Positions 1-64,000 of a stretch of 64,000 nucleotides of DNA are shown here, in pieces. The stretch's first letter is position 1; the number at the start of each line of letters is the position of its first letter. The DNA is from Burkholderiales bacterium PBB6 (lineage in GTDB: Bacteria; Pseudomonadota; Gammaproteobacteria; Burkholderiales; Burkholderiaceae_C). Position numbers and translations under genes: made by a program. The notes beneath the pieces were generated by a model that did no database searches, had not been told where the DNA came from, and was given only the letters and a program-made list of their open reading frames with translations. Location of the stretch: contig NKIH01000002.1 in assembly GCA_002255925.1 (NCBI GenBank), positions 496,001-560,000 of the forward strand, read 5' to 3'.

Positions 1-73
1 AGGCATCGTGTCGATCTCGCTGAACCCGGACTCGGTGATCGAGACCTGGAAGCGTCTGGCCAGCCAGAAGTAA
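1..73 (+). CDS. ppsA: Phosphoenolpyruvate synthase, C-terminal end (partial)
   Basis: Only the last 23 codons are present, in the frame starting at base 2 and ending at TAA 71-73. The readable peptide (GIVSISLNPDSVIETWKRL, then ASQK) matches the conserved C-terminal end of PEP synthase, where SLNPD(S/T)V precedes a short helix. PEP synthase converts pyruvate and ATP to phosphoenolpyruvate, AMP and phosphate in gluconeogenesis. A strong hairpin follows 22 bases downstream. The identification rests on a short but distinctive peptide. The rest of the gene lies upstream of the window. Confidence 0.75.
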   Translation, partial: GIVSISLNPDSVIETWKRLASQK

Positions 74-95
74 GCGGCCCGCAGCCGTTCACGCA

Positions 96-127
96 CACAA
101 GGGGCCGGCACACGCCGGCCCCTTGTG
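96..127 (+). terminator. Hairpin terminator after ppsA
   Basis: A perfect 14-bp stem (96-109 with 114-127) closes on a 4-base ACAC loop. No T-run follows, so it may be Rho-assisted or act as an mRNA 3' end. Its right arm runs into the candidate extended -10 element of the next operon. Confidence 0.65.
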
Positions 128-134
128 CTATGAT
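126..134 (+). promoter_or_regulatory. Candidate extended -10 promoter for rpsF operon
   Basis: TGCTATGAT is a TGN-extended -10 element with TATGAT matching TATAAT in 5 of 6 positions. It lies about 75 bases before rpsF. No good -35 is visible, because the region is occupied by the preceding hairpin; extended -10 promoters tolerate that. The transcription start would be near 141. Confidence 0.45.
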
Positions 135-208
135 GATCGGCTTTCCCTTGTCGTACCAGCCTTGACGCGCAGGGCGACTTCCTCCAATGGAACCCAAAAG
201 GAGTTTTC

Positions 209-571
209 ATGCGTCACTATGAGATCGTGCTGCTGATCCATCCGGATCAGAGCGAACAGGTTCCGGCCATGCTGGAGCGTTACAAGAGCCTCGTCACCAC
301 CGGTGGTGGCAAGGTCACCCGAGTGGAAGACTGGGGCCGCCGTCAGCTGGCCTACATGATCCAGAAGCTCGCGAAGGCACATTACCTGTGCCTGAACATC
401 GAGTGCTCGAACGAAGTTCTGGCCGAACTCGAGACCGGCTTCCGTTTCAACGACGCCGTGCTGCGTCACCTGACTGTCAAGCAAGACGCCGCCGTGACCG
501 GCCCGTCCGTGATGATGAAGTCGGTTGAAAAGGAAGAAGCTCGCAAGGCTGCGCAGGACACTGCCGCCTGA
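209..571 (+). CDS. rpsF: 30S ribosomal protein bS6
   Basis: A 120-residue protein with the typical S6 start [15 protein letters not shown] and the conserved core [13 protein letters not shown] near residues 50-62. S6 binds 16S rRNA together with S18 in the platform of the small subunit. The start is fixed by a strong AAAAGGAG Shine-Dalgarno sequence about 5 bases upstream. It is the first gene of the rpsF-priB-rpsR-rplI operon. The C-terminal tail is short and charged. Length is normal for betaproteobacteria. Confidence 0.97.
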
Positions 572-609
572 GTTCGTACAGGGTTGTCTGATCAGTCGAG
601 GTGTTGTTC

Positions 610-891
610 ATGAACCGTCTGGTTCTTGCTGCCAAGCTGATCGAAAAAAGCGCACTGCGTTACACCCCGGCCGGCGTCCCGGCCCTGGATCTGCAACTGA
701 TGCATGAATCCACGGTCAGTGAAGACGGTCAGCCCCGCAAGGTTTCCATGGAAATCAGAGCGGTTGGCATCGGGGGAATCACCTCGCGTTTGCAGTCCGT
801 GGCACTGGGAGTGCCAGTCGAAATGGCTGGTTTTCTCGCCGCCACGCGGAACGGCAAAGGCATCGTGTTTCACGTCACTGAAGTCGCCTGA
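610..891 (+). CDS. priB: Primosomal replication protein PriB
   Basis: A 93-residue OB-fold protein between rpsF and rpsR, the classical position of priB. PriB binds single-stranded DNA and links PriA to DnaT or helicase loading during replication restart. The sequence MNRLVLAAKLIEK...LRYTPAGVPALDLQLMHES is characteristic of the family. I chose ATG 610 over the in-frame GTG 601 because a GAGG ribosome site ends about 8 bases before 610. The 38-base gap from rpsF and 49-base gap to rpsR fit one operon. Confidence 0.92.
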   Translation: MNRLVLAAKLIEKSALRYTPAGVPALDLQLMHESTVSEDGQPRKVSMEIRAVGIGGITSRLQSVALGVPVEMAGFLAATRNGKGIVFHVTEVA

Positions 892-940
892 CCAACCCGA
901 ACCTGTTTCCCAATCCGGATAGAAATTTACCGAGGCCATC

Positions 941-1225
941 ATGCCCCCTCCAAAGAGCCGTTTTTCCAAGGACCGTCGTCCCAAGCGCAACCAGCAATCG
1001 CTGCTGTTCCGTCGCAAGAAGTTCTGCCGCTTCACCGTCACTGGCGTCGAATCGATCGACTACAAGGACGTGGACCTGCTGCGTGACTTCATCGGCGAAA
1101 ACGGCAAGATCACGCCGGCCCGCCTGACCGGCACCCGCGCTTTCTTCCAGCGTCAGCTGACCAACGCCATCAAGCGTTCGCGCTTCCTGGCCATGCTGCC
1201 GTACAGCGACCAGCACCGCGTCTAA
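941..1225 (+). CDS. rpsR: 30S ribosomal protein bS18
   Basis: A 94-residue basic protein with the S18 signature: [20 protein letters not shown], then [17 protein letters not shown] and a C-terminal [13 protein letters not shown]18 partners S6 on the 30S platform, and their genes are co-transcribed here. Its short N-terminal extension ([15 protein letters not shown]) is basic, as in other betaproteobacteria. It is separated from rplI by 12 bases containing an AAGGAGA ribosome site. Confidence 0.97.
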
Positions 1226-1237
1226 GGAGACAACACC

Positions 1238-1690
1238 ATGCAAATCATCCTGCTGGACAAGGTTGCAAACCTGGGCAACCTGGGCGATATCGTCAAGGTC
1301 AAGGACGGCTACGCTCGCAATTTCCTGATCCCGTCGAAGCGCGCTCGTCGTGCCACCGATGCGGCCATCAAGGAATTCGAAGCACGTCGCGCTGAACTGG
1401 AAAAGGTTGCTGCTGAAAAGCTGTCCGCCGCTCAAGCTGTTGGCGAAAAGCTGGCTGGCCTGACCGTCGTTGTCAGCCAGAAGGCTGGCGTTGACGGCCG
1501 TCTGTTCGGTTCGGTCACCAACCATGACGTGGCCGATGGCCTGGTCAAGGCTGGCTTCCAGATCGCCAAGGCGCAAGTGCGCATGCCGAACGGCCCGCTG
1601 AAGGCTGTTGGCGAATTCCCGGTGAGCGTTGCTGCTCACACCGACGTGGTGGTCGAAATCACCGTCAAGGTCATCGCTGCTGTCGAGTGA
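1238..1690 (+). CDS. rplI: 50S ribosomal protein bL9
   Basis: A 150-residue protein starting [19 protein letters not shown], the RNA-binding N-terminal domain of L9. The signature [20 protein letters not shown] covers about residues 22-41. A long central helix (about 45-75) leads to the C-terminal domain. L9 binds 23S rRNA at the base of the L1 stalk. It is the last gene of the operon and is followed by an intrinsic terminator with a TTCG loop. Confidence 0.97.
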
Positions 1691-1717
1691 TCTTCACGGC
1701 GGTTCGCCGCACGTTTC

Positions 1718-1747
1718 AAGGGGCCGGTTTTCGAACCGGCCCTTTTT
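1718..1747 (+). terminator. Intrinsic terminator after rplI
   Basis: A 12-bp hairpin with one G-T pair, a UUCG tetraloop at 1730-1733, and a T5 run at 1743-1747 that also pairs with upstream bases. It ends the ribosomal operon 28 bases after rplI. Confidence 0.88.
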
Positions 1748-1808
1748 CATTTCCGGCTCCACTTCAGCAGCAACTGCTGCATCCACTTCTGCACTGAAGT
1801 TCCCCAGG

Positions 1809-1829
1809 CTGTCCACAGCTTTGTCCACA
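1809..1829. promoter_or_regulatory. Two DnaA-box-like sequences upstream of dnaB
   Basis: CTGTCCACA (1809-1817) and TTGTCCACA (1821-1829) are direct repeats 12 bases apart, start to start. TTGTCCACA differs from the DnaA consensus TTATCCACA at one position. They lie in the 115-base gap before dnaB. Binding is not shown by the sequence, and no clear -35/-10 pair was found in this gap. Confidence 0.3.
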
Positions 1830-1862
1830 GCGCCCCCTCAGGCCTGAACGTATCATCTGACG

Positions 1863-3284
1863 ATGTCCACGATCTTCGATTCCTTCGATCCGCAGTCCGC
1901 TCCGCGTGACCCCGAAATCGCGAAGCTGCGCGTGCCGCCGCATTCCGTCGAGGCCGAGCAAAGCGTGCTGGGCGGCTTGATGCTCGACAACGGCGCGTGG
2001 GACCGGGCAGCCGATGTGCTCAAGGACGATGACTTCTACCGATACGAGCACAAGACGATCTTCGCCGCCATTGGCGCGCTAATCAGCACCAGCAAGCCGG
2101 CCGACGTCATCACGGTGTTCGAGCAGTTGCAGATGCTGGGCAAGGCCGAAGAGTGCGGTGGTCTGGGTTACCTCAACGGCCTGGCGCAGAGCGTGCCAAG
2201 CGCGGCCAACCTTCGCCGCTATGCCGAGATCGTTCGCGAGCGCGCCATCCTGCGCAAGCTGATTGCCGCCAGCGACGAGATCGCTACGCAGGCCTTCAAT
2301 CCGCTGGGCAAGCAGGTCACGCAGATCCTGGACGAGGCCGAAGGCAAGATTTTCAAGATTGGTGAAGAAGGTCAGCGTACCAAGCAAGGTTTCCAGAGCA
2401 TGGACAACCTGGTGATGCAGCTGATCGACCGGGTGACCGAGCTGGCTGAAAACGGCGCCGAGGACGTGACGGGTGTGCGCACCGGCTTCTTCGAGCTCGA
2501 CCGCATGACCGCCGGCTTGCAGGGCGGTGACCTGATCATCCTGGCAGCGCGGCCGTCGATGGGCAAAACCGCCTTCGCACTGAACATCGCCGAAAACGTG
2601 GCCGTGGCCGAAGGCCTGCCCGTGGTCGTGTTCTCCATGGAAATGGGTGCGGCGCAGTTGGCGTTGCGTCTGGTGGGCTCGCTGGGGCGGATTGACCAGT
2701 CCGGCCTGCGCACCGGCCGCCTGCGCGACGAAGACTGGGGCCGCCTGACCGAGGCCGTGGACAAGCTGTCGAAGTCGTCGATCTTCATCGATGAAACTCC
2801 TGCCTTGAACCCGGCTGAGTTGCGCGCCCGGGCGCGGCGCCAGGCCCGCCAATGCGGCAAGCTCGGCCTGATCGTCATCGACTACCTGCAGCTGATGAGC
2901 GGCAGCAATTCCAGCAGCGGCGAAAACCGGGCGACCGAGATTTCGGAGATTTCCCGGGGCCTGAAAGCGCTGGCCAAGGAGTTGAACTGCCCGGTGATTG
3001 CCTTGTCGCAGTTGAACCGGTCGGTTGAAACCCGTACCGACAAGCGGCCGATGATGTCTGACCTGCGGGAGTCGGGCGCCATCGAGCAGGATGCGGACGT
3101 GATCATGTTCATCTACCGCGACGACTACTACAACCGCGAAGATTCCAAGGTGCCGGGCACCGCGGAAATCATCATCGGCAAGCAGCGTAACGGCCCGGTC
3201 GGCTCATTGCACCTCGCGTTCCTGAAGCAGCAGACCCGGTTCGACAACCTCGCCCCCGACGTCTCGTACGGCAGCGAATACTGA
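1863..3284 (+). CDS. dnaB: Replicative DNA helicase DnaB
   Basis: A 473-residue RecA-fold helicase that unwinds DNA at the replication fork as a hexamer. The N-terminal primase-interacting domain carries LRVPPHSVEAEQSVLGGLMLD (split as LRVPPHSVEAEQ and SVLGGLMLD, about residues 21-41). Walker A ARPSMGKTAFALN lies near 229-241, Walker B LIVIDYLQLM near 337-346, and the late motif LRESGAIEQDADVI near 402-415. No intein is present. Transcription may begin in the gap after the rplI terminator. Confidence 0.97.
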   Translation: MSTIFDSFDPQSAPRDPEIAKLRVPPHSVEAEQSVLGGLMLDNGAWDRAADVLKDDDFYRYEHKTIFAAIGALISTSKPADVITVFEQLQMLGKAEECGGLGYLNGLAQSVPSAANLRRYAEIVRERAILRKLIAASDEIATQAFNPLGKQVTQILDEAEGKIFKIGEEGQRTKQGFQSMDNLVMQLIDRVTELAENGAEDVTGVRTGFFELDRMTAGLQGGDLIILAARPSMGKTAFALNIAENVAVAEGLPVVVFSMEMGAAQLALRLVGSLGRIDQSGLRTGRLRDEDWGRLTEAVDKLSKSSIFIDETPALNPAELRARARRQARQCGKLGLIVIDYLQLMSGSNSSSGENRATEISEISRGLKALAKELNCPVIALSQLNRSVETRTDKRPMMSDLRESGAIEQDADVIMFIYRDDYYNREDSKVPGTAEIIIGKQRNGPVGSLHLAFLKQQTRFDNLAPDVSYGSEY

Positions 3285-3303
3285 CCTTGCCTCCACAGGT
3301 GTA

Positions 3304-3319
3304 CTGTATGAAAATACAG
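3304..3319. promoter_or_regulatory. LexA (SOS) box
   Basis: CTGTATGAAAATACAG has perfect 6-base inverted arms (CTGTAT/ATACAG) and fits the proteobacterial CTGT-N8-ACAG LexA operator. It overlaps a plausible promoter: -35 TCCACA at 3292-3297, 17-base spacer, -10 TACAGT at 3315-3320. It stands directly before a radical SAM gene whose Pseudomonas homologue PA0069 is, from my recall, in the LexA regulon. Confidence 0.82.
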
Positions 3320-3362
3320 TATGCCTGCTGATGACCACCCTGAACCACCTTGCGCGGCAACC

Positions 3363-4478
3363 ATGCCGCAGCCGCCCATGCTCAAGGGCAGGGGAACCGG
3401 TTGGGCGATCGCGACGCGCTTCGCGCTTGATCAGCGCGAGGCCATTGATGACGGTTGGGGCTCGCTCGAGCAAGCCGTCGATGAGCAGCCTGCGGGGCAG
3501 ACCACCCAGATCATCGAGGAGCGCGTCAAGCGCATCCTGAGCAGCAACGATTCACCGGACATCAGCTTTGATCTCTCGGTGAATCCGTACCGGGGCTGTG
3601 AGCACGGCTGCGTTTATTGTTACGCACGGCCCACCCACAGCTACCTCAACCTGTCGCCCGGGCTGGATTTCGAGACCCGCATCGTCGCCAAGGTGAATGC
3701 GGCCGAACAGCTGCGTGTGGCGTTCTCCCGCCGTGGCTATCAGCCGGCCTTGCTGAACGTGGGTTCGATCACCGATGCCTACCAGCCGGTGGAGCGCAAG
3801 TTGCGCATCACGCGCTCGGTGGTGGAGGTGCTCAGCGAATGCAGCCACCCGTTTTCCGTGATCACCAAATCGTCGGGCATCGAGCGCGACATCGACTTGA
3901 TCGCGCCGATGGCCGCGCGGCGGCTGGCGGCGGCCTATGTCTCCATCACCACGCTGGACCCTGCACTGGCCCGCATCCTCGAGCCCCGCGCCGCAGCGCC
4001 AGAGCGTCGGCTGCGCACCATCCGCACCTTGAGCGACGCAGGCATTCCGGTGGGGGTGAGCGTGTCGCCCATCATCCCTTTCATCAACGAGCCCGAACTC
4101 GAGCGCATCCTCGAGGCAGCCGCTGAGGCCGGTGCCACCTCGGCGTTCTGTGTGGTGCTGCGGTTGCCCTGGGAGGTCAACCCGCTGTTCCAGCACTGGC
4201 TGGAAAGCCACTTCCCCGACCGTGCAAAGCGGGTGATGGCGCGGGTGCGCGACATGCGGGGCGGCAAGGACAACGATGCCCAATTCGGCAGCCGGATGAC
4301 CGGGCAGGGGATCTGGGCCGATCTGATTCGCCAGCGGTTCAGGAAGGCCGCGGCGCGGTTTGGCTTGGTGCGCCAGCGTGTCGAGCTGGATCTCGGGCAA
4401 TTTCAGCCGCCGATGCGAGCGGGAACGAGCCCATCTGGCGTCAGGGCAAGCGCGCCGCAGCAAGCCAGCCTATTCTGA
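3363..4478 (+). CDS. PA0069-family radical SAM protein (SplB-like)
   Basis: A radical S-adenosylmethionine enzyme. The cluster motif CEHGCVYCYARP supplies the three cysteines (CX3CX2C), and the preceding DLSVNPYRG is typical of the PA0069 / SplB-like group. The N-terminal KGRG motif also fits. Members resemble spore photoproduct lyase, but the substrate of this branch is not established. I prefer ATG 3363 (371 residues) because the LexA-controlled -10 at 3315-3320 places the transcription start downstream of the in-frame ATG 3321; the 14-residue longer form remains possible. No clear ribosome site decides it. The LexA box suggests DNA-damage induction. Confidence 0.85.
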   Translation: MPQPPMLKGRGTGWAIATRFALDQREAIDDGWGSLEQAVDEQPAGQTTQIIEERVKRILSSNDSPDISFDLSVNPYRGCEHGCVYCYARPTHSYLNLSPGLDFETRIVAKVNAAEQLRVAFSRRGYQPALLNVGSITDAYQPVERKLRITRSVVEVLSECSHPFSVITKSSGIERDIDLIAPMAARRLAAAYVSITTLDPALARILEPRAAAPERRLRTIRTLSDAGIPVGVSVSPIIPFINEPELERILEAAAEAGATSAFCVVLRLPWEVNPLFQHWLESHFPDRAKRVMARVRDMRGGKDNDAQFGSRMTGQGIWADLIRQRFRKAAARFGLVRQRVELDLGQFQPPMRAGTSPSGVRASAPQQASLF

Positions 4479-4487
4479 GGTGCTGGA

Positions 4488-5111
4488 TCAGGGCAGCGTC
4501 AATTCGAAGCGTGTGCCGCCGCCGTCCGGCCTGGTTTGGGCGGTGGCCGTGCCGGTGCGTTGACCGCGGCGATGGGCCTTGGCCACGGAGGCACACAGCG
4601 TCAGCCCCAGACCGGTGCTTTGCCCGTTGCTCTCCTGCAGACCGGGGCCGTCATCGTCAACGGCCAGGTGCAGGGCCCCGGCGTCGGTCCAGCTGCGCAG
4701 CCACACCTGTTTTCGGGCGAAGCGCTGCGCGTTGTGAATGGCTGCGTCAAGCGCCATGCTGACCAGCCGTCGGTCGAAGTACCAGCAGGCTGGCATCGGG
4801 CCGGCGTCGTGGTGCACCCGCGGGGCTGGCAGGTCCGGGCGCATCGCCTTGGCGCGTTCAGCCGCGGCTTGCAGCAATTCTTCGGGCGACTCGTCCTCAC
4901 ACCACACCGGCAGCCCTTGGCCGTCGTTCAGCTCGCCCGCTTCCACGGTCAGCCATTGGACAAAGCGCAGGCGCAACTCCTGACATTGGTGATGGGCCGC
5001 GCTGGCATCCTCGGTGTTGGGCAATACACTCAGGCGGCTGAGCTGCTCTTCCAGGCTGCCCAGCGCATTCTTCAGGTCATGCAACACCAGCGCCGTGAGG
5101 GTCGGGTTCAT
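4488..5111 (-). CDS. Small soluble sensor histidine kinase
   Basis: A 207-residue protein with no membrane segment or sensor domain. The start carries an H-box-like LVLHDLKNALGSLEEQL with candidate phospho-acceptor His11. The rest is an HATPase domain: N-box around DAAIHNAQRFA, G1 DDDGPGL, and G2 STGLGLTLC. It lies 34 bases downstream of the receiver-TPR gene in the same direction and is probably its partner. With no input domain, it would need another protein or the TPR partner to give it a signal. Confidence 0.8.
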   Translation of the reverse strand: MNPTLTALVLHDLKNALGSLEEQLSRLSVLPNTEDASAAHHQCQELRLRFVQWLTVEAGELNDGQGLPVWCEDESPEELLQAAAERAKAMRPDLPAPRVHHDAGPMPACWYFDRRLVSMALDAAIHNAQRFARKQVWLRSWTDAGALHLAVDDDGPGLQESNGQSTGLGLTLCASVAKAHRRGQRTGTATAQTRPDGGGTRFELTLP

Positions 5112-5145
5112 GGGATGAGGGGCTGCTGAGCGTGCCGGGCAGGGC

Positions 5146-6798
5146 TCAGGCGGCCAAACCTGCAGCCTTGTTCGCTGCGTTCAAGGTGGCCACGGTGTCG
5201 CGGTAATAGCGCTGCATCTGGGTCACGCGGTCATTGGCGGGCATCAGGGTTTCGAGGCGCGCCAGGTACAGCCGCACGCGCTCCACCACCGCCGAATTCA
5301 GTTGCTTCTTCAGGCGCAGCGACAGGCAGTTCATCTGGGCCGCCTGCAGCAGCACGCCGGTGTTGTCGGGGTAGTCAGCCACCGCTGATTCAATGGCCGA
5401 GAGGGCTTCGTCGATCTTGCTGTCGCGGAACAGGCTCTTGGCTTCCTTGACGCGTGTTTCCAACCCCGCAGCTGCCGCCTCGATCAGCGACTGCACCTTG
5501 TCTTCGTGCCCGGTGTCCCGCAGCGCATTGCCGATGAGTTGCTGCAAACGGGTGTTTTCATGGTCGGCGCTGATGGCTTGCTCCATCAGGGCCAGGCCGG
5601 CTGCTTCATTGCCGTCAAGCAGCTCGGCCTTGGCCAGCGCCACGGTGCCGAAGTCGGCCTTGGCTTTGCGCAGGCCACTGCGGGCACGCTCCAGCGTCGC
5701 CTTGGCGGCTTGTTCCTGGCCGCCACGCAGTTGTGCCTGTGCCTTGATGGCCAGCGACACCGCCTCGAAGGCCGGGTCCTGGCGGTTCAGCTTGACGCCG
5801 TCATTCATCAAATTGACGGCCTCGTTGTATTCGCCGCGGTCGACCAGCGTCTGGCCCAGCCACAGCATGTCCTGGGTCTGCGCCGTGATCGACGATTTGG
5901 TCAGCTTGGTGACCTTCTGGAAGCTGTCCTTGGCCGTTTCCAGATCGCCGTTGCGGTAGGCACTTTCGCCCAGCAGGCGGTGGCGTCGAGCCGATGGCAC
6001 CACCGTGGCGGCATCGCGCAGCACCCACATGGCACCGTGCGCGTCGCCTTCGGCCTCCATGGATTCGGCGATCACGTCGTAGGCAGCCACGAGCTTGTCA
6101 CCTTCCGGCGACTCGATCAGCTCAGTCGCAATCTGGCGGGCGTCGGCAAATTTGCCGGCGGCCTTGTGGGCCCGCGCCAGGCCCAGGCGCGCCCACACCA
6201 GGTCCGGGCGTTCATCCAGGGCCGCGTAGAAGCAGGTCTTGGCATCTTCATGGCGGCCCATCTGCAGCAGGGTCTGGCCCTTGTACTGCAAGGCTTGCAT
6301 CAGCCAGCGGTCGCGTCGGGTGATGAGCTCGTCACAGCAGGCCACGGCACCGGCCCAGTCCTTCTTCTGCAGCTTGGCGAGGATCGGCAGCAGGGCCTGG
6401 CGGCGCTCCAGCTGGCTGCGCAGGCGCTCACCGATGTCGGTGGCCGTGATCGGCTTGAGCAGGTAGGCGTCGGGCTTGTGTTCGTTGGCTGCGGCCACCG
6501 AGGCATAGGCACCTTCGGCCGTGACCATGAAGAACAGGGCGTCGGCCGCCAGCAGGTTCTGGTCGCGCAGGTGCTCCAGCAACTGCTGGCCGTCCGTGCG
6601 GGCGTTCAGGTTGTAGTCGCAGAGGATCAGGTTGTAGGGCCTGCTGCGGATCATCCGGATCGCATCTTCAGCGGTGGTTGACGCGTCCACCTTGCCGATG
6701 CCGAGCGAGCTCAATTGCCCGCGCAGCGTGGTTTGCTGCACCGACATGTCATCGATGATCAGCGCGGTCAGCGTCGCAAAATTGGGCAAGGTGGCCAT
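5146..6798 (-). CDS. Response regulator with receiver and TPR repeats
   Basis: A 550-residue protein. An N-terminal receiver (about residues 10-130) has the acidic pair in LIIDDMS, phospho-acceptor Asp in NLILCDYNLN, and Lys in YLLKPITATD. The remaining ~400 residues are alpha-helical tetratricopeptide-like repeats (for example KTCFYAALDERPDLVWARLGLARAHKAAGKF, split here as KTCFYAALDERPDL and VWARLGLARAHKAAG). The output would be protein-protein interaction and not DNA binding. It precedes the small kinase at 4488-5111 by 34 bases. The target is unknown. Confidence 0.85.
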   Translation of the reverse strand: MATLPNFATLTALIIDDMSVQQTTLRGQLSSLGIGKVDASTTAEDAIRMIRSRPYNLILCDYNLNARTDGQQLLEHLRDQNLLAADALFFMVTAEGAYASVAAANEHKPDAYLLKPITATDIGERLRSQLERRQALLPILAKLQKKDWAGAVACCDELITRRDRWLMQALQYKGQTLLQMGRHEDAKTCFYAALDERPDLVWARLGLARAHKAAGKFADARQIATELIESPEGDKLVAAYDVIAESMEAEGDAHGAMWVLRDAATVVPSARRHRLLGESAYRNGDLETAKDSFQKVTKLTKSSITAQTQDMLWLGQTLVDRGEYNEAVNLMNDGVKLNRQDPAFEAVSLAIKAQAQLRGGQEQAAKATLERARSGLRKAKADFGTVALAKAELLDGNEAAGLALMEQAISADHENTRLQQLIGNALRDTGHEDKVQSLIEAAAAGLETRVKEAKSLFRDSKIDEALSAIESAVADYPDNTGVLLQAAQMNCLSLRLKKQLNSAVVERVRLYLARLETLMPANDRVTQMQRYYRDTVATLNAANKAAGLAA

Positions 6799-6910
6799 GG
6801 CGGTTTCAGCAGGGCTGGCTAGTGATAGTCAACGTCCGGCAATGAGAGTACATGTCGGGTTTTCGTCCACTGCGCACCAGACTTGAGCACACCGCCCGCG
6901 CCAAGCCATG

Positions 6911-6945
6911 AAAAAGGCCCGCGAGGACGGTGTCCGCGCGGGCCC
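6911..6945 (-). terminator. Intrinsic terminator after dnaJ
   Basis: GGCCCGCG (6916-6923) pairs with CGCGGGCC (6937-6944), with a further 4-bp inner stem. On the minus strand the hairpin is followed by TTTTT (complement of 6911-6915). It ends the grpE-dnaK-dnaJ transcript. The gap 6799-6910, upstream of the TPR regulator, holds nothing else that I recognise. Confidence 0.85.
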
Positions 6946-6967
6946 TGTCAGCCTGGGGTGGGCTGAA

Positions 6968-8119
6968 TTACTTGAACAGGTCTTTCACCCGGTCGGTCCA
7001 GCTCTTGGCATTCGGTGAGTGCTTTTCGCCGCCCTTGCGGAAGGATTCGTCCAGCTCCTTCATCAGCTTGCGCTGGTGTTCGGTCAGCTTGACAGGCGTT
7101 TCCACCGTCACGTGGCAGTACAGATCGCCCGGGTATGACGAGCGGATGCCCTTGATGCCCTTGCCGCGCAGGCGGAAGGTCTTGCCGTGCTGGGTGCCAT
7201 CGGGCAGCTCGATCTCGACCTTGCTGTTCAGCGTCGGCACCTCGATGGCGCCACCCAGTGCGGCCGTGGTCAAGCCGATCGGCACGGTGCAGTGCAGGTC
7301 GTCGCCATCACGCTCGAAGATGTCGTGCTGCTTGATCCGGATCTCGATGTAGAGGTCACCGGCCGGGCCGCCGTTCGTGCCTGGTTCACCATTGCCGGCT
7401 GAGCGGATGCGCATGCCTTCGTTGATGCCGGCCGGGATCTTCACTTCCAGCGTCTTCTGGCGCTTGATCTTGCCGGCGCCGTTGCAGCTGGTGCAGGGCT
7501 CGGGAATGATCTTGCCGGTGCCCTGGCAATGCGGGCAGGTCTGCTGCACGCTGAAGAAGCCCTGGCGCATGTGCACCGTGCCGGCGCCATTGCAGGTACC
7601 GCAGGTCTTGGCCTTGGTGCCGGGCTTGGCGCCCGTGCCGCCGCAGGTGTCGCAGTGGTCCCAGCTCGGAATGCGGATCTGGCTGTCCTTGCCGAAGGCC
7701 GCTTCCTCCAGCGTGATTTCCATCGCATAGCTGAGGTCGTTGCCGCGGTACACCTGCTGGCCGCCGCCACGACGTCCGCCGCCACCCTGGCCACCAAAGA
7801 TGTCGCCGAAGATGTCGCCAAAGGCTTCAGCAAAGCCGCCGCCAAAGCCGTCGCCGCCGGGGCCGCCACGTCCGCCGCCCATGTTCGGGTCAACACCGGC
7901 ATGGCCGTACTGGTCGTAGGCCGCGCGCTTCTGGCCGTCCGAGAGCATCTCGTAGGCCTCCTTGACCTCCTTGAACTTCTCTTCGGCTTCCTTGGCGCCC
8001 TCACCCTGATTGCGGTCAGGGTGGAACTTCATGGCCAGCTTGCGATAGGCCTTCTTGATCTCTTCCTCGGTTGCGGACTTGGCCACACCCAGGATCTCGT
8101 AAAAGTCACGCTTTGCCAT
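6968..8119 (-). CDS. dnaJ: Chaperone DnaJ (Hsp40)
   Basis: A 383-residue type I DnaJ. The J-domain (1-70) contains the HPD motif in MKFHPDRNQ, which stimulates the DnaK ATPase. A Gly/Phe-rich linker covers about 75-125. Four zinc-binding CXXCXGXG repeats follow ([32 protein letters not shown]), then the two C-terminal substrate-binding domains. It lies 117 bases downstream of dnaK, with a hairpin in between. Confidence 0.97.
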
Positions 8120-8142
8120 TGCAGATCTCGAACTCGTGAAAC

Positions 8143-8206
8143 AAAACCGCCGCGTGGAGGGTCAGGGCAGGCCTGGCACCTCGAACGCGGCGAGATATCG
8201 CGGCGG
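8143..8206 (-). promoter_or_regulatory. Hairpin between dnaK and dnaJ, possible attenuator
   Basis: CCGCCGCG (8147-8154) and CGCGGCGG (8199-8206) are perfect inverted arms with a 44-base loop. On the minus strand the structure is followed by TTTTGTTT. It could be a leaky terminator or a processing site that lowers dnaJ relative to dnaK. The large loop lowers confidence. Confidence 0.35.
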
Positions 8207-8236
8207 CGCCGGAGCGCACGCCGGGATATCGGCAGA

Positions 8237-10177
8237 TCACTTCTTGACTTCCTTGAACTCGGCGTCAACCACGTTGTCGTCAGCCGGCTTGGCCGATTCT
8301 GCACCGGCACCGGCTTCAGCACCTGCCGAGGCGCCGGCAGCGGCTTGTGCGGCCTGCTGTTCAGCGTAGACCTTCTCGCCCAGCTTCTGGCTGGCGGTCA
8401 TCAGGGCTTCGGTCTTGGCGTCGATGGCAGCCTTGTCCTCGCCCTTCAGCGCTTCCTCAGCGTCCTTTAGGGCGGCTTCGATGGCTTCCTTCTCGCTGGC
8501 TTCGAGCTTGTCACCATGCTCAGCCAGGCTCTTCTTGACCGAGTGGATCATGCCGTCAGCCTGGTTGCGGGCCTGCACCAGCTCCAGCTTCTTGGCGTCT
8601 TCGGCCGCGTTCAGCTCGGCGTCCTTCACCATCTTCTGGATCTCGTCTTCCGACAGACCCGAGTTGGCCTTGATGGTGATCTTGTTTTCCTTGCCGGTGG
8701 CCTTGTCCTTGGCGCCGACGTGCAGGATGCCGTTGGCGTCGATGTCGAAGCTCACCTCGATCTGCGGCAGGCCACGCGGTGCAGGGGCAATGCCTTCCAG
8801 GTTGAACTCGCCCAGGCTCTTGTTGCCCGCGGCCAGCTCACGCTCGCCCTGGTACACCTTGATGGTCACGGCCGGCTGGTTGTCGTCGGCCGTCGAGAAC
8901 ACCTGTGCGAACTTGGTCGGGATGGTGGTGTTCTTCTTGATCATCTTGGTCATCACGCCGCCCAGGGTCTCGATGCCCAGGCTCAGCGGGGTGACGTCCA
9001 GCAGCAGCACGTCCTTGCGGTCGCCGCCCAGCACCTGGCCTTGAATGGCGGCGCCCACGGCGACGGCTTCGTCAGGGTTGACGTCCTTGCGCGGCTCCTT
9101 GCCGAAGAACTCCTTGACCTTGTCCTGCACCTTGGGCATGCGCGACATGCCGCCGACCAGGATCACGTCGTCGATGTCCGACACCTTCACGCCAGCATCC
9201 TTGATGGCGGTGGCGCAAGGAGCGATGGTGCGCTCGATCAGCTCTTCCACCAGGGCTTCCAGCTTGGCGCGGGACAGCTTGATGTTCAGGTGCTTCGGGC
9301 CGGTGGCATCTGCCGTGATGTAGGGCAGGTTCACGTCGGTGGCCGACGAGGACGACAGCTCGATCTTGGCCTTTTCAGCGGCTTCCTTCAGACGCTGCAG
9401 AGCCAGCACGTCCTTGGTCAGATCAACGCCTTGTTCCTTCTTGAACTCGGCAATGATGTAGTCGATGATGCGCTGGTCGAAGTCTTCACCGCCCAGGAAG
9501 GTGTCGCCGTTGGTCGACAGCACTTCGAACTGCATCTCGCCGTCCACGTCGGCGATTTCGATGATCGAGACGTCGAACGTGCCGCCGCCCAGGTCATACA
9601 CGGCGATCTTGCGATCACCCTTGCCGTGCTTGTCCAGGCCGAAGGCCAGGGCTGCTGCGGTAGGTTCGTTGATGATGCGCTTGACGTCCAGACCCGCAAT
9701 GCGGCCGGCGTCCTTGGTGGCCTGACGCTGGGCGTCATTGAAGTAGGCCGGCACCGTGATCACGGCTTCGGTCACTTCTTCACCGAGGTAGTCCTCGGCG
9801 GTCTTCTTCATCTTGCGCAGCACTTCAGCCGAGACCTGCGGGGGCGCCAGCTTCTTGCCGCGCACTTCCACCCAGGCGTCGCCGTTGTCGGCAGCAGCAA
9901 TGGTGTAGGGCATCAGGTTGATGTCCTTCTGCACTTCCTTCTCGGTGAACTTGCGGCCGATCAGGCGCTTCACCGCGTACAGCGTGTTGCGCGGGTTGGT
10001 CACGGCCTGGCGCTTGGCCGAGGCGCCCACCAGCACTTCGCCGTCTTCCTGGTAAGCGATGATCGACGGGGTCGTGCGGGCGCCCTCGGCGTTCTCGATC
10101 ACCTTGGTCGAGTTGCCTTCCATGATGGCCACGCACGAGTTCGTGGTGCCCAGGTCAATACCAATGATCTTGCCCAT
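8237..10177 (-). CDS. dnaK: Chaperone DnaK (Hsp70)
   Basis: A 646-residue Hsp70. The nucleotide-binding domain begins [19 protein letters not shown] and carries the phosphate motif [15 protein letters not shown] near residues 195-209. The linker [16 protein letters not shown] lies near 390. The substrate-binding lid ends in EFKEVKK. I set the start at ATG 10177, preceded by AGGAGAAAAGAAC, and not at an upstream in-frame ATG that adds 28 unrelated residues. It is the middle gene of the heat-shock operon. Confidence 0.98.
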
Positions 10178-10266
10178 GTTCTTTTCTCCTGAAGGGAAGT
10201 TCCGTTGATCGGAAAATGTGGATGTTTGATGGTGTTTCAAGGGCCAGCGCCCTTGATGCACAGGTC

Positions 10267-10809
10267 TTATTTCGGGGCGGCCACCGTCACCAGGGCCGGA
10301 CGCAGCACGCGATCGGCGATCAGGTAACCCTTTTGCAGCACGGCCACGACGGTGTTGGCGTCCTGGTCGGCCGGCACCATGCTGATGGCCTGGTGTTGAT
10401 GCGGGTCGAACTTGGTGCCCACCGGCGGGTTGATGTCGAGCACCTTGTTGCGCTCCAGCGCCTGGGCCAGCTGGCGCAGCGTGGCGTGCACGCCTTCCAG
10501 CACCTTGTCCAGCGGCGCGTCGGGCATGGCGATGGCGGCTTCGAGGCTGTCCTTCACCGGCAGCATGCTGTCAGCGAACGATTCAACCGCGAACTTGCGG
10601 GCCTTGCTGATTTCGTCTTCGGCGCGGCGGCGGATGTTCTCGCCTTCGGCCTTGGCGCGCAGGAAGGCGTCACCGGCTTCAGCCAGCTTCGCTTCCAGCT
10701 CAGCCACTCGGGCTTCCAGGGTCGGTTCAGCAGCAACGGCAGCCGGCGCAGCCTGGCCTTCGGCGTCGGTGGCGGGCGTGGTGTCGAGGGTGGGGTCGTT
10801 CTGGCTCAT
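10267..10809 (-). CDS. grpE: Nucleotide exchange factor GrpE
   Basis: A 180-residue protein with an acidic, Ala/Thr-rich N-terminus, a long coiled coil (about 30-95; [16 protein letters not shown]...[14 protein letters not shown]), and the beta-sheet domain ending [20 protein letters not shown]. GrpE releases ADP from DnaK. It is the first gene of grpE-dnaK-dnaJ and stands behind a sigma-32 type promoter. Confidence 0.96.
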
Positions 10810-10857
10810 AGGAATCAGGTGTGTTTGTCAGGCGATCAAAACGCCGGCATGCACGGG

Positions 10858-10885
10858 AACTGGGGATCGTTCCCGTACATTCAAG
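10858..10885 (-). promoter_or_regulatory. Sigma-32 heat-shock promoter for grpE-dnaK-dnaJ
   Basis: On the minus strand CTTGAA (10885-10880) is followed after 14 bases by CCCCAGTT (10865-10858). These match the RpoH consensus CTTGAA and CCCCATNT with permitted spacing. An A/T block (AAAAATTTTT, about 10896-10905) sits just upstream of the -35 like an UP element. A perfect 8-base inverted repeat, ACGGGAAC-N8-GTTCCCGT (10853-10876), overlaps the -10. Confidence 0.82.
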
Positions 10886-10955
10886 AGGGCTTTTTGAAAA
10901 ATTTTTGGCGCAGGCCGGGTTGCGGGCCGCGCTGCATTTGGCGAAAGGGCCGCGA

Positions 10956-11378
10956 TTACTCGTCGGCGCTGGCGCTCCAGCGCTGCCAATCGGCCAGCTG
11001 GCGCCGGTCTCGCTTGGTCGGGCGGCCGTGCTCGATGGCCTGGGCCGGTTCGACGCCCTGGCGCCGTGCTTCTCTGGCTTGTTCTCGGGCAGCCAGGCTG
11101 GCGGCGGTGTCGGTGTAGAGCTGCTGGGCGATCGGCGCCGGGCCACGCAGTTCGCTCAAGCCCAGCACCTCGATGATGCGCGGCGGCATGCCGGGCTCAC
11201 GCAGCGTGAGCTCGTCACCCAGGCGCACGTCTTTCGACGGCTTGGCGGGCTGGCCGTTCACTTCCACCCGGTTCTTGCCGATGGCATCCACCGCCAGGGC
11301 GCGGGTCTTGAAAAATCGGGCGGCCCAGAGCCATTTGTCCAGGCGGACCGGGTGGGCGCAGAGTTTCGGTTCGTTCAC
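10956..11378 (-). CDS. hslR: Heat-shock protein 15 (S4-domain RNA-binding protein)
   Basis: A 140-residue protein with an N-terminal S4 RNA-binding domain (VRLDKWLWAARFFKTRALA... to LREPG, about residues 12-60) and a basic tail rich in Arg. Hsp15 binds 50S subunits carrying stranded peptidyl-tRNA after heat shock. The start is GTG 11378, which overlaps the stop of the upstream sensor kinase as GTGA, so translation is probably coupled. An in-frame upstream extension to 11666 is only the shadow of that kinase. It is unusual to find it tied to a tricarboxylate sensor operon. Confidence 0.88.
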   Translation of the reverse strand: MNEPKLCAHPVRLDKWLWAARFFKTRALAVDAIGKNRVEVNGQPAKPSKDVRLGDELTLREPGMPPRIIEVLGLSELRGPAPIAQQLYTDTAASLAAREQAREARRQGVEPAQAIEHGRPTKRDRRQLADWQRWSASADE

Positions 11379-12802
11379 AGCGGCTGATTGTCCGTCAACG
11401 GCAGGCGCACCACGGCGTCCAGGCCCTCGATCCGGCCCTGGTGAACGCGGTTGTTCAACTCGATCTGGCCACCGAGCAGGATCACGATGTCGTGGCAGAT
11501 GGCCAAGCCCAGCCCCGAGCCGCTGCGCAAATCGCCGGCAGCAAAGGGCTGAAACAGCCGGGCGCGCTGGTCCTGGCCGATGCCCGGTCCGCTGTCGCTG
11601 ATGGTCAGTGCGGCCCATCGGCCATCGTTCACCAGTTGCACATCCAGCCGGCTGCCGGGCGGGCAATGCTTGATGGCGTTGTGCAGCAGGTTGCGGGTCA
11701 GCTCACGCAGGGCCCAGTCGTGGCTGCGCACCCGGGCGGGGGTGGTGTCGATGCCGAAATCGATGCCGGCATCGGCAATCAGCGGCGACACATCCAGCGC
11801 AATCGCGCGGGCAACCTCGGCCCAGTCCTGCACCGGGGCGTCGTCTTGCTGGCGCATCTGGTCGACCTTGGCGAGCGCCAGCATCTGGTTGGCCAGCGTG
11901 GCGGCACGGCTCACGGTTTCATCGATCTCGGCCAGCGCGGACGGCGCATCAAGATCACCGCGGCGGGCCGACTGCACCTGCACCTTCAGCACCGCCAGCG
12001 GCGTTCGCAGCTGGTGTGACGCATCGCGCACGAAGCGCTTCTGGTGCTCCAGCAGGTCCCGCAGGCGCTGCATCAGGTCGTTGGTGGCCGCCACCAGTTG
12101 CTGCAATTCGCGCGGCGCGTCGTCGGCCTCGATCGGGGTCAGATCGCCCCCGGCGCGTGAACGCAATTGCTGGCTGATGCGCCTCACGGGTTGGGTGGCC
12201 CGGTGAACCACGAAGGCCACCACCGCGGCGATGATCAGCACCAGCCCGGCTTGGCGCCAGATGGTGTCGATCAGCAGGCTGCGGGCGAGCGTTTCGCGCA
12301 GCTCCAGGGTTTCGGCCACTTGCACCACGGCCATGCCCTGGCCCGTGCTCCAGGTGACGGGTTGCAGCAGCACGGCCATGCGGATGGGCTGGCCCTGGTA
12401 CTCGGCGTCGTAGAAATCAACCAGCGCGGCATAGGGGCCGCGCAAAGGCAGCTTGCCCTTCCAGGCCGGCAGCGCCGAGAAGCCCGACACCATTTCCCCG
12501 TCGAAGCCGGTGACCTTGTAGTACAGCCGGCTGCGGTTGTCGGCCTCGAAGGGCTCCAGGGCCGAGTACAACATCGTCGACTTGACCCGGGTCTTGCCGT
12601 CCAGCTCGGTCACTTCAAGCAGGTCACCGATCGACTTGGCCGTGGCCAGCAAGGTGCGGTCGTAGGCGGTGTCGGCGGCTCGCAAGGCCTGGCGGTACAG
12701 CACGGCCGAATTCAGCGCCACCACGGCGATGACCGGCAGCAGCAAGCCGCGCAGCAGCCGGCCGCGCAGCGAAAACGATCGGGACCAGCGCCACATGCTC
12801 AA
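11375..12802 (-). CDS. tctE: TctE-type sensor histidine kinase
   Basis: A 475-residue membrane kinase. TM1 lies near residues 15-35 (RGLLLPVIAVVALNSAVLY), a periplasmic region of ~130 residues follows, and TM2 (AGLVLIIAAVVAFVV) is near 185-200. Then come HAMP-like QPVRRIS, HisKA with the H-box VRDASHQLRTPL, and HATPase with NLLHNAIKH, DSGPGI and GSGLGL. The TctE family senses tricarboxylates. It overlaps tctD by 4 bases (ATGA) and lies close to the divergent tctCBA transporter. The cognate ligand is inferred from context. Confidence 0.9.
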   Translation of the reverse strand: MSMWRWSRSFSLRGRLLRGLLLPVIAVVALNSAVLYRQALRAADTAYDRTLLATAKSIGDLLEVTELDGKTRVKSTMLYSALEPFEADNRSRLYYKVTGFDGEMVSGFSALPAWKGKLPLRGPYAALVDFYDAEYQGQPIRMAVLLQPVTWSTGQGMAVVQVAETLELRETLARSLLIDTIWRQAGLVLIIAAVVAFVVHRATQPVRRISQQLRSRAGGDLTPIEADDAPRELQQLVAATNDLMQRLRDLLEHQKRFVRDASHQLRTPLAVLKVQVQSARRGDLDAPSALAEIDETVSRAATLANQMLALAKVDQMRQQDDAPVQDWAEVARAIALDVSPLIADAGIDFGIDTTPARVRSHDWALRELTRNLLHNAIKHCPPGSRLDVQLVNDGRWAALTISDSGPGIGQDQRARLFQPFAAGDLRSGSGLGLAICHDIVILLGGQIELNNRVHQGRIEGLDAVVRLPLTDNQPL

Positions 12803-13596
12803 GCGCTGCGTCCGGTGGGTGGGCCGGCGGGCGTGTCATTGCCGCTGCCTGCGCTGTTGGCTATGCCGTTGCCAGCGGCGTTGCCCGCACCGTTGCCTTG
12901 ATTGCTCGGGTCCGCACGCAGCAGGTAGCCCAGGCCGCGCAAGGTGACCAGGGCCACACCGGTGCCGGTCATGCGTTTGCGCAGCCGGTAGGCCACCACT
13001 TCCACGGCCTCCAGCTGCACTTCCGTCTGGCCCGGAAAGATCGCGTCGAACAGGCGCTCTTTTGTCACCGCATGGCCCGGCCGCTGGAGCAGGGCGCGCA
13101 GCATCGCGGCCTCGCGCGGGGCCAGCTCCATGGCCTCCTGACGCAGGTACACAGCGCCACTTTCGGGGTCGACCTGCAGGCCGCAGAAGCTGGGCGTGCG
13201 GGTCTGCAGCGGGTTGGCCTCACGCAGGGCGGCGGCGGGCAGGCGGCGGCTCATCGCGCGGATCCGCGCTTCCAGCTCGTCCAGATCAAACGGCTTGGGC
13301 AGGTAGTCGTCGGCGCCGGTGTTCAGGCCGATGATGCGGTCGCCGATCGTGCCGCGTGCGGTGAGGATCATCACCGGTGTGACCAACCCGGCGGCACGCG
13401 CGTCCTCCAGCACCTGCAGCCCGTCACGGCCGGGCAGGCTGAGGTCAAGCAGCACGATGTCGGGCAGCGTGGCCTGCCAGCGGTCAAGCGCGCGAGCACC
13501 ATCCCCGCAGCACACCACCTGCATGCCACGGCGCTCCAGCGTGCGCTGCAGGGTGGCCTGCATCGCCGGGTCGTCTTCAATCAGCAATACCTTCAT
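12799..13596 (-). CDS. tctD: TctD-type response regulator (OmpR family)
   Basis: A 265-residue regulator with a receiver (MKVLLIEDDPAMQATL, phospho-Asp in DIVLLDLSLPGRDG, Lys in YLPKPFDLDEL) and an OmpR/PhoB winged helix (ELAPREAAMLRALL ... VVAYRLRKRM). I set the start at ATG 13596, since the upstream in-frame extension is not receiver-like. An odd low-complexity tail of about 40 residues rich in Gly, Asn and Ala follows the winged helix. It is transcribed divergently from tctC, which it probably activates. Confidence 0.9.
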   Translation of the reverse strand: MKVLLIEDDPAMQATLQRTLERRGMQVVCCGDGARALDRWQATLPDIVLLDLSLPGRDGLQVLEDARAAGLVTPVMILTARGTIGDRIIGLNTGADDYLPKPFDLDELEARIRAMSRRLPAAALREANPLQTRTPSFCGLQVDPESGAVYLRQEAMELAPREAAMLRALLQRPGHAVTKERLFDAIFPGQTEVQLEAVEVVAYRLRKRMTGTGVALVTLRGLGYLLRADPSNQGNGAGNAAGNGIANSAGSGNDTPAGPPTGRSA

Positions 13597-13645
13597 CACC
13601 CCGTCACCATAGCGCATGGCGGGGCAGGGGATTTCCCTCATGTCT

Positions 13646-13673
13646 TCGACAGGCACCTGACAGGCTCGACAGC
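13646..13673. promoter_or_regulatory. Phased ACAGG direct repeats between tctD and tctC
   Basis: Three copies of ACAG(G) start at 13649, 13660 and 13669, spaced 11 and 9 bases. About one helical turn between direct repeats is typical of OmpR-family sites. The position in the 116-base divergent region makes TctD binding plausible, but this is inference. Confidence 0.3.
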
Positions 13674-13712
13674 GAGCATCGCTCAGTCCCATTCCGAACA
13701 TCAGGAGACCCC

Positions 13713-14672
13713 ATGCGTCGTGACACCTTCCTCAAAGCCATGGCCGCACTGGCCGCTGGCGGTGCCTTGCCCCTGTCGGCCCAGGCGGCCGCCAACCTGA
13801 AGATGATGATTCCTGCCAACCCCGGTGGCGGTTGGGACACGACCGGCCGCGCGCTGGGCAAGGCCCTGCAAGACGCGGGCGTGGCGTCTTCGGTCAGCTA
13901 CGACAACAAGGGCGGTGCCGCAGGTGCACTGGGCCTGGCGCAGTTCGTCAACGCCAACAAGGGCGACGGCAATGCGCTGATGGTGATGGGCGCCGTCATG
14001 CTGGGCGGCATCATCACCGGCAAGCCGCCGGTCAGCCTGTCGCAGGCCACGCCGCTGGCGCGCCTGACCAGCGAGTACAACGTGTTCGTGCTGCCCGCCG
14101 AATCGCCCCTGAAGACCATGAAGGACGTGGTCGACCAGCTCAAGAAGGACCCGGGCAGCGTCAAGTGGGGTGGCGGCTCGCGCGGCTCCACCGAGCACAT
14201 CGCCGCAGCCATGATCGCCCGTGAAGCCGGCGTTGATGCCTCGAAGATCAACTACGTGCCCTTCCGTGGGGGTGGTGAGGCCACCGCCGCCATCCTGGGT
14301 GGCAACGTCACCATCGGCGGCAGCGGCTACAGCGAGTTCCAGGCCTACATCGAGTCCGGCAAGATGCGCGCGATCGGGGTCACCTCCGACGCCCGCCTGA
14401 AGGGCATCAACGTGCCGACGCTGAAGGAGCAGGGCATCAATGTCGTGATCGGCAACTGGCGCGGTGTGTACGCTGCCGCCGGCATCACGCCTGAGCAGCG
14501 CAAGGCCCTGATCGACATGATCGTCAAGGCCACCAAGTCGAAGGCCTGGGCCGAAGCCCTGGAGCGCAACGGCTGGACCCCAGCCCTGCAGACCGGCGCT
14601 GAATTCGAATCGTTCGTCGATTCCGAATTCGCCAGCCTGCGCGCCATCATGGTCAAGTCCGGGATGATCTGA
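13713..14672 (+). CDS. tctC: Tricarboxylate transporter substrate-binding protein TctC
   Basis: A 319-residue periplasmic binding protein of the Bug/TctC family. The N-terminal signal sequence MRRDTFLKAMAALAAGGALPL ends at an AQAA cleavage region near residue 29. The mature protein starts NLKMMIPANPGGGWDTTGRA, the P-x-x-G-G-G-x-D/W carboxylate-binding signature. AGGAGACCCC gives the ribosome site. Genes tctC-tctB-tctA overlap, which indicates a translationally coupled operon. Confidence 0.95.
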   Translation: MRRDTFLKAMAALAAGGALPLSAQAAANLKMMIPANPGGGWDTTGRALGKALQDAGVASSVSYDNKGGAAGALGLAQFVNANKGDGNALMVMGAVMLGGIITGKPPVSLSQATPLARLTSEYNVFVLPAESPLKTMKDVVDQLKKDPGSVKWGGGSRGSTEHIAAAMIAREAGVDASKINYVPFRGGGEATAAILGGNVTIGGSGYSEFQAYIESGKMRAIGVTSDARLKGINVPTLKEQGINVVIGNWRGVYAAAGITPEQRKALIDMIVKATKSKAWAEALERNGWTPALQTGAEFESFVDSEFASLRAIMVKSGMI

Positions 14673-15166
14673 TGCGCAGTCCCCAGACTTTGCTGGGCGC
14701 CGGCACCCTGGGTGTCGGTGGCCTGATCCTCGCGGGGGCGTTGCAGTTGTCGTCAGACGCCGGCTATGCCGGTGTCGGCCCCAACTTTTTGCCCCTGGTG
14801 GTGGGGGCTGCACTGCTGCTGTGCGGCGTCGGCCTGTTGTGGGAGGCCCGCACGGGTGGCTATCGCAACATGGAAGAGCCGTCAGGTGCGGAAAGCGGCG
14901 ACTGGCCCGGTTTTGTCTGGGTTTCCGTGGGCATCCTGGCCAATGCGGCCCTGATCACCACGATCGGCTTCATTTTCAGCTGCACGCTGTGTTTCGTCTG
15001 CGCGGTGCGCGGCTTCCACTGGGCTGAAGGGCGCCGCGGCATTCAGCCGGTGGCGCTCCTGAAGGATGCGCTGATCGGCTTCTGCATCGCCGCGCCGGTC
15101 TACTGGATGTTTACTCAATTGCTGGCGATCAGTCTGCCCGGCATCACATCGACGGGGTGGTTGTGA
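14672..15166 (+). CDS. tctB: Tricarboxylate transporter small membrane subunit TctB
   Basis: A 164-residue integral membrane protein with about four hydrophobic segments, near residues 7-25, 30-50, 85-110 and 125-150. Such small 4-TM proteins encoded between tctC and tctA are the TctB subunit, whose role is essential but mechanistically obscure. The start overlaps the tctC stop (TGATG) and the end overlaps tctA. Sequence conservation in the family is low, so the call depends partly on position. Confidence 0.9.
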
Positions 15167-16677
15167 TCGAAATCTGGAATCACTTGATGCAGGGCTTTGC
15201 GACGGCGGGAACGCCGATCAATCTGCTCTGGGCGCTGGTGGGTTGCACCATCGGCACGGCGGTGGGCGTGTTGCCCGGCATCGGCCCGGCCACGGCGGTG
15301 GCGATGTTGTTGCCGATCACGCTGAAGGTCGATCCGACCGCCTCGATGATCTTTTTCGCCGGCATCTATTACGGCGCGATGTACGGTGGCTCCACCACCT
15401 CGATCCTGTTGAACACGCCGGGTGAATCCGGCTCCATGGTCACGGCCATGGAAGGCAACAAGATGGCCAAGAATGGCCGGGCCGGTGCGGCCCTGGCCAC
15501 GGCGGCCATCGGCTCGTTCGTGGCCGGCACGATCGCGACCATCGTGGTCACGTTCTGTGCGCCGTTCGTGGCGAACTACGCCGTGAAGCTCGGCCCGCCC
15601 GAGTACTTCATGCTGATGCTGCTGGCCTTCACCACTGTCAGTGCGGTGCTGGGCAAGAGCACGCTGCGCGGCTTGACGGCCCTGTTCGTCGGTCTGGCCC
15701 TGGGCCTGGTCGGCATCGACCAGATCACCGGCGTGGCGCGTTACACCGGCGGTGTGCCCGAGCTGATGGACGGCCTGGAAGTGGTGCTGATCGCCGTGGG
15801 CTTGTTCGCCGTGGGTGAAACCCTCTACAACGTGCTGTACGAAGGCCGCTCGGTTGAAACGCAGAACCGCATGAGCCGCGTGCACATGACCCGCGACGAC
15901 TGGCGCCGTTCGGTGCCCGCCTGGTTGCGTGCCACCTTCATCGGCATTCCCTTCGGCACCATTCCGGCCGGCGGCAGCGAGATCCCGACCTTCCTCAGCT
16001 ATGCCACCGAAAAGAAGCTGTCGAACCACAAGGAAGAGTTCGGCACTACCGGCGCCATTGAAGGCGTGGCCGGCCCCGAGGCGGCCAACAACGCGGCCAT
16101 CACGGCTACGCTGATTCCGCTGCTGACGCTGGGCATCCCGACGTCGAACACCACGGCCATCCTGCTGGGCGCATTCCAGAACTACGGCATCCAGCCGGGG
16201 CCGCAGCTGTTTGATACCAACGGCGCGCTGGTCTGGGCCCTGATCGCCTCGCTCTACATCGGCAACGTCATGCTGCTGGTGCTGAACCTGCCGCTGGTAG
16301 GCCTGTGGGTGAAGTTGCTGAAGATCCCGAAGGCGCCGCTTTACGCCGGCATCCTGATCTTCGCGACCGTGGGTGTGTACGGCATGCGTCAGTCGGCCTT
16401 CGATCTGGTGCTGCTGTATGCCATCGGCCTGCTGGGCGTGGTGATGCGCCGCTTCGACTTCCCGACCGCTCCGGTGGTGGTGGGCATGATCCTCGGCCCC
16501 TTGGCTGAGGCGCAGATGCGCAACGCGCTGTCGATTGGCGAGGGCCACTGGGGCATCTTCCTGCAGCGCCCGGTGTCGGTGGCATTGCTGGTGATCGTGG
16601 TGGGCGTGCTGGTGCTGCCGCGCCTGATGCGCTGGCTGCGTCCGCCGACCGAGCCTGATGTGGTGACCCGGGCCTGA
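15163..16677 (+). CDS. tctA: Tricarboxylate transporter large permease TctA
   Basis: A 504-residue permease with about 11-12 membrane segments and the TctA signature [20 protein letters not shown] near residues 25-44. [18 protein letters not shown] follows near 70-87, and a related GLPTSN-like repeat ([15 protein letters not shown]) near 325-339. It imports citrate-like substrates with sodium or protons after TctC delivery. I chose GTG 15163, which overlaps the tctB stop as GTGA and has GGGG five bases upstream; GTG 15157 is possible. Confidence 0.95.
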
Positions 16678-16692
16678 CACGTCAGACCCACC

Positions 16693-16725
16693 AAAAAAGC
16701 CGGCTCCTGGAGCCGGCTTTTTTTT
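16693..16725. terminator. Bidirectional intrinsic terminator, tctA / hemH
   Basis: An A6 run, an 8-bp stem (16699-16706 with 16710-16717) and a T8 run. It works for tctA on the plus strand and for hemH on the minus strand, which converge here. Confidence 0.93.
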
Positions 16726-16761
16726 CGCTCTCAACGCAGGGGTCTCAAGGCCCCTCGACGA

Positions 16762-17862
16762 TCAGCGCGGCGCGCCCATCGCCTTGGCACGCTCTTGCGC
16801 TGCTCGCCGCTCACCGGCCAGCCGTGCGTTGTCTTCGGCAGACACCGGCCAGCCCTGCAGGTGGCGCAGCGCCACCGTTGCCAGCGCCTGCATACCCTCG
16901 TCGGAATCGTTCAGGCAGGGGATGTAGTGGAACTCCTTGCCGCCCGCATGCAGGAAGGCTTCGCGCGCTTCCTGGCTGATTTCTTCGAGGGTCTCCAGGC
17001 AGTCGGCTGCAAAGCCCGGGCAGATCACGTCGACGCGCGGTGTGCCGGCCTGGCCCAGGGCGATCAGGCTCGGCTCGGTTGAGGGCTCCAGCCACTTCGC
17101 CTTGCCGAACCGGCTCTGGAACGTCACCTTGTATTCGCCGCGCTCCAGCTCCAGCGCCTCGGCCAGCAGCCGGGCCGTCTTGTGGCACTGGCAGTGGTAG
17201 GGGTCGCCCAGGTGCAGCGTGCGCTCGGGCATGCCGTGAAAGCTCATCACCAGCATCTTGCCGCGGCCGTTGGCGGCCCAGTGCTTGCGCACGCTGGCGG
17301 CCAGCGCAGCAATGTGCGCCGGGTCGTCGTGGTACTCATTGATGAAGCGGAATTCCGGCAGCCGGCGTGCCTTGCGGCCCCATTCGCTGACCTTGTCGAA
17401 GGTGCTGGCCGTGGTGGCGCCCGAGTACTGCGGGTAGGCCGGCATCACCAGCACGCGCTCGATGCCCTCGGCCCGCATCGCGTCCAGTGCCTCCGGAATC
17501 GACGGGTTGCCGTAGCGCATGGCGGGTCGCACCACGACCTGCGCACCACGTTCACCCAGATAGCCCTGCAGCAGTTGGGCCTGGCGTTTGGTCCAGACCA
17601 GCAGCGGCGAGCCGCCGTCCATCCAGACTGTGGCGTACTTGGCGGCCGACTTGGCCGGACGCACCCGCAGGATGATGCCGTGCAGGATGACCTTCCAGAC
17701 CAGCGCCGGAATCTCGATCACGCGCGGATCGCTCAGGAATTCGCCGAGGTAGCGGCGCAGCGCGGGTGCCGTGGGCGCGTCCGGCGTGCCGAGATTGGCC
17801 AGCAGGATGCCGGTGCGGGGAGGGTGCTCGTGCGGGAGCTGGGGTTCTTTGCGAAATGCCAT
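16762..17862 (-). CDS. hemH: Ferrochelatase
   Basis: A 366-residue enzyme that inserts Fe(II) into protoporphyrin IX, the last step of heme synthesis. The start TGILLANLGTPDAPTAPALR, the core MPAYPQYSGATTASTFD, and the signature SFHGMPERTLHLGDPYHCQC with the catalytic His are all present. The C-terminal CPGFAADCLETLEEI is also typical. ATG 17862 (MAFRKEPQ) is my preferred start; ATG 17886 adds eight residues. It is 36 bases downstream of the cyclase gene in the same direction. Confidence 0.96.
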   Translation of the reverse strand: MAFRKEPQLPHEHPPRTGILLANLGTPDAPTAPALRRYLGEFLSDPRVIEIPALVWKVILHGIILRVRPAKSAAKYATVWMDGGSPLLVWTKRQAQLLQGYLGERGAQVVVRPAMRYGNPSIPEALDAMRAEGIERVLVMPAYPQYSGATTASTFDKVSEWGRKARRLPEFRFINEYHDDPAHIAALAASVRKHWAANGRGKMLVMSFHGMPERTLHLGDPYHCQCHKTARLLAEALELERGEYKVTFQSRFGKAKWLEPSTEPSLIALGQAGTPRVDVICPGFAADCLETLEEISQEAREAFLHAGGKEFHYIPCLNDSDEGMQALATVALRHLQGWPVSAEDNARLAGERRAAQERAKAMGAPR

Positions 17863-17898
17863 GCCCTGATTGTGGGCCAAGGGCATCAGCCTTGAAGG

Positions 17899-18861
17899 CT
17901 ATCGGGCGATCAGGTCGCCGGCGCCCAACAGTCGCATCGGTCGGGTGTCGCTGCCCGCCAGTACGTCAAAGTGCAGCGTGGCCACGCGCGGGTCATTCGG
18001 TGAGCCGCCCAGGCCCAGATCACCCGAGCCGTGCAGGGTGCAGGCACCCCGCCGCAGGCTGAGGATCTCGTCGTCGCCAGCGAAGCGCACGAAGGTGCCG
18101 TTGATGCTCAGGTCGGTGACCTGCAGCGCGCCGCCCGTCATGTCGATGCGTGCGTGCGTGCGCGATACGCGCGGGTCGTCCACCCGCATCGCCGCGGTCA
18201 CGTTGCGGCCGATGATCACGGGCAGGCGGTGGCGCTCCCACTGGAAGGCGCGGTCTTGCCACACCAGTTGCAGGCCGGCCGGCTCGATCGCGTCGACCCG
18301 GCTTTCCAGCTCGGTGGCGGCCGTATCAGCCCCCTTGGGCGTGAGCAGAAACACCTCGACGGTTTCAATCCGGCCTCGCAGGCGCACCTTGTCGAGGTGG
18401 CGGAAGCGCGATTGGATTTCCCAGGGCAGCTCGTCAAACACGTTTCGGCTGATGAGCGATTCACCATCACCGGCGTGGTCAAGCAGCCGGGCGGCCACGT
18501 TCACGGCGTCACCAAAACAATCGCCACCCACCTCGACCACCTCACCTGCGGTGATGGCGATCTGCAGGTGCATGCGGCGGGTGTCGTTGCCGCTGTCGGC
18601 GTTGGCAACGCTCTGGCGATCCAGCTCTTCCTGCATCTGCGCCGCACCTGAGACGGCCGTCAACGCGCTGGGGAACACCGCCATCAGGCCGTCGCCGAGT
18701 GTCTTGACCAGCTGACCGCCCGAGCTGGGCACCCAGCGCGCCAGCGTGCGGATGACCTGGGTCACCACGGTGGTGGCCTGGGCGTTGCCGAGGTGTTCGT
18801 AGAGTGCCGTGCTGCCGCGCAAGTCGGCAAACAGGACGTAGCGTCGCTTGATGGTGGCCAT
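17899..18861 (-). CDS. Class III nucleotide cyclase with C-terminal FHA domain
   Basis: A 320-residue soluble protein. The N-terminal class III cyclase domain (about 1-175) shows the metal-binding Asp in LFADLRGST, the Lys in LVKTLGDGLMAVF with the second metal Asp, and the transition-state region DCFGDAVNVAARL with Asn and Arg. The catalytic set therefore looks complete. The C-terminal half (about 220-310) is a forkhead-associated domain, with IIGR, SRTHARI and SINGTFV, the pThr-binding residues. This suggests cAMP or cGMP synthesis tied to phosphothreonine recognition; the product is not decidable from sequence. ATG 18861 is chosen over 18900. Confidence 0.85.
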   Translation of the reverse strand: MATIKRRYVLFADLRGSTALYEHLGNAQATTVVTQVIRTLARWVPSSGGQLVKTLGDGLMAVFPSALTAVSGAAQMQEELDRQSVANADSGNDTRRMHLQIAITAGEVVEVGGDCFGDAVNVAARLLDHAGDGESLISRNVFDELPWEIQSRFRHLDKVRLRGRIETVEVFLLTPKGADTAATELESRVDAIEPAGLQLVWQDRAFQWERHRLPVIIGRNVTAAMRVDDPRVSRTHARIDMTGGALQVTDLSINGTFVRFAGDDEILSLRRGACTLHGSGDLGLGGSPNDPRVATLHFDVLAGSDTRPMRLLGAGDLIAR

Positions 18862-18914
18862 GCTGGCAACAGTGTACGAAGGGATCGCCCTGAGCGCCAA
18901 GGCGGCAAGCCCCC

Positions 18915-18946
18915 CGAAAAAGAGAAACGGCCCGCAAGCGGGCCGT
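18915..18946 (-). terminator. Intrinsic terminator after rpoD
   Basis: ACGGCCCG (18927-18934) pairs with CGGGCCGT (18939-18946) around a CAAG loop. On the minus strand it is followed by a T-rich stretch (TTCTCTTTTTC). It ends rpoD transcription. Confidence 0.8.
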
Positions 18947-18958
18947 CGTGATCGGGGT

Positions 18959-21199
<2,241 letters not shown>

Positions 21200-21530
21200 G
21201 CGGGTCCTTGAATGGCGTGGCGTCTGTATGGCGTCGGTTCACTGCCCGATTTCGGCAGTTTCAGGCGAACTTCAAGTACACGCAACGCAAAGAAATATTT
21301 TTTGCATCGGGTGGAGAAGCGCATGGCAAACGGGGCGCCAGCCGGTATCGGGGCGCCAATCGGGCAGGGCAAGTTGGCGTGAACGTTGAATCTTGCAGCC
21401 CTTGCGGGGTGGTTGGCCGATGTAACCCATGTCGTGGGTGGCCGGGTCCGGAGGTGCTGCTGTCACTCTTGCCGCTGTTGAGTCGGATTATACCTCAACT
21501 GCTGCAATTTTGCGCAGTTCAGGCGCCCGG
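21200..21530 (-). promoter_or_regulatory. dnaG-rpoD intergenic region with rpoD promoter
   Basis: This 331-base gap holds no supported gene. On the minus strand a perfect TATAAT lies at 21492-21487, with only a weak -35 (TGCGCA at 18-base spacing). It would give an rpoD leader of about 280 bases. The leader includes an A/T-rich stretch near 21290-21305 close to rpoD. No terminator was found after dnaG, so read-through into rpoD is also likely. I see no tRNA here. Confidence 0.5.
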
Positions 21531-23537
21531 TCAGCGGTCTTCGTCCTTGCGTGGCGCACTCATGCGCAGCTTCACTTCGCGCCATTGGCGGTCCAGCTCG
21601 CGGTATTCGTCCAGGGCGCTGCGGTCGGTCGCGGCCTTGGCTTGCAGGGCTTGCTTGCGGGCCGTCAGGGCCTTGTCGAGCAGCACATCGACGGCGCGCC
21701 GGAAGTCATCGAAGGTCGCGCCGGGGTCGGCGTCGCCATCGGCCAGACGTCGCTGTGCGGCATCGAGTGATTCGTCGGCTTTCAAGGCCAGGCTCAGCAC
21801 CGCCCAGGTCCGGGGGCCGTGCTCGGCCAGATCCCGCTCCAGCCAGGCCACGAGCGGGCCGTGAGGCGCTGGCAGGTCATGCAGCAATTCGTGCTCGATG
21901 CCGGGCAGGCGGTCCCACCAAGCGGGCTCTCCAAACAGCATCTGCACGACACGGTCTTCCGGGCTCTTCGGGGCCGTGCGGCGAGGTTGCGGGGGCAGGG
22001 GGGCGTCCTTGCCCCAGCGTCCGCCCTTGAACTTGCGTTTGCCGTCACCGCCTGAGCCCGACCAGGCCTGGTGGAAGTGGCTGCGTCCGCCGCCACCAGC
22101 GCCGCCGGCACTGCCACCGTCGCCGCCTTCAGGGCTGCCTTGCCAAGGCGCCTGGTCGTCATCGGGCGGCCCGTCCCAGGGCTGGTTGCCGGCCGTCTGA
22201 GGCGCGCCACTCTGCTGCCGTTGACCGCGGCTGGCCTGGGCCTGCCATAGCCGCCCCAGCTCTTCGGAAGGCAGCCCGCCGAGGCGTGCCAGCTCGCCCA
22301 GCAACTGCAAGCGCAGCGTGCCCTCCGGCAGGGCGCCCCACAGCGGGCGGGCCTGGGCCAGCATGCGGGACCGGCCTTCGGCGCTGTTCAGGTCGCAATC
22401 CGCGCTGGCGTGGTCAATCAGTTGCCGGGACAGCGGCACCGCATCGCGCACGCAGCCTTCAAACGCGTCGCTGCCAAACGCGCGGACGTAACTGTCCGGA
22501 TCATGTTCGGCGGGCAGGAACAGGAATCTGAAACTGCGCGTGTCGGTGGCATGGGGCAGCGAGGCTTCAAGCGCCCGGCCTGCCGCACGGCGCCCGGCGG
22601 CATCTCCGTCAAAACTGAACACCACCTGCTCGGTGAATCTCAGCAATTTGTGCACGTGCTCGGCCGTGCAGGCCGTGCCCAAGGTGGCCACGGCATTGGG
22701 GAAACCCAATTGCGCGAGCGCCACCACGTCCATGTAACCCTCGGTGACCAGGGCATAGCCCTTTTCGCGCAGGCCGGTGCGTGATTCATACAGGCCATAC
22801 AACTCCCGGCCTTTGACGAAAATCGGCGTCTCCGGCGAGTTGAGGTACTTCGGTTCACCCTTGTCGAGCACACGACCGCCGAAAGCGATGGTTTCGCCCT
22901 TGACATTGCGGATCGGGAACATGATGCGGTCCCGAAAACGGTCATACCGTTTCTGCTCCGAGCCTTCGTCACCCTGCACGATCACCATGCCGGATTCAGC
23001 CAGCAGCGGGTCGTCATAACGCGGAAAGACACCGGCCAGCGTGCGCCAGCCTTCCGGGGCATATCCCAGCCCGAATCGCAAGGCAATTTCACCCGTCAGG
23101 CCGCGGCCTTTGAGGTAATCAATCGCGCGGGGGCTGCCCTTGAGTGACTTCCTGTAGTGGTCAGCAGCCTTCAGCAACACATCAGTCAGGGTTTGCTGGT
23201 GCTGCCGTTGTTGTGCGGCTTCAGCGCGCTCGGCCGGGCTGATGTCTTCCTCGGGCACTTGCAAGCCCGTAGATTGCGCCAAATCACGCACGGCCTCGAC
23301 AAAACTCATGCCGTGGTGTTCCGTCAGAAAGCGGATCGCATCACCGTGAACACCGCAGCCAAAACAGTGATAGGTCTGGCGCGTCGGGCTGACGATGAAG
23401 CTCGGCGATTTTTCGCCGTGAAAAGGGCACAGGCCCTTGTGGTTGATGCCGGCTTTTTTGAGCTCGACATGGCGCCCCACCACCTCGACGATGTCGGTGC
23501 GGGACAACAGTTCTTGGATAAAGCCGGCTGGAATCAC
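21531..23537 (-). CDS. dnaG: DNA primase DnaG
   Basis: A 668-residue primase. The N-terminal zinc finger is seen in LCPFHGEKSPSFIVSP and YHCFGCGVHGD (C-H-C-C ligands, about residues 37-65). The TOPRIM core has EGYMDVVALAQ and VVFSFDGDAAGRRAA, supplying the catalytic acidic residues. A long Gly/Ser/Pro-rich linker (about 430-550) precedes the C-terminal helicase-binding domain. It makes RNA primers and works with the DnaB helicase encoded at 1863-3284. Confidence 0.97.
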   Translation of the reverse strand: MIPAGFIQELLSRTDIVEVVGRHVELKKAGINHKGLCPFHGEKSPSFIVSPTRQTYHCFGCGVHGDAIRFLTEHHGMSFVEAVRDLAQSTGLQVPEEDISPAERAEAAQQRQHQQTLTDVLLKAADHYRKSLKGSPRAIDYLKGRGLTGEIALRFGLGYAPEGWRTLAGVFPRYDDPLLAESGMVIVQGDEGSEQKRYDRFRDRIMFPIRNVKGETIAFGGRVLDKGEPKYLNSPETPIFVKGRELYGLYESRTGLREKGYALVTEGYMDVVALAQLGFPNAVATLGTACTAEHVHKLLRFTEQVVFSFDGDAAGRRAAGRALEASLPHATDTRSFRFLFLPAEHDPDSYVRAFGSDAFEGCVRDAVPLSRQLIDHASADCDLNSAEGRSRMLAQARPLWGALPEGTLRLQLLGELARLGGLPSEELGRLWQAQASRGQRQQSGAPQTAGNQPWDGPPDDDQAPWQGSPEGGDGGSAGGAGGGGRSHFHQAWSGSGGDGKRKFKGGRWGKDAPLPPQPRRTAPKSPEDRVVQMLFGEPAWWDRLPGIEHELLHDLPAPHGPLVAWLERDLAEHGPRTWAVLSLALKADESLDAAQRRLADGDADPGATFDDFRRAVDVLLDKALTARKQALQAKAATDRSALDEYRELDRQWREVKLRMSAPRKDEDR

Positions 23538-23581
23538 GCCGACAGTCTAGTTCACCGCGGCGCTGAAGCCGCCCAGACGTG

Positions 23582-23603
23582 AAAAAGGCAGCCGAAGCTG
23601 CCT
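23582..23603 (-). terminator. Intrinsic terminator after the H-NS-like gene
   Basis: AGGCAGC (23586-23592) pairs with GCTGCCT (23597-23603). On the minus strand the loop is TTCG and TTTTT follows. A second, imperfect long hairpin (about 23620-23670) lies between this and the gene. Confidence 0.85.
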
Positions 23604-23685
23604 CTTGCTACACAGGTGGCCTGTGCCCTCCTCACCGCCTGTGGCGATGACCTCCCGGAGGGGTGCAGGCGCTGTGTCGTGGGTG

Positions 23686-23988
23686 TCAGAGTGCGAAGTC
23701 GTCGAGCGACTTGCCGGCACCCAGCGCCAACTGCAGCCACTTCGGCTTCAGGCCACGACCGGTCCAGGTCTGGCCGGTAGCGGGGTCGCGATACTTCGCG
23801 GCGACCTTCTTGCCACCTTCAGCCTTGGGCGCAGCAACCTTGCCGGCGAGATCAGCAGCGGTCAGGCCATATTCGGCCATCAACGCCTTCACCTTGGTGA
23901 TGGCGTCTGACTTCGCAGCGCGTTGTGCTTCGGCGATTTGCTTTTCAAGCGCGGCCTTCTGGGCCATCAGTTCCTGGATCGTGGTCAT
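23686..23988 (-). CDS. H-NS family nucleoid-associated protein
   Basis: A 100-residue protein with an N-terminal coiled-coil oligomerisation region (about 1-45; IQELMAQKAALEKQIAEAQ) and a C-terminal DNA-binding domain with YRDPATGQTWTGRGLKPKWL. That matches the H-NS/BpH3/MvaT-like core motif TW(S/T)GRG. It bends and silences AT-rich DNA. A good ribosome site (GGAGATACCAAATG) fixes the start. It is a single-gene unit with its own terminator. Confidence 0.93.
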   Translation of the reverse strand: MTTIQELMAQKAALEKQIAEAQRAAKSDAITKVKALMAEYGLTAADLAGKVAAPKAEGGKKVAAKYRDPATGQTWTGRGLKPKWLQLALGAGKSLDDFAL

Positions 23989-24069
23989 TTGGTATCTCCA
24001 ATTTGAATACCCGGAGGGCGGCCGGATGATAACCCACGATCACCCGACCATCCAAGACCTTCACTTTTC

Positions 24070-25113
24070 TTATTTGAAACCGACGCGGTCAAGCATTTGC
24101 TGGACCTTGACCTGATTCATGCCAATCACCGAAACCGGCACGCTTTCCGTCTTGAAGGTGCCAAACGACTCCAGCGCCGGATTCGGAACCTTCACCGACT
24201 TCACCACCGGCCATTCGTTATTGCCACCAGCGAAATAGGCCTGGGCTTCGTCGCTGGCCAGATACTCCAGAAACTCCACCGCAGCGGCGCGATTCTTGGC
24301 GTGGCGGGCCACGGCGCCACCGGCGATGTTCACATGGGTGCCGGTGGTGGCTTGATTGGGCATCACCACCCCCAGTTTCTCGGTGGTGGCGCGGTCATCC
24401 GCACGCTCCGAGCGCATCATCCGGGCGAGGTAATAGCTGTTGGTCAGGGCAATCTTGCATTCGCCCGTGGCCACGGCCTTGATCTGGTCGGTATCGCCGC
24501 CCTTGGGTGCGCGGGCCATGTTGTCGACCAGGCCCTTGAGCCAGATTTCCGTCTTTTCCGGGCCCAGGTGCTCGGTCATCGCGCCAAACAGCGACAGGTT
24601 GTAGGGGTGCGAGCCCGAACGCGTGCAGAGCTTGCCGGCATTCTTCGGGTCAGCGAGTTTCTCGTAGGTATCGACGTCCTCGCGCTTGACGCTCATCTTG
24701 TTGTAAACCACCAGGCGGGCCCGGGTCGAGAAGCCGAACCACTGTGAGCCCTGGCCGTCATCGCGGCTGCGCAGGGTGGCCGGAATGCGCTGGCTGAGCA
24801 CCTTGCTCTGCACGGGCTGGAACAGACCGTCCACCTCGGCGCGCCACAGGCGTGCGGCGTCCACCAGCAGCACCACGTCGGCCGGGCTGGCCGCACCTTC
24901 GCTCTTCAGGCGGGCCAGGATGCCGGCATCGTCCGAATCAACCCGGTTGATGCGAATGCCGGTGGCCTTGGTGAAGTTCGAATACAGGTTTTCGTCGGTC
25001 TGGTAATGGCGGGCCGAATACAGATTCAGCACCTTTTCCTGGGCTTGAACTTGGCTGGACCAGCCCGCTGCGGTCAGCAGGGCCAGCAGGGCAAAACGGG
25101 GGTTGATGCGCAT
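24070..25113 (-). CDS. Ferric iron ABC transporter substrate-binding protein
   Basis: A 347-residue periplasmic protein of the FbpA/FutA/IdiA family. The signal peptide MRINPRFALLALLTAAGWSS ends at VQAQ near residue 25. The mature start VLNLYSARHYQTDENLY carries the first metal-binding Tyr, and ALTNSYYLARMMRS carries the paired Tyr ligands near residue 225. It binds Fe(III) for import. I set the start at ATG 25113, which has GGAG upstream; a longer in-frame ORF to 25230 lacks support. No permease or ATPase gene lies beside it. A Fur-like site stands upstream. Confidence 0.9.
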   Translation of the reverse strand: MRINPRFALLALLTAAGWSSQVQAQEKVLNLYSARHYQTDENLYSNFTKATGIRINRVDSDDAGILARLKSEGAASPADVVLLVDAARLWRAEVDGLFQPVQSKVLSQRIPATLRSRDDGQGSQWFGFSTRARLVVYNKMSVKREDVDTYEKLADPKNAGKLCTRSGSHPYNLSLFGAMTEHLGPEKTEIWLKGLVDNMARAPKGGDTDQIKAVATGECKIALTNSYYLARMMRSERADDRATTEKLGVVMPNQATTGTHVNIAGGAVARHAKNRAAAVEFLEYLASDEAQAYFAGGNNEWPVVKSVKVPNPALESFGTFKTESVPVSVIGMNQVKVQQMLDRVGFK

Positions 25114-25165
25114 GAAAACTCTCCGGCGTGAACTGGAAAAAAACAGTGCAACGAGTTTACATGAG

Positions 25166-25184
25166 AACGCGAATGGTTCGCATT
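25166..25184 (-). promoter_or_regulatory. Candidate Fur box for the iron-binding protein gene
   Basis: The 19-mer read on the minus strand is AATGCGAACCATTCGCGTT, with a perfect GCGAA-N3-TTCGC core and a further TTCTCAT half-site-like element adjacent. It resembles GC-rich Fur boxes of betaproteobacteria but matches the enteric consensus only partly. It is 53 bases before a ferric-iron binding protein. Confidence 0.45.
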
Positions 25185-25223
25185 TGTTGCCTTGGGCTGG
25201 CCCTGTGCGCCGCAGGGCCACCC

Positions 25224-25263
25224 AAAACAAAGCCCCGGCGCTGTCAGGCAGCAGCCGGGGCTT
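25224..25263 (-). terminator. Intrinsic terminator after yggX
   Basis: AAGCCCCGGC (25230-25239) pairs with GCCGGGGCTT (25254-25263), with an inner GCTG/CAGC stem. On the minus strand TGTTTTGGG follows. Confidence 0.75.
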
Positions 25264-25343
25264 GGGTCTACGCCTGTTTCACCGCGGGCTCAGCGCAAAC
25301 CAGCCCGGTGATGGAGACGGAGAGGTGAAGGGATTTGGCCTGA

Positions 25344-25616
25344 TCAGGCCGAGGGCGGCACGTAACCGGCAGGCTGGTCGCCGCCGGCGCCGAACAGGAA
25401 CTGTTCCATCTGGCGCATCAGGTATTCACGGGCACGTGCGTCGGCCAGATTCAGGCGGTTTTCATTCACCAGCATGGTCTGGTGCTTCTTCCATTGCTCG
25501 AAGCCTTCCTTGCTGATGTTGTCGTAAACGCGCTTGCCGAGTTCACCCGGAAAGAAGGCGAAGTCCATGCCTTCGGCTTCTTTTTTCAGGAAGGTGCAAT
25601 AAATCGTGCGTGCCAT
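25344..25616 (-). CDS. yggX: Fe(II) trafficking / oxidative damage protection protein YggX
   Basis: A 90-residue protein that begins [19 protein letters not shown] with the conserved Cys7. It has [21 protein letters not shown] and [13 protein letters not shown], diagnostic of YggX. The family protects Fe-S clusters from superoxide and is involved in iron traffic. It lies between argA and its own terminator. Iron-related neighbours (the Fe(III)-binding protein) fit but the two are separately terminated. Confidence 0.95.
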
Positions 25617-25667
25617 GCGTGGCTCCGTAAGTCGAGCGGTGAGAGAAAAAGGGGAGATCGCCGGGCC

Positions 25668-27011
25668 TCAGCCCAGCTTCTTGACCAGCACCTGTGAGCG
25701 CCGGTCCCAGTTGTATTTGCGTTTGCGGGCTTCGGGCAGCCAGTCCGGATCAACCGGGTGGAAACCGCGCTTGATGAACCAGTGCATGGTGCGCGTGGTC
25801 AGCACGAACATGGTGTCCAGGCCCATGGCCCGGGCGCGTTGTTCAACCCGCTTGAGTATCTTGTCACCATCACCTTGACCCTGCACCTGCGGGGATACCG
25901 TGAGGGCCGCCATTTCGGCGGTCCTGGCTTCCGGATAGGGGTAGAGCGCGGCGCAACCGAAGATCACGCCGTCGTGCTCGATGACGGTGTAGAGGCCGAT
26001 GTCGCGCTCGATCTCCGTGCGGTCGCGCTTCACCAGCGTGCCGTCGCGCTCGAACGGCTCGATCAGCTGCAGCACGCCGCCGACGTCGTCGGAGGTGGCT
26101 TCGCGCAGGCTTTCCAGCTTTTCATCGACCACCATGGTGCCGATGCCGTCGTGGGTGAACACCTCCATCAGCAGCGCGCCATCGGTGGCGAACGGCAAGA
26201 TGTGTGAGCGCTCGACGCCCCCGAGGCAGGCTTCAACACAGTGCTTCAGGTAGAAGGCCGGGTCGGTGGGCTGCGTCGGGGCGGGCAGGGCGGCCAGCAG
26301 GCGCTGGGCGTCGGCCAGGGCCAGCTCGGTGTCGATGGCGCTTTCCGGGTCGTCGATGTGCTCGCGGATGCCGGGCGTCTCGGTCAGGAACAGCATCTTG
26401 TCGGCCTGCAGGGCGATGGCGGTGGCGGTGGCCACATCCTCCATCGACAAGTTGAAGGCCTCGCCGGTGGGCGAGAAGCCGAACGGCGACAGCAGCACCA
26501 GCGCACCGATGTCGATGGCGCGCCGGATCGCGCCGGCATCGACCTTGCGCACCACGCCGCTGGAGAGAAAGTCCACGCCGTCGACGATGCCGACCGGCCG
26601 CGCCGTCAGGAAGTTGCCCGACACGACGCGCACGGTCGAGTTGGCCATCGGCGTGTTCGGCAGACCTTGCGAGAAGGCCGCTTCGATCTCGAAGCGCAGC
26701 TGGCCGGCGGCTTCCTGCGCGCAGTCCAGCGCCACGCTGTCAGTGATGCGTCGGCCGTGGGAGAAGCGCGAGGTGTGGCCCTTGGCCGTCAGCTGGTCAT
26801 TCACCTGCGGACGGAAACCGTGCACCAGCACCAGCCGCACGCCCATGGCGTGCAGGATCGCCATGTCTTGTGCAAAGTGGTTGAGCTTGCCGGCGGCGAT
26901 GAGCTCACCGGCGATGCCCACGACGAAGGTCTTGCCCCGGTAGGCGTGGATGTGCGGCGCCACCGAGCGAAACCACGGAACGAAGGTGTGGGGGAAGACG
27001 AGATCCATCAT
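25668..27011 (-). CDS. argA: N-acetylglutamate synthase ArgA
   Basis: A 447-residue classical bifunctional-fold ArgA. The N-terminal amino-acid kinase-like domain starts VPWFRSVAPHIHAYRGKTFVV and carries LVHGFRPQVNDQL. The C-terminal GNAT acetyltransferase domain (about 300-447) includes VSPQVQGQGDGDKIL, the acetyl-CoA loop. It makes N-acetylglutamate, the first arginine step. I set the start at ATG 27011 (or 27008); the 61 upstream in-frame residues are Arg/Pro-rich noise over the divergent gene. It is divergent from 27069. Confidence 0.95.
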   Translation of the reverse strand: MMDLVFPHTFVPWFRSVAPHIHAYRGKTFVVGIAGELIAAGKLNHFAQDMAILHAMGVRLVLVHGFRPQVNDQLTAKGHTSRFSHGRRITDSVALDCAQEAAGQLRFEIEAAFSQGLPNTPMANSTVRVVSGNFLTARPVGIVDGVDFLSSGVVRKVDAGAIRRAIDIGALVLLSPFGFSPTGEAFNLSMEDVATATAIALQADKMLFLTETPGIREHIDDPESAIDTELALADAQRLLAALPAPTQPTDPAFYLKHCVEACLGGVERSHILPFATDGALLMEVFTHDGIGTMVVDEKLESLREATSDDVGGVLQLIEPFERDGTLVKRDRTEIERDIGLYTVIEHDGVIFGCAALYPYPEARTAEMAALTVSPQVQGQGDGDKILKRVEQRARAMGLDTMFVLTTRTMHWFIKRGFHPVDPDWLPEARKRKYNWDRRSQVLVKKLG

Positions 27012-27068
27012 GTGGCCCGGATTGTGCCGCAGCGACGGCACCGCTGTGTGGCTGCGTACACTGGCCGG

Positions 27069-28331
27069 ATGCAAGCGATGGGTGCCACGGCCGATGGCCG
27101 GTTTGAGAGGTCGGGGCCGAAGTCGGGGCCGGAGTTGAGGTCGATATCGGCGTGGATGGGCGCGGCCCTGCTGTTGCTGGGCCTGCAGGCCCAAGGCCAG
27201 GGGCTGACGCCACCAGCACCGAATGCGCCGGCTCCGTCAGCATCGCCTGCCGCCGCCATGTCCCCAGCCTCATCGCCCGGCCAAGCGGCGCCCGCAGTGG
27301 CCGTGCCTCGCCTATTGGGTCGCCTCCAGGCCGCGCAGATCGGCCTGGTCATCAATGACGACGACGCCTACTCGGTGGCCGTCGGTGAGCACTACCAGCG
27401 TCAGCGCGGGCTGGCTCCTGCCCAGGTGCTGCATGTGCGCCTGCCTGTTCGGGCCCGGCTGGAGCTCGCCCAGGCCGAGACCTTGCGCAGCCGCATCGCC
27501 GGCCACTTCGGCCCGAACATCCAGGCGCTGGCCCTGGCCTGGCGCCAGCCCTTTGCGGTGCAGTGCAACTCGATCACCTCGGTGGTCACGCTGGGCTTTC
27601 GGCCCGCCCAGTGCGAATCCACCTGCGGCAAAGGCGAGCCATCGCCCTTGTTCAACCAGGCCACCGTCACGCCGTTCACTGACTTGGGCGTGCGGCCCAG
27701 CATGCTGCTGGCCGCCCCTGATGAGGCGGCGGCCCGCGCCATGATCGACCGCGGCGTGGCCGCCGACGGCACCCTGGGCCGCCGTTTTGCGCCGGCCGTC
27801 AGCGCCTGGTACCTGCAAACCACCGATGCCGCGCGCAACGTGCGCAACGCGCTCTACCCCCGGCCGGGGCCGGTGGGCCAGACGGGGCTCACGGTGCACA
27901 CCGGCCCGGAGGCCGCATTGGCGCGCCAGCCGGGTGACCCCGCCGTGCTGCTGCAGATCGGTGCCGCGCGTTGGCAACCCCCCGTGCCACTGCGCTGGGC
28001 GCCCGGGGCGCTGGCCGACCACCTCACCTCGTTCGGCGGCGTGCTGGACGGCACCTCCGGCCAATTCACCGCCACTGACTGGATTGCGGCGGGCGCCACC
28101 GCCAGCCACGGCACGGTCAGCGAGCCGTGCAACCACCTGCAGAAGTTCCCGCATCCGCAGGTGGTGTTGCTGCATTACCTGCAAGGCGCCACCGCGATCG
28201 AGGCCTACTGGAAAAGCGTGTTGTGGCCGGCACAAAGCCTGTTTGTGGGCGAACCACTGGCAGCGCCGTTCGGCCCGCCCAGCCTGGCTGCACGCCCGGC
28301 CGGCCAAACGCCGATAATCGCGCCCCTGTGA
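27069..28331 (+). CDS. TIGR03790-type conserved protein of unknown function
   Basis: A 420-residue protein with a hydrophobic N-terminal segment (MGAALLLLGLQAQGQG, about residues 30-45) that looks like a signal peptide, then a Pro/Ala-rich linker. The core IGLVINDDDAYSVAVGEHYQ...RGLAPAQVLHVRLP fits the family TIGR03790, found across proteobacteria without known function. Four cysteines occur (VQCNS, PAQCESTCG, EPCNH). ATG 27069 is chosen, but a later start near 27153 cannot be excluded. The stop overlaps the hrpA start as GTGA. Confidence 0.75.
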   Translation: MQAMGATADGRFERSGPKSGPELRSISAWMGAALLLLGLQAQGQGLTPPAPNAPAPSASPAAAMSPASSPGQAAPAVAVPRLLGRLQAAQIGLVINDDDAYSVAVGEHYQRQRGLAPAQVLHVRLPVRARLELAQAETLRSRIAGHFGPNIQALALAWRQPFAVQCNSITSVVTLGFRPAQCESTCGKGEPSPLFNQATVTPFTDLGVRPSMLLAAPDEAAARAMIDRGVAADGTLGRRFAPAVSAWYLQTTDAARNVRNALYPRPGPVGQTGLTVHTGPEAALARQPGDPAVLLQIGAARWQPPVPLRWAPGALADHLTSFGGVLDGTSGQFTATDWIAAGATASHGTVSEPCNHLQKFPHPQVVLLHYLQGATAIEAYWKSVLWPAQSLFVGEPLAAPFGPPSLAARPAGQTPIIAPL

Positions 28332-31300
28332 CTGAATCCGCCTCCCGACCGCCCGCACCGCCGGCCCCCGCCCGCTCGTCCCCAGCCAGCCCCGCGGCCC
28401 GCCCGCCTCGGCCCGCCCGACCGCCCCGGGTGGTCACGCCGGTGCCGCCCATCACTTTCCCCGACAGCCTGCCCGTCAGTGCCCGGCGCGACGACATCGC
28501 CCAGGCCATCCAGCAGCATCAGGTGGTCATCGTCTGCGGTGAAACCGGCTCGGGCAAAACCACCCAGTTGCCCAAACTGGCGCTGGCCCTCGGCCGCGGC
28601 TGGGGCGCTGGTGGCGCCGGGCTGATCGGCCACACCCAGCCGCGCCGGATTGCGGCCAGCTCGGTGGCCAAGCGCATTGCCGAAGAGCTGAACTCGCCGC
28701 TGGGTGAGGTGGTGGGCTACAAGGTGCGGTTCCAGGACCGCCTGCAGCCCGGCGCCAGCGTCAAGCTGATGACCGACGGCATCTTGCTGGCGGAAACCCA
28801 GACCGACCCGCTGCTCAAGGCCTACGACACGCTGATCATCGACGAGGCCCACGAGCGCAGCCTCAACATCGACTTCCTGCTGGGTTACCTGCGGCAGATC
28901 CTGCCGCGCCGGCCTGACCTGAAGATCATCGTCACCTCGGCCACGATCGATGCCGACCGGTTCGCCCGGCACTTCGAATCGCGCCAGGGCCCGGCGCCGG
29001 TCATCATGGTCAGCGGCCGCACCTTCCCGGTGGAGCAGCGCTGGCGCTCGTTCGAGGAAACCCGCGAATTTGATCTGGACGATGCCATCGCCGATGCGGT
29101 GGACGAGCTCTGGCGCGAAGGCCCCGGCGACATCCTCGTGTTCCTGCCCGGCGAGCGCGAGATCCGCGAAGCCGCCGACCACCTGCGCAAACACCTGGCC
29201 CAGCAGCACCGCCACGGCCCGCAGCCTGAAATCCTGCCGCTGTTCGCCCGCCTGAGCCAGCAGGAGCAGGACCGCGTCTTCCAGGCCGGCAACGGCCGCC
29301 GCATCGTGCTGGCCACCAACGTGGCCGAAACCTCGCTGACGGTGCCGGGCATCCGCTACGTGATCGACGCGGGCCTGGCCCGGGTGAAGCGCTACAGCTA
29401 CCGCAACAAGGTCGAGCAGCTGCAGATCGAGGCGATCAGCCAGGCGGCGGCCAACCAGCGCGCGGGCCGTTGCGGCCGTGTCTCCAACGGCATCTGCATC
29501 CGGCTGTATGACGAGAAGGATTTCAACGGCCGGCCGCGTTTCACCGACCCCGAAATCCTGCGCTCGTCGCTGGCCGGGGTCATCCTGCGCATGAAGGCGC
29601 TGGGCCTGGGGCAGGTCGAGGACTTCCCCTTCCTGGAAGCGCCGCCGAAGAAGGCCATTGCCGACGGTTACGCCCTGCTGGGTGAGCTGGGTGCGGTGGA
29701 CGACAACAACGACCTCACGCCGATCGGCAAAGAGCTCTCGAAGCTGCCGCTCGACCCGCGCGTGGGCCGCATGATCATCGAGGCGCGCGACCGCCAGAGC
29801 CTGAACGAAGTGCTGATCATCGCGTCGGCCCTGACCGGCCAGGACGTGCGTGACCGCCCGCTGGAAGCCCAGCAAGCCGCCGACGAGAAGCACAAGAAGT
29901 TCGACGACGAGCGCTCCGAGTTCATGGGCTACCTCAAGCTGTGGCACTGGATCGAGGAGGGGCGTGGCCGTGCGGGTGCGGCGCCTGCGCCGGAATCGGC
30001 CGCGCACAAGCTGAGCAACCGCCAGCAAGAGCAGCGGCTGCGCGACAGCTTCGTCAGCCCGCGCCGGGTGCGCGAATGGCGTGACATCTATTCGCAGCTG
30101 CACACGGTGGTGGCCGAACACGGCTGGCGCCTGAACAACAGCCCCGCCACCTACGACCAGGTGCACCTGGCGATGCTGGCCGGCCTGCTGGGTAACCTGG
30201 GCTGCAAGTCGGACGACGAAGACTGGTACCTCGGCGCCCGCGGCATCAAGTTCTGGCGCCACCCCGGCGCGCACCTGAGCAAGAAGCCGGGCCGCTGGTT
30301 GGTGGCCGCCGAGCTGGTTGAAACCACGCGCCTGTTCGGCCGTGGCCTGGCCGCGATCGACCCGCAGTGGATTCCGCAGATCGCCGGTCACTTGCTGAAA
30401 ACCCAGCTGCTGGAGCCGCACTGGGAAAAGAAGGCCGCCGAGGTCATCGCGCTGGAGCGCGCCACGCTGTACGGCATCGTCGTCTACAACAACCGGCGGG
30501 TGAACTTCGGCAACATCGATGCGCCGGCCGCCCGCGAAATCTTCATCCGCGAAGCGCTGGTGAACGGTGAGTGGGACGTGCGTCTGCCGTTCCTGACGCA
30601 CAACCGCAAGATGATTGCGCAGGTGCAGGAGCTGGAACACAAGTCGCGCCGGCAAGACGTGCTGGTGGACGAAGAGCTGATCTTTGCCTACTACGACCAG
30701 CAACTGCCGCGTGAGGTGGTGAGTGGCGCCACCTTCGAGCGCTGGTACCGCGACGCGCTGCGCCAGAACCCGCAGTTGCTGCAGCTCACCCGTGAAGAGC
30801 TGATGCGCCATGAGGCCGCCGGCATCACCTCGTCGGCCTTCCCGAAGACCATCCGCCTGGGCGGTGTGGATTGCGTGGCCACCTACCTGCATGAGCCGGG
30901 TGACCCCAAAGACGGCGTGACGGTGACCGTGCCGATCTACGCCCTGAACCAGGTCAGCGATGACCGCTGTGACTGGTTGGTGCCCGGCATGCTGACGCCC
31001 AAGGTGCTGGCGCTGTTCAAGACGTTGCACCAGCGCCCGCGTTCACGCCTGGTGCCTTTGCCTGAGGCGGCCACCGAGTTTTGCGAGCTGGCCAACTTCG
31101 GCCAGGGCAACCTGGTGGAGGTGATGCTGCGCGCGGTGCGTGAGCGCACCCAGATCGCCGTGCAGCGCAACGACTTCAAGCTGGAGCAGCTGCCGCCCCA
31201 CCTGTTCATGAACTTCCGCGTGGTGGACGAGCATGGCCACCAGCTGGGCATGGGCCGGCAGCTCGCCACCTTGAAGGCCGAGCTGGGCGGCCAGGCGCGC

Positions 31301-32299
31301 TCGGCGTTCCAGGCGCTGGCCGCCTTGAAGATGGCCGAGCCGCCGGCAGCGCCGCGTGCAGCCCCGCAGCCGGGCAACGGTGCCCAGCCCCCGGGCCGGG
31401 GTGTGGTGGCCGCCGTGAGGGCGCCCGCGCCGCCGCCGGCCGATGCCCCCGCCGCCCGTTACACCGCCTGGACCTTTGCCGAGCTGCCCGAGCTGATGGA
31501 GATCCGCAAGGCGGGCCAGACGCTGATCGGCTTCCCGGCGCTGATCGACAAGGGTGCGCACGTCGAGATCGAGGTGTTTGATGAGCCCGACGTGGCCGCC
31601 GCCCGCCACCGCGCCGGTTTGCGCCGCCTGGTGGCGCTGCAGATCAAGGAGCCACTGAAGTACCTCGAGAAGAACATCCCCGAGCTGACCAAGATGGCGG
31701 TGGCCTTCATGCCGCTGGGCACGGCCGAAGAGCTGCGTGAGCAGATCATCGACGTGGCGCTCGACCGGGCCTTCCTGCAAGACCCGCTGCCGCAGGACAA
31801 GTTCGCCTTCGACAAGCGCATCGAGGAAGGCCGCACCCGCCTGAACCTGATCGCCCAGGAGGTGGCGCGGCTGTGTGGCGTGATTCTGGTGGAGTTCGCG
31901 GCGGCCCAGCGCAAGATCAAGGACAGCAAGCCGCCCAAGGAGGTGGCTGAAGACCTGGCCGCGCAGTTGCAGCGCCTGATGCCCAAGCGCTTCGTGCTGG
32001 CCGCCAGCTATGTGCAGCTGCAGCACTATCCGCGCTACCTCAAGGGCGTGGTGATGCGGCTCGACAAGCTGCGCGCCGACCCCACCCGCGACAGCCAGCG
32101 CCTGGCCGAGCTGCGGCCGCTGGAGACGCGCTACCTGCGTCGGCTGGCCGAGCTGAAGGGGCAGGGCGATGCCCGCATGGACGACTTCCGCTGGCAACTC
32201 GAAGAGCTGCGCATCAGCCTGTTCGCGCAGGAGCTGCGCACGCCGCAGCCGGTGTCGGTGAAGCGGCTGGACAAGACCTGGGCCCAGCTGTCGAGCTGA
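28328..32299 (+). CDS. hrpA: ATP-dependent RNA helicase HrpA (DEAH box)
   Basis: A 1323-residue DEAH helicase, close to the usual ~1300. After a Pro/Ala-rich N-terminus come Walker A VCGETGSGKTTQLPK, LIIDEAHERSLNIDFLLGYL (the DEAH box), SATIDADRF, and QRAGRCGRV of motif VI. The long C-terminal region (DUF3418-like) is typical of HrpA, including YLEKNIPELTKMAV. HrpA acts on ribosome and mRNA processing. GTG 28328 is inferred from its GTGA overlap with the previous gene; upstream in-frame residues are out-of-frame shadow. Confidence 0.95.
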   Translation: MTESASRPPAPPAPARSSPASPAARPPRPARPPRVVTPVPPITFPDSLPVSARRDDIAQAIQQHQVVIVCGETGSGKTTQLPKLALALGRGWGAGGAGLIGHTQPRRIAASSVAKRIAEELNSPLGEVVGYKVRFQDRLQPGASVKLMTDGILLAETQTDPLLKAYDTLIIDEAHERSLNIDFLLGYLRQILPRRPDLKIIVTSATIDADRFARHFESRQGPAPVIMVSGRTFPVEQRWRSFEETREFDLDDAIADAVDELWREGPGDILVFLPGEREIREAADHLRKHLAQQHRHGPQPEILPLFARLSQQEQDRVFQAGNGRRIVLATNVAETSLTVPGIRYVIDAGLARVKRYSYRNKVEQLQIEAISQAAANQRAGRCGRVSNGICIRLYDEKDFNGRPRFTDPEILRSSLAGVILRMKALGLGQVEDFPFLEAPPKKAIADGYALLGELGAVDDNNDLTPIGKELSKLPLDPRVGRMIIEARDRQSLNEVLIIASALTGQDVRDRPLEAQQAADEKHKKFDDERSEFMGYLKLWHWIEEGRGRAGAAPAPESAAHKLSNRQQEQRLRDSFVSPRRVREWRDIYSQLHTVVAEHGWRLNNSPATYDQVHLAMLAGLLGNLGCKSDDEDWYLGARGIKFWRHPGAHLSKKPGRWLVAAELVETTRLFGRGLAAIDPQWIPQIAGHLLKTQLLEPHWEKKAAEVIALERATLYGIVVYNNRRVNFGNIDAPAAREIFIREALVNGEWDVRLPFLTHNRKMIAQVQELEHKSRRQDVLVDEELIFAYYDQQLPREVVSGATFERWYRDALRQNPQLLQLTREELMRHEAAGITSSAFPKTIRLGGVDCVATYLHEPGDPKDGVTVTVPIYALNQVSDDRCDWLVPGMLTPKVLALFKTLHQRPRSRLVPLPEAATEFCELANFGQGNLVEVMLRAVRERTQIAVQRNDFKLEQLPPHLFMNFRVVDEHGHQLGMGRQLATLKAELGGQARSAFQALAALKMAEPPAAPRAAPQPGNGAQPPGRGVVAAVRAPAPPPADAPAARYTAWTFAELPELMEIRKAGQTLIGFPALIDKGAHVEIEVFDEPDVAAARHRAGLRRLVALQIKEPLKYLEKNIPELTKMAVAFMPLGTAEELREQIIDVALDRAFLQDPLPQDKFAFDKRIEEGRTRLNLIAQEVARLCGVILVEFAAAQRKIKDSKPPKEVAEDLAAQLQRLMPKRFVLAASYVQLQHYPRYLKGVVMRLDKLRADPTRDSQRLAELRPLETRYLRRLAELKGQGDARMDDFRWQLEELRISLFAQELRTPQPVSVKRLDKTWAQLSS

Positions 32300-32324
32300 G
32301 CCTCAGGGAGTCGTCAGTGACGGC

Positions 32325-33020
32325 TCAGTGGTGGAGCGCATGCCCCAGGCAGCGCCCCATCAAGCGCTCGAAACCCGGGTCCAGCCGCATCGCGGGCTGG
32401 GGCAAATACTGGCCGGCCCATGAGCGCAGCAGGGCGCCTGCGTGTGGCACGCCGGTGAGTGCCAGGGCTGCGTCGGCGCCCAGGTCGTCTTCACGCACGC
32501 TCAGCAGGCGTTCCAGCACCTCGCGGGCGGCGTAGCTGCCACCGGGGGTCAGGCTGGGACCGTCCAGCAGTTCGATCTGCGCCTGCCAGATGCTCGTCAC
32601 CTGCAGGCTGATGGCGGGCTGGGCCATGCCGGCCAGCACGGCCCGCGTGGCGGGGTCCTGGCCCATCAGCAGGGCAATGCCCAGCACGAGGTCGGCCACG
32701 CCCACGTCGTAATCCAGGCGGTGGTTCACGCCGGCCCGGTGGGCTTCATGGGCGGGGTCGCCCGTCACGCCATAACCGAGTTGCAGGGCGGGAATGTGGC
32801 GGGTGTCGGCACGCGTGCGCAGGTGGTGCACCAGCGCCAGGCCGGCCGCGTTCTGCGCGCCGGCATTGACGATGAGCAGCCGAATGGGGGTGACCTTCAG
32901 GAGGGCCAGGGCCTCCCAGGGCTGTTCCGCCTCGAAGACCTTCCAGCCTACGGCGTTCAGCAAGTCAACCACCACACGTCGCCGTGTGGGGACCGGGTCG
33001 AGGACGAGGATATTGCTCAT
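32325..33020 (-). CDS. Degenerate receiver-domain protein
   Basis: A 231-residue protein. Residues 1-120 have receiver-like order (MSNILVLDPVPTRRRVVVDLL ... IRLLIVNAGAQNAAGLALV ... HIPALQLGYG), but the phospho-acceptor position holds Asn in LLIVNAG and the acidic pair is reduced to one Asp. It is probably a pseudo-receiver that cannot be phosphorylated. The C-terminal half is helical and unrecognised. It is the last gene of the left chemosensory arm, 54 bases after cheY with a hairpin between, and converges on hrpA with 25 bases between the stops. Confidence 0.6.
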   Translation of the reverse strand: MSNILVLDPVPTRRRVVVDLLNAVGWKVFEAEQPWEALALLKVTPIRLLIVNAGAQNAAGLALVHHLRTRADTRHIPALQLGYGVTGDPAHEAHRAGVNHRLDYDVGVADLVLGIALLMGQDPATRAVLAGMAQPAISLQVTSIWQAQIELLDGPSLTPGGSYAAREVLERLLSVREDDLGADAALALTGVPHAGALLRSWAGQYLPQPAMRLDPGFERLMGRCLGHALHH

Positions 33021-33038
33021 ACCTTGTTATCGACCCTG

Positions 33039-33067
33039 CACGACCCGGCTTGAGAGCCGGTGTCGTG
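33039..33067 (-). promoter_or_regulatory. Strong hairpin between cheY and the pseudo-receiver gene
   Basis: CACGACCCGGCT (33039-33050) pairs with AGCCGGTGTCGTG (33055-33067) with one bulged T and a TGAG loop. No T-run follows on the minus strand. It may reduce read-through or protect the upstream mRNA. Confidence 0.45.
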
Positions 33068-33074
33068 TGCTGAT

Positions 33075-33452
33075 TCAGCGAACTGGCGCCGTGTTGCCGA
33101 GGTATTCGGCGATCAGCTTGAGCAGCTCATTGCCGCCCACGGGCTTGATCATCCAGGCGGTGGCGCCCGCAGCCTTGGCGCGGTCCCGCAGGCCACGCTG
33201 GCCCTGGGTGGTCAGGGCCACGATGGGGGTGAAGCGCAGCAATTGTCTGGCCGCGGCAATCAGCGCCAGGCCGTCCAGGCGCGGCATCATGATGTCGGTC
33301 AGCAGCAGGTCAGGGCGCAAGCCGCCGTTCAGCAGGTCCAGCGCGGCCTGGCCGTCTTCGGCCGTCACCACGGTGTGGCCGGCCAGCGTCAGGGACATCT
33401 CGATGCTGCGACGCATGGTCGGCGAGTCATCGGCGATCAGGATGGTGCTCAT
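33075..33452 (-). CDS. CheY-like single-domain response regulator
   Basis: A 125-residue stand-alone receiver. The acidic pair is in ILIADDSPTMRR, the phospho-Asp in LLLTDIMMPRLDG, the switch Thr in IVALTTQGQ, and Lys in WMIKPVGGNEL. It follows the membrane MCP at 33468-34712 by 15 bases. It closely resembles the regulators at 34721 and 52354 and is probably a third copy of that type. Output partner unknown (flagellar or pilus). Confidence 0.92.
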   Translation of the reverse strand: MSTILIADDSPTMRRSIEMSLTLAGHTVVTAEDGQAALDLLNGGLRPDLLLTDIMMPRLDGLALIAAARQLLRFTPIVALTTQGQRGLRDRAKAAGATAWMIKPVGGNELLKLIAEYLGNTAPVR

Positions 33453-33467
33453 GGGTGCATGCCCGCT

Positions 33468-34712
33468 TCAGAACATCTCGATGCGCGGGCCGTTGGCCGT
33501 TGCCAATGTCAGGCCTTGTGCATCTTGTGGCCCTTGCGGGACGCAGGTCACTTCGGGATCAGGCTGACCGAGGCCGCGCGAGTGAGCCACCCGCTGCGAA
33601 TGCATCACGTAGTTCTGTGTCCAGAGCGCGAGCAGCTCCTCCAGCATCACCGGCGGTGGCGGGGCGTCGCCACCAATCAGACGGTACAGCTGCGAGAAGT
33701 GGTCGGACAGGCTGCCCAGCGCCGTGTTGATCTGCTCCAGCAGCTGCCGGTTGATGTCCTGGAACTGCATGTCGCCCAGCGTGTCGATGATGTCGACCGT
33801 CACCGTCTGCATGCCGTTTTCCATGTCGGTACTGAGGCTGCTGAGGTAGGGCACCACGTCCGCCAGCGTGGCGCTCATGGTCTGGATGTGTTCGGCGATT
33901 TCACCCAGTTGCTTGGCCGCGCTGGCGCCTTGCATGTCCTGGGCCGACTTCACCTGCTCGTCGATGGTCTGGGCAGCGGCGGTGATGCCGTCGCTGATCT
34001 GGCGGGCGGCTTCGGCCGTCTGGGTCGAGAGGCGGCGCACCTCGGCGGCCACCACCTTGAAGCCGGCACCTTCCTGGCCGGCGCGTGCGGCCTCGATCGA
34101 GGCATTGATGGCCAGCAGATTGGTCTGGCGCGAGATGTCGGCGATCAGCGCTGCCAGCGGGGTGAGCTTGCGCACCTTGTCAGCCACCGCGCGCACGCGC
34201 TCCTGGCTCTGCTGGCGTTCGCTTTCGAACACCTGCTGGTGCTGGGCCAGGCTGGAGACGGCCGCGCCGTGCTCGCCGGCACGGCTGAGCGAATCGGCCG
34301 AGAGGCTGTGCGAGCGGTTCACCGCATGCATCACCCGGGTCTGCAGATCCACGGCATTGGCATGCACCCGGTTCATGCGGTCCATCATCGACATGACCGC
34401 GGTTTCCGAGGTCTGGATGGTGGAGGTGACTTGCTGCTTCAGCACGCCGAAGGCCTGCTGCAGCGTGTTGATGTCCTGCACCACGACGTCGGTGGCCGTG
34501 GCGGTTTTGGCGATGCGCATGCGCGGTTGCAGCGTGCCGACCAGCGAGCCGGAGATCACGCCCACCGCCACCGCCAGGATGTGGCCGATGTCGACCCAGG
34601 CCGGCCAGATCCAGTGGGCCACCGCCATCGCGGCGATCATGGCGCACAGCAGCAACGTGCGGTTGCGCAGGTGGTGAGACACCTTGTCCTTGGGGAGGTG
34701 GGAATCAGGCAT
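33468..34712 (-). CDS. Membrane-anchored methyl-accepting chemotaxis protein
   Basis: A 414-residue MCP without a periplasmic sensor domain. Two close membrane segments (about 19-36 and 41-60) are joined by a few residues. The signalling tip [19 protein letters not shown] lies near 195-213, followed by [13 protein letters not shown] later QFQDINRQ motif and a C-terminal IEMF are shared with the homologue at 52739-53992. It could sense membrane state or take input laterally. ATG 34712 follows GAGGGG; the GTG at 34724 overlaps the previous stop and is an alternative. Confidence 0.9.
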
Positions 34713-34720
34713 GGAACCCC

Positions 34721-35086
34721 TCACGCGCCAGGCAGTACTTGCTTGATCACTTTCACCAGCTCGGCGCCGCCGACCGGTTTCACCAGCCAGCCCGTGGCGC
34801 CGCTTTTCTTGGCTTCGTCGCGTTTGCCCTGTTGGCTTTCGGTGGTCAGGGCCAGGATGGGCGTGAAGCGCAGCAGCTTGCGCGCTTCCTTGATCAGGGC
34901 GATCCCGTCCATCCGCGGCATGTTGATGTCCGTGATGATCAGGTCGGGCTTCAGGCCGGACTTCAACTTCGTCAGGGCAGCTTCGCCGTCGCCGGCGGTA
35001 TCTACCTTGAATCCGCTGATCTCCAGAGTGCCCTTGAGGCTCATCAGCATCGTGGCCGAATCGTCCACCAGAAACACGCTCTTCAT
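34721..35086 (-). CDS. CheY-like response regulator
   Basis: A 121-residue receiver: acidic pair in [10 protein letters not shown], phospho-Asp in [13 protein letters not shown], Thr in LALTTESQ, Lys in [12 protein letters not shown], and the ending [11 protein letters not shown]. That last segment is identical in type to the end of the 52354-52728 regulator (VIKQVLPGA), so the two are arm-to-arm paralogues. The second of two adjacent ATGs (35086) has AAGGA six bases upstream. The gene stands behind the candidate sigma-28 promoter. Confidence 0.93.
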
Positions 35087-35165
35087 CATCTGTCCTTCAG
35101 GCAATTGGGGTCGTGTGATGCGCGAAGCACCAACCGGAGCCGTTTGCGCGGCTCCCACCACACGG

Positions 35166-35192
35166 TTAACGGCCGATGTGGTGAGGTCTTAA
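35166..35192 (-). promoter_or_regulatory. Candidate FliA (sigma-28) promoter
   Basis: On the minus strand TTAA (35192-35189), 15 bases, then GCCGTTAA (35173-35166). The FliA consensus is TAAA-N15-GCCGATAA, so 3 of 4 and 7 of 8 positions match with exact spacing. It lies about 80 bases before the cheY-like gene at 34721-35086, in the 192-base gap between cheR and that gene. Confidence 0.6.
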
Positions 35193-35278
35193 CTGTGGCT
35201 TTTACTTGTCAGCAGGAAAGCCATGAATTCATCGACGATTTGTGCCCAATTCCTCGCACTTCGGGCTGCCGGCAGCGG

Positions 35279-36124
35279 TCAAGCCTTCTTCTGGTAGATC
35301 AACGCGTCGGGGAAGCGGCGCATCTCGAAGCCCTTGGGGCCGTGGCCGATCGACTCGGAATGCCCGAGGCACAGGAAGCCCTGCGGGTTCAGGCTGGCGT
35401 GCAGGGCCTGCAGTGCGGTGTCGCGCGACTCGTCATCAAAATAGATCAGCAGGTTGCGGCAGAACACGATGTCGATATTCCTGAAATTCCGCGTCTCGGC
35501 CGGTTTGCACAGGTTCACCCGGCTGAATTCCACCGCGTCCACCAGATCGCGGCTGATCTCGAATTCGTCGTTGCCCACCGGCTTGAAGTATTTGCGCAGC
35601 AGGTTGGCCGGCAATTCCCCCACCGAGCGGCGCGAATAAACGCCCGTCTGGGCAGCGGCCAGCACCTGGGTGTCGATGTCCGAGGAGAGGATCTCCACGT
35701 CCACCTCGTTGATGTGGCGCCAGCGCTCCAGCAGGTAAATCGCGATCGAGTACGGCTCTTCGCCCGTGGACGAGGGCACCGACCAGATCCGGATGGTTTC
35801 GCCCGGGGCCTTGCGGGCCCGCACCTCGTTCATCAGGTGGTTGACCAGGCAGTCGAACTGGTAGGCCTCGCGGAAGAAATAGGTTTCGTTGACCGTCATC
35901 GCGTTCACCACGGCCTGGAATTCCAGGCCCTGGGTGTCGCCGCGCAATTGCCGGAACCAGCCGGCGAAATTGGGGGCGCGCTGGATGCGGATACGGTCTT
36001 GCAGGCGCTTTTCGAGGAAATAGCGCTTGCTGTCGTCAAACCAGATGCCGCTCTGGCGGTGGAAATAGGCGCTGAACTGGGCCAGGTCGTCCGGCGTGAT
36101 GGTCAGATCGGGGGCGTGGTTCAT
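35279..36124 (-). CDS. cheR: Chemotaxis methyltransferase CheR
   Basis: A 281-residue methyltransferase that adds methyl groups to receptor glutamates. The N-terminal helical domain has GIWFDDSKRYFLEKRL; MTVNETYFFREAYQF and IRIWSVPSSTGEEPYSIA form the SAM site; VFCRNLLIYFDDE follows. The usual Cys in WSAxCS is Pro here (WSVPSS), as in the other copy (WVLPSS). It overlaps cheB by one base (TGATG, start 36124) or four (start 36127). It is the left-arm copy. Confidence 0.94.
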   Translation of the reverse strand: MNHAPDLTITPDDLAQFSAYFHRQSGIWFDDSKRYFLEKRLQDRIRIQRAPNFAGWFRQLRGDTQGLEFQAVVNAMTVNETYFFREAYQFDCLVNHLMNEVRARKAPGETIRIWSVPSSTGEEPYSIAIYLLERWRHINEVDVEILSSDIDTQVLAAAQTGVYSRRSVGELPANLLRKYFKPVGNDEFEISRDLVDAVEFSRVNLCKPAETRNFRNIDIVFCRNLLIYFDDESRDTALQALHASLNPQGFLCLGHSESIGHGPKGFEMRRFPDALIYQKKA

Positions 36125-37287
36125 CATGCCTTGGCCCAGCTCAAGGCGGGCAGCCAGGCTGTCAATTGGGCGGCCACCTCGTGGCAAGGTTTCACCACAC
36201 CGGCGCCGCCGCGCTGGATCAGCTCGGCCGGCATGCCGAACACCACGGCGGTGTCCTCGGATTCAGCCAGGGTGCGGCCGCCGCGCTGGTGCAGCCGGGT
36301 CATCGCCGCAGCGCCGTCGTAGCCCATGCCGGTGAGCTGCACGCCGATGATGCGGGCGGGTGGCAGCAGGTCGAGTGCGCTGTCCACCATCACATCGACC
36401 GACGGGTGCCACGGGTGCGTGGGGCTCTCGGCGTGCGGCATCACCACCACGCGGCCCAGGCGCTCGGCCAGGATCATGTCGGTGCCACCGCGTCCGATGT
36501 AGATGTGGCCGGGCATCAGCGGCTTCACCGCGTCCACCTCGGCCACGCGCAGGGCGCACAAGCCGTTCATGCGCACGGCAAAGGCACTGGTGAAGTAGCT
36601 GGGCATGTGCTGGGCCACCACCACCGGCCAGGGGAAGTTGGCGGGCAACTGGGGCAGGATGTCCTCCAGCGTTCGCGGGCCGCCTGTGGACACGCCCACC
36701 AGCACCACGCCCGGGCAATGCAGCAGGGCGGTGGCGCTGGCGGCCTTCAGCCGCTGGGCCGCGGAGGCGGGCGCTGCCGCAGGTTGGGCGTTGGGCGCGT
36801 TGTCACGCGCAGCCCGGGTGGCCGCTGCTGGCGCTGTTCGCGTCGGTGCCTGTGTCGGGCGCCGTTCCGGCGTGGCGCGGTTGACCGGCCGGCGCACCTT
36901 GGCGCGGGCCGCCGCCTTCACCTTGGCCACCAGCACCGGACCCATGTCGCCCAGGCTCACCGACATCGTGCCGCCGGGCTTCTCGATGAAGTCCACGGCG
37001 CCCATGGCCATGGCTTCCAATGTGGCCATCGCGCCCTTGGCCGTGAGTGACGACACCATCACCACCGGGGTGGGGCGGGTCTGCATCATCAGCGACAGGG
37101 CGGTCAGGCCGTCCATCTCGGGCATGTTGATGTCGAGGGTCACAACATCGGGCTCCCAGCGTTCCAGCTCCACCAGGGCTTCCGCCCCGTTGCGGGCGAG
37201 GTGGACTTCGCATCCGGCCTCCGTCAGCACGCCACCGATCAGTCGGCGCATCAACGCAGAGTCGTCGACCACCATCACCCGTGTCAT
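36124..37287 (-). CDS. cheB: Chemotaxis methylesterase CheB
   Basis: A 387-residue CheB. The receiver (1-120) has MVVDDSALMRR and phospho-Asp in VVTLDINMPEMDG. An Ala/Arg/Pro-rich linker (about 140-195) leads to the esterase domain. There the catalytic Ser is in VGVSTGGPRTLEDIL, His in VVAQHMPSYF, and Asp in TGMGYDGAAA. It removes methyl groups from, and deamidates, receptors. It is 2 bases downstream of the triple-CheW gene. Confidence 0.96.
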   Translation of the reverse strand: MTRVMVVDDSALMRRLIGGVLTEAGCEVHLARNGAEALVELERWEPDVVTLDINMPEMDGLTALSLMMQTRPTPVVMVSSLTAKGAMATLEAMAMGAVDFIEKPGGTMSVSLGDMGPVLVAKVKAAARAKVRRPVNRATPERRPTQAPTRTAPAAATRAARDNAPNAQPAAAPASAAQRLKAASATALLHCPGVVLVGVSTGGPRTLEDILPQLPANFPWPVVVAQHMPSYFTSAFAVRMNGLCALRVAEVDAVKPLMPGHIYIGRGGTDMILAERLGRVVVMPHAESPTHPWHPSVDVMVDSALDLLPPARIIGVQLTGMGYDGAAAMTRLHQRGGRTLAESEDTAVVFGMPAELIQRGGAGVVKPCHEVAAQLTAWLPALSWAKA

Positions 37288-37289
37288 GG

Positions 37290-38936
37290 TCAGGCGATGC
37301 TGAAGGAGGCGTCCGCCCCGGAGGCCGTCAGTGCGCCGATGGCGCCGGCTTCACCATCGTCGAGCAGGCGCGTCGGATCAACCAGCAGCACCAGCCGGCC
37401 GTCGCCATCGAGCTTGGCCACCTGACTGATGAGACCCGACTGGTCGCTGCTCAGCGACGGAGCCGGCTCGATCAGGCGATGGGCCACCCGCAGCACGTCG
37501 ATCACCGCGTCGACGATGAAGCCGGTGCGCACCCCGCGCAGCAGGTACACCATGATGCGCTGGCGCTCGTTGCGCTCGATCGGCGGCAGGCCGAAGCGCG
37601 CGCGCTGGTCTACCACCGGCAGCACCGCGCCACGCAGGTTGATCATGCCTTCCACCCAGGGCGGCGAGCGTGGCACGTGCGTCAGCGTTTCCGGCAGGCG
37701 CACGATCTCCTGCACGCTCATGATGGGCACGCCGAACTCTTCCGCACCGAGGCGAAAGATCACCATCTGGCTGTCGTCGTCGATCGGGTCCACGGTGTTG
37801 TCTCCTTCGACCTGGGAATCAATGCTGGCGCTGCCGGCAGCGGCGGTTGATCCGCACTGGGCATGCAGCGCTTCCTGGATGCCGCGCAGGCCGAGCAGCT
37901 TGCTGGTCGTGATGATCGACACCAACCGGCGCCCGTCGTCCAGGCGGCAGATGGCTTCGAACTCCTGCAGGCCCTGGTCCTGGGCCAGCAGGCCGGGCAT
38001 GGCATCGGTCTGGTCGCGCGGCACCCGCAGCACTTCCTTCACGGTGTCCGTCACCAGGCCCACGCGGTGGCCGCCGGGCAGGCCCACCACCACCACGCGG
38101 TGGTGCTCGTCGAGTTGATCCATCGGCAGCGCGAAGATCGTGCGCAGGCTCACCAGCGGCAGCAGGCGCTGGCGCAACGACATCAGACCCAGCACATGGC
38201 TGGCCGAGCGCGGCACGCCGATGATGTTGTCTGGCACCTGCACGATCTCCTGCACGCTGGCAATGTCGATCGCGTATTCCTGGCCGGCCACGGTGAAGCT
38301 CACCAGGCGGGCCTCATCGGTGTCGGTGTTGTCAGCTTCGCTGCTGGCGGGTGCGCCGTCCAGCGCTTGCTGGGCACCGCCAGTGGCTGCATCGCCGTTG
38401 CCAACGTCCGCCAGCCGTGCGAACTGCTGGCGCGCCAGCAGGCCGAAGTCGAGCACCTGCAGCAGCTGCACCTCACCCGAGGCCTGCGGCCGCTGGATGA
38501 CGCCGGTCAGGAATTCCTGGCTGATGACCGATTCGATGCTGCTGGCGGGCGCCATCTGGCCCGCCTCCACCGAAATGACACTGGCCACCCGGTCAACCAC
38601 GAAGCCGATGGGAATGCCGAGCTGGATGACCAGCGCGCGGCTGGCGTCGTCGGCCTCGCAGGCCGGCAAGCCGAAGAGATGCCGCAGGCTGACGATGGGC
38701 AGCACCTTGCCGCGCAGGTTGGCCAGCCCTTGCAGAGCGGGCGGGGCCAGCGGCATGCGCGCCACGTCGGGCACGCGGATGATTTCCTGCACCGGGCCCA
38801 TCGGCACGGCGAACATCTCGTCCGCCACGCTGAAGGTCACGAACTGCAGGGTCTGGGCCAGGTTGCCGGCGGCCTGCTCCACCGCCTCGGGGGGCAGGGC
38901 GGGCAGGGCACTGGCGGGAGGGTCACTGAGGTTCAT
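37290..38936 (-). CDS. Triple-CheW-domain coupling protein (left arm)
   Basis: A 548-residue protein made of three CheW domains in tandem (about 30-165, 205-345, 395-535), with no receiver or kinase part. Each repeat shows VxEIIRVPD-like and ANLRGKVLPIVSLR-like segments (FAVPMGPVQEIIRVPD; YAIDIASVQEIVQVPD; FGVPIMSVQEIVRLPE). CheW couples receptors to CheA; three domains in one chain could bridge several receptors or kinases. It is encoded immediately after the tandem-tip receptor and pairs with a paralogue at 44625-46190. Confidence 0.93.
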   Translation of the reverse strand: MNLSDPPASALPALPPEAVEQAAGNLAQTLQFVTFSVADEMFAVPMGPVQEIIRVPDVARMPLAPPALQGLANLRGKVLPIVSLRHLFGLPACEADDASRALVIQLGIPIGFVVDRVASVISVEAGQMAPASSIESVISQEFLTGVIQRPQASGEVQLLQVLDFGLLARQQFARLADVGNGDAATGGAQQALDGAPASSEADNTDTDEARLVSFTVAGQEYAIDIASVQEIVQVPDNIIGVPRSASHVLGLMSLRQRLLPLVSLRTIFALPMDQLDEHHRVVVVGLPGGHRVGLVTDTVKEVLRVPRDQTDAMPGLLAQDQGLQEFEAICRLDDGRRLVSIITTSKLLGLRGIQEALHAQCGSTAAAGSASIDSQVEGDNTVDPIDDDSQMVIFRLGAEEFGVPIMSVQEIVRLPETLTHVPRSPPWVEGMINLRGAVLPVVDQRARFGLPPIERNERQRIMVYLLRGVRTGFIVDAVIDVLRVAHRLIEPAPSLSSDQSGLISQVAKLDGDGRLVLLVDPTRLLDDGEAGAIGALTASGADASFSIA

Positions 38937-38956
38937 GGCGGTTCGGCCGAGCCGCC

Positions 38957-40882
38957 TCAGTTGCTTTGCAGCTCGTCAGCGAGCGAGGCGATTTCCTCGA
39001 TGGCGGCAGCCAGCTCGTCGGTGCCTTGAGACTGCTGCTTGGCCGCCACCGACGCCTGCTCGGCCGACTTCTCGGCCTGCTGCGCGGCGGCAGACACCTG
39101 CTCCACGGCGACCTTCACCTGCGCCAGGGCCGCAACGATCTCGACGGCTGCCGAAGCAGCTTCCGCATTGCCGGCTTCCACATCCGCCACGTCGGTTTCC
39201 ATCGACACCAGGTTGTTGGTGATCGCGCGGGTCTTGTCGACTTCTGCGGCGGCGGCGCCGGCGATCTCGAACAGGTCACGGCCCACCAGGGCGATCTGGT
39301 CCTGGATGCTGCGCACCAGGTCCTTGATGCGGTCGGCGTTGCCGGCCGAGTCTTGCGCCAGGTTGCGGATGTCGGTGGCCACCACCACGAAGCCCTTGCC
39401 GTATTCACCGGCGCGGGCTGCTTCGATGCTGCCATTGATGGCCAGCATGTTCGTCTGCATCGCGACCTGTGTGATGGCGTCCACCACCTTGTCGATGCGG
39501 CGGCTGACCAGCTCCAGCTCCTTGATCTGCTGCATGCTGGTGCGGGTCGAATCCACGCTCATCGTGATGCTGGCGATCAGCCCGTCGACGTGCGACTTGT
39601 TGTCACCCATCAGTGAGCGGATGGCGGCGGCGCGTTCGCGGCCGTTGCCGGCGCGCTGCTCGGCGAGCTGCGCACCCTTTTCGATCTGCGTCACGGCCGC
39701 GGCCGATTCGGTGGTGGCGGCCGACTGGGTCTGGGCGCCTTTGCGGATCTGCTCCAGCGCAATCATGATCTGGCCGGCCGAGCGGTTGATTTCGCTCACG
39801 GCGCTCGACAACTCTTCCGCCGAGCTGGCCACTTCCTCGGCGCTCTTGGCAATGTCCGTCGAGTTCTTCAATTCTTCGGCCACGTCCGACAGGCTGGTGG
39901 CGGTCTGCTCGCACTGGGCCAGCGCGGTGCTTTGTTCCTGCACGGTCTTGGCGGCTTCCTCGCAGGCGGCCGATTGCTCGGCGGCGGCGGCAGCGATCTG
40001 CTCTGCGCCCTTCAAGGCCTGGTCAGAAGCCACCGACGACTGCTGGGCGGCCGCGGCGATCTCGGTGGCGCCGGCCACGATGGCGGCGGCGTCGCTGGCG
40101 ATGCGGCCCAGCTGCTCGATGATCACGCCGCTCTTGTCGACCTCCGCCTGGATGGAGCTGGCCGAGGTGTTGATGCCGTCGGCGATCACCTTGACCTCAC
40201 CCTGGATCTGTCCGACCAGGTCCTGAATCTGTTTGGCGCTCTTTTCGCTGGTTTCAGCCAGCGTGCGCACTTCATCAGCCACCACTGCAAAACCCTTGCC
40301 GTGCTGGCCGGCTCGGGCGGCTTCAATGGCAGCGTTCAGGGCCAGCAGGTTGGTCTGGTCGGCGATGCGGACCACGGCCTTGACGATGTCGCCGATGTTG
40401 GCAGCCTGGCGTTCGAGCTCGGCCACCATCTTCACGGATTCGGTCTGGCGGCGGGCGGCCACGCCCACATTGGTCACGGTGGCGCCCACTTCGCCATTGA
40501 TGCGGGTGGCCAGGGTCTGCATGCCCTCGGCCTTGCTGCGCGCCAGGCTGGCGGCGTTCAGCTGGCGCACGATCGCCGCACTCACCTGGTTGACGGCGGC
40601 CAGCGATTCCTGGGCGGCGCCGGCGGCTTCTTCAGCGCCAGTGGCGATCTGGTCGGAGGCACGCTTGAGTTCTTCAGCGGCGGCGGCGGCTTCATTGATG
40701 CCGGCCGACAGCTGGGTGGAGGCGGCCGCCACGCGCTCTGCGGCTTGCTGCTGCTTGGCGACCGTGCGGGCTCGCTTGCGATGGATGTCGGCGTCACGGC
40801 TCACGTTGCGGCTGGCCGCGGCAACAGGCACGTAGGACTCGGCAGCGGGCTGTGCGCCGCGGTTTTTCATCACGAGAGACAT
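38957..40882 (-). CDS. Soluble chemoreceptor with two signalling tips (left arm)
   Basis: A 641-residue, almost wholly helical Ala/Glu/Gln-rich protein with no membrane segment and no sensor domain. A basic N-terminus ([13 protein letters not shown], about 34-46) precedes two MCP hairpin tips. Tip 1 is at 172-206 ([19 protein letters not shown] then [11 protein letters not shown]). Tip 2 is at 472-506 ([19 protein letters not shown] then [11 protein letters not shown]). The 300-residue spacing means two full cytoplasmic hairpins in one chain. ATG 40882 follows AGGAG. It is the first gene of the left arm. Confidence 0.92.
40172..40399 (-). repeat. 228-bp inverted repeat, left copy (tip 1 of receptor)
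   Basis: The minus strand of this segment aligns without gaps to 43165-43392 on the plus strand, with about 10 mismatches by eye, all but one silent. A run of about 62 bases is identical. It encodes the first signalling tip of both tandem-tip receptors. Flanking sequence of the same genes is more diverged. Confidence 0.8.
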
Positions 40883-41155
40883 GAAGGCTCCTGGGACACG
40901 CGCCGCACAGCTGGCGGGACGTGACTGGGATCCGGGGCGTCCGGAAGGCCGTCTCTCGCCCGCGCAAAGGCAGGGCGGGGCAGGCAAGCCTCAGACGTGG
41001 AGGCCTGGCCGATCAGTCGAGCGACCCGGCTGGTGTTGCCAGGGTGCTGAGCAGGAGCAAGAGCCTCATGATTGGATGCCAAGGGGCTCAGGCGAAGTCA
41101 TCAAGGTAGCGGCACAAAGCCCGCCAATTGATGGAAATGATTTTTTCGGTGGTGC

Positions 41156-41866
41156 TTAAGTCAGCACCTCCAGCAGCCGGTCCATGCCGCCGGTCTCGAT
41201 CGAGACCATCGCCTGCTCCCGCACGGCGGGCTTGGCGTGATAGGCCACCGACAGGCCGGCCACAGACATCATCGGCAGGTCATTCGCGCCGTCGCCCACG
41301 GCCATGGCCTGCTCGGGCGAGATGCCCATCAGGTCACAAACCTCCAGCACCAGGCGACGCTTTTCCGCGCCGTCGACGATGTCACCCCAGGGGCAGTCGA
41401 CCAGGCGGCCCGTCAGCACGCCGTCTTCGATCTCCAGCACGTTGGAGCGGGCGAAGTCGATGTTCAGGCGGTCGCGCACGCGGTCACTGAAATAGGTGAA
41501 GCCGCCGGACACCAGCAGCGTCTTCAGGCCCGCCGCCTGGCAGGCGCGCACGAAGATATCGACGCCGGGGTTGAGCTGCAGCTTGCGGGCATACACCTCC
41601 GCCAGGGCCTGCTCGGGCACGCCCTTGAGCAGGGCCACGCGCCGCCGCAGGCTGTCCTTGAAGTCGGTGATCTCGCCGCGCATCGCAGCTTCGGTGATGG
41701 CGGCCACCTCGGCCTTGCGGCCAGCAGCATCGGCAATTTCGTCGATGCACTCGATGTTGATCAGTGTCGAGTCCATGTCGAAGGCCACCAGCTTGAAACG
41801 GCTCAAGGGCAGGGGCGGCGCGAAGCCGCGGGCGAAGAGGCCGGGGGCCAGGAGGTGGGCAGACAT
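41156..41866 (-). CDS. serB: Phosphoserine phosphatase
   Basis: A 236-residue HAD-superfamily enzyme. The nucleophile motif FDMDSTLINIECIDEIA is near residues 29-45, the Ser motif LLVSGGFTYFS near 117-127, and VGDGANDLPMM near 189-199. It makes serine from phosphoserine. It lacks the long N-terminal ACT-like region of some SerB proteins. It sits between the two chemosensory arms. The gap 40883-41155 (273 bases) contains no gene that I can support. Confidence 0.95.
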   Translation of the reverse strand: MSAHLLAPGLFARGFAPPLPLSRFKLVAFDMDSTLINIECIDEIADAAGRKAEVAAITEAAMRGEITDFKDSLRRRVALLKGVPEQALAEVYARKLQLNPGVDIFVRACQAAGLKTLLVSGGFTYFSDRVRDRLNIDFARSNVLEIEDGVLTGRLVDCPWGDIVDGAEKRRLVLEVCDLMGISPEQAMAVGDGANDLPMMSVAGLSVAYHAKPAVREQAMVSIETGGMDRLLEVLT

Positions 41867-42062
41867 GGTCAGGCGCAGAAGATCAGATGCGGAAGGCCCG
41901 GATTGTCGCCGAGGCCGTGTCAGCCACCCGCGCCAGCGCCAGAGCGCTTGCGTGACGGTGCCGGCACTGCCCGCGGATTTGTGCGCACGGTTTTAGCGTT
42001 TCATGATTTAACTCGCCGTCGAATTGGTCGAAACGTTGGAAACAGTTTCACCAAGGATGCCC

Positions 42063-42446
42063 ATGTCGCGCCGCGTGCTCACGATTGACGATCAAACCGA
42101 CATCCGCCGGCTGATCCGGATGACGCTGGAATTCGAGGGCTTCGACGTGCTGGAAGCCGGCGGCGGCCCGGAAGGCCTGGAGATGGCCTGGTCGAAGAAG
42201 CCGGACCTGATCCTGCTCGACGTGATGATGCCCGGCATGAGTGGCCTGACCGTGGCCTCGATGCTGCGCACGGACGAGCGCCTGAAGCACATTCCCGTGG
42301 TCATGCTCACCGCGCTCGACCGCGAGAGCGACATGGAAGCCGGGCTGGCCACCGGCGCGCAGGCCTACCTGGCCAAGCCCTTCAGCCCGATGGAGCTGCT
42401 GGACGTGGTTGAGCGGCTGATCACCGAATCCCAGGCGCGTCGCTGA
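42063..42446 (+). CDS. Single-domain response regulator
   Basis: A 127-residue receiver: acidic pair in VLTIDDQTDIRR, phospho-Asp in LILLDVMMPGMSG, Thr in VVMLTALDRE, Lys in YLAKPFSPMEL. No output domain. ATG 42063 is preferred to 42057 and 42024 because AAGG lies six bases upstream. The 196-base gap to the divergent serB has no clear promoter. It precedes the right chemosensory arm, from which it is separated by 250 bases with overlapping small hairpins near 42466-42495. Confidence 0.92.
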   Translation: MSRRVLTIDDQTDIRRLIRMTLEFEGFDVLEAGGGPEGLEMAWSKKPDLILLDVMMPGMSGLTVASMLRTDERLKHIPVVMLTALDRESDMEAGLATGAQAYLAKPFSPMELLDVVERLITESQARR

Positions 42447-42696
42447 CCCGCCCATGTCGGGAATTGAGGGGTCAAAAGCCCCTTCCTGCAAGGGATTACC
42501 CAAATTCACGCTGCCTACAGTGTGCCGATTGAGTGCTCGGAGTCGGCGCCTCGTCGGGTGCCGCTGTTCGAAATGAAAGCCCAGGCCATGCCGGCCTGAT
42601 CGTTAGCCAACACCTCTTCGCCAGTTCGCGTTATTTGTCTGTCGGCCGGTGGCTGCAGTCCGCGAGTTTGGCGCCTCTGCCCTCAAGGAGATCACC

Positions 42697-44607
42697 ATGG
42701 CGCTTGTCAAGAAAGCCGTATCCGCCACCACCGCACCGGCGGTTCGTTCCAATGGCAACACCTCGCGTGATGCCGAGTTGCAGCGCAAGCGCGCTCGCAC
42801 CCTGGCCAAGCAGCAACAGGCCGCAGAGCGCATCGCCGCGGCCTCGGCCCAGATGTCGTCGGGCATCAGCGAGGCCGCATCGGCCGCTGAAGAGCTCAAG
42901 CGCGCGTCTGACCAGATTGCCACGGGCGCCGAGGAAGCATCGGGTGCAGCGCAGGAGTCGCTGGCGGCTTTCAAGCAGGTGGAAGGTGCAATTGCGCGCC
43001 AGTTGCAGAACGCTGACCTGAGCCGCAGCCGCGCTGAAACCGCCCAGGCGCTGGTGAGCAAGACCACCGTCGAGATCGGCACGCTGATCACCAACGTCGG
43101 TGTGTCGGCCCAGCGCCAGGCCGCCTCGGTGGACATGGTGGCCGAGTTGGAGAAGCAGGCCGCCAACATCGGCGACATCGTCAAGGCCGTGGCCCGCATC
43201 GCCGACCAGACCAACCTGCTGGCCCTGAACGCCGCGATTGAAGCGGCCCGAGCCGGCCAGCATGGCAAGGGTTTTGCGGTGGTGGCTGATGAAGTGCGCA
43301 CGCTGGCTGAAACCAGCGAAAAGAGCGCCAAACAGATTCAAGACCTGGTCGGACAGATCCAGGGCGAAGTCAAGGTGATTGCCGACGGCATCGGCGAAGC
43401 GGCCAAGGCCGTGGAAGTGGAAGTCGAAAACGGCAAGGTCATCACCCAGCAACTGGAGCAGATCCGCACCGACACGATCGAGATCGTCAAGGGCGTGGGT
43501 GAAATCGCCGTGGGTGCCCAGCAGTCGTCGAGCGCCGCCGTGCAGGCCCTGAAGGGCAGCGAAAGCATCGCCGCAGCGGCCGAGGAGCAATCGGCCGCGG
43601 CCGAAGAGGCGGCCTCCACCGTGGCTGAGCAATCACAGGCACTGGCCGCTTGCGAGCAGACCGCCCAGTCGTTGTCCGACCTGGCCGAAGACCTGAAGAA
43701 CTCCACCGACGTGGCCAAGAGCGCGGAAGACGTGGCGTCTTCCGCCGAAGAGCTGTCGAGTGCGGTGCAGGAAATCAGCCGCTCGGGTACGCAGATCATG
43801 ACGGCCATCGACCAGATCCGCAAAGGCTCGGAAGTGCAGTCCGCGGCCACCGAGGAATCGGCTGCCGCCGTCACCCAGATCGAGCGCGGTGCCCAGATCG
43901 CCCAGGCGCGTGGCACCGCAGGCGTGGAAAAGGTGGGCGCGATCCGCGGCCTGCTGGCCACCAACAAGGCCGCGGTCGATTCGCTGATCGCCAATGTTTC
44001 CGGCTCGGCCGAGGCCAGCAAGGTCAGCATCCGCCAGATCAAGGAGCTGGCACTCGTCAGCCGCCGCATCGACAAGATCGTCGATGCCATCACGACCGTC
44101 TCCATCCAGACCAACATGCTGGCCGTCAACGGCAGCATCGAAGCGGCCCGCGCCGGTGAGTACGGCAAGGGCTTCGTGGTGGTGGCCACCGACATCCGCA
44201 ACCTGGCACAAGACTCGGCCCAGAACGCCGACCGCATCAAGGACCTGGTGAAGGCGGTGCAGGACCAGATCGGCGTGGTGGGGCGTGACCTCGACGAGAT
44301 CCTCGCCACCTCGGTGGCCGAAGTCGAAAAGGCCCGTGCCACCACCGAGAACCTGGTGGCCATCGAGGCTGACATCCTGGCGGTGGAAAGTGGGTCGAAG
44401 GAGATCCTGTCCGCTGCCAACGAAATCGGTGCTGCCGTGGCGCAGGTCAAGCGCGGCATCGAGCAGATTTCTTCCGCTGCACAGGAAGCCGCCAAGGCTG
44501 CTGACGAGGCCGCCGCTGCGGCGCGCCAGCAGTCGCAGGGCGCCGATGAATTGGCAGCCGCCATCGAGGAAATCTCCTCGCTGGCTGACGAGCTGCAAAG
44601 CGCCTGA
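42697..44607 (+). CDS. Soluble chemoreceptor with two signalling tips (right arm)
   Basis: A 636-residue paralogue of 38957-40882, again with no membrane or sensor segment. The basic N-terminal [14 protein letters not shown] is conserved. Tip 1 lies near 167-201 and tip 2 near 467-501, with the same sequence split: canonical [20 protein letters not shown] in tip 1, but [20 protein letters not shown] and ATDIRNLAQ in tip 2. The last ~20 residues ([19 protein letters not shown]) are nearly identical in both proteins. AAGGAG at 42685-42690 fixes ATG 42697. It is the first gene of the right arm. Confidence 0.92.
43165..43392 (+). repeat. 228-bp inverted repeat, right copy
   Basis: The partner of 40172-40399 on the opposite strand; about 96% identical by eye. 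The two copies flank serB and the single-domain regulator in inverted orientation, so recombination between them would invert 40.4-43.2 kb. Confidence 0.8.
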
Positions 44608-44624
44608 GCGCAGGGAGTTTGGCC

Positions 44625-46190
44625 ATGAGCCTTGAAACCGCGAACGAACAAGCCCAGCTGGCAGCCGCCAGCGGTGATGGGCAGGCGAGTGATACCTGCC
44701 AGTACGTGACCTTCATGGCGGGCGACGAAGTGTTTGCCGTGGAGATGGCGCCGGTGCAGGAAATCATCCGCCTGCCGGACGTGGTGCGCGTGCCGCTGTC
44801 GCCGCCGACGCTGGAAGGCCTGGCCAACCTGCGTGGCAAGGTGCTGCCGATCGTCTCGCTGCGCCGCGTGCTGGGTTTTGCCGATCAGGAAGCTGACGAC
44901 ACGACCCGCGCGGTGGTGATCGACATTGGCCAGCCCATGGGCTTCGTGGTGGACCGGGTGGCCAGCGTGGTGGGTGTCGACAAGAGCAAGATCGAAAGCG
45001 TGGACGGCCTGAGCGCCACCATCGACAGCGACTTGCTCTCCGGCCTGATCAAGGACATCGGCGGCCACGCCATGGTGATGGTGCTGAATTTCGAGCGGCT
45101 CATCGCCCAGGAATTTGCGCACCTGGCCGAGATGGCCGCCAGCCAGGGCGGTGGCGGTTCGGCCGGCCTGGCGGGCGTGGGTGGTTCGGCGGGCCAGTCG
45201 CTCGAAGATGCGGTGGACGACGAGCTGCACCTGGTGAGCTTCGACGTGGCCGGTCAGGAATACGCCATCGACATTGCCGATGTGCAGGAAATCGTGCAGG
45301 TGCCCGAGCAGATCGTGCAGGTGCCGCGCGCCCAGCCGCATGTGCTGGGCGTGATGACGCTGCGCCAGCGCCTGCTGCCGCTGGTTTCGCTGCGCTGCAT
45401 GTTCGGCTTGAGCGCGCAGGCCTCGAACGAGCAAAGCCGCATCGTGGTGGTGTCCATCCAGGGCGCCTCGGTCGGCATCGTGGTCGACAACGTCAACGAA
45501 GTGCTGCGCGTGCCGCGCCAGCAGGTGGAAACCATGCCGTCGCTGCTGGCCCGCCAGGGCGACATGGCCGACATCACCGACATCTGCCGCCTGGAGGGTG
45601 GCAAGCGTCTGGTGTCGATCATCTCGACGCACAACCTGTTCCGCCACAACGCCATCAAGGAGGCCTTGAACGCCGTGGACAACTCTGAAGCCGCCACCGA
45701 CCGTGGCCAGCAACGCCAGGCCAGCACCGGCGACGACGAACAGGTGGTGGTGTTCCGCCTCGGCTCCGAAGAGTTCGGTGTGCCCATCGACAGCGTGCAG
45801 GAAATCGTGCGCGTGCCCGACGTGCTGACGCATGTGCCGCGCGCACCGGCATCGGTGGAGGGGGTGATCAATCTGCGTGGCTCGGTGCTGCCGGTGGTGG
45901 ACTTGCGCCGCCGCCTGGGGCTGCCCACCGTGGACCGCAACGACGGCCAGCGCATCGTGGTGTTCCTGATCCGTGGCGTGCGTACCGGCTTCATCGTCGA
46001 TGCGGTGGCCGAGGTGCTGAAGGTGCCGCGCCAGGCGATCGAGCCCGCACCGCAGTTGTCGGCCGAGCAGTCGACGCTGCTGGCACGCATGGCGAACCTC
46101 GAAAAGCAGAAACGCATGTTGCAGTTGATCGAACCGGCCCACCTGCTGGCCGACAACGATCTCTCCAGCATGTCTGAGATGGCCGCCTGA
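44625..46190 (+). CDS. Triple-CheW-domain coupling protein (right arm)
   Basis: A 521-residue protein with three CheW domains (about 27-165, 195-335, 375-510): VFAVEMAPVQEIIRLPD, YAIDIADVQEIVQVPE, and FGVPIDSVQEIVRVPD mark the three repeats. Domain n here resembles domain n of the left-arm protein more than the other domains of its own chain, so the triplication came before the arm duplication. ATG 44625 with GGGAG upstream is preferred to TTG 44619. It is followed by cheB after 10 bases. Confidence 0.93.
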   Translation: MSLETANEQAQLAAASGDGQASDTCQYVTFMAGDEVFAVEMAPVQEIIRLPDVVRVPLSPPTLEGLANLRGKVLPIVSLRRVLGFADQEADDTTRAVVIDIGQPMGFVVDRVASVVGVDKSKIESVDGLSATIDSDLLSGLIKDIGGHAMVMVLNFERLIAQEFAHLAEMAASQGGGGSAGLAGVGGSAGQSLEDAVDDELHLVSFDVAGQEYAIDIADVQEIVQVPEQIVQVPRAQPHVLGVMTLRQRLLPLVSLRCMFGLSAQASNEQSRIVVVSIQGASVGIVVDNVNEVLRVPRQQVETMPSLLARQGDMADITDICRLEGGKRLVSIISTHNLFRHNAIKEALNAVDNSEAATDRGQQRQASTGDDEQVVVFRLGSEEFGVPIDSVQEIVRVPDVLTHVPRAPASVEGVINLRGSVLPVVDLRRRLGLPTVDRNDGQRIVVFLIRGVRTGFIVDAVAEVLKVPRQAIEPAPQLSAEQSTLLARMANLEKQKRMLQLIEPAHLLADNDLSSMSEMAA

Positions 46191-46200
46191 GCAAGCCGCC

Positions 46201-47355
46201 ATGATCAAGCTTCTGATCGTTGATGACTCGGCGCTGATGCGTCGACAACTCAGCTTGCTTTTTCAGGCGGCGGGTGATTTTGTCATTCGCCAGGCACGCA
46301 ACGGGCAGGAGGCGGTGGAAGAAAACCGCGAGTTCCAGCCCGATGTCGTGACCCTGGACATCAACATGCCGGAGATGGACGGCATCACGGCGCTCTCGCT
46401 GATCATGGCGGAGCGGCCGGTGCCGGTGGTGATGGTGAGCTCACTCACCGAGAAGGGCGCACTCGCCACCTTCGAGGCGCTGAACCTCGGTGCGATCGAC
46501 TACGTGGCCAAGCCCGGCGGCACCATCTCGCTGTCGCTCGACCAGATCAAGGACGAGCTGCTCACCAAGGTGCGCGGCGCCATGCGTGCACGGCCCGGTA
46601 CCCGCGGCAGCCCGCTTGGGCGCACGGCCGCACCCAGGCCAGCACTGAGGCCCGCACCTGCGCTGCGCACCACCGCCACTGAGCAGCCGTCGAAGGCCCA
46701 GTCACTGGCGCAACGCCTGCGTGAAGAGCGCGAGGCCCACGCCGCCAGTGCGCGTGAACGTTCGGCCGTGCGCAACACCCGCGATGGCCTGCTGTTGATC
46801 GGCGTGTCCACCGGCGGGCCGCGCGCCCTGGAAGCGGTGTTGCCCGACCTGCCGGCCGACTTCCCCTGGCCGGTGCTGGTGGTGCAGCACATGCCGGCCA
46901 GCTTCACCGGCCCGTTCGCCGCGCGGCTGGACAACATCTGCCCGCTCACCGTGGTGGAGGCTTCACGCCCGATGCCGGTGGAGCGAGGCCATGTGTATGT
47001 GGGCAAGGGCGGCGCCGACATGGTGGTGACCCGCCGTGCCGGCGTACTCACCGTGTTGCCCAAGCCCGAGAACGCCGCACACCTGTGGCACCCGTCGGTG
47101 GAGCTGATGGCCCGCACCGCGCTGGAAGTGGTGGCGGCTGACCAACTGCATGCGGTGATGTTGACTGGCATGGGCAATGACGGCGCCGATGCCTTCACTG
47201 AAATCAAGCGTCGCGGTGGTCGCACCGTGGCCGAGTCTGAAGAGACCGCGGTCGTCTGGGGCATGCCCGGCGAACTCGTGAGCCGCGGGGGCGCCTCGAT
47301 GGTGCTGCCGCTCGACAAGATCAGTGCCCAGGTCAAGGCCTGGGCCCTGCGTTAA
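46201..47355 (+). CDS. cheB: Chemotaxis methylesterase CheB
   Basis: A 384-residue CheB with receiver (IVDDSALMRRQL; phospho-Asp in VVTLDINMPEMDG; Lys in YVAKPGGTI), a basic Ala/Pro linker, and esterase (GVSTGGPRALEAVL, VVQHMPASFTGPF, TGMGNDGADA). All catalytic positions (Ser, His, Asp) are present. It is the right-arm counterpart of 36124-37287. The next gene starts 16 bases later. Confidence 0.96.
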   Translation: MIKLLIVDDSALMRRQLSLLFQAAGDFVIRQARNGQEAVEENREFQPDVVTLDINMPEMDGITALSLIMAERPVPVVMVSSLTEKGALATFEALNLGAIDYVAKPGGTISLSLDQIKDELLTKVRGAMRARPGTRGSPLGRTAAPRPALRPAPALRTTATEQPSKAQSLAQRLREEREAHAASARERSAVRNTRDGLLLIGVSTGGPRALEAVLPDLPADFPWPVLVVQHMPASFTGPFAARLDNICPLTVVEASRPMPVERGHVYVGKGGADMVVTRRAGVLTVLPKPENAAHLWHPSVELMARTALEVVAADQLHAVMLTGMGNDGADAFTEIKRRGGRTVAESEETAVVWGMPGELVSRGGASMVLPLDKISAQVKAWALR

Positions 47356-47371
47356 CCCCCAAGGACGCAAC

Positions 47372-47995
47372 ATGGCCCTGAAAAAACCCCCCACCGCGGT
47401 CACCACGGAGCACTCTGGCAGACAGCATGAACGGGACGCCGCAGGGCTGTTGAAACAGCTGACCGACAGCAACGCCGAAGTGCGCCGCTGGGCCGCCCGC
47501 GACCTGGCCGACTGCCCGGGCTGCTCGGAGGCCCTGGTCGAGCACCTGAAAACCGAGGCCGACACCTCGGTGCGCGAAGTCATCCTGACCAGCCTGGTGC
47601 TGCTGGGCGACAACACCGCGGTGTACGGCCTGGTGGCCTGCATGCGCAGTGAGGACGCCGCCTTGCGCAACGAGGCCATCGAGGCGATGAAGCAGCTGCC
47701 CGATGCGGTGTCGCCCATCATGCGCGGCCTGCTGGCCGACGAAGACAGCGACATGCGCATCTTCGCGGTGAACATCCTCGAGTCGCTGAAGCACCCGAGC
47801 GTCGAGCAGTGGCTGAGTGACGTGATCGAGCACGATGACCACGTCAATGTGTGTGCCACCGCGGTGGATCTGCTGGGCGAAGTCGGCTCGCGCACCGCGC
47901 TGGAGCCGCTGCTTCGCCTGAAGACCCGCTTCGACAAGGAGCCCTACATCCAGTTTGCGGCCGACCTGGCCATCAAGCGCATCCTGGAGGGCTGA
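47372..47995 (+). CDS. HEAT-repeat protein in chemosensory operon
   Basis: A 207-residue alpha-helical repeat protein with about four to five HEAT/PBS-lyase-like units of ~31 residues. Examples are LTDSNAEVRRWAARDLADC, KTEADTSVREVILTSLVLL, MRSEDAALRNEAIEAMKQL and LADEDSDMRIFAVNILESL. No catalytic motif. It probably acts as a protein-binding scaffold or adaptor for CheB or CheR. It is absent from the left arm. ATG 47372 follows AAGGA. Confidence 0.85.
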   Translation: MALKKPPTAVTTEHSGRQHERDAAGLLKQLTDSNAEVRRWAARDLADCPGCSEALVEHLKTEADTSVREVILTSLVLLGDNTAVYGLVACMRSEDAALRNEAIEAMKQLPDAVSPIMRGLLADEDSDMRIFAVNILESLKHPSVEQWLSDVIEHDDHVNVCATAVDLLGEVGSRTALEPLLRLKTRFDKEPYIQFAADLAIKRILEG

Positions 47996-48001
47996 CCCGA
48001 C

Positions 48002-48838
48002 ATGGCCGATCCCGTCATCACCGATGAGGACTTCCAGAAATTCCGGGAGTTCTTCTACCGGAAAACCGGTATCCAGTTCGACAACACCAAACGCTACTTC
48101 GTCGACAAGCGCCTGCTCGAGCGCATGGCCGACACCGGCAATGCCCAGTTCCGCAGCTACTTCACGATGCTGCGTTTCCAGGCGACCGGCGAAGAGCTGC
48201 AGGTGCTGACGAACCTGATGACCGTCAATGAAACCTACTTCTTCCGCGAGGAGTACCAGTTCCGCTGCCTGGTCAATTCCATCCTGCCCGAGCTGGTGTC
48301 CCGCAAGAAGGACAGCGGCCCCTTGCGCATCTGGGTGCTGCCCTCGTCCTCGGGCGAGGAGCCGTACTCCATCGCCATCTGCCTGCTGGAAATGTGGGCC
48401 GGCATCCACCAGTACGACGTGGAGATCGTGGCGTCGGACATCGACACCCACATCCTCGACCAGGCCCGACGCGGCTTGTATTCAGACCGCTCGGTGGGCC
48501 AGCTGCCCAAGCCCTACCTCGCCAAGTACTTCAAGCGCACGGCGGCGGGCTACCAGATCTGTGACGACCTGCGCGGCGCGGTGGAGTACACCCGCGTGAA
48601 CCTGTCGGACCGCGCAGACACGCGGCCCTACCGGAACTTCGACGTGGTGTTCTGCCGCAACCTGCTCATCTACTTCGACGACGTGTCTCGCAAGTCCGCC
48701 GCCGAAACCTTCTACGACGCCTTGAAGCCTGGCGGCTTCATCTGTCTGGGGCACTCTGAATCCATGAGCCGGATCTCCTCGCTCTACAAGGTTCGCAAGT
48801 TCCCTGAGGCCATCGTCTACCAAAAGCCCGCAGAGTAA
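48002..48838 (+). CDS. cheR: Chemotaxis methyltransferase CheR
   Basis: A 278-residue CheR: GIQFDNTKRYFVDKRLLERM, LMTVNETYFFREEYQFRCL, the SAM site LRIWVLPSSSGEEPYSIAIC, and VFCRNLLIYFDDV. It is the right-arm counterpart of 35279-36124. No TPR extension is present. It is 6 bases after the HEAT gene and 4 bases before cheY. Confidence 0.95.
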   Translation: MADPVITDEDFQKFREFFYRKTGIQFDNTKRYFVDKRLLERMADTGNAQFRSYFTMLRFQATGEELQVLTNLMTVNETYFFREEYQFRCLVNSILPELVSRKKDSGPLRIWVLPSSSGEEPYSIAICLLEMWAGIHQYDVEIVASDIDTHILDQARRGLYSDRSVGQLPKPYLAKYFKRTAAGYQICDDLRGAVEYTRVNLSDRADTRPYRNFDVVFCRNLLIYFDDVSRKSAAETFYDALKPGGFICLGHSESMSRISSLYKVRKFPEAIVYQKPAE

Positions 48839-48842
48839 GACC

Positions 48843-49214
48843 ATGAAACGCATTCTGATCATCGATGATGCCGCCACGGTTCGTCTCTACCATCGTCGAA
48901 TCCTGCAAGAGGCAGGGTACGAGGTGGTGGAAGCCATCAACGGGGTGGAGGCGCTTGAAAAGGCGCTGCAAATGAACTTTGACCTCTACATCGTGGACGT
49001 CAACATGCCCAAGCTGGATGGCTACGGATTCCTGCGTGAATTGCGCAACCAGGACGCGCCGCAAGTGCCGGCGATCATGGTGTCGACGGAGGCCTCTGCC
49101 GCCGACCGAAAGCGCGCCTACGCGGCAGGGGCCAACCTGTACTTGGTCAAGCCCACGAGGCCTGAACAACTGGTGGCGCCCATCGCGCTGCTGCTCGGAG
49201 ACCAGGAAGAATGA
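48843..49214 (+). CDS. cheY: CheY-like response regulator upstream of cheA
   Basis: A 123-residue receiver: ILIIDDAATVRLYHRR, phospho-Asp in LYIVDVNMPKLDG, Ser/Thr switch in IMVSTEASAAD, Lys in YLVKPTRPEQL. The stop overlaps the cheA start (ATGA), so the pair is translationally coupled, suggesting it is a direct CheA substrate. No counterpart exists in the left arm. Confidence 0.93.
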   Translation: MKRILIIDDAATVRLYHRRILQEAGYEVVEAINGVEALEKALQMNFDLYIVDVNMPKLDGYGFLRELRNQDAPQVPAIMVSTEASAADRKRAYAAGANLYLVKPTRPEQLVAPIALLLGDQEE

Positions 49215-52078
49215 ACGAGCTGCTCGAACAGTTCCTGTCCGAAGCGCGAGAGGCGCTTCAGGGCATTGCCGACATGCTGATGCAGCTCGAACGCGCACCG
49301 GCTGACGAAGACTTGATGACCCAGCTGTTCCGGCTGGTGCACACCTTGAAAGGCAACAGCGGGCTGTTCGAGTTCCCGGAGATGACCCGCGTGCTGCATG
49401 CGGGTGAGGATTTGATGGACGCTGTCCGCCACGGACGGGTGCCGTATTCGCAGCCGCTGGCCGACCGCCTGCTCGACGCGATGGACTTCGTCGGCATGCT
49501 GTGCGATGACATCGAGAACGGCGTGCACAACGGCTCAGCCCATGCCGATGCGGCCGTGCAGCTGGCCGCGGCGCTGCGCAGCCTGATCGGTGACACGGCA
49601 GGCGAGGGTGGCGCTGATGGCGCCGAAGACCCCGACGAGGTGGCACGCGGCAGCCTGCCCGTGTTCACACCCGCGGCCGTGCTGCAGGTGCCCGAGGCCG
49701 TGCGCCGCGAAGCGTTCAGGGAGGTCGATGAAGGCCGCTCGCTGTGGTGGGTGTATTACCAGCCCGACGAGGAATGCTTCTTCCAGGGCGACGACCCCTT
49801 GCACCGCGGCATGCAGACGCCCGGCGTGTTGTGGGGCGGCCTGAAAGCGCGTGCCCCGTGGCCCGCGCTGCCCGAGCTGGATGCCTTCCGCTGCATGCTC
49901 GACATGCAGCTGCTCAGCACCGCGGATTCGTCCGAGCTGGATGAGCACTACCGCTATGTGCCCGAACAACGCCTGATCAGCGCCGTGAACCCGTGGTGCC
50001 TGGTGCAGCCCGAGGGCGACCCGAACGGCGGCCCTGTCTACGAAGACTTTGTCGCCGACGCGCTGGCCTTGCTGGATGCCGGTGACCTGCAGGGCCTGGA
50101 GCGGGCCGTGGACACCTTGCTGGAGCTGTCCAGCCCCACGCTGTGGTTGTCTTCGGCACTGCGCTGGATGCAGACGCTGCTGGCCTGCCGCACGGTGAAC
50201 CAGCCCGCGCTGCGTGCGCTGATTGAATCCCTCAACACCTTGCAGGCGCCCGACTGGATGGCGGTGATGGACGCCATGCTGGATGCGGGTGGCCATGGCG
50301 CTGAGCCTGGTGTGGTGGCAGATGTTGCTGAAGCGACCACGGCTGCGCCCGCGCCCGCCGCTGCCACGCACATCGAGCTGCACGGTGTGGCCGCCGAGGC
50401 CCTGAACAACCTGGTTGAAACCCAGCGCGAAATCCTCTCGCTGCCGGACGACGCGAAGTGGCTGGCCGGCCGCATCAAGGCTGCGGCCAAGGTGCTGGAC
50501 GGGTGCCTGCACGCCGTGGGCCGTGGCAATGAAGTGCCTGCGCTGCAGGCCGCTGCACAGGCTGCGCTGGCCGACATGACCGCCGCGCCGCTGGCGGCCT
50601 GGCTGGAAGACGCTTTTCCGGAAGGTACGCTGGCCACGCAGGCCCAGCCGTTGGCTGCGGTGGCCGCCGCATCAGTGGTGCCTGCCGCTGCTGCACCTGT
50701 GCTGGCCACAGCCGGTAACGGGGCTGATTGGCCGGCCAAGCCAACGACTGCTGCCTCCGCACCCGCCGCCGCAGACGACGACACGGATGACGACGATGAG
50801 CCGGCCGGTGCCGACGACGTGGTGCCTGGTGTGCCAGCCAGCCGCAGCGGTGAGCCAGTCGACGGCGACGTCAAGTTCGGCCGCCGCAGCGAAGACCAGC
50901 AGAGCGCGCGCAGCCTGAAGGTGGACCAGGTCAAGATCGACCGTCTGATGAACCTGATCGGCGAGATGGTGGTGGCGAAGAACGCCATTCCCTACCTGGC
51001 CAACCGGGCTGAAACCGTGTTCGGCGTGCGTGACCTCTCGCGTGAGATCAAGGCCCAGTACGCGGTGATCAACCGCATCTCCGAGGAGATGCAGGACGCC
51101 ATCATGCAGGTCCGCATGATGCCGGTCTCCTTCGTGTTCCAGCGCTTCCCGCGGCTGGTGCGCGACACCTCGCGCCGCCTCGGCAAAGACGTGAACCTGG
51201 TGCTGGAAGGCCAGGACACGGCCGCCGACAAGAACATCATTGAATCGCTGGGTGACCCGCTGGTGCACATCGTGCGCAACAGCCTCGACCACGGCCTGGA
51301 AATGCCCGAGGTGCGCAAGGCGGCGGGCAAACCGGCCATCGGCACGCTGAAGATCGTGGCGCGCCAGGAATCCGACCGCGTGGTCATCGAGATCAGCGAC
51401 GACGGCAAGGGCATCGACCCCGACGTCATCAAGCGCAAGGCCTACGAGAAGGGCGTGATCGACGAGGCGATGCTGGAACGCATCACCGACGCCGAAGCCA
51501 TCAACCTGATCTTCGCTGCCGGGTTCTCCACGGCCGAAACCGTGTCCGACCTGTCAGGCCGCGGTGTGGGCATGGACGTGGTGCGCACCGCGATCGAGCG
51601 GGTCAATGGCGCCATCACGCTCGACAGCGAGAAGGGCAAGGGCACGCGCATTCGGCTGTCGCTGCCGCTGTCGATGGCCGTGACCAACGTGATGACCATC
51701 GAGACCGATGGCCAGGTGTTCGGCGTGCCGATGGACATGGTGCTGGAGACCGTGCGGGTGCCGCGCAGCAGCGTGCGCCAGATCAAGCAGAGCATGGCCA
51801 CCGTGCTGCGCGACCGCGTGGTGCCGCTGAAGTCGCTCAATGGCTTGCTGGGGCTGTCTGCAGCGCCGCTGGCCAACGAGAGCGATGAGCTGGCCGTGCT
51901 GATCGTGCGCGTGGGCGAAGAGACCGTGGGCCTGCTGGTGGACGAGTTCCGCGAGACGGCCGACATCATTCTCAAGCCGCTGGCCGGCGTGCTGGCAGGC
52001 CTGAAGTCGTATTCCGGCTCTGCCCTGATGGGCGACGGTTCGGTCTTGATGGTGCTGAACGTGAAGGAAATGCTCTGA
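49211..52078 (+). CDS. cheA: Chemotaxis histidine kinase CheA
   Basis: A 955-residue CheA. P1/Hpt carries phospho-acceptor His44 in FRLVHTLKGNSGL. Residues ~150-260 (YYQPDEECFFQGDDPLHRG) look like a P2-type domain of the G-x-DPL kind. A long Ala/Pro-rich linker with an extra helical module (about 385-480) follows. P3 dimerisation starts near 576 (VDQVKIDRLMNLIGEMVV). P4 ATPase has VRNSLDHGLE, ISDDGKGID and SGRGVGMDVV. P5 is CheW-like to the end. It is the only CheA in the window and must serve both arms or an unseen partner. Confidence 0.96.
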   Translation: MNELLEQFLSEAREALQGIADMLMQLERAPADEDLMTQLFRLVHTLKGNSGLFEFPEMTRVLHAGEDLMDAVRHGRVPYSQPLADRLLDAMDFVGMLCDDIENGVHNGSAHADAAVQLAAALRSLIGDTAGEGGADGAEDPDEVARGSLPVFTPAAVLQVPEAVRREAFREVDEGRSLWWVYYQPDEECFFQGDDPLHRGMQTPGVLWGGLKARAPWPALPELDAFRCMLDMQLLSTADSSELDEHYRYVPEQRLISAVNPWCLVQPEGDPNGGPVYEDFVADALALLDAGDLQGLERAVDTLLELSSPTLWLSSALRWMQTLLACRTVNQPALRALIESLNTLQAPDWMAVMDAMLDAGGHGAEPGVVADVAEATTAAPAPAAATHIELHGVAAEALNNLVETQREILSLPDDAKWLAGRIKAAAKVLDGCLHAVGRGNEVPALQAAAQAALADMTAAPLAAWLEDAFPEGTLATQAQPLAAVAAASVVPAAAAPVLATAGNGADWPAKPTTAASAPAAADDDTDDDDEPAGADDVVPGVPASRSGEPVDGDVKFGRRSEDQQSARSLKVDQVKIDRLMNLIGEMVVAKNAIPYLANRAETVFGVRDLSREIKAQYAVINRISEEMQDAIMQVRMMPVSFVFQRFPRLVRDTSRRLGKDVNLVLEGQDTAADKNIIESLGDPLVHIVRNSLDHGLEMPEVRKAAGKPAIGTLKIVARQESDRVVIEISDDGKGIDPDVIKRKAYEKGVIDEAMLERITDAEAINLIFAAGFSTAETVSDLSGRGVGMDVVRTAIERVNGAITLDSEKGKGTRIRLSLPLSMAVTNVMTIETDGQVFGVPMDMVLETVRVPRSSVRQIKQSMATVLRDRVVPLKSLNGLLGLSAAPLANESDELAVLIVRVGEETVGLLVDEFRETADIILKPLAGVLAGLKSYSGSALMGDGSVLMVLNVKEML

Positions 52079-52317
52079 TGCCGATCGACTACCGTAAAAA
52101 ACTGGCTGTTTTTGCCGATGTCATCACTGTGGAAGACGCTGAACCACTGCTGGCCTGGGCGCAGCAGCGCAAGGACTGCAAGGTTGATCTTTCGGCATGC
52201 AGCCATGTGCATCCTGCGAACCTGCAGGTGCTGCTGGCAGCCAACGCAGAAGTGACGGCCTGGCCGAATGACGAATGGCTGACGGCATGGTTGCGAACCG
52301 TGCTGCGTGGCCGGTGA
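52078..52317 (+). CDS. Small STAS-like domain protein
   Basis: A 79-residue protein whose pattern FADVITVEDAEPLLAWAQQ...CKVDLSACSHVHPANLQVLL resembles a shortened STAS (anti-anti-sigma) fold. The position normally occupied by the phosphorylated Ser is His/Pro (SHVHPANLQ), so regulation by phosphorylation is doubtful. It overlaps the cheA stop by one base (TGATG), implying coupled synthesis. Function unknown; an adaptor role in the array is inference. Absent from the left arm. Confidence 0.6.
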   Translation: MPIDYRKKLAVFADVITVEDAEPLLAWAQQRKDCKVDLSACSHVHPANLQVLLAANAEVTAWPNDEWLTAWLRTVLRGR

Positions 52318-52353
52318 GTGCCCGCTGGGCTAAACAAAACAAAGGGAATTGCT

Positions 52354-52728
52354 GTGGCCAAGACCATCATGGTGGTAGACGACTCGCTGACGATGACACG
52401 CAGCCTGAAGTCGAATCTGGAGATGAGCGGCTTCGCTGTTCTGACCGCTGGTGATGGTGTGCAGGCCATGACGGCCCTGAAGGGCGGCGCCAAGCCGGAC
52501 CTCATCATCACCGACATCAACATGCCCAACATGGGCGGCCTGGAGCTGATCAAGAACGTCAAGGCCTTGCCCGGTTTCCGCTTCACGCCCATCCTCACGC
52601 TGACCACCGAAGGCGACGCCTCGATGCGTGACGCCGGCAAGAAGGCCGGGGCCGCGGGCTGGCTGGTCAAGCCGGTCAAGGGCCCTGATCTGGTGGGCGT
52701 CATCAAGCAAGTGCTGCCTGGTGCATGA
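52354..52728 (+). CDS. CheY-like response regulator
   Basis: A 124-residue receiver: [13 protein letters not shown], phospho-Asp in [13 protein letters not shown], Thr in ILTLTTEGD, Lys in [12 protein letters not shown], ending VIKQVLPGA. Start GTG 52354 is preferred because AAAGGGA lies about six bases upstream; an in-frame GTG at 52318 would add 12 non-receiver residues. It is the right-arm counterpart of 34721-35086, and in both arms it directly precedes the membrane MCP. Confidence 0.92.
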
Positions 52729-52738
52729 GGCTCACCTC

Positions 52739-53992
52739 ATGAGCTATCAAACTTCAACGCTGGCTCCAGCCGATGCGCCTGCCGCGTCGGCCATGCCCGG
52801 CGGAGAAAGAACCATCTGGGCGACGTTGGGACCGTGGCTGACACCCGTGCTGGCCGTGGCGCTGGCCACGGGTGCGGCGGTGGTGTTGCCGCTGGATGGC
52901 TGGGGCCCTGTGGCTGCGGCAGCTCTGGGTGGCGCGCTGGCGGTGGGCATCACGCTGGTGCTGCAGCGCTGGTGGCGTCCGGCCTCTGCGCGGGCAGCTG
53001 GTCTTGCGCAAACGGCAGGGCAGCTGAACGGCGCCGAGCCCTTCATTGACCTGATGTGCGAGCAGCTCAATGGCGCCTTGCAGCAATGCGAGACCGACGT
53101 GCTCGGCGTGGTCGACACGCTGGACCAGGTGCATGCCGCCTCACAGGCGCAGACCGACCGGATCGAATCGGCGACCGCCAATGCGCGTGAGCTGGCCGGT
53201 GTGCTGGATGAAAAGCGCATGGTCGACCGCCAGCTCAGCGCCATCCTTCAAATGTTCGTCGAGCGCCAGGAGCAAGAGCTTGAGGGCAACGCCGAGCGCG
53301 TGAAGCGCCTGCAGGAAGTGCGCGGTCTCGGGCCGATGGTGGACGTGATCGCCGAGGTGGCGCGCCATACCAACATCCTGGCCATCAATGCCTCGATCGA
53401 GGCCGCACGCGCCGGCGAAAGCGGACGTGGTTTTGCGGTGGTCGCGGGCGAAGTGCGCCGGCTGGCCGCGCAGACGGCGTCGGCTGCCGTGGAGATCGGC
53501 AACCGCATCAACAACGTCACCTCGGGCATTGACCAGGAAGTGATGAAGGCGCAGAAGGCCGGTGAACGCGACTACGGCACCCGCAGCATGCGTGACGTGC
53601 TGGGGGACATCGAGGCGATGCACGGGCGCTTCGCCGAAGCCGCTGAGCGCCTGCGTGGCGACACCGGCATCGGCGAAGGCAACACGGCGATCCGCAACGG
53701 CCTGTCTGAAGCGCTGGGCCTGATCCAGTTCCAGGACGTGCTGCGCCAGCGGGTGGGTCAGGTGCAGGCCTCGCTCGATGCGCTGAGCGGGCATCTGGCC
53801 GCCACCGAAGCCAATGCCATCGCTGCTGGACAGGGGCACCCCGTGGCCACGCCGCGCACCGCTGGTTTGCTGGCCTTGCTGGCCGAGCAGAAGGCCGCTT
53901 ACGTGATGAACAGCCAGCGCCACACCCACCAGTCGGTCACCGGCCAGAAGGTGGCGACCCAGGAAGAGCGTCCGCCCATCGAGCTCTTCTGA
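52739..53992 (+). CDS. Membrane-anchored methyl-accepting chemotaxis protein
   Basis: A 417-residue MCP with two adjacent membrane segments (about 29-48 and 52-72) and no periplasmic domain. The tip [19 protein letters not shown] lies near 220, followed by [12 protein letters not shown]. The motif QFQDVLRQ follows the hairpin, then AYVMNSQR and a C-terminal IELF. The left-arm homologue shares this plan (YVMHSQR, IEMF). ATG 52739 is 10 bases after the cheY stop. Its tail may be a docking site for an array component. Confidence 0.9.
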
Positions 53993-54047
53993 GATGGCAT
54001 GACGGATCGCTGCGTTCCGGTCCATGCGTATGGAATGAACTGCTGAC

Positions 54048-54812
54048 ATGGTCAAGGCGCGTGTACTGGCTGTCACCAACCGCAAGGGTGGCAGCGGCAA
54101 AACCTCCACGTCGGTGAACCTGTCGGCCGAACTGGCCGCGCAGGGCCACCGCGTGCTGCTGATCGACCTCGACACCCAGGGCCATTGCGCCATCGGGCTG
54201 GGGGTGCCGGCCGTGCGCAACGGGCCCACAGTGCACGGCTTCATGGCGGGGCGTCACAGCCTGTCTGCGGCCATCGTGCCCAGTGCCTGGGCTGGCCTGC
54301 ACCTGATTCCGGCTGACCCCCTGTTCGAACACGGCTCCGGCCAGCAGCAAGACCATGTGCTGTGGACGGCGCTGCAGCAGGAAGAGTTGCTGACGCAGTA
54401 CGACGTGGTCGTGCTCGACACCCCACCGTCGCTCGATGCCTTGCTGCTGAACGCCCTGTGCGCTGCAGACCGCGTGCTGGTGCCCTTCGTGCCGCACTTT
54501 CTGGCGGGCGAGGGCGTGCGGCAGCTGGCGCGGGTGCTGTTTCGCGTGGCCAGCCGGGGCGGCAATGACCGCCTGCGGGTGCTGGGCTTTCTGCCGGTGA
54601 TGCAGGACGCGCGCATCGGCCAGCACCGCAGCGTGACCGACAGCCTGGCGCAGCAATTCGGCGCTGACCGCATCCTGCCGGGCATTCGCAACGACATCCG
54701 CGTGGCCGAGGCCTTCGCGGCCGGCAAGCCGGTGCGTGAGCACGCGCCCAATGCACGCGCCACCGCCGACTACGCGCTGGCCGTGCTGGCCGCCTGGCGT
54801 CGCTGGACCTAG
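54048..54812 (+). CDS. parA: ParA-family ATPase in chemosensory locus
   Basis: A 254-residue MinD/ParA ATPase. The deviant Walker A NRKGGSGKTSTSVNL has the signature Lys13 and Lys18; LLIDLDTQGHCAIGL is the switch I region, and VVVLDTPPSLDALLL is Walker B. No ParB gene lies beside it. ParA proteins in chemotaxis loci (PpfA in Rhodobacter, ParC in Vibrio) position arrays in the cell; that role here is inferred from context. Its stop codon falls in a tandem decamer repeat. Confidence 0.88.
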   Translation: MVKARVLAVTNRKGGSGKTSTSVNLSAELAAQGHRVLLIDLDTQGHCAIGLGVPAVRNGPTVHGFMAGRHSLSAAIVPSAWAGLHLIPADPLFEHGSGQQQDHVLWTALQQEELLTQYDVVVLDTPPSLDALLLNALCAADRVLVPFVPHFLAGEGVRQLARVLFRVASRGGNDRLRVLGFLPVMQDARIGQHRSVTDSLAQQFGADRILPGIRNDIRVAEAFAAGKPVREHAPNARATADYALAVLAAWRRWT

Positions 54813-54826
54813 CTGGACCTAGCTGG
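54802..54826 (+). repeat. Tandem decamer repeat across the parA stop
   Basis: GCTGGACCTA occurs at 54802-54811 and 54812-54821, followed by a half copy GCTGG. The TAG stop of parA (54810-54812) spans the first junction. A likely slippage duplication. Confidence 0.85.
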
Positions 54827-54861
54827 TGGCGCACCGATTGCCCAGACCATTGCCCGCTGAC

Positions 54862-55500
54862 ATGCCCACGAGTTCTCCCACTGACGTTCTTACCACCCAG
54901 CAAGCCGCGCGGTTGCTGGGCATCTCGACCACGTCGGTGCAGAAGATGGTGGGGCGGGGCGAGCTGGCGGCGTGGGTGACACCCGGCGGACATCGCCGCA
55001 TCCAGCGTGCGGCGGTGGACGCCTTGCTGGCGCGTGATGCGGTGGAGCGCGCATCGCCTGCACCGCTCGAAACAACCGACGTGCCGCCACCGCTGCGCGA
55101 CGCGCTGCATGTGCTGGTGGCCGAAGACGACCCGGATCAGGCGATGTGGCTGCAACGGGTGCTGGAGGCGCATGGTGCGGAGATCGTCTGCCACCTGGCC
55201 ACCGATGCCTCGCAGGCGCTGATCCTGCTGGAGCGCCATCGGCCCGATCTGGTGGTGACCGACCTCGTGATGCAGCCGTTTGACGGCTTCCACCTGGTGC
55301 GCACCATCGCTGCCGAGCCAGCCTGGCAGCACATCGACGTTCTGGTGCTGTCGGGCCTGAGTGACGACGAGATTGCGGCGCGCGGCGGCTTGCCGCCTGG
55401 CGTGGCACGCATGCGCAAACCGGTGGGTGTGGAGCGCCTGCTGGGCTACCTCGACGCCGCCTGGGCGCACCACGCGGCGGCACTGGCCCGCCGCGCATGA
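54862..55500 (+). CDS. Excisionase-type HTH fused to a receiver domain
   Basis: A 212-residue protein. Residues about 8-60 form a MerR/excisionase-like winged HTH: LTTQQAARLLGISTTSVQKM, then GELAAWVTPGGHRRI. Residues about 82-205 are a receiver: LHVLVAEDDPDQAMW, phospho-Asp in LVVTDLVMQPFDG, Ser in VLVLSGLSD and Lys in ARMRKPVGVERL. DNA binding before the receiver is the reverse of the usual order. The start is uncertain: ATG 54862 or GTG 54826, no clear ribosome site. It may be the transcriptional output of the array or control the locus. Confidence 0.85.
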   Translation: MPTSSPTDVLTTQQAARLLGISTTSVQKMVGRGELAAWVTPGGHRRIQRAAVDALLARDAVERASPAPLETTDVPPPLRDALHVLVAEDDPDQAMWLQRVLEAHGAEIVCHLATDASQALILLERHRPDLVVTDLVMQPFDGFHLVRTIAAEPAWQHIDVLVLSGLSDDEIAARGGLPPGVARMRKPVGVERLLGYLDAAWAHHAAALARRA

Positions 55501-55504
55501 TCTC

Positions 55505-55529
55505 CCCTCAATCTCCGGGGATTTGAGGG
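55505..55529. promoter_or_regulatory. Hairpin between HTH-receiver and LOV kinase genes
   Basis: CCCTCAA (55505-55511) pairs with TTGAGGG (55523-55529), with partial inner pairing. No T-run follows. It may be a weak terminator or operator in the 144-base gap. Confidence 0.4.
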
Positions 55530-55644
55530 CGGGAAGCCCACCGTTTGAGCGCTTGTCACCCGGCGGGCACGGACACACTCTCAACATGCCTGACGGGTGG
55601 TCGATAACCAGTCAGCCCTCTGCTGTGCCCGGAGTTTTCAACCC

Positions 55645-58281
55645 ATGATCGCCTTGCCCCTCGGGGACGCCACGTTCCTGTCTGCCCTGGAGGCGGAGAC
55701 CCGGGCTGCGACCGACGTTCGATTGGCCATCTGCGCCAGCACCGGAGAGCTGCGGTACGCCAGTGCCTCAGCCCTGGCCGCCCTGGGGGCCAGCGCGCCC
55801 TCCGAGGTGCCAGCCGCCTTGCTGGTCGCGATGGCCCACATGCCCGAGGACGACCGGCACCTGCTGCTGGGCCATGTGGCGCGAGCCGCTTTCCACCGCG
55901 CCCGCGCGCCGGCCAATCTGACTGCCGGCCAGCCCACCCGCTCGTGGGTCAGCGTCTGGATTCACACCATGCATGGCGGCATGCTGCTGCTGCAATGCAC
56001 GGACCTTGCAGTGGATGAGCACGGCACCGCACTGCCTGAAGAGGCCCCCACCGGGCCGATGATGAGCGCCTTGCTGCATATCCGGCGCGACGACGGCATG
56101 GTCACGCTCCAGTTCGCCGATGCGGCGTTCGAGGCGGCGCTGGGCCTGGCCCTGGAAGACCCGACCGGGCCATCGACCTGGCTGCGGGCCGGCCTGAGCC
56201 CCTGGAGCGTGCTGCAGCTGCTGGCCCTGACCCACGCGGAAGTGCTGGGCGACCTGCAAGCCTCGCTGCCAGACAGGTCGGGCCATGAACAGACCTGGCG
56301 AGTGCAGTGCCGCCCGGGTGGGCTGACAGGCGCCAAGCCGGCCAACCACAGCCAGAGCCTGATCGTCTGGCAGGCCATGAGGGCGCATGGTGATACCCGC
56401 GCGGACAGCCGCGCAGACAGCCGCGCACGACGCCCGCGACCTGCGGCTGCCGCCAGCTTGAATTTCGAGATGAACTCGGGGGGCCGGTTGACGACCGTCA
56501 ACGGCCCCTGGGACCCTGTGTTTGGCGTGTCGACGACTGACATGGCGGGCGAACGCTTGAGCGCACTGTGTTCGCCTGCGGCGCGCAGCACCTGCGATGA
56601 ACAACTGCTGCCCCTGCTGCAAGGGCGCCTGTCGGCGTCGCGGCATGAGTGGCCGCTGCTGCTGGCCGATGGCTGCATCGCCTGGTTCGAGGTGCGCTTG
56701 CAGCGCCGCACCGTGTCGGTGGTGCAGGGCGCGATCGAGGCCGTGGTGATTCACGGCGAGCTGGTGAACATCACCCGCCGCTACGCCGACACCCGCTTGC
56801 GCATGATCAAGGAAACCGCCCTGAACGACGCGCTGGTGAGTGTGGTCATCTGCGATGCCACCTTGCCCAAGATGCCGATCGTCTACGTGAACGCCGGCTT
56901 CCAGGAAACCACGGGCTACACCGCCGAAGAGGCGATCGGGCGCTCGTGCGCCTTCCTGCAGAACGATGAAACACACCAGCCAGGCCTGACAGCACTGCGC
57001 CGCGCACTGCTGGCGCGCGAGGCCGTCACGGTCGAGGTGAAGAACTTTCGCAAATGCGGCGAGATGTTCTGGAACCGCCTGGACCTGGTGCCGATGACCG
57101 AGCCACTCACCGGCACGGTCACGCATTACGTGTGCATGCAGCGTGACGTGACAGCCATGGTGGAATCCCGCCAGGCCGAACGCGCCCGCGTGGCCGAGCT
57201 CGACCGGGTGTTCCGCCACCTGCCCATCGGCACGCTGGGTGTGCATGCCAACGGCCGGGTGCATGTGTTCAGCCCGGCGCTGGAGGCGCTCACCGGTTTG
57301 CGCGCCGCCGACAGCATGGGCCAGGCCTTGCCGGCGTTGTGGGCGCACATCCAGGCCCGGTGCGTGAAGCCTGAAGCCGCACCGGCCTTGCCTGAGCCGG
57401 GTGACCGCTGCCTGCTGGAGCTGCAGAAGCCCACGCGCCGGCTGATCGAGGTGAACGCGGCTTCTGCCGAGCTGGCCAGTGGCGAGGCGCTGCTGTTTTT
57501 CCGCGATGTGACCAGCGAGCTGGAGCTCAGCCGCATGAAGACCCGCTTCCTGGCCAATGCCGCCCACGAGATGCGTGCGCCGATGGGCAGCATCCGCGGC
57601 TTTGCCGAGTTGCTGCTGGTGCGCGACTACCCGCGTGAACAAGCCCGGGAAATGCTGGACACGGTGCACCGCCAGGCCATCCGTCTGAACACGCTGCTGG
57701 GTGATCTGCTGGAGTTGAGCAAGCTGGAGGCGCAAGGTCCGGCAGCCATGCCGCTGGGGCCGGTCAGCATTGGTGAGGTGGCCAACCGGGCCATGAAGCT
57801 GATGCGCCTGCCCGGCGACCAACGCGTGCTGACGCAGACCAGCGACGACGAGCTGCTGCAGGTACACGGCCACGGCGCGCGGCTGGAGCAGGTGCTGATC
57901 AACCTGCTGTCGAACGCGGTGAAGTATTCGCCCGCTGGCGGCGATGTGGCGCTGGTCATCGACAGCACCTCGGACGCCGTGCCGGCCGGCTGGTGCGCGG
58001 TGAAGGTGCGCGACAGCGGCCTGGGCATCAGCCCGGAACACGTCAATCAACTCTTCACGCACTTCTTCCGGGCCGATCCGCACGGCCCCATCGTGGGCAC
58101 GGGCCTGGGCCTGGTCATCGTGAAGGAGCTGGTGGAGCGCATGGGCGGGCGCATTGACGTCAGCAGCGAGCTGGGGGTGGGCTCCACCTTCACGGTCTGG
58201 TTGCGGCGCGACGTGACGGCCGCGGAGCCGTCGGCCACCGAGCTGCCGGCGGGTGCCGCGGCCACGGTGGCGGCGGTATGA
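55645..58281 (+). CDS. LOV-domain hybrid-input histidine kinase
   Basis: An 878-residue soluble kinase. A PAS-like N-terminal half leads to a LOV domain (about 390-500): FQETTGYTAEEAIGRSCAFL then QNDE, with Cys435 at the flavin-adduct position, NFRKCGEMFWNRL, and a final VCMQRDVT Gln strand. The usual GRNCRFLQ core has Asn to Ser and Arg to Ala. A second PAS (about 515-600) precedes HisKA with His641 (NAAHEMRAPMGSIRG) and HATPase with NLLSNAVKYS, VRDSGLGI and GTGLGL. Blue-light sensing with FMN is plausible. ATG 55645 has GGAG 10 bases upstream. Confidence 0.88.
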   Translation: MIALPLGDATFLSALEAETRAATDVRLAICASTGELRYASASALAALGASAPSEVPAALLVAMAHMPEDDRHLLLGHVARAAFHRARAPANLTAGQPTRSWVSVWIHTMHGGMLLLQCTDLAVDEHGTALPEEAPTGPMMSALLHIRRDDGMVTLQFADAAFEAALGLALEDPTGPSTWLRAGLSPWSVLQLLALTHAEVLGDLQASLPDRSGHEQTWRVQCRPGGLTGAKPANHSQSLIVWQAMRAHGDTRADSRADSRARRPRPAAAASLNFEMNSGGRLTTVNGPWDPVFGVSTTDMAGERLSALCSPAARSTCDEQLLPLLQGRLSASRHEWPLLLADGCIAWFEVRLQRRTVSVVQGAIEAVVIHGELVNITRRYADTRLRMIKETALNDALVSVVICDATLPKMPIVYVNAGFQETTGYTAEEAIGRSCAFLQNDETHQPGLTALRRALLAREAVTVEVKNFRKCGEMFWNRLDLVPMTEPLTGTVTHYVCMQRDVTAMVESRQAERARVAELDRVFRHLPIGTLGVHANGRVHVFSPALEALTGLRAADSMGQALPALWAHIQARCVKPEAAPALPEPGDRCLLELQKPTRRLIEVNAASAELASGEALLFFRDVTSELELSRMKTRFLANAAHEMRAPMGSIRGFAELLLVRDYPREQAREMLDTVHRQAIRLNTLLGDLLELSKLEAQGPAAMPLGPVSIGEVANRAMKLMRLPGDQRVLTQTSDDELLQVHGHGARLEQVLINLLSNAVKYSPAGGDVALVIDSTSDAVPAGWCAVKVRDSGLGISPEHVNQLFTHFFRADPHGPIVGTGLGLVIVKELVERMGGRIDVSSELGVGSTFTVWLRRDVTAAEPSATELPAGAAATVAAV

Positions 58282-58303
58282 CACGGACGCTGATGAGCAG
58301 ACG

Positions 58304-61036
58304 ATGATCGAAGAGTTCGGCCCCTTCCGCATGGAGCTTCCTGATGAGGCGGCGCCTGAGGGCGACAGCCAGGAGGCGGCGCCGTCGTGGCGCGAGCGCT
58401 TGAGGGCCGGCCTGGCATTGGCCGCGGTGGCGGCGCTGTGTGCCCTGGCGGTCTGGCTGTCTGCGGCGTTGCAGGCCGGGGCCTGGGGCGCGGTGCTGCA
58501 CATGACGCCCACGCTGGGCCTGGCCGTGGCCTGCGTCATCACCTGGGGCCGGCCGGCATGGTTGGCCGTGTTTGTGGGCGTTCTGCTGGGCGAGGCCACC
58601 CTGGCAGTCTGGGCAGCCGCGGCCGTCGGGCCAGCGGTGCAGACCACCGCCTGGACCTGGCTGTGGGCGCTGGCGTGGCCCGTAGGGTCAGCCGCTGGCA
58701 CCACTTGGGTCGCCGGGCTCACGGCGCGGCTGCTCGCCCGCCGCATGCGGCTGCCGTCGCGCTTTCTGGGCCTGGCTGAATGGCGGGCGCTGGCCGCCGT
58801 GGCCGCGCTGGGCAGTGCCGGTTTCACCACGCTGGGCTTGCCGGCGGCGGCCCTGGGTGAAGGCCTGCCCGCGTCCGCCTGGCCCGCCTGGTGGCTGTCA
58901 GGCTGGGCGGGTTCGTTCCTGATGATGATGCTGGTGACACCGTTGGTGTTGCTGGTCCGCTTGCCGCTGCCTTGGCGCCACGGCCGGCGCTGGCGCGTGC
59001 TCGGCACGGCGGTGGTGGGCCTGGCCTTGACGGCGGTTGCGGTGGCCTGGGCCCTGCAGTGGGATACCGAGCGCGTGCAGGCCCGCTTCCGTGCCCACGC
59101 GCTCGACATCAGCCAGGAGTTGCAGGACGGGCTCGCTCGCGTGCAACACCATCTGCAACTGCTGCAGGCCGTGTCTGAATCTCCGGCGGACCAGGCCACG
59201 CGCGACCGTGTCTGGTCACTCACGCGCATGCAGGTGCCGGCGCTGGTGCAGCTGCATTGGTCCTCCGGCGCCGTCTCCAGCGCGGGCGGCATGGAACTGC
59301 CGCCGGTGCCCGCAGCCATGGCCGCCAGCTTCCATGTGATGGCACTGCGCGCCGAGATGCTGGCCACCGCGCCCATCGCCGGGCCGGAGGGCTACACCGT
59401 GCTGGTGAGCCCGGTGGGGCAGCACGGCGACCAGCGGCTGTGGGGCCGCTTGAGCGTGACGGAGGCCATGCGCTCGGCCCATGAAAGCTGGCCCGACCCT
59501 GGCGGCCTGCTGGAGCCGGGCGGCGACGGCATCCTGGCGGGTGTGCGCTTCCGCTTGTCTGACATCACCCCCACCGAGCCTGCCCGTGTCTTGCATGACA
59601 CCGTGCGCAAGCCGGTGAGCGCACCTTCCAGCTGGCTGCCCACCTTCCGCGCGCGGCCCGCCTTGCCCAACGGCTGGGGCCAGGCGGCCGAGCTGACCGA
59701 ACGCTTCGACTTCCTGCTCGGTGACCGGCACTGGCAGCTGGAGGTCTTGTCCGAGCCCGGCTTCTGGCCCGGCAATGCCTCGATGCGCGAGGCGCTGGTG
59801 GCGGCGCTGGGTTTGCTGCTCACCACCTTGCTGACGGCCGCGGTGGCGGTGAACACCGGCCAGCGCGAAGTGCTGGACGCCGAGCTTGACCACAAGACCC
59901 GCGAGCTCGACCAGAGCCTGATGCTGCTGGAAGACACCGTGCTGGGGTATCAGCAGCAATCCGAGCAGCTGAAGCTGGTGCTGCGCGCGACACCAGCGGG
60001 CTTTCTGGCCTTTGGTGCCGACGACAAGGTGGTGTTCGCCAACGAGGCACTGGCCAACCTGCTGATGTGCGAGCTGGAGGTGCTGCGGGCGCTGACCCGG
60101 CCGGCCTTTGCCGATCGCGTGGCCAGCCAGTCGGGACCTGAATCAGCCAATGTGCTGCGCCACCTGATGGCGGACCCGGCCATCGCCTCGGTAGGCCCGG
60201 TGCGCGTGTCGATGGGCCTGCAGGACGAGCAGACGCGCGTGCTTGAGATCTCGCATTCCCAGGTGGTGGGCCAGGCCGTGCAGTGCGTGTTCCTGGTGGT
60301 CGATGTGACCCAGGCCGTGCGGCTGGAGCAGAGCAAGAGCCAGTTCATCGCCAACGCCGCCCATGAGATCCGCACGCCGCTGACCTCCATCCTGGGCTAT
60401 TCGCAGCTGCTGGCGCGCCGCGTGGACATGGACGTGACCGCGCGGGTGCAGATGCACCAGATGGTCATCGACAAGGCGCAGGAGCTGAATGCGCTGCTGC
60501 GCAACATGCTCGACCTGGCCGAGCTGGAAACCATGGGCCGCGTGCCCGGCGCGCAGCAGGTGCACGACCTGACCGCGCTGCTGCAGGCATCGACCGAGCG
60601 GCTGAAGCCCCCCGCTGGCCGCGACGCCGTGGTGTTCGAGTTGCCTGAAGCGCCGGTGCAGGTGATGTGCTGCACCTCGCAGATCGGCTTGATGCTGCGC
60701 CACCTGGTGGCCAATGCCTGGGCGTTTTCAGAGCCCGGCACCCCGGTGCAGCTGAGCCTTCGCGTGGAGGCCACGCCAGGTGGCGCCAGCGAGGCGGTGC
60801 TGGAAGTGGCGGACCAGGGCATCGGCATGTCGATGGCCGAAAGTGCACGCGCCTTCGAGCGCTTCTACCGGGCCGATGCCTCGGGCGCCAAGCCGGGTTT
60901 CGGCCTGGGTCTGTGCATCGTGCGCGAGGTGGTGGCACTGCACGGCGGCAGCGTGCTGCTCGACACCGCGCCCGACAGCGGCACCCGGGTTCGGGTGCGG
61001 CTGCCGGTGGTGGGCGGCGCCTCAGCCGACCTTTGA
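58304..61036 (+). CDS. MASE1-like membrane sensor histidine kinase
   Basis: A 910-residue kinase. The N-terminal ~240 residues have about seven to eight hydrophobic segments resembling MASE1. A CHASE-like extracytoplasmic region follows (about 250-490; HALDISQELQDGLARVQHHL), then a further membrane segment (VAALGLLLTTLLTAAVAV), a coiled coil and a PAS domain. HisKA has His687 in NAAHEIRTPLTSILGY; HATPase has VADQGIGM and FGLGLC. It is 22 bases after the LOV kinase, so probably co-transcribed. Its end overlaps mfd by 15 bases, tail to tail. Confidence 0.88.
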   Translation: MIEEFGPFRMELPDEAAPEGDSQEAAPSWRERLRAGLALAAVAALCALAVWLSAALQAGAWGAVLHMTPTLGLAVACVITWGRPAWLAVFVGVLLGEATLAVWAAAAVGPAVQTTAWTWLWALAWPVGSAAGTTWVAGLTARLLARRMRLPSRFLGLAEWRALAAVAALGSAGFTTLGLPAAALGEGLPASAWPAWWLSGWAGSFLMMMLVTPLVLLVRLPLPWRHGRRWRVLGTAVVGLALTAVAVAWALQWDTERVQARFRAHALDISQELQDGLARVQHHLQLLQAVSESPADQATRDRVWSLTRMQVPALVQLHWSSGAVSSAGGMELPPVPAAMAASFHVMALRAEMLATAPIAGPEGYTVLVSPVGQHGDQRLWGRLSVTEAMRSAHESWPDPGGLLEPGGDGILAGVRFRLSDITPTEPARVLHDTVRKPVSAPSSWLPTFRARPALPNGWGQAAELTERFDFLLGDRHWQLEVLSEPGFWPGNASMREALVAALGLLLTTLLTAAVAVNTGQREVLDAELDHKTRELDQSLMLLEDTVLGYQQQSEQLKLVLRATPAGFLAFGADDKVVFANEALANLLMCELEVLRALTRPAFADRVASQSGPESANVLRHLMADPAIASVGPVRVSMGLQDEQTRVLEISHSQVVGQAVQCVFLVVDVTQAVRLEQSKSQFIANAAHEIRTPLTSILGYSQLLARRVDMDVTARVQMHQMVIDKAQELNALLRNMLDLAELETMGRVPGAQQVHDLTALLQASTERLKPPAGRDAVVFELPEAPVQVMCCTSQIGLMLRHLVANAWAFSEPGTPVQLSLRVEATPGGASEAVLEVADQGIGMSMAESARAFERFYRADASGAKPGFGLGLCIVREVVALHGGSVLLDTAPDSGTRVRVRLPVVGGASADL

Positions 61037-64000
61037 CTTCACGCCCGGCTGCCCCAGCGAGCGCAGCACGTCGCGCACATACTGCGCACGCTCACGCGGG
61101 TCGGCAATCTCGCGCTCGATGCGCAGCTTGTCGTTGCCCGCCAGCTTGATCACCCGGTTCTTCTGCACCAGCTCGATGATGCGCATCGCATCCACCGGCG
61201 GGTTGGGCTTGAAGGTGATGCTCATGACCTTCGGGTTGGCATCGATCTTCATCACGCCGTAGCCCTTGGCCTGGATGCGCAGACGGTGCGTGTCGAACAG
61301 CGTCTGGCCCTGCGCCGGCAGCTTGCCGAAGCGGTCGGTCACCTCTTCCAGCAAGGTGTCGAGCGTCTCGGGCCGGTCGGCACTGGCCAGGCGCTTGTAC
61401 AGGTTCAGGCGGGTGTGCACGTCGCCGCAGTAGGCGTCGGGCAGCAGGGCGGGGCTGTGCAGGTTGATCTCGGTGGTCGCGCCAAACACGGCCGAGTTCG
61501 GGCTCAGCAGGTCGGGCTCCTCGCCATTCTTCAGTGCCCGCACGGCTTCGCTCAGCATTTCGTTGTAGAGCTGGAAACCCACCTCCATCATGTTGCCGCT
61601 CTGGTGGTCGCCCAGCACCTCGCCAGCGCCACGAATTTCCAGGTCGTGCATCGCCAGGTAGAAGCCGGAGCCCAGCTCTTCCATCTCCTGGATGGCCTCC
61701 AGACGCTGCGCGGCCTGCTTGGTCAGGCCTTCCACATCGGGCACCAGCAGGTAGGCATAGGCCTGGTGGTGGCTGCGGCCCACGCGGCCACGCAGCTGGT
61801 GCAGCTGGGCCAGGCCGAACTTGTCGGCGCGGGCCATGATGATGGTGTTGGCACTCGGCACGTCAATGCCGGTCTCGATGATGGTCGAGCACAGCAGCAC
61901 GTTGAAGCGCTGGGCGGTGAAGTCGCGCATCACGCGCTCCAGCTCGCGCTCGGGCATCTGGCCATGGGCCACGGCGATGCGCGCCTCGGGCACCAGTTCC
62001 TGCAGCGCCTGGCGGCGGTTCTCGATCGTCTCGACCTCGTTGTGCAGGAAATAGCACTGGCCGCCGCGCTTGAGCTCACGCAGCACGGCTTCGCGGATGA
62101 CGCTCTTGCCTTCATTGCGCACGAAGGTCTTGATGGCCAGGCGGCGCTGCGGCGCGGTGGCGATCACGCTCAGGTCACGCAGGCCTTCCAGCGCCATGCC
62201 CAGCGTGCGCGGGATCGGCGTGGCGGTGAGCGTCAGCACATCCACCTCGGCGCGCATGGCCTTGATGGCTTCCTTGTGGCGCACGCCGAAACGGTGTTCC
62301 TCGTCAATCACCAGCAGGCCCAGGCGCTTGAACTGCACGTCCTTGCTCAGCAGCTTGTGGGTGCCCACCACGATGTCGATGGTGCCGTTGGCAATGCCTT
62401 CCAGTGCGGCCTTGATTTCCTTGGCGGTGCGGAAGCGGCTGAGCTCCGCCACCTTCACCGGCCACTTGCCGAAGCGGTCGACGATGGTCTGGTAATGCTG
62501 CTCGGCCAGCAGCGTGGTGGGCGCCAGCAGGGCCACCTGCTTGCCGCCGATCACCGAGACAAACGCGGCCCGCAAGGCCACCTCGGTCTTGCCAAAACCC
62601 ACGTCGCCGCACACCAGCCGGTCCATCGGCTTGGGGCTGACCATGTCCTGGATGACCGCGTGGATGGCACCGCGCTGGTCGGCGGTTTCCTCGAAGCCGA
62701 AGCTGGCTGCAAAGGCTTCGTAGTCATGGGCCGAGTAGCGGTGTGCCATGCCTTCGCGGGCGGCGCGCAGCGCATACAGGTTGAGCAGCTCGGCGGCGGT
62801 GTCGCGCACCTGTTCGGCAGCCTTGCGGCGTGCCTTGTCCCACTGGCCGGAGCCCAGCTTGTGCAGCGGCGCCTCGTCGGCGCTCACGCCGGTGTAGCGG
62901 CTGATCAGGTGCAGCTGGCTCACCGGCACATACAGCGTCGCCGCATCGGCGTATTGCAGGTGCAGGAACTCGCTCGGGCCGTCGCCCAGGTCGATGTGCA
63001 GCAGGCCCTGGTAGCGGCCGATGCCGTGCGCGGCATGCACCACGGGGTCGCCCACCTTCAGCTCTGAAAGGTCCTTGATCAGCGCATCGACGTTGCTGGT
63101 CTGCTCTTGCTTGCGGTTGCGCCGGCGGGTGCTGGGCGCGCTGGCGAACAGCTCGGTCTCGGTCAGGAACTGCAGGCTGATCTTCGCGTCCGGCTCGTGC
63201 CAGAAGAAGCCGGCCGAGAGTGGCGCCGCGGTGATGGCCACGCGCTCGGTGCCGGTCTCGAACTCGGCCAGCGTGGCCACGCTCGGCACCTCGATCTTGT
63301 GGTCGCGCAGCATCTCCAGCAGGCTTTCGCGCCGGCCGTCGCTTTCGGCCACCAGCAGCACGCGGTGCGGCGTGGTGCGCAGGTGCTTTTCCAGCGCGGC
63401 CAGCGGCTCGGTGCTGCCGCGATCGGCGGAAATGTCGGGCAGTGGCCGGGCCCAGTCCACGCTCTCGTTGCCGCGCAGCACCAGGGTGGCCAGGTTGCTG
63501 GCGCGGGTGAAGAACTCGTCGGTCTTCAGGTAGATCTCGTCGGGCGGCAGGATGGGCCGGTCCGGGTCATGCTGCAGGAAGCGGTGGCGCTCGCGGGTGT
63601 CGGCGGCGAAGCGCTGCAGGGTGGCGTCGATGTCGCCGTGCAGCACCAGCCCGGCACGCTCGCCGAGGTAATCGAAGATGGTGGCGGTCTGCTCGAAGAA
63701 CAGCGGCAGGTAGTACTCGATGCCTGCCGTGGCGATGCCGTTGCCCAGGTCCTTGTAGATGCGTGAGCGGGTCGGGTCACCGTCGAGCTTGGCGCGCCAG
63801 TTCTGGCGGAACAGCGTGCGCGCCGCGTCGTCCATCGGAAACTCGCGGCCCGGAAGCAACTGCACCGAAGGCACGGGGTACAGGCTGCGCTGGCTGTCGG
63901 GGTCGAAGGTGCGGATGGTGTCGATCTCGTCGTCGAACAAGTCGACGCGGTAGGGCACCAGCGAGCCCATCGGGAAGAGGTCGATCAGGCCGCCGCGCAC
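61022..64000 (-). CDS. mfd: Transcription-repair coupling factor Mfd (5' end beyond window)
   Basis: The last 992 residues are present; the first ~150-160 residues lie beyond the window (the reading frame begins VRGGLIDLFPMGS, an internal Mfd sequence). The RNA polymerase interaction domain has VGDPVVHAAHGIGRYQGL. The helicase core has MDRLVCGDVGFGKTEVALRA, LLVIDEEHRFGV, LTLTATPIPRTLGMAL and QLRGRVGRS. The C-terminal TRCF domain follows. Mfd removes stalled RNA polymerase and recruits UvrA. The stop lies 15 bases inside the convergent kinase gene, and no terminator was found. Confidence 0.97.
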   Translation of the reverse strand: MRGGLIDLFPMGSLVPYRVDLFDDEIDTIRTFDPDSQRSLYPVPSVQLLPGREFPMDDAARTLFRQNWRAKLDGDPTRSRIYKDLGNGIATAGIEYYLPLFFEQTATIFDYLGERAGLVLHGDIDATLQRFAADTRERHRFLQHDPDRPILPPDEIYLKTDEFFTRASNLATLVLRGNESVDWARPLPDISADRGSTEPLAALEKHLRTTPHRVLLVAESDGRRESLLEMLRDHKIEVPSVATLAEFETGTERVAITAAPLSAGFFWHEPDAKISLQFLTETELFASAPSTRRRNRKQEQTSNVDALIKDLSELKVGDPVVHAAHGIGRYQGLLHIDLGDGPSEFLHLQYADAATLYVPVSQLHLISRYTGVSADEAPLHKLGSGQWDKARRKAAEQVRDTAAELLNLYALRAAREGMAHRYSAHDYEAFAASFGFEETADQRGAIHAVIQDMVSPKPMDRLVCGDVGFGKTEVALRAAFVSVIGGKQVALLAPTTLLAEQHYQTIVDRFGKWPVKVAELSRFRTAKEIKAALEGIANGTIDIVVGTHKLLSKDVQFKRLGLLVIDEEHRFGVRHKEAIKAMRAEVDVLTLTATPIPRTLGMALEGLRDLSVIATAPQRRLAIKTFVRNEGKSVIREAVLRELKRGGQCYFLHNEVETIENRRQALQELVPEARIAVAHGQMPERELERVMRDFTAQRFNVLLCSTIIETGIDVPSANTIIMARADKFGLAQLHQLRGRVGRSHHQAYAYLLVPDVEGLTKQAAQRLEAIQEMEELGSGFYLAMHDLEIRGAGEVLGDHQSGNMMEVGFQLYNEMLSEAVRALKNGEEPDLLSPNSAVFGATTEINLHSPALLPDAYCGDVHTRLNLYKRLASADRPETLDTLLEEVTDRFGKLPAQGQTLFDTHRLRIQAKGYGVMKIDANPKVMSITFKPNPPVDAMRIIELVQKNRVIKLAGNDKLRIEREIADPRERAQYVRDVLRSLGQPGVKSKVG

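Follow-up and report, generated by a model that had tools for sequence, protein, structure and literature searches.

A composite F9-class chemosensory locus with two receptor–coupler sets and one CheA gene

How might a bacterium run two sets of chemosensory receptors and couplers, placed back to back, with a single kinase gene in the pair? The question is raised by a window of 64,000 nucleotides from Burkholderiales bacterium PBB6 (GCA_002255925.1, contig NKIH01000002.1, positions 496,001 to 560,000), in which two opposed gene sets form a mirror-like pair. The locus departs from the design of one kinase for each system, and may be an example of two related sensing machines being merged in one cell. 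To our knowledge, F9 arrays, the class concerned here, are understood in structure but not in role. An earlier, sequence-only reading of the window named the genes, their order, their strands and the one CheA as we find them. The features are these.

28127..32299 (+) helicase gene, which we take to be hrpA-like; resident left flank
32325..33020 (-) divergent receiver-like gene (Response_reg E=0.0015, below cut-off)
33075..33452 (-) left cheY2, identified by similarity only (57% to left cheY1, 69% to locus L140)
33468..34712 (-) left membrane MCP (MCPsignal; hydrophobic N-terminal region by hydropathy)
34721..35089 (-) left cheY1 (Response_reg)
35279..36127 (-) left cheR (CheR domains)
36124..37287 (-) left cheB (REC, CheB_methylest; left-type clade)
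37290..38936 (-) left cheW3, triple CheW (three CheW stretches; left-type clade)
38957..40882 (-) left dosM, double-tip receptor (two MCPsignal stretches; left-type clade)
41156..41866 (-) HAD phosphatase (HAD hydrolase), presumably serB-like; resident, between the arms
42063..42446 (+) stand-alone receiver 5' of right dosM (Response_reg)
42697..44607 (+) right dosM (two MCPsignal stretches)
44625..46190 (+) right cheW3 (three CheW stretches, PF01584)
46201..47355 (+) right cheB (REC, CheB_methylest; tree)
47372..47995 (+) HEAT-repeat protein (HEAT_2)
48002..48838 (+) right cheR (CheR domains; tree)
48843..49214 (+) right cheY1 (Response_reg)
49211..52078 (+) cheA, the only one of the locus (Hpt, H-kinase_dim, HATPase_c, CheW)
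52078..52317 (+) STAS-like protein (STAS_2 E=5.1e-4, under the curated Pfam cut-off; by tblastn, 75 of the searched loci have a homologue)
52354..52728 (+) right cheY2 (Response_reg; start revised)
52739..53992 (+) right membrane MCP (MCPsignal; tree; two hydrophobic N-terminal stretches by hydropathy)
54048..54812 (+) ParA-like ATPase of the right-type cluster (AAA_31; 64-70% in closest right-type relatives)
54826..55500 (+) HTH_17-receiver protein (HTH_17, Response_reg; 55% in Ideonella livida), a possible transcriptional output
55597-58281 and 58253-61036 (+) two sensor histidine kinases (HisKA, HATPase_c; PAS in the first)
61022..64000 (-) gene assumed to be mfd-like; resident right flank, extending past the window end

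Likelier starts are 40882 for the left DosM, 42697 for the right DosM, 36127 for the left CheR and 35089 for the left CheY1.

Two arms of one class

Judged from their domains, both arms show the F9 signature, a double-tip DosM together with a triple CheW. The tandem tips and triple couplers of the sequence-only reading are borne out: both receptors have two MCP signalling stretches, and each coupler is built of three CheW domains. In the right arm CheA, CheB, CheR and CheY lie in one cluster with DosM and triple CheW, which makes it a full set. The left arm has dosM, cheW3, cheB and cheR (by domains, and by clade placement for dosM, cheW3 and cheB) and two cheY genes; cheA is absent from it, and an F9-type CheA lies in the same locus, that of the right arm. 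Two details of the earlier gene list change. It began the mirror at 32325, and the gene content holds, but the receiver gene 32325-33020 is probably resident and no part of an F9 cluster, because, of 13 stretches from genus members whose genomes gave no DosM match, 4 (L173-L176) carry a homologue (51-54%) in the serB-hrpA interval. On the right, the named genes stand but the receiver gene 42063-42446 (+) had been overlooked; it has a 73% match in I. livida and matches of 46-63% 5' of dosM in L123, L125, L133 and L143.

The earlier remark that no characterised system with this combination was known stands only in part, since DosM with triple CheW is the mark of F9 and partial F9 sets have been published. 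Vibrio cholerae cluster I comprises DosM VC1403, triple CheW VC1402, CheA VC1397 and the 24H MCP VC1394, and F9 arrays are stabilised by DosM (PMC7534058, in the sections on this cluster). Compared by that description, the right arm has the same parts, and the locus-tag order fits. Cluster I is a single set, whereas our locus pairs a complete F9 set with a divergent one that has no CheA; ParA, the HTH-receiver and the histidine kinases that follow the right arm also set the locus apart. The left arm resembles the partial F9 sets of Nitratiruptor, Nautilia and others, in which dosM, cheW3, cheB and cheR occur without cheA (PMC9321776, in the sections on these sets). By the same account, the clusters of Campylobacterota contain no cheY, and an F9 CheA is absent as well; the left arm, by contrast, keeps two cheY genes and an MCP and adjoins a complete F9 set. 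For mixing there is a likeness in Azospirillum brasilense, where paralogues of the Che1 and Che4 systems share one base plate (PMC6759762). That bacterium has two CheAs, CheA1 and CheA4, against the one of our locus. Agrobacterium fabrum has one CheA with two CheWs and two CheYs, but not two joined F9 clusters. We take the Che1/Che4 arrays to be membrane arrays of other classes, and the A. fabrum CheWs to be single-domain proteins.

Separate ancestry

The earlier reading took the mirror for a likely inverted segmental duplication, after which the left arm would have lost genes. The arms are indeed colinear and the two DosMs 70% identical (cheW3 52%, cheR 52%, cheB 50%, mcp 32%). Colinearity, however, is the usual gene order among loci of this type, a left-type cluster lies behind serB in two other genera, and in the trees each arm belongs to an F9 sub-lineage of its own, a result that the sequence-only reading itself had named as counting against duplication. 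Joining the window's left and right genes in one clade is rejected by AU tests for dosM (p=2.7e-5), cheB (p=7.6e-116) and mcp (p=1.6e-37) and, more weakly, for cheR (p=0.021). The left cheW3 falls in a left-type clade of 43 rows and the right in a clade of 9 (SH-aLRT 100 for both). Right dosM, cheA and left MCP are each sister to the I. livida gene (SH-aLRT 99, 98 and 99), the last to its left MCP. In the cheR tree the left cheRs of the two bacteria are on long branches beside the L133 row, a different cheR taken up by the script. By these phylogenies duplication is refuted for the arms as wholes, and we give it next to no chance.

One stretch of dosM seems to say otherwise. Over tip 1 each copy has its best DNA match in the other (89%). 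Pairing survives the test for this part (p=0.49) and for tip 2 (p=0.099), and is rejected for the middle (p=1.8e-5). Shared codon bias could account for the likeness. At four-fold sites of tip 1, 41 of 50 match, above all within-clade comparisons of either copy (maxima 0.75 and 0.69); values up to 0.84 are seen in cross-clade pairs from other genomes, and stretches of 70-80 bp can be identical between genomes. For gene conversion between the dosM copies this is only a hint. An assembly artefact is ruled out, as four of the five protein pairs are only 32-52% identical and the same composite site recurs in an independent genome record.

Probable residence and loss at the serB-hrpA site

Where, then, did the left arm come from? 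A serB-like gene was matched in 15 of 16 genomes of the genus; hrpA lies within 6 kb of it in all 13 stretches without DosM (tblastn), with mfd on the opposite side of serB in 11. Two loci from other genera have F9 genes at this place. L050 reads mfd, serB, a complete left-type F9 cluster, hrpA, which is exactly the left arm's site; L065 reads mfd, serB, left-type dosM and cheW3, and then the contig ends. This synteny makes it most likely that the left arm was a resident F9 cluster at the serB-hrpA site, later reduced. Past serB, the right arm adds another F9 cluster, this one complete. Among the fetched stretches of 42 left-type loci serB occurs in only 2 and hrpA in only 2 (in L071, serB is about 6 kb from the cluster in the wider stretch), so the cluster is mobile, and the cases that speak for its residence here are few.

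Loss of HEAT, cheY, cheA and STAS from the left arm was proposed earlier and stands, with the amendment that what shrank was a different complete cluster and not a copy of the right arm. Wherever the sequence of another left-type locus extends at least 6.5 kb past cheW3, cheA is present (31 of 31). In the left arm tblastn recognised no remnants of HEAT, cheA or STAS; candidate pseudogenes came down to cross-matches of CheW and receiver domains and weak short matches. Among the left-type loci that could be judged, loss of cheA goes together with a second F9 cluster and is not seen otherwise.

The composite site recurs in Ideonella livida, of the same genus as the window bacterium, with more of the left set gone. 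Left dosM, cheW3 and left-type cheB are missing there, the left set being reduced to cheR, cheY, MCP and cheY, and a search of the genome gave just one DosM and one triple CheW; left dosM and cheW3 are thus dispensable once a right arm is present, a point against the shared-kinase reading given below. Counterparts of both histidine kinases (L180; 40% and, over 439 residues, 46%) also lie 3' of the HTH-receiver there. As F9 clusters sit on either side of serB in both genomes, the two probably came together in a common ancestor.

One kinase for two sets, or a decaying relic?

The explanation we favour, with somewhat better than even confidence, is that the resident left arm is now an accessory set on the right-arm CheA, in a mixed array. 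Two different F9-type clusters would have met beside serB in the ancestor of the window bacterium and I. livida. The older, left one would have lost HEAT, cheY, cheA and STAS, probably once the complete right cluster was present, if we have the order of events right, with DosM, CheW3, CheB, CheR, the CheYs and the MCP staying intact. Both DosMs would then most likely enter one double-layered cytoplasmic array, its base plates holding both CheW3s, and the single CheA would drive it and phosphorylate CheYs of both arms; the left arm would have become receptor, coupler and output to its neighbour's kinase. Sharing of one kinase by two receptor and coupler sets, as first suggested from the sequence, is the best-supported reading of these comparisons. 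We put at about even the wider idea of a kinase handover, in which, after a second F9 cluster had landed beside it, the resident lost a kinase core that it no longer needed. Its receptor scaffold, coupler, adaptation enzymes and CheYs would have been kept to give the newcomer's CheA a further input and output, in one mixed array with two DosM scaffolds of the same length, and I. livida would show a later stage.

Geometry is a reason to expect mixing; the DosM-stabilised F9 arrays, the mixed base plates of Azospirillum and the single CheA with two CheWs of Agrobacterium are precedents. The tip motifs are spaced 300 residues apart in 90 of 91 DosMs, both window copies included, and the window's two differ at 3 of 80 residues near tip 1 and 11 of 80 near tip 2. 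Both look like rods of equal length with a similar tip at each end, and on this account the left set would most likely join a mixed array on the right kinase. Such near-fixed spacing across hosts suggests a simple rule for co-assembly of DosMs in one double-layered array. Counting against a cytoplasmic mixed array is one marginal hydrophobic stretch in the left DosM (610-628, by hydropathy). The left CheW3 has the right-type residue at 3 of 19 lineage-specific columns, against at most one in 40 other left-type rows, which is suggestive only of adaptation to the right CheA; left dosM has 3 of 15, not unusual (one other row has 4), and left cheB and cheR have none at such columns.

Could the left set rely on a different class of CheA within the cell? 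This has been proposed for the partial F9 sets of Nitratiruptor and Nautilia (PMC9321776, in the sections on these sets). Outside the locus the genome has two other CheA-type frames by H-kinase_dim and a 2126-aa frame bearing a CheW domain; other CheAs could serve the left set, which counts against sharing. Left dosM, however, has a CheA of the same class some 8 kb away, and the confinement of cheA loss, among the left-type loci judged, to sites beside a second F9 cluster also speaks against the idea, which we consider improbable.

The main rival is decay. On this view the right cluster would have replaced the resident one and the leftover genes, without a role, would be disappearing singly, as the stepwise absence from the window to I. 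livida would suggest. Left cheW3 and cheR are on long branches (end branches 0.99 and 1.08), and cheR, cheW3 and cheB have broken 21 of 128, 12 of 198 and 6 of 127 clade-conserved columns, each of these shares exceeding that of every other left-type row. Median dN is raised in cheR (0.334 vs 0.192 in its clade) and cheW3 (0.339 vs 0.259), and the dN/dS of left cheR, 0.60, is the highest of 18 genes compared. All this fits decay too, and tells against a working left arm. Yet the left frames are open and the CheB and CheR motifs kept. Left dosM has a median dN/dS of 0.27 against its clade, much like the 0.29 within it. Left cheY1 is 92% identical to that of I. livida with dN/dS 0.06 (0.40 for cheY2, 0.42 for mcp), and between the two bacteria the left mcp (71%) is more alike than the right (58%); the cheY-MCP-cheY remnant of I. 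livida is still under constraint. We hold decay to be unlikely, though a more serious contender than a CheA of another class. These two related bacteria offer a natural setting for tests of array mixing, of a shared kinase and of gene loss in steps.

How common are such pairs? Two CheW3 at E<=1e-50 occur in 1 of 27 CheW3-bearing genomes (399 of the family) and 1 of 11 (369 of the class), each time the window's own; these counts are lower bounds, because scoring was limited to 3 or 4 candidates in each genome. Two metagenome-assembled genomes had two loci each in the scan.

Two opposed arms and one kinase

ORF and Pfam calls confirmed both arms of the window, and with them the two opposed chemosensory sets and single CheA described in the sequence-only reading.

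Left arm, minus strand: dosM (double-tip receptor), cheW3 (triple-CheW coupler), cheB, cheR, cheY, mcp (membrane receptor), cheY
Between the arms: a HAD phosphatase gene, which we take to be serB, and a receiver gene (42063-42446)
Right arm, plus strand: dosM, cheW3, cheB, HEAT, cheR, cheY, cheA, STAS-like, cheY, mcp, parA, HTH-receiver

The one cheA of the composite locus lies in the right arm. Left and right proteins range from 70% identical (DosM) down to 32% (the membrane receptor).

That first reading recognized no characterized system with such a combination. DosM and triple CheW in fact match the published F9 class: a double-tip receptor with a concatenated triple CheW is the class signature, and both architectures are termed unique to it (PMC9321776). 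The V. cholerae F9 array is purely cytoplasmic and double-layered, DosM bridging two base plates made of CheA (VC1397) and triple CheW (VC1402) (PMC7534058); among 2781 surveyed species, 64 had a full F9 set and 8 a partial one (PMC9321776). Since both arms carry the signature, the unfamiliar system can be classed by sequence as F9-like, the right arm by architecture and gene set. Although similar to the partial sets in print, the left arm retains cheY and adjoins an F9 CheA, so we do not file it among them. Among the titles and abstracts listed from an open-licence library for DosM, triple CheW, the F9 class and Ideonella chemotaxis, none described a full and a kinase-less F9 set in one locus.

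Origin of the mirror image

CheW3 searches (matches in 14 of 250 family genomes and 10 of 300 order genomes) and a genome scan (80 of 294 loci kept) turned up loci across a wide range of genera. The CheW3 tree, with 96 rows (101 collected, less 5 duplicate records), places the left protein in a 43-row clade (SH-aLRT 100) that includes Rubrivivax, Sphaerotilus, Aquabacterium, Leptothrix, Roseateles and others. The right protein groups with I. livida, Giesbergeria and Paucibacter in a 9-row clade (SH-aLRT 100). The remaining trees used chosen subsets of the collected rows (dosM 41/96, cheB 42/98, cheR 42/95, mcp 37/71); those of dosM, cheB and mcp agree on the separate placement. The colinear arms had been read as an inverted segmental duplication of one cluster. 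The left-versus-right phylogeny proposed as a check rules this out for the arms as wholes: AU tests rejected the pairing of the arms for all four genes, dosM, cheB, mcp and cheR (cheR only at p=0.021). The colinearity is a gene order common across the compared loci.

Synteny was also proposed as a check. Of 13 stretches taken from genus genomes with no DosM match, 11 have serB flanked by mfd and hrpA (all three labels are our presumption); in the other two, mfd was not seen within the stretch. Four of the 13 carry, in the serB-hrpA interval, the receiver-like gene that in the window stands at the outer end of the left arm. A complete cluster of the left arm's sub-lineage (left-type) fills serB-hrpA, in the same orientation, in an Azohydromonas lata MAG (L050; contig shared with L069), and in Rubrivivax benzoatilyticus (L065) a left-type dosM-cheW3 pair directly follows serB before the contig ends. 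We read the left arm as the resident cluster of the serB-hrpA site. The right arm, together with its receiver and the pair of histidine kinases, would be the arrival between serB and mfd, an order of events that is inferred. Within the fetched stretches serB is visible in 2 of 42 left-type loci, and most such clusters sit elsewhere. That so few have the serB site slightly lowers our confidence in the best explanation, that the resident kinase-less left set works on the right arm's CheA, which we hold to be probable.

A left arm without its kinase

With type assigned by best hit, left-type loci number 42. cheA is present in 31 of 31 that reach at least 6.5 kb past cheW3, and in 5 of 11 shorter ones; the window's left arm is the sole left-type locus with that room yet without cheA. 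One Aquabacterium MAG (ANIsp_002; L099 and L072) has a cheA-bearing cluster as well as a dosM-cheW3 pair on a different contig, where 1.2 kb is left before the contig ends.

Is the left arm decaying? Between the window and I. livida, left cheY1 (92% identity) has a dN/dS of 0.06, with 0.40 for cheY2, 0.42 for mcp and 0.60 for cheR; right-side genes span 0.09 to 0.48. Constraint on left dosM matches that of its own clade (0.27 vs 0.29 for relatives), and the CheB and CheR motifs are intact. Left cheW3, cheB and cheR have raised dN against their clade, and no other left-type row breaks so large a share of the columns conserved in the clade. The relaxed constraint on cheR and cheW3 genuinely speaks for a relic in decay, a reading we think unlikely. 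We read the left arm as functional, with a changed partner.

DosM occurs at E<=1e-100 in 2 of 16 genus genomes, the window's and I. livida TBM-1. The latter has the right arm, receiver and HTH-receiver at the same site; left dosM, cheW3 and cheB are absent from its composite locus, and the genome yielded a single DosM and a single triple CheW. What is left of its left arm is a divergent cheR together with cheY, mcp and cheY, and we read this reduced state as a second stage of the same composite locus. The outer end of the reduced left arm bears a 789-aa CheB-CheR fusion (L140:1-2368).

DosM geometry and unusual loci

DosM tip anchors lie exactly 300 residues apart in 90 of 91 aligned proteins and 299 in the remaining one, the tight ruler to be expected of a rod bridging two base plates. 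Both window DosMs have the 300-residue spacing and around the tips differ at 3/80 and 11/80 residues, so the geometry would permit co-assembly; their CheW3s diverge more (52% identical). Since the locus has one CheA, the simplest scheme we infer would be a single mixed double-layered array of both arms, run by this shared right-arm kinase, with the four CheYs as outputs. The parts of this picture that the data show are gene content, lineage, the missing kinase core, sequence constraint and the matching rod lengths. Other systems offer precedents, both for mixed arrays (PMC6759762) and for a single kinase that serves two couplers.

Several other loci were unusual. Four left-type clusters (L048, L081, L089, L096) are mosaics: each includes a homologue (59-67%) of the stand-alone receiver seen in the window, and an MCP that is right-type-like by best hit. 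On another contig of the window's own genome, L056 (G000:C32:25000-44500) has consecutive genes at 5214-14845 for a 1067-aa receptor with seven PAS stretches, a further triple CheW, a 119-aa protein that matches no Pfam family and two proteins with caspase domains; the stretch showed no CheA. Right-type-like dosM and cheW3 occur in L114 (8042-13915) and L113. In L114 they precede other genes and a 681-aa protein whose CheA match is only weak, so this may be another partial F9 set. In a Burkholderiaceae MAG (L118:10058-11665) the triple CheW is divided between two frames, through either a frameshift or a natural split.
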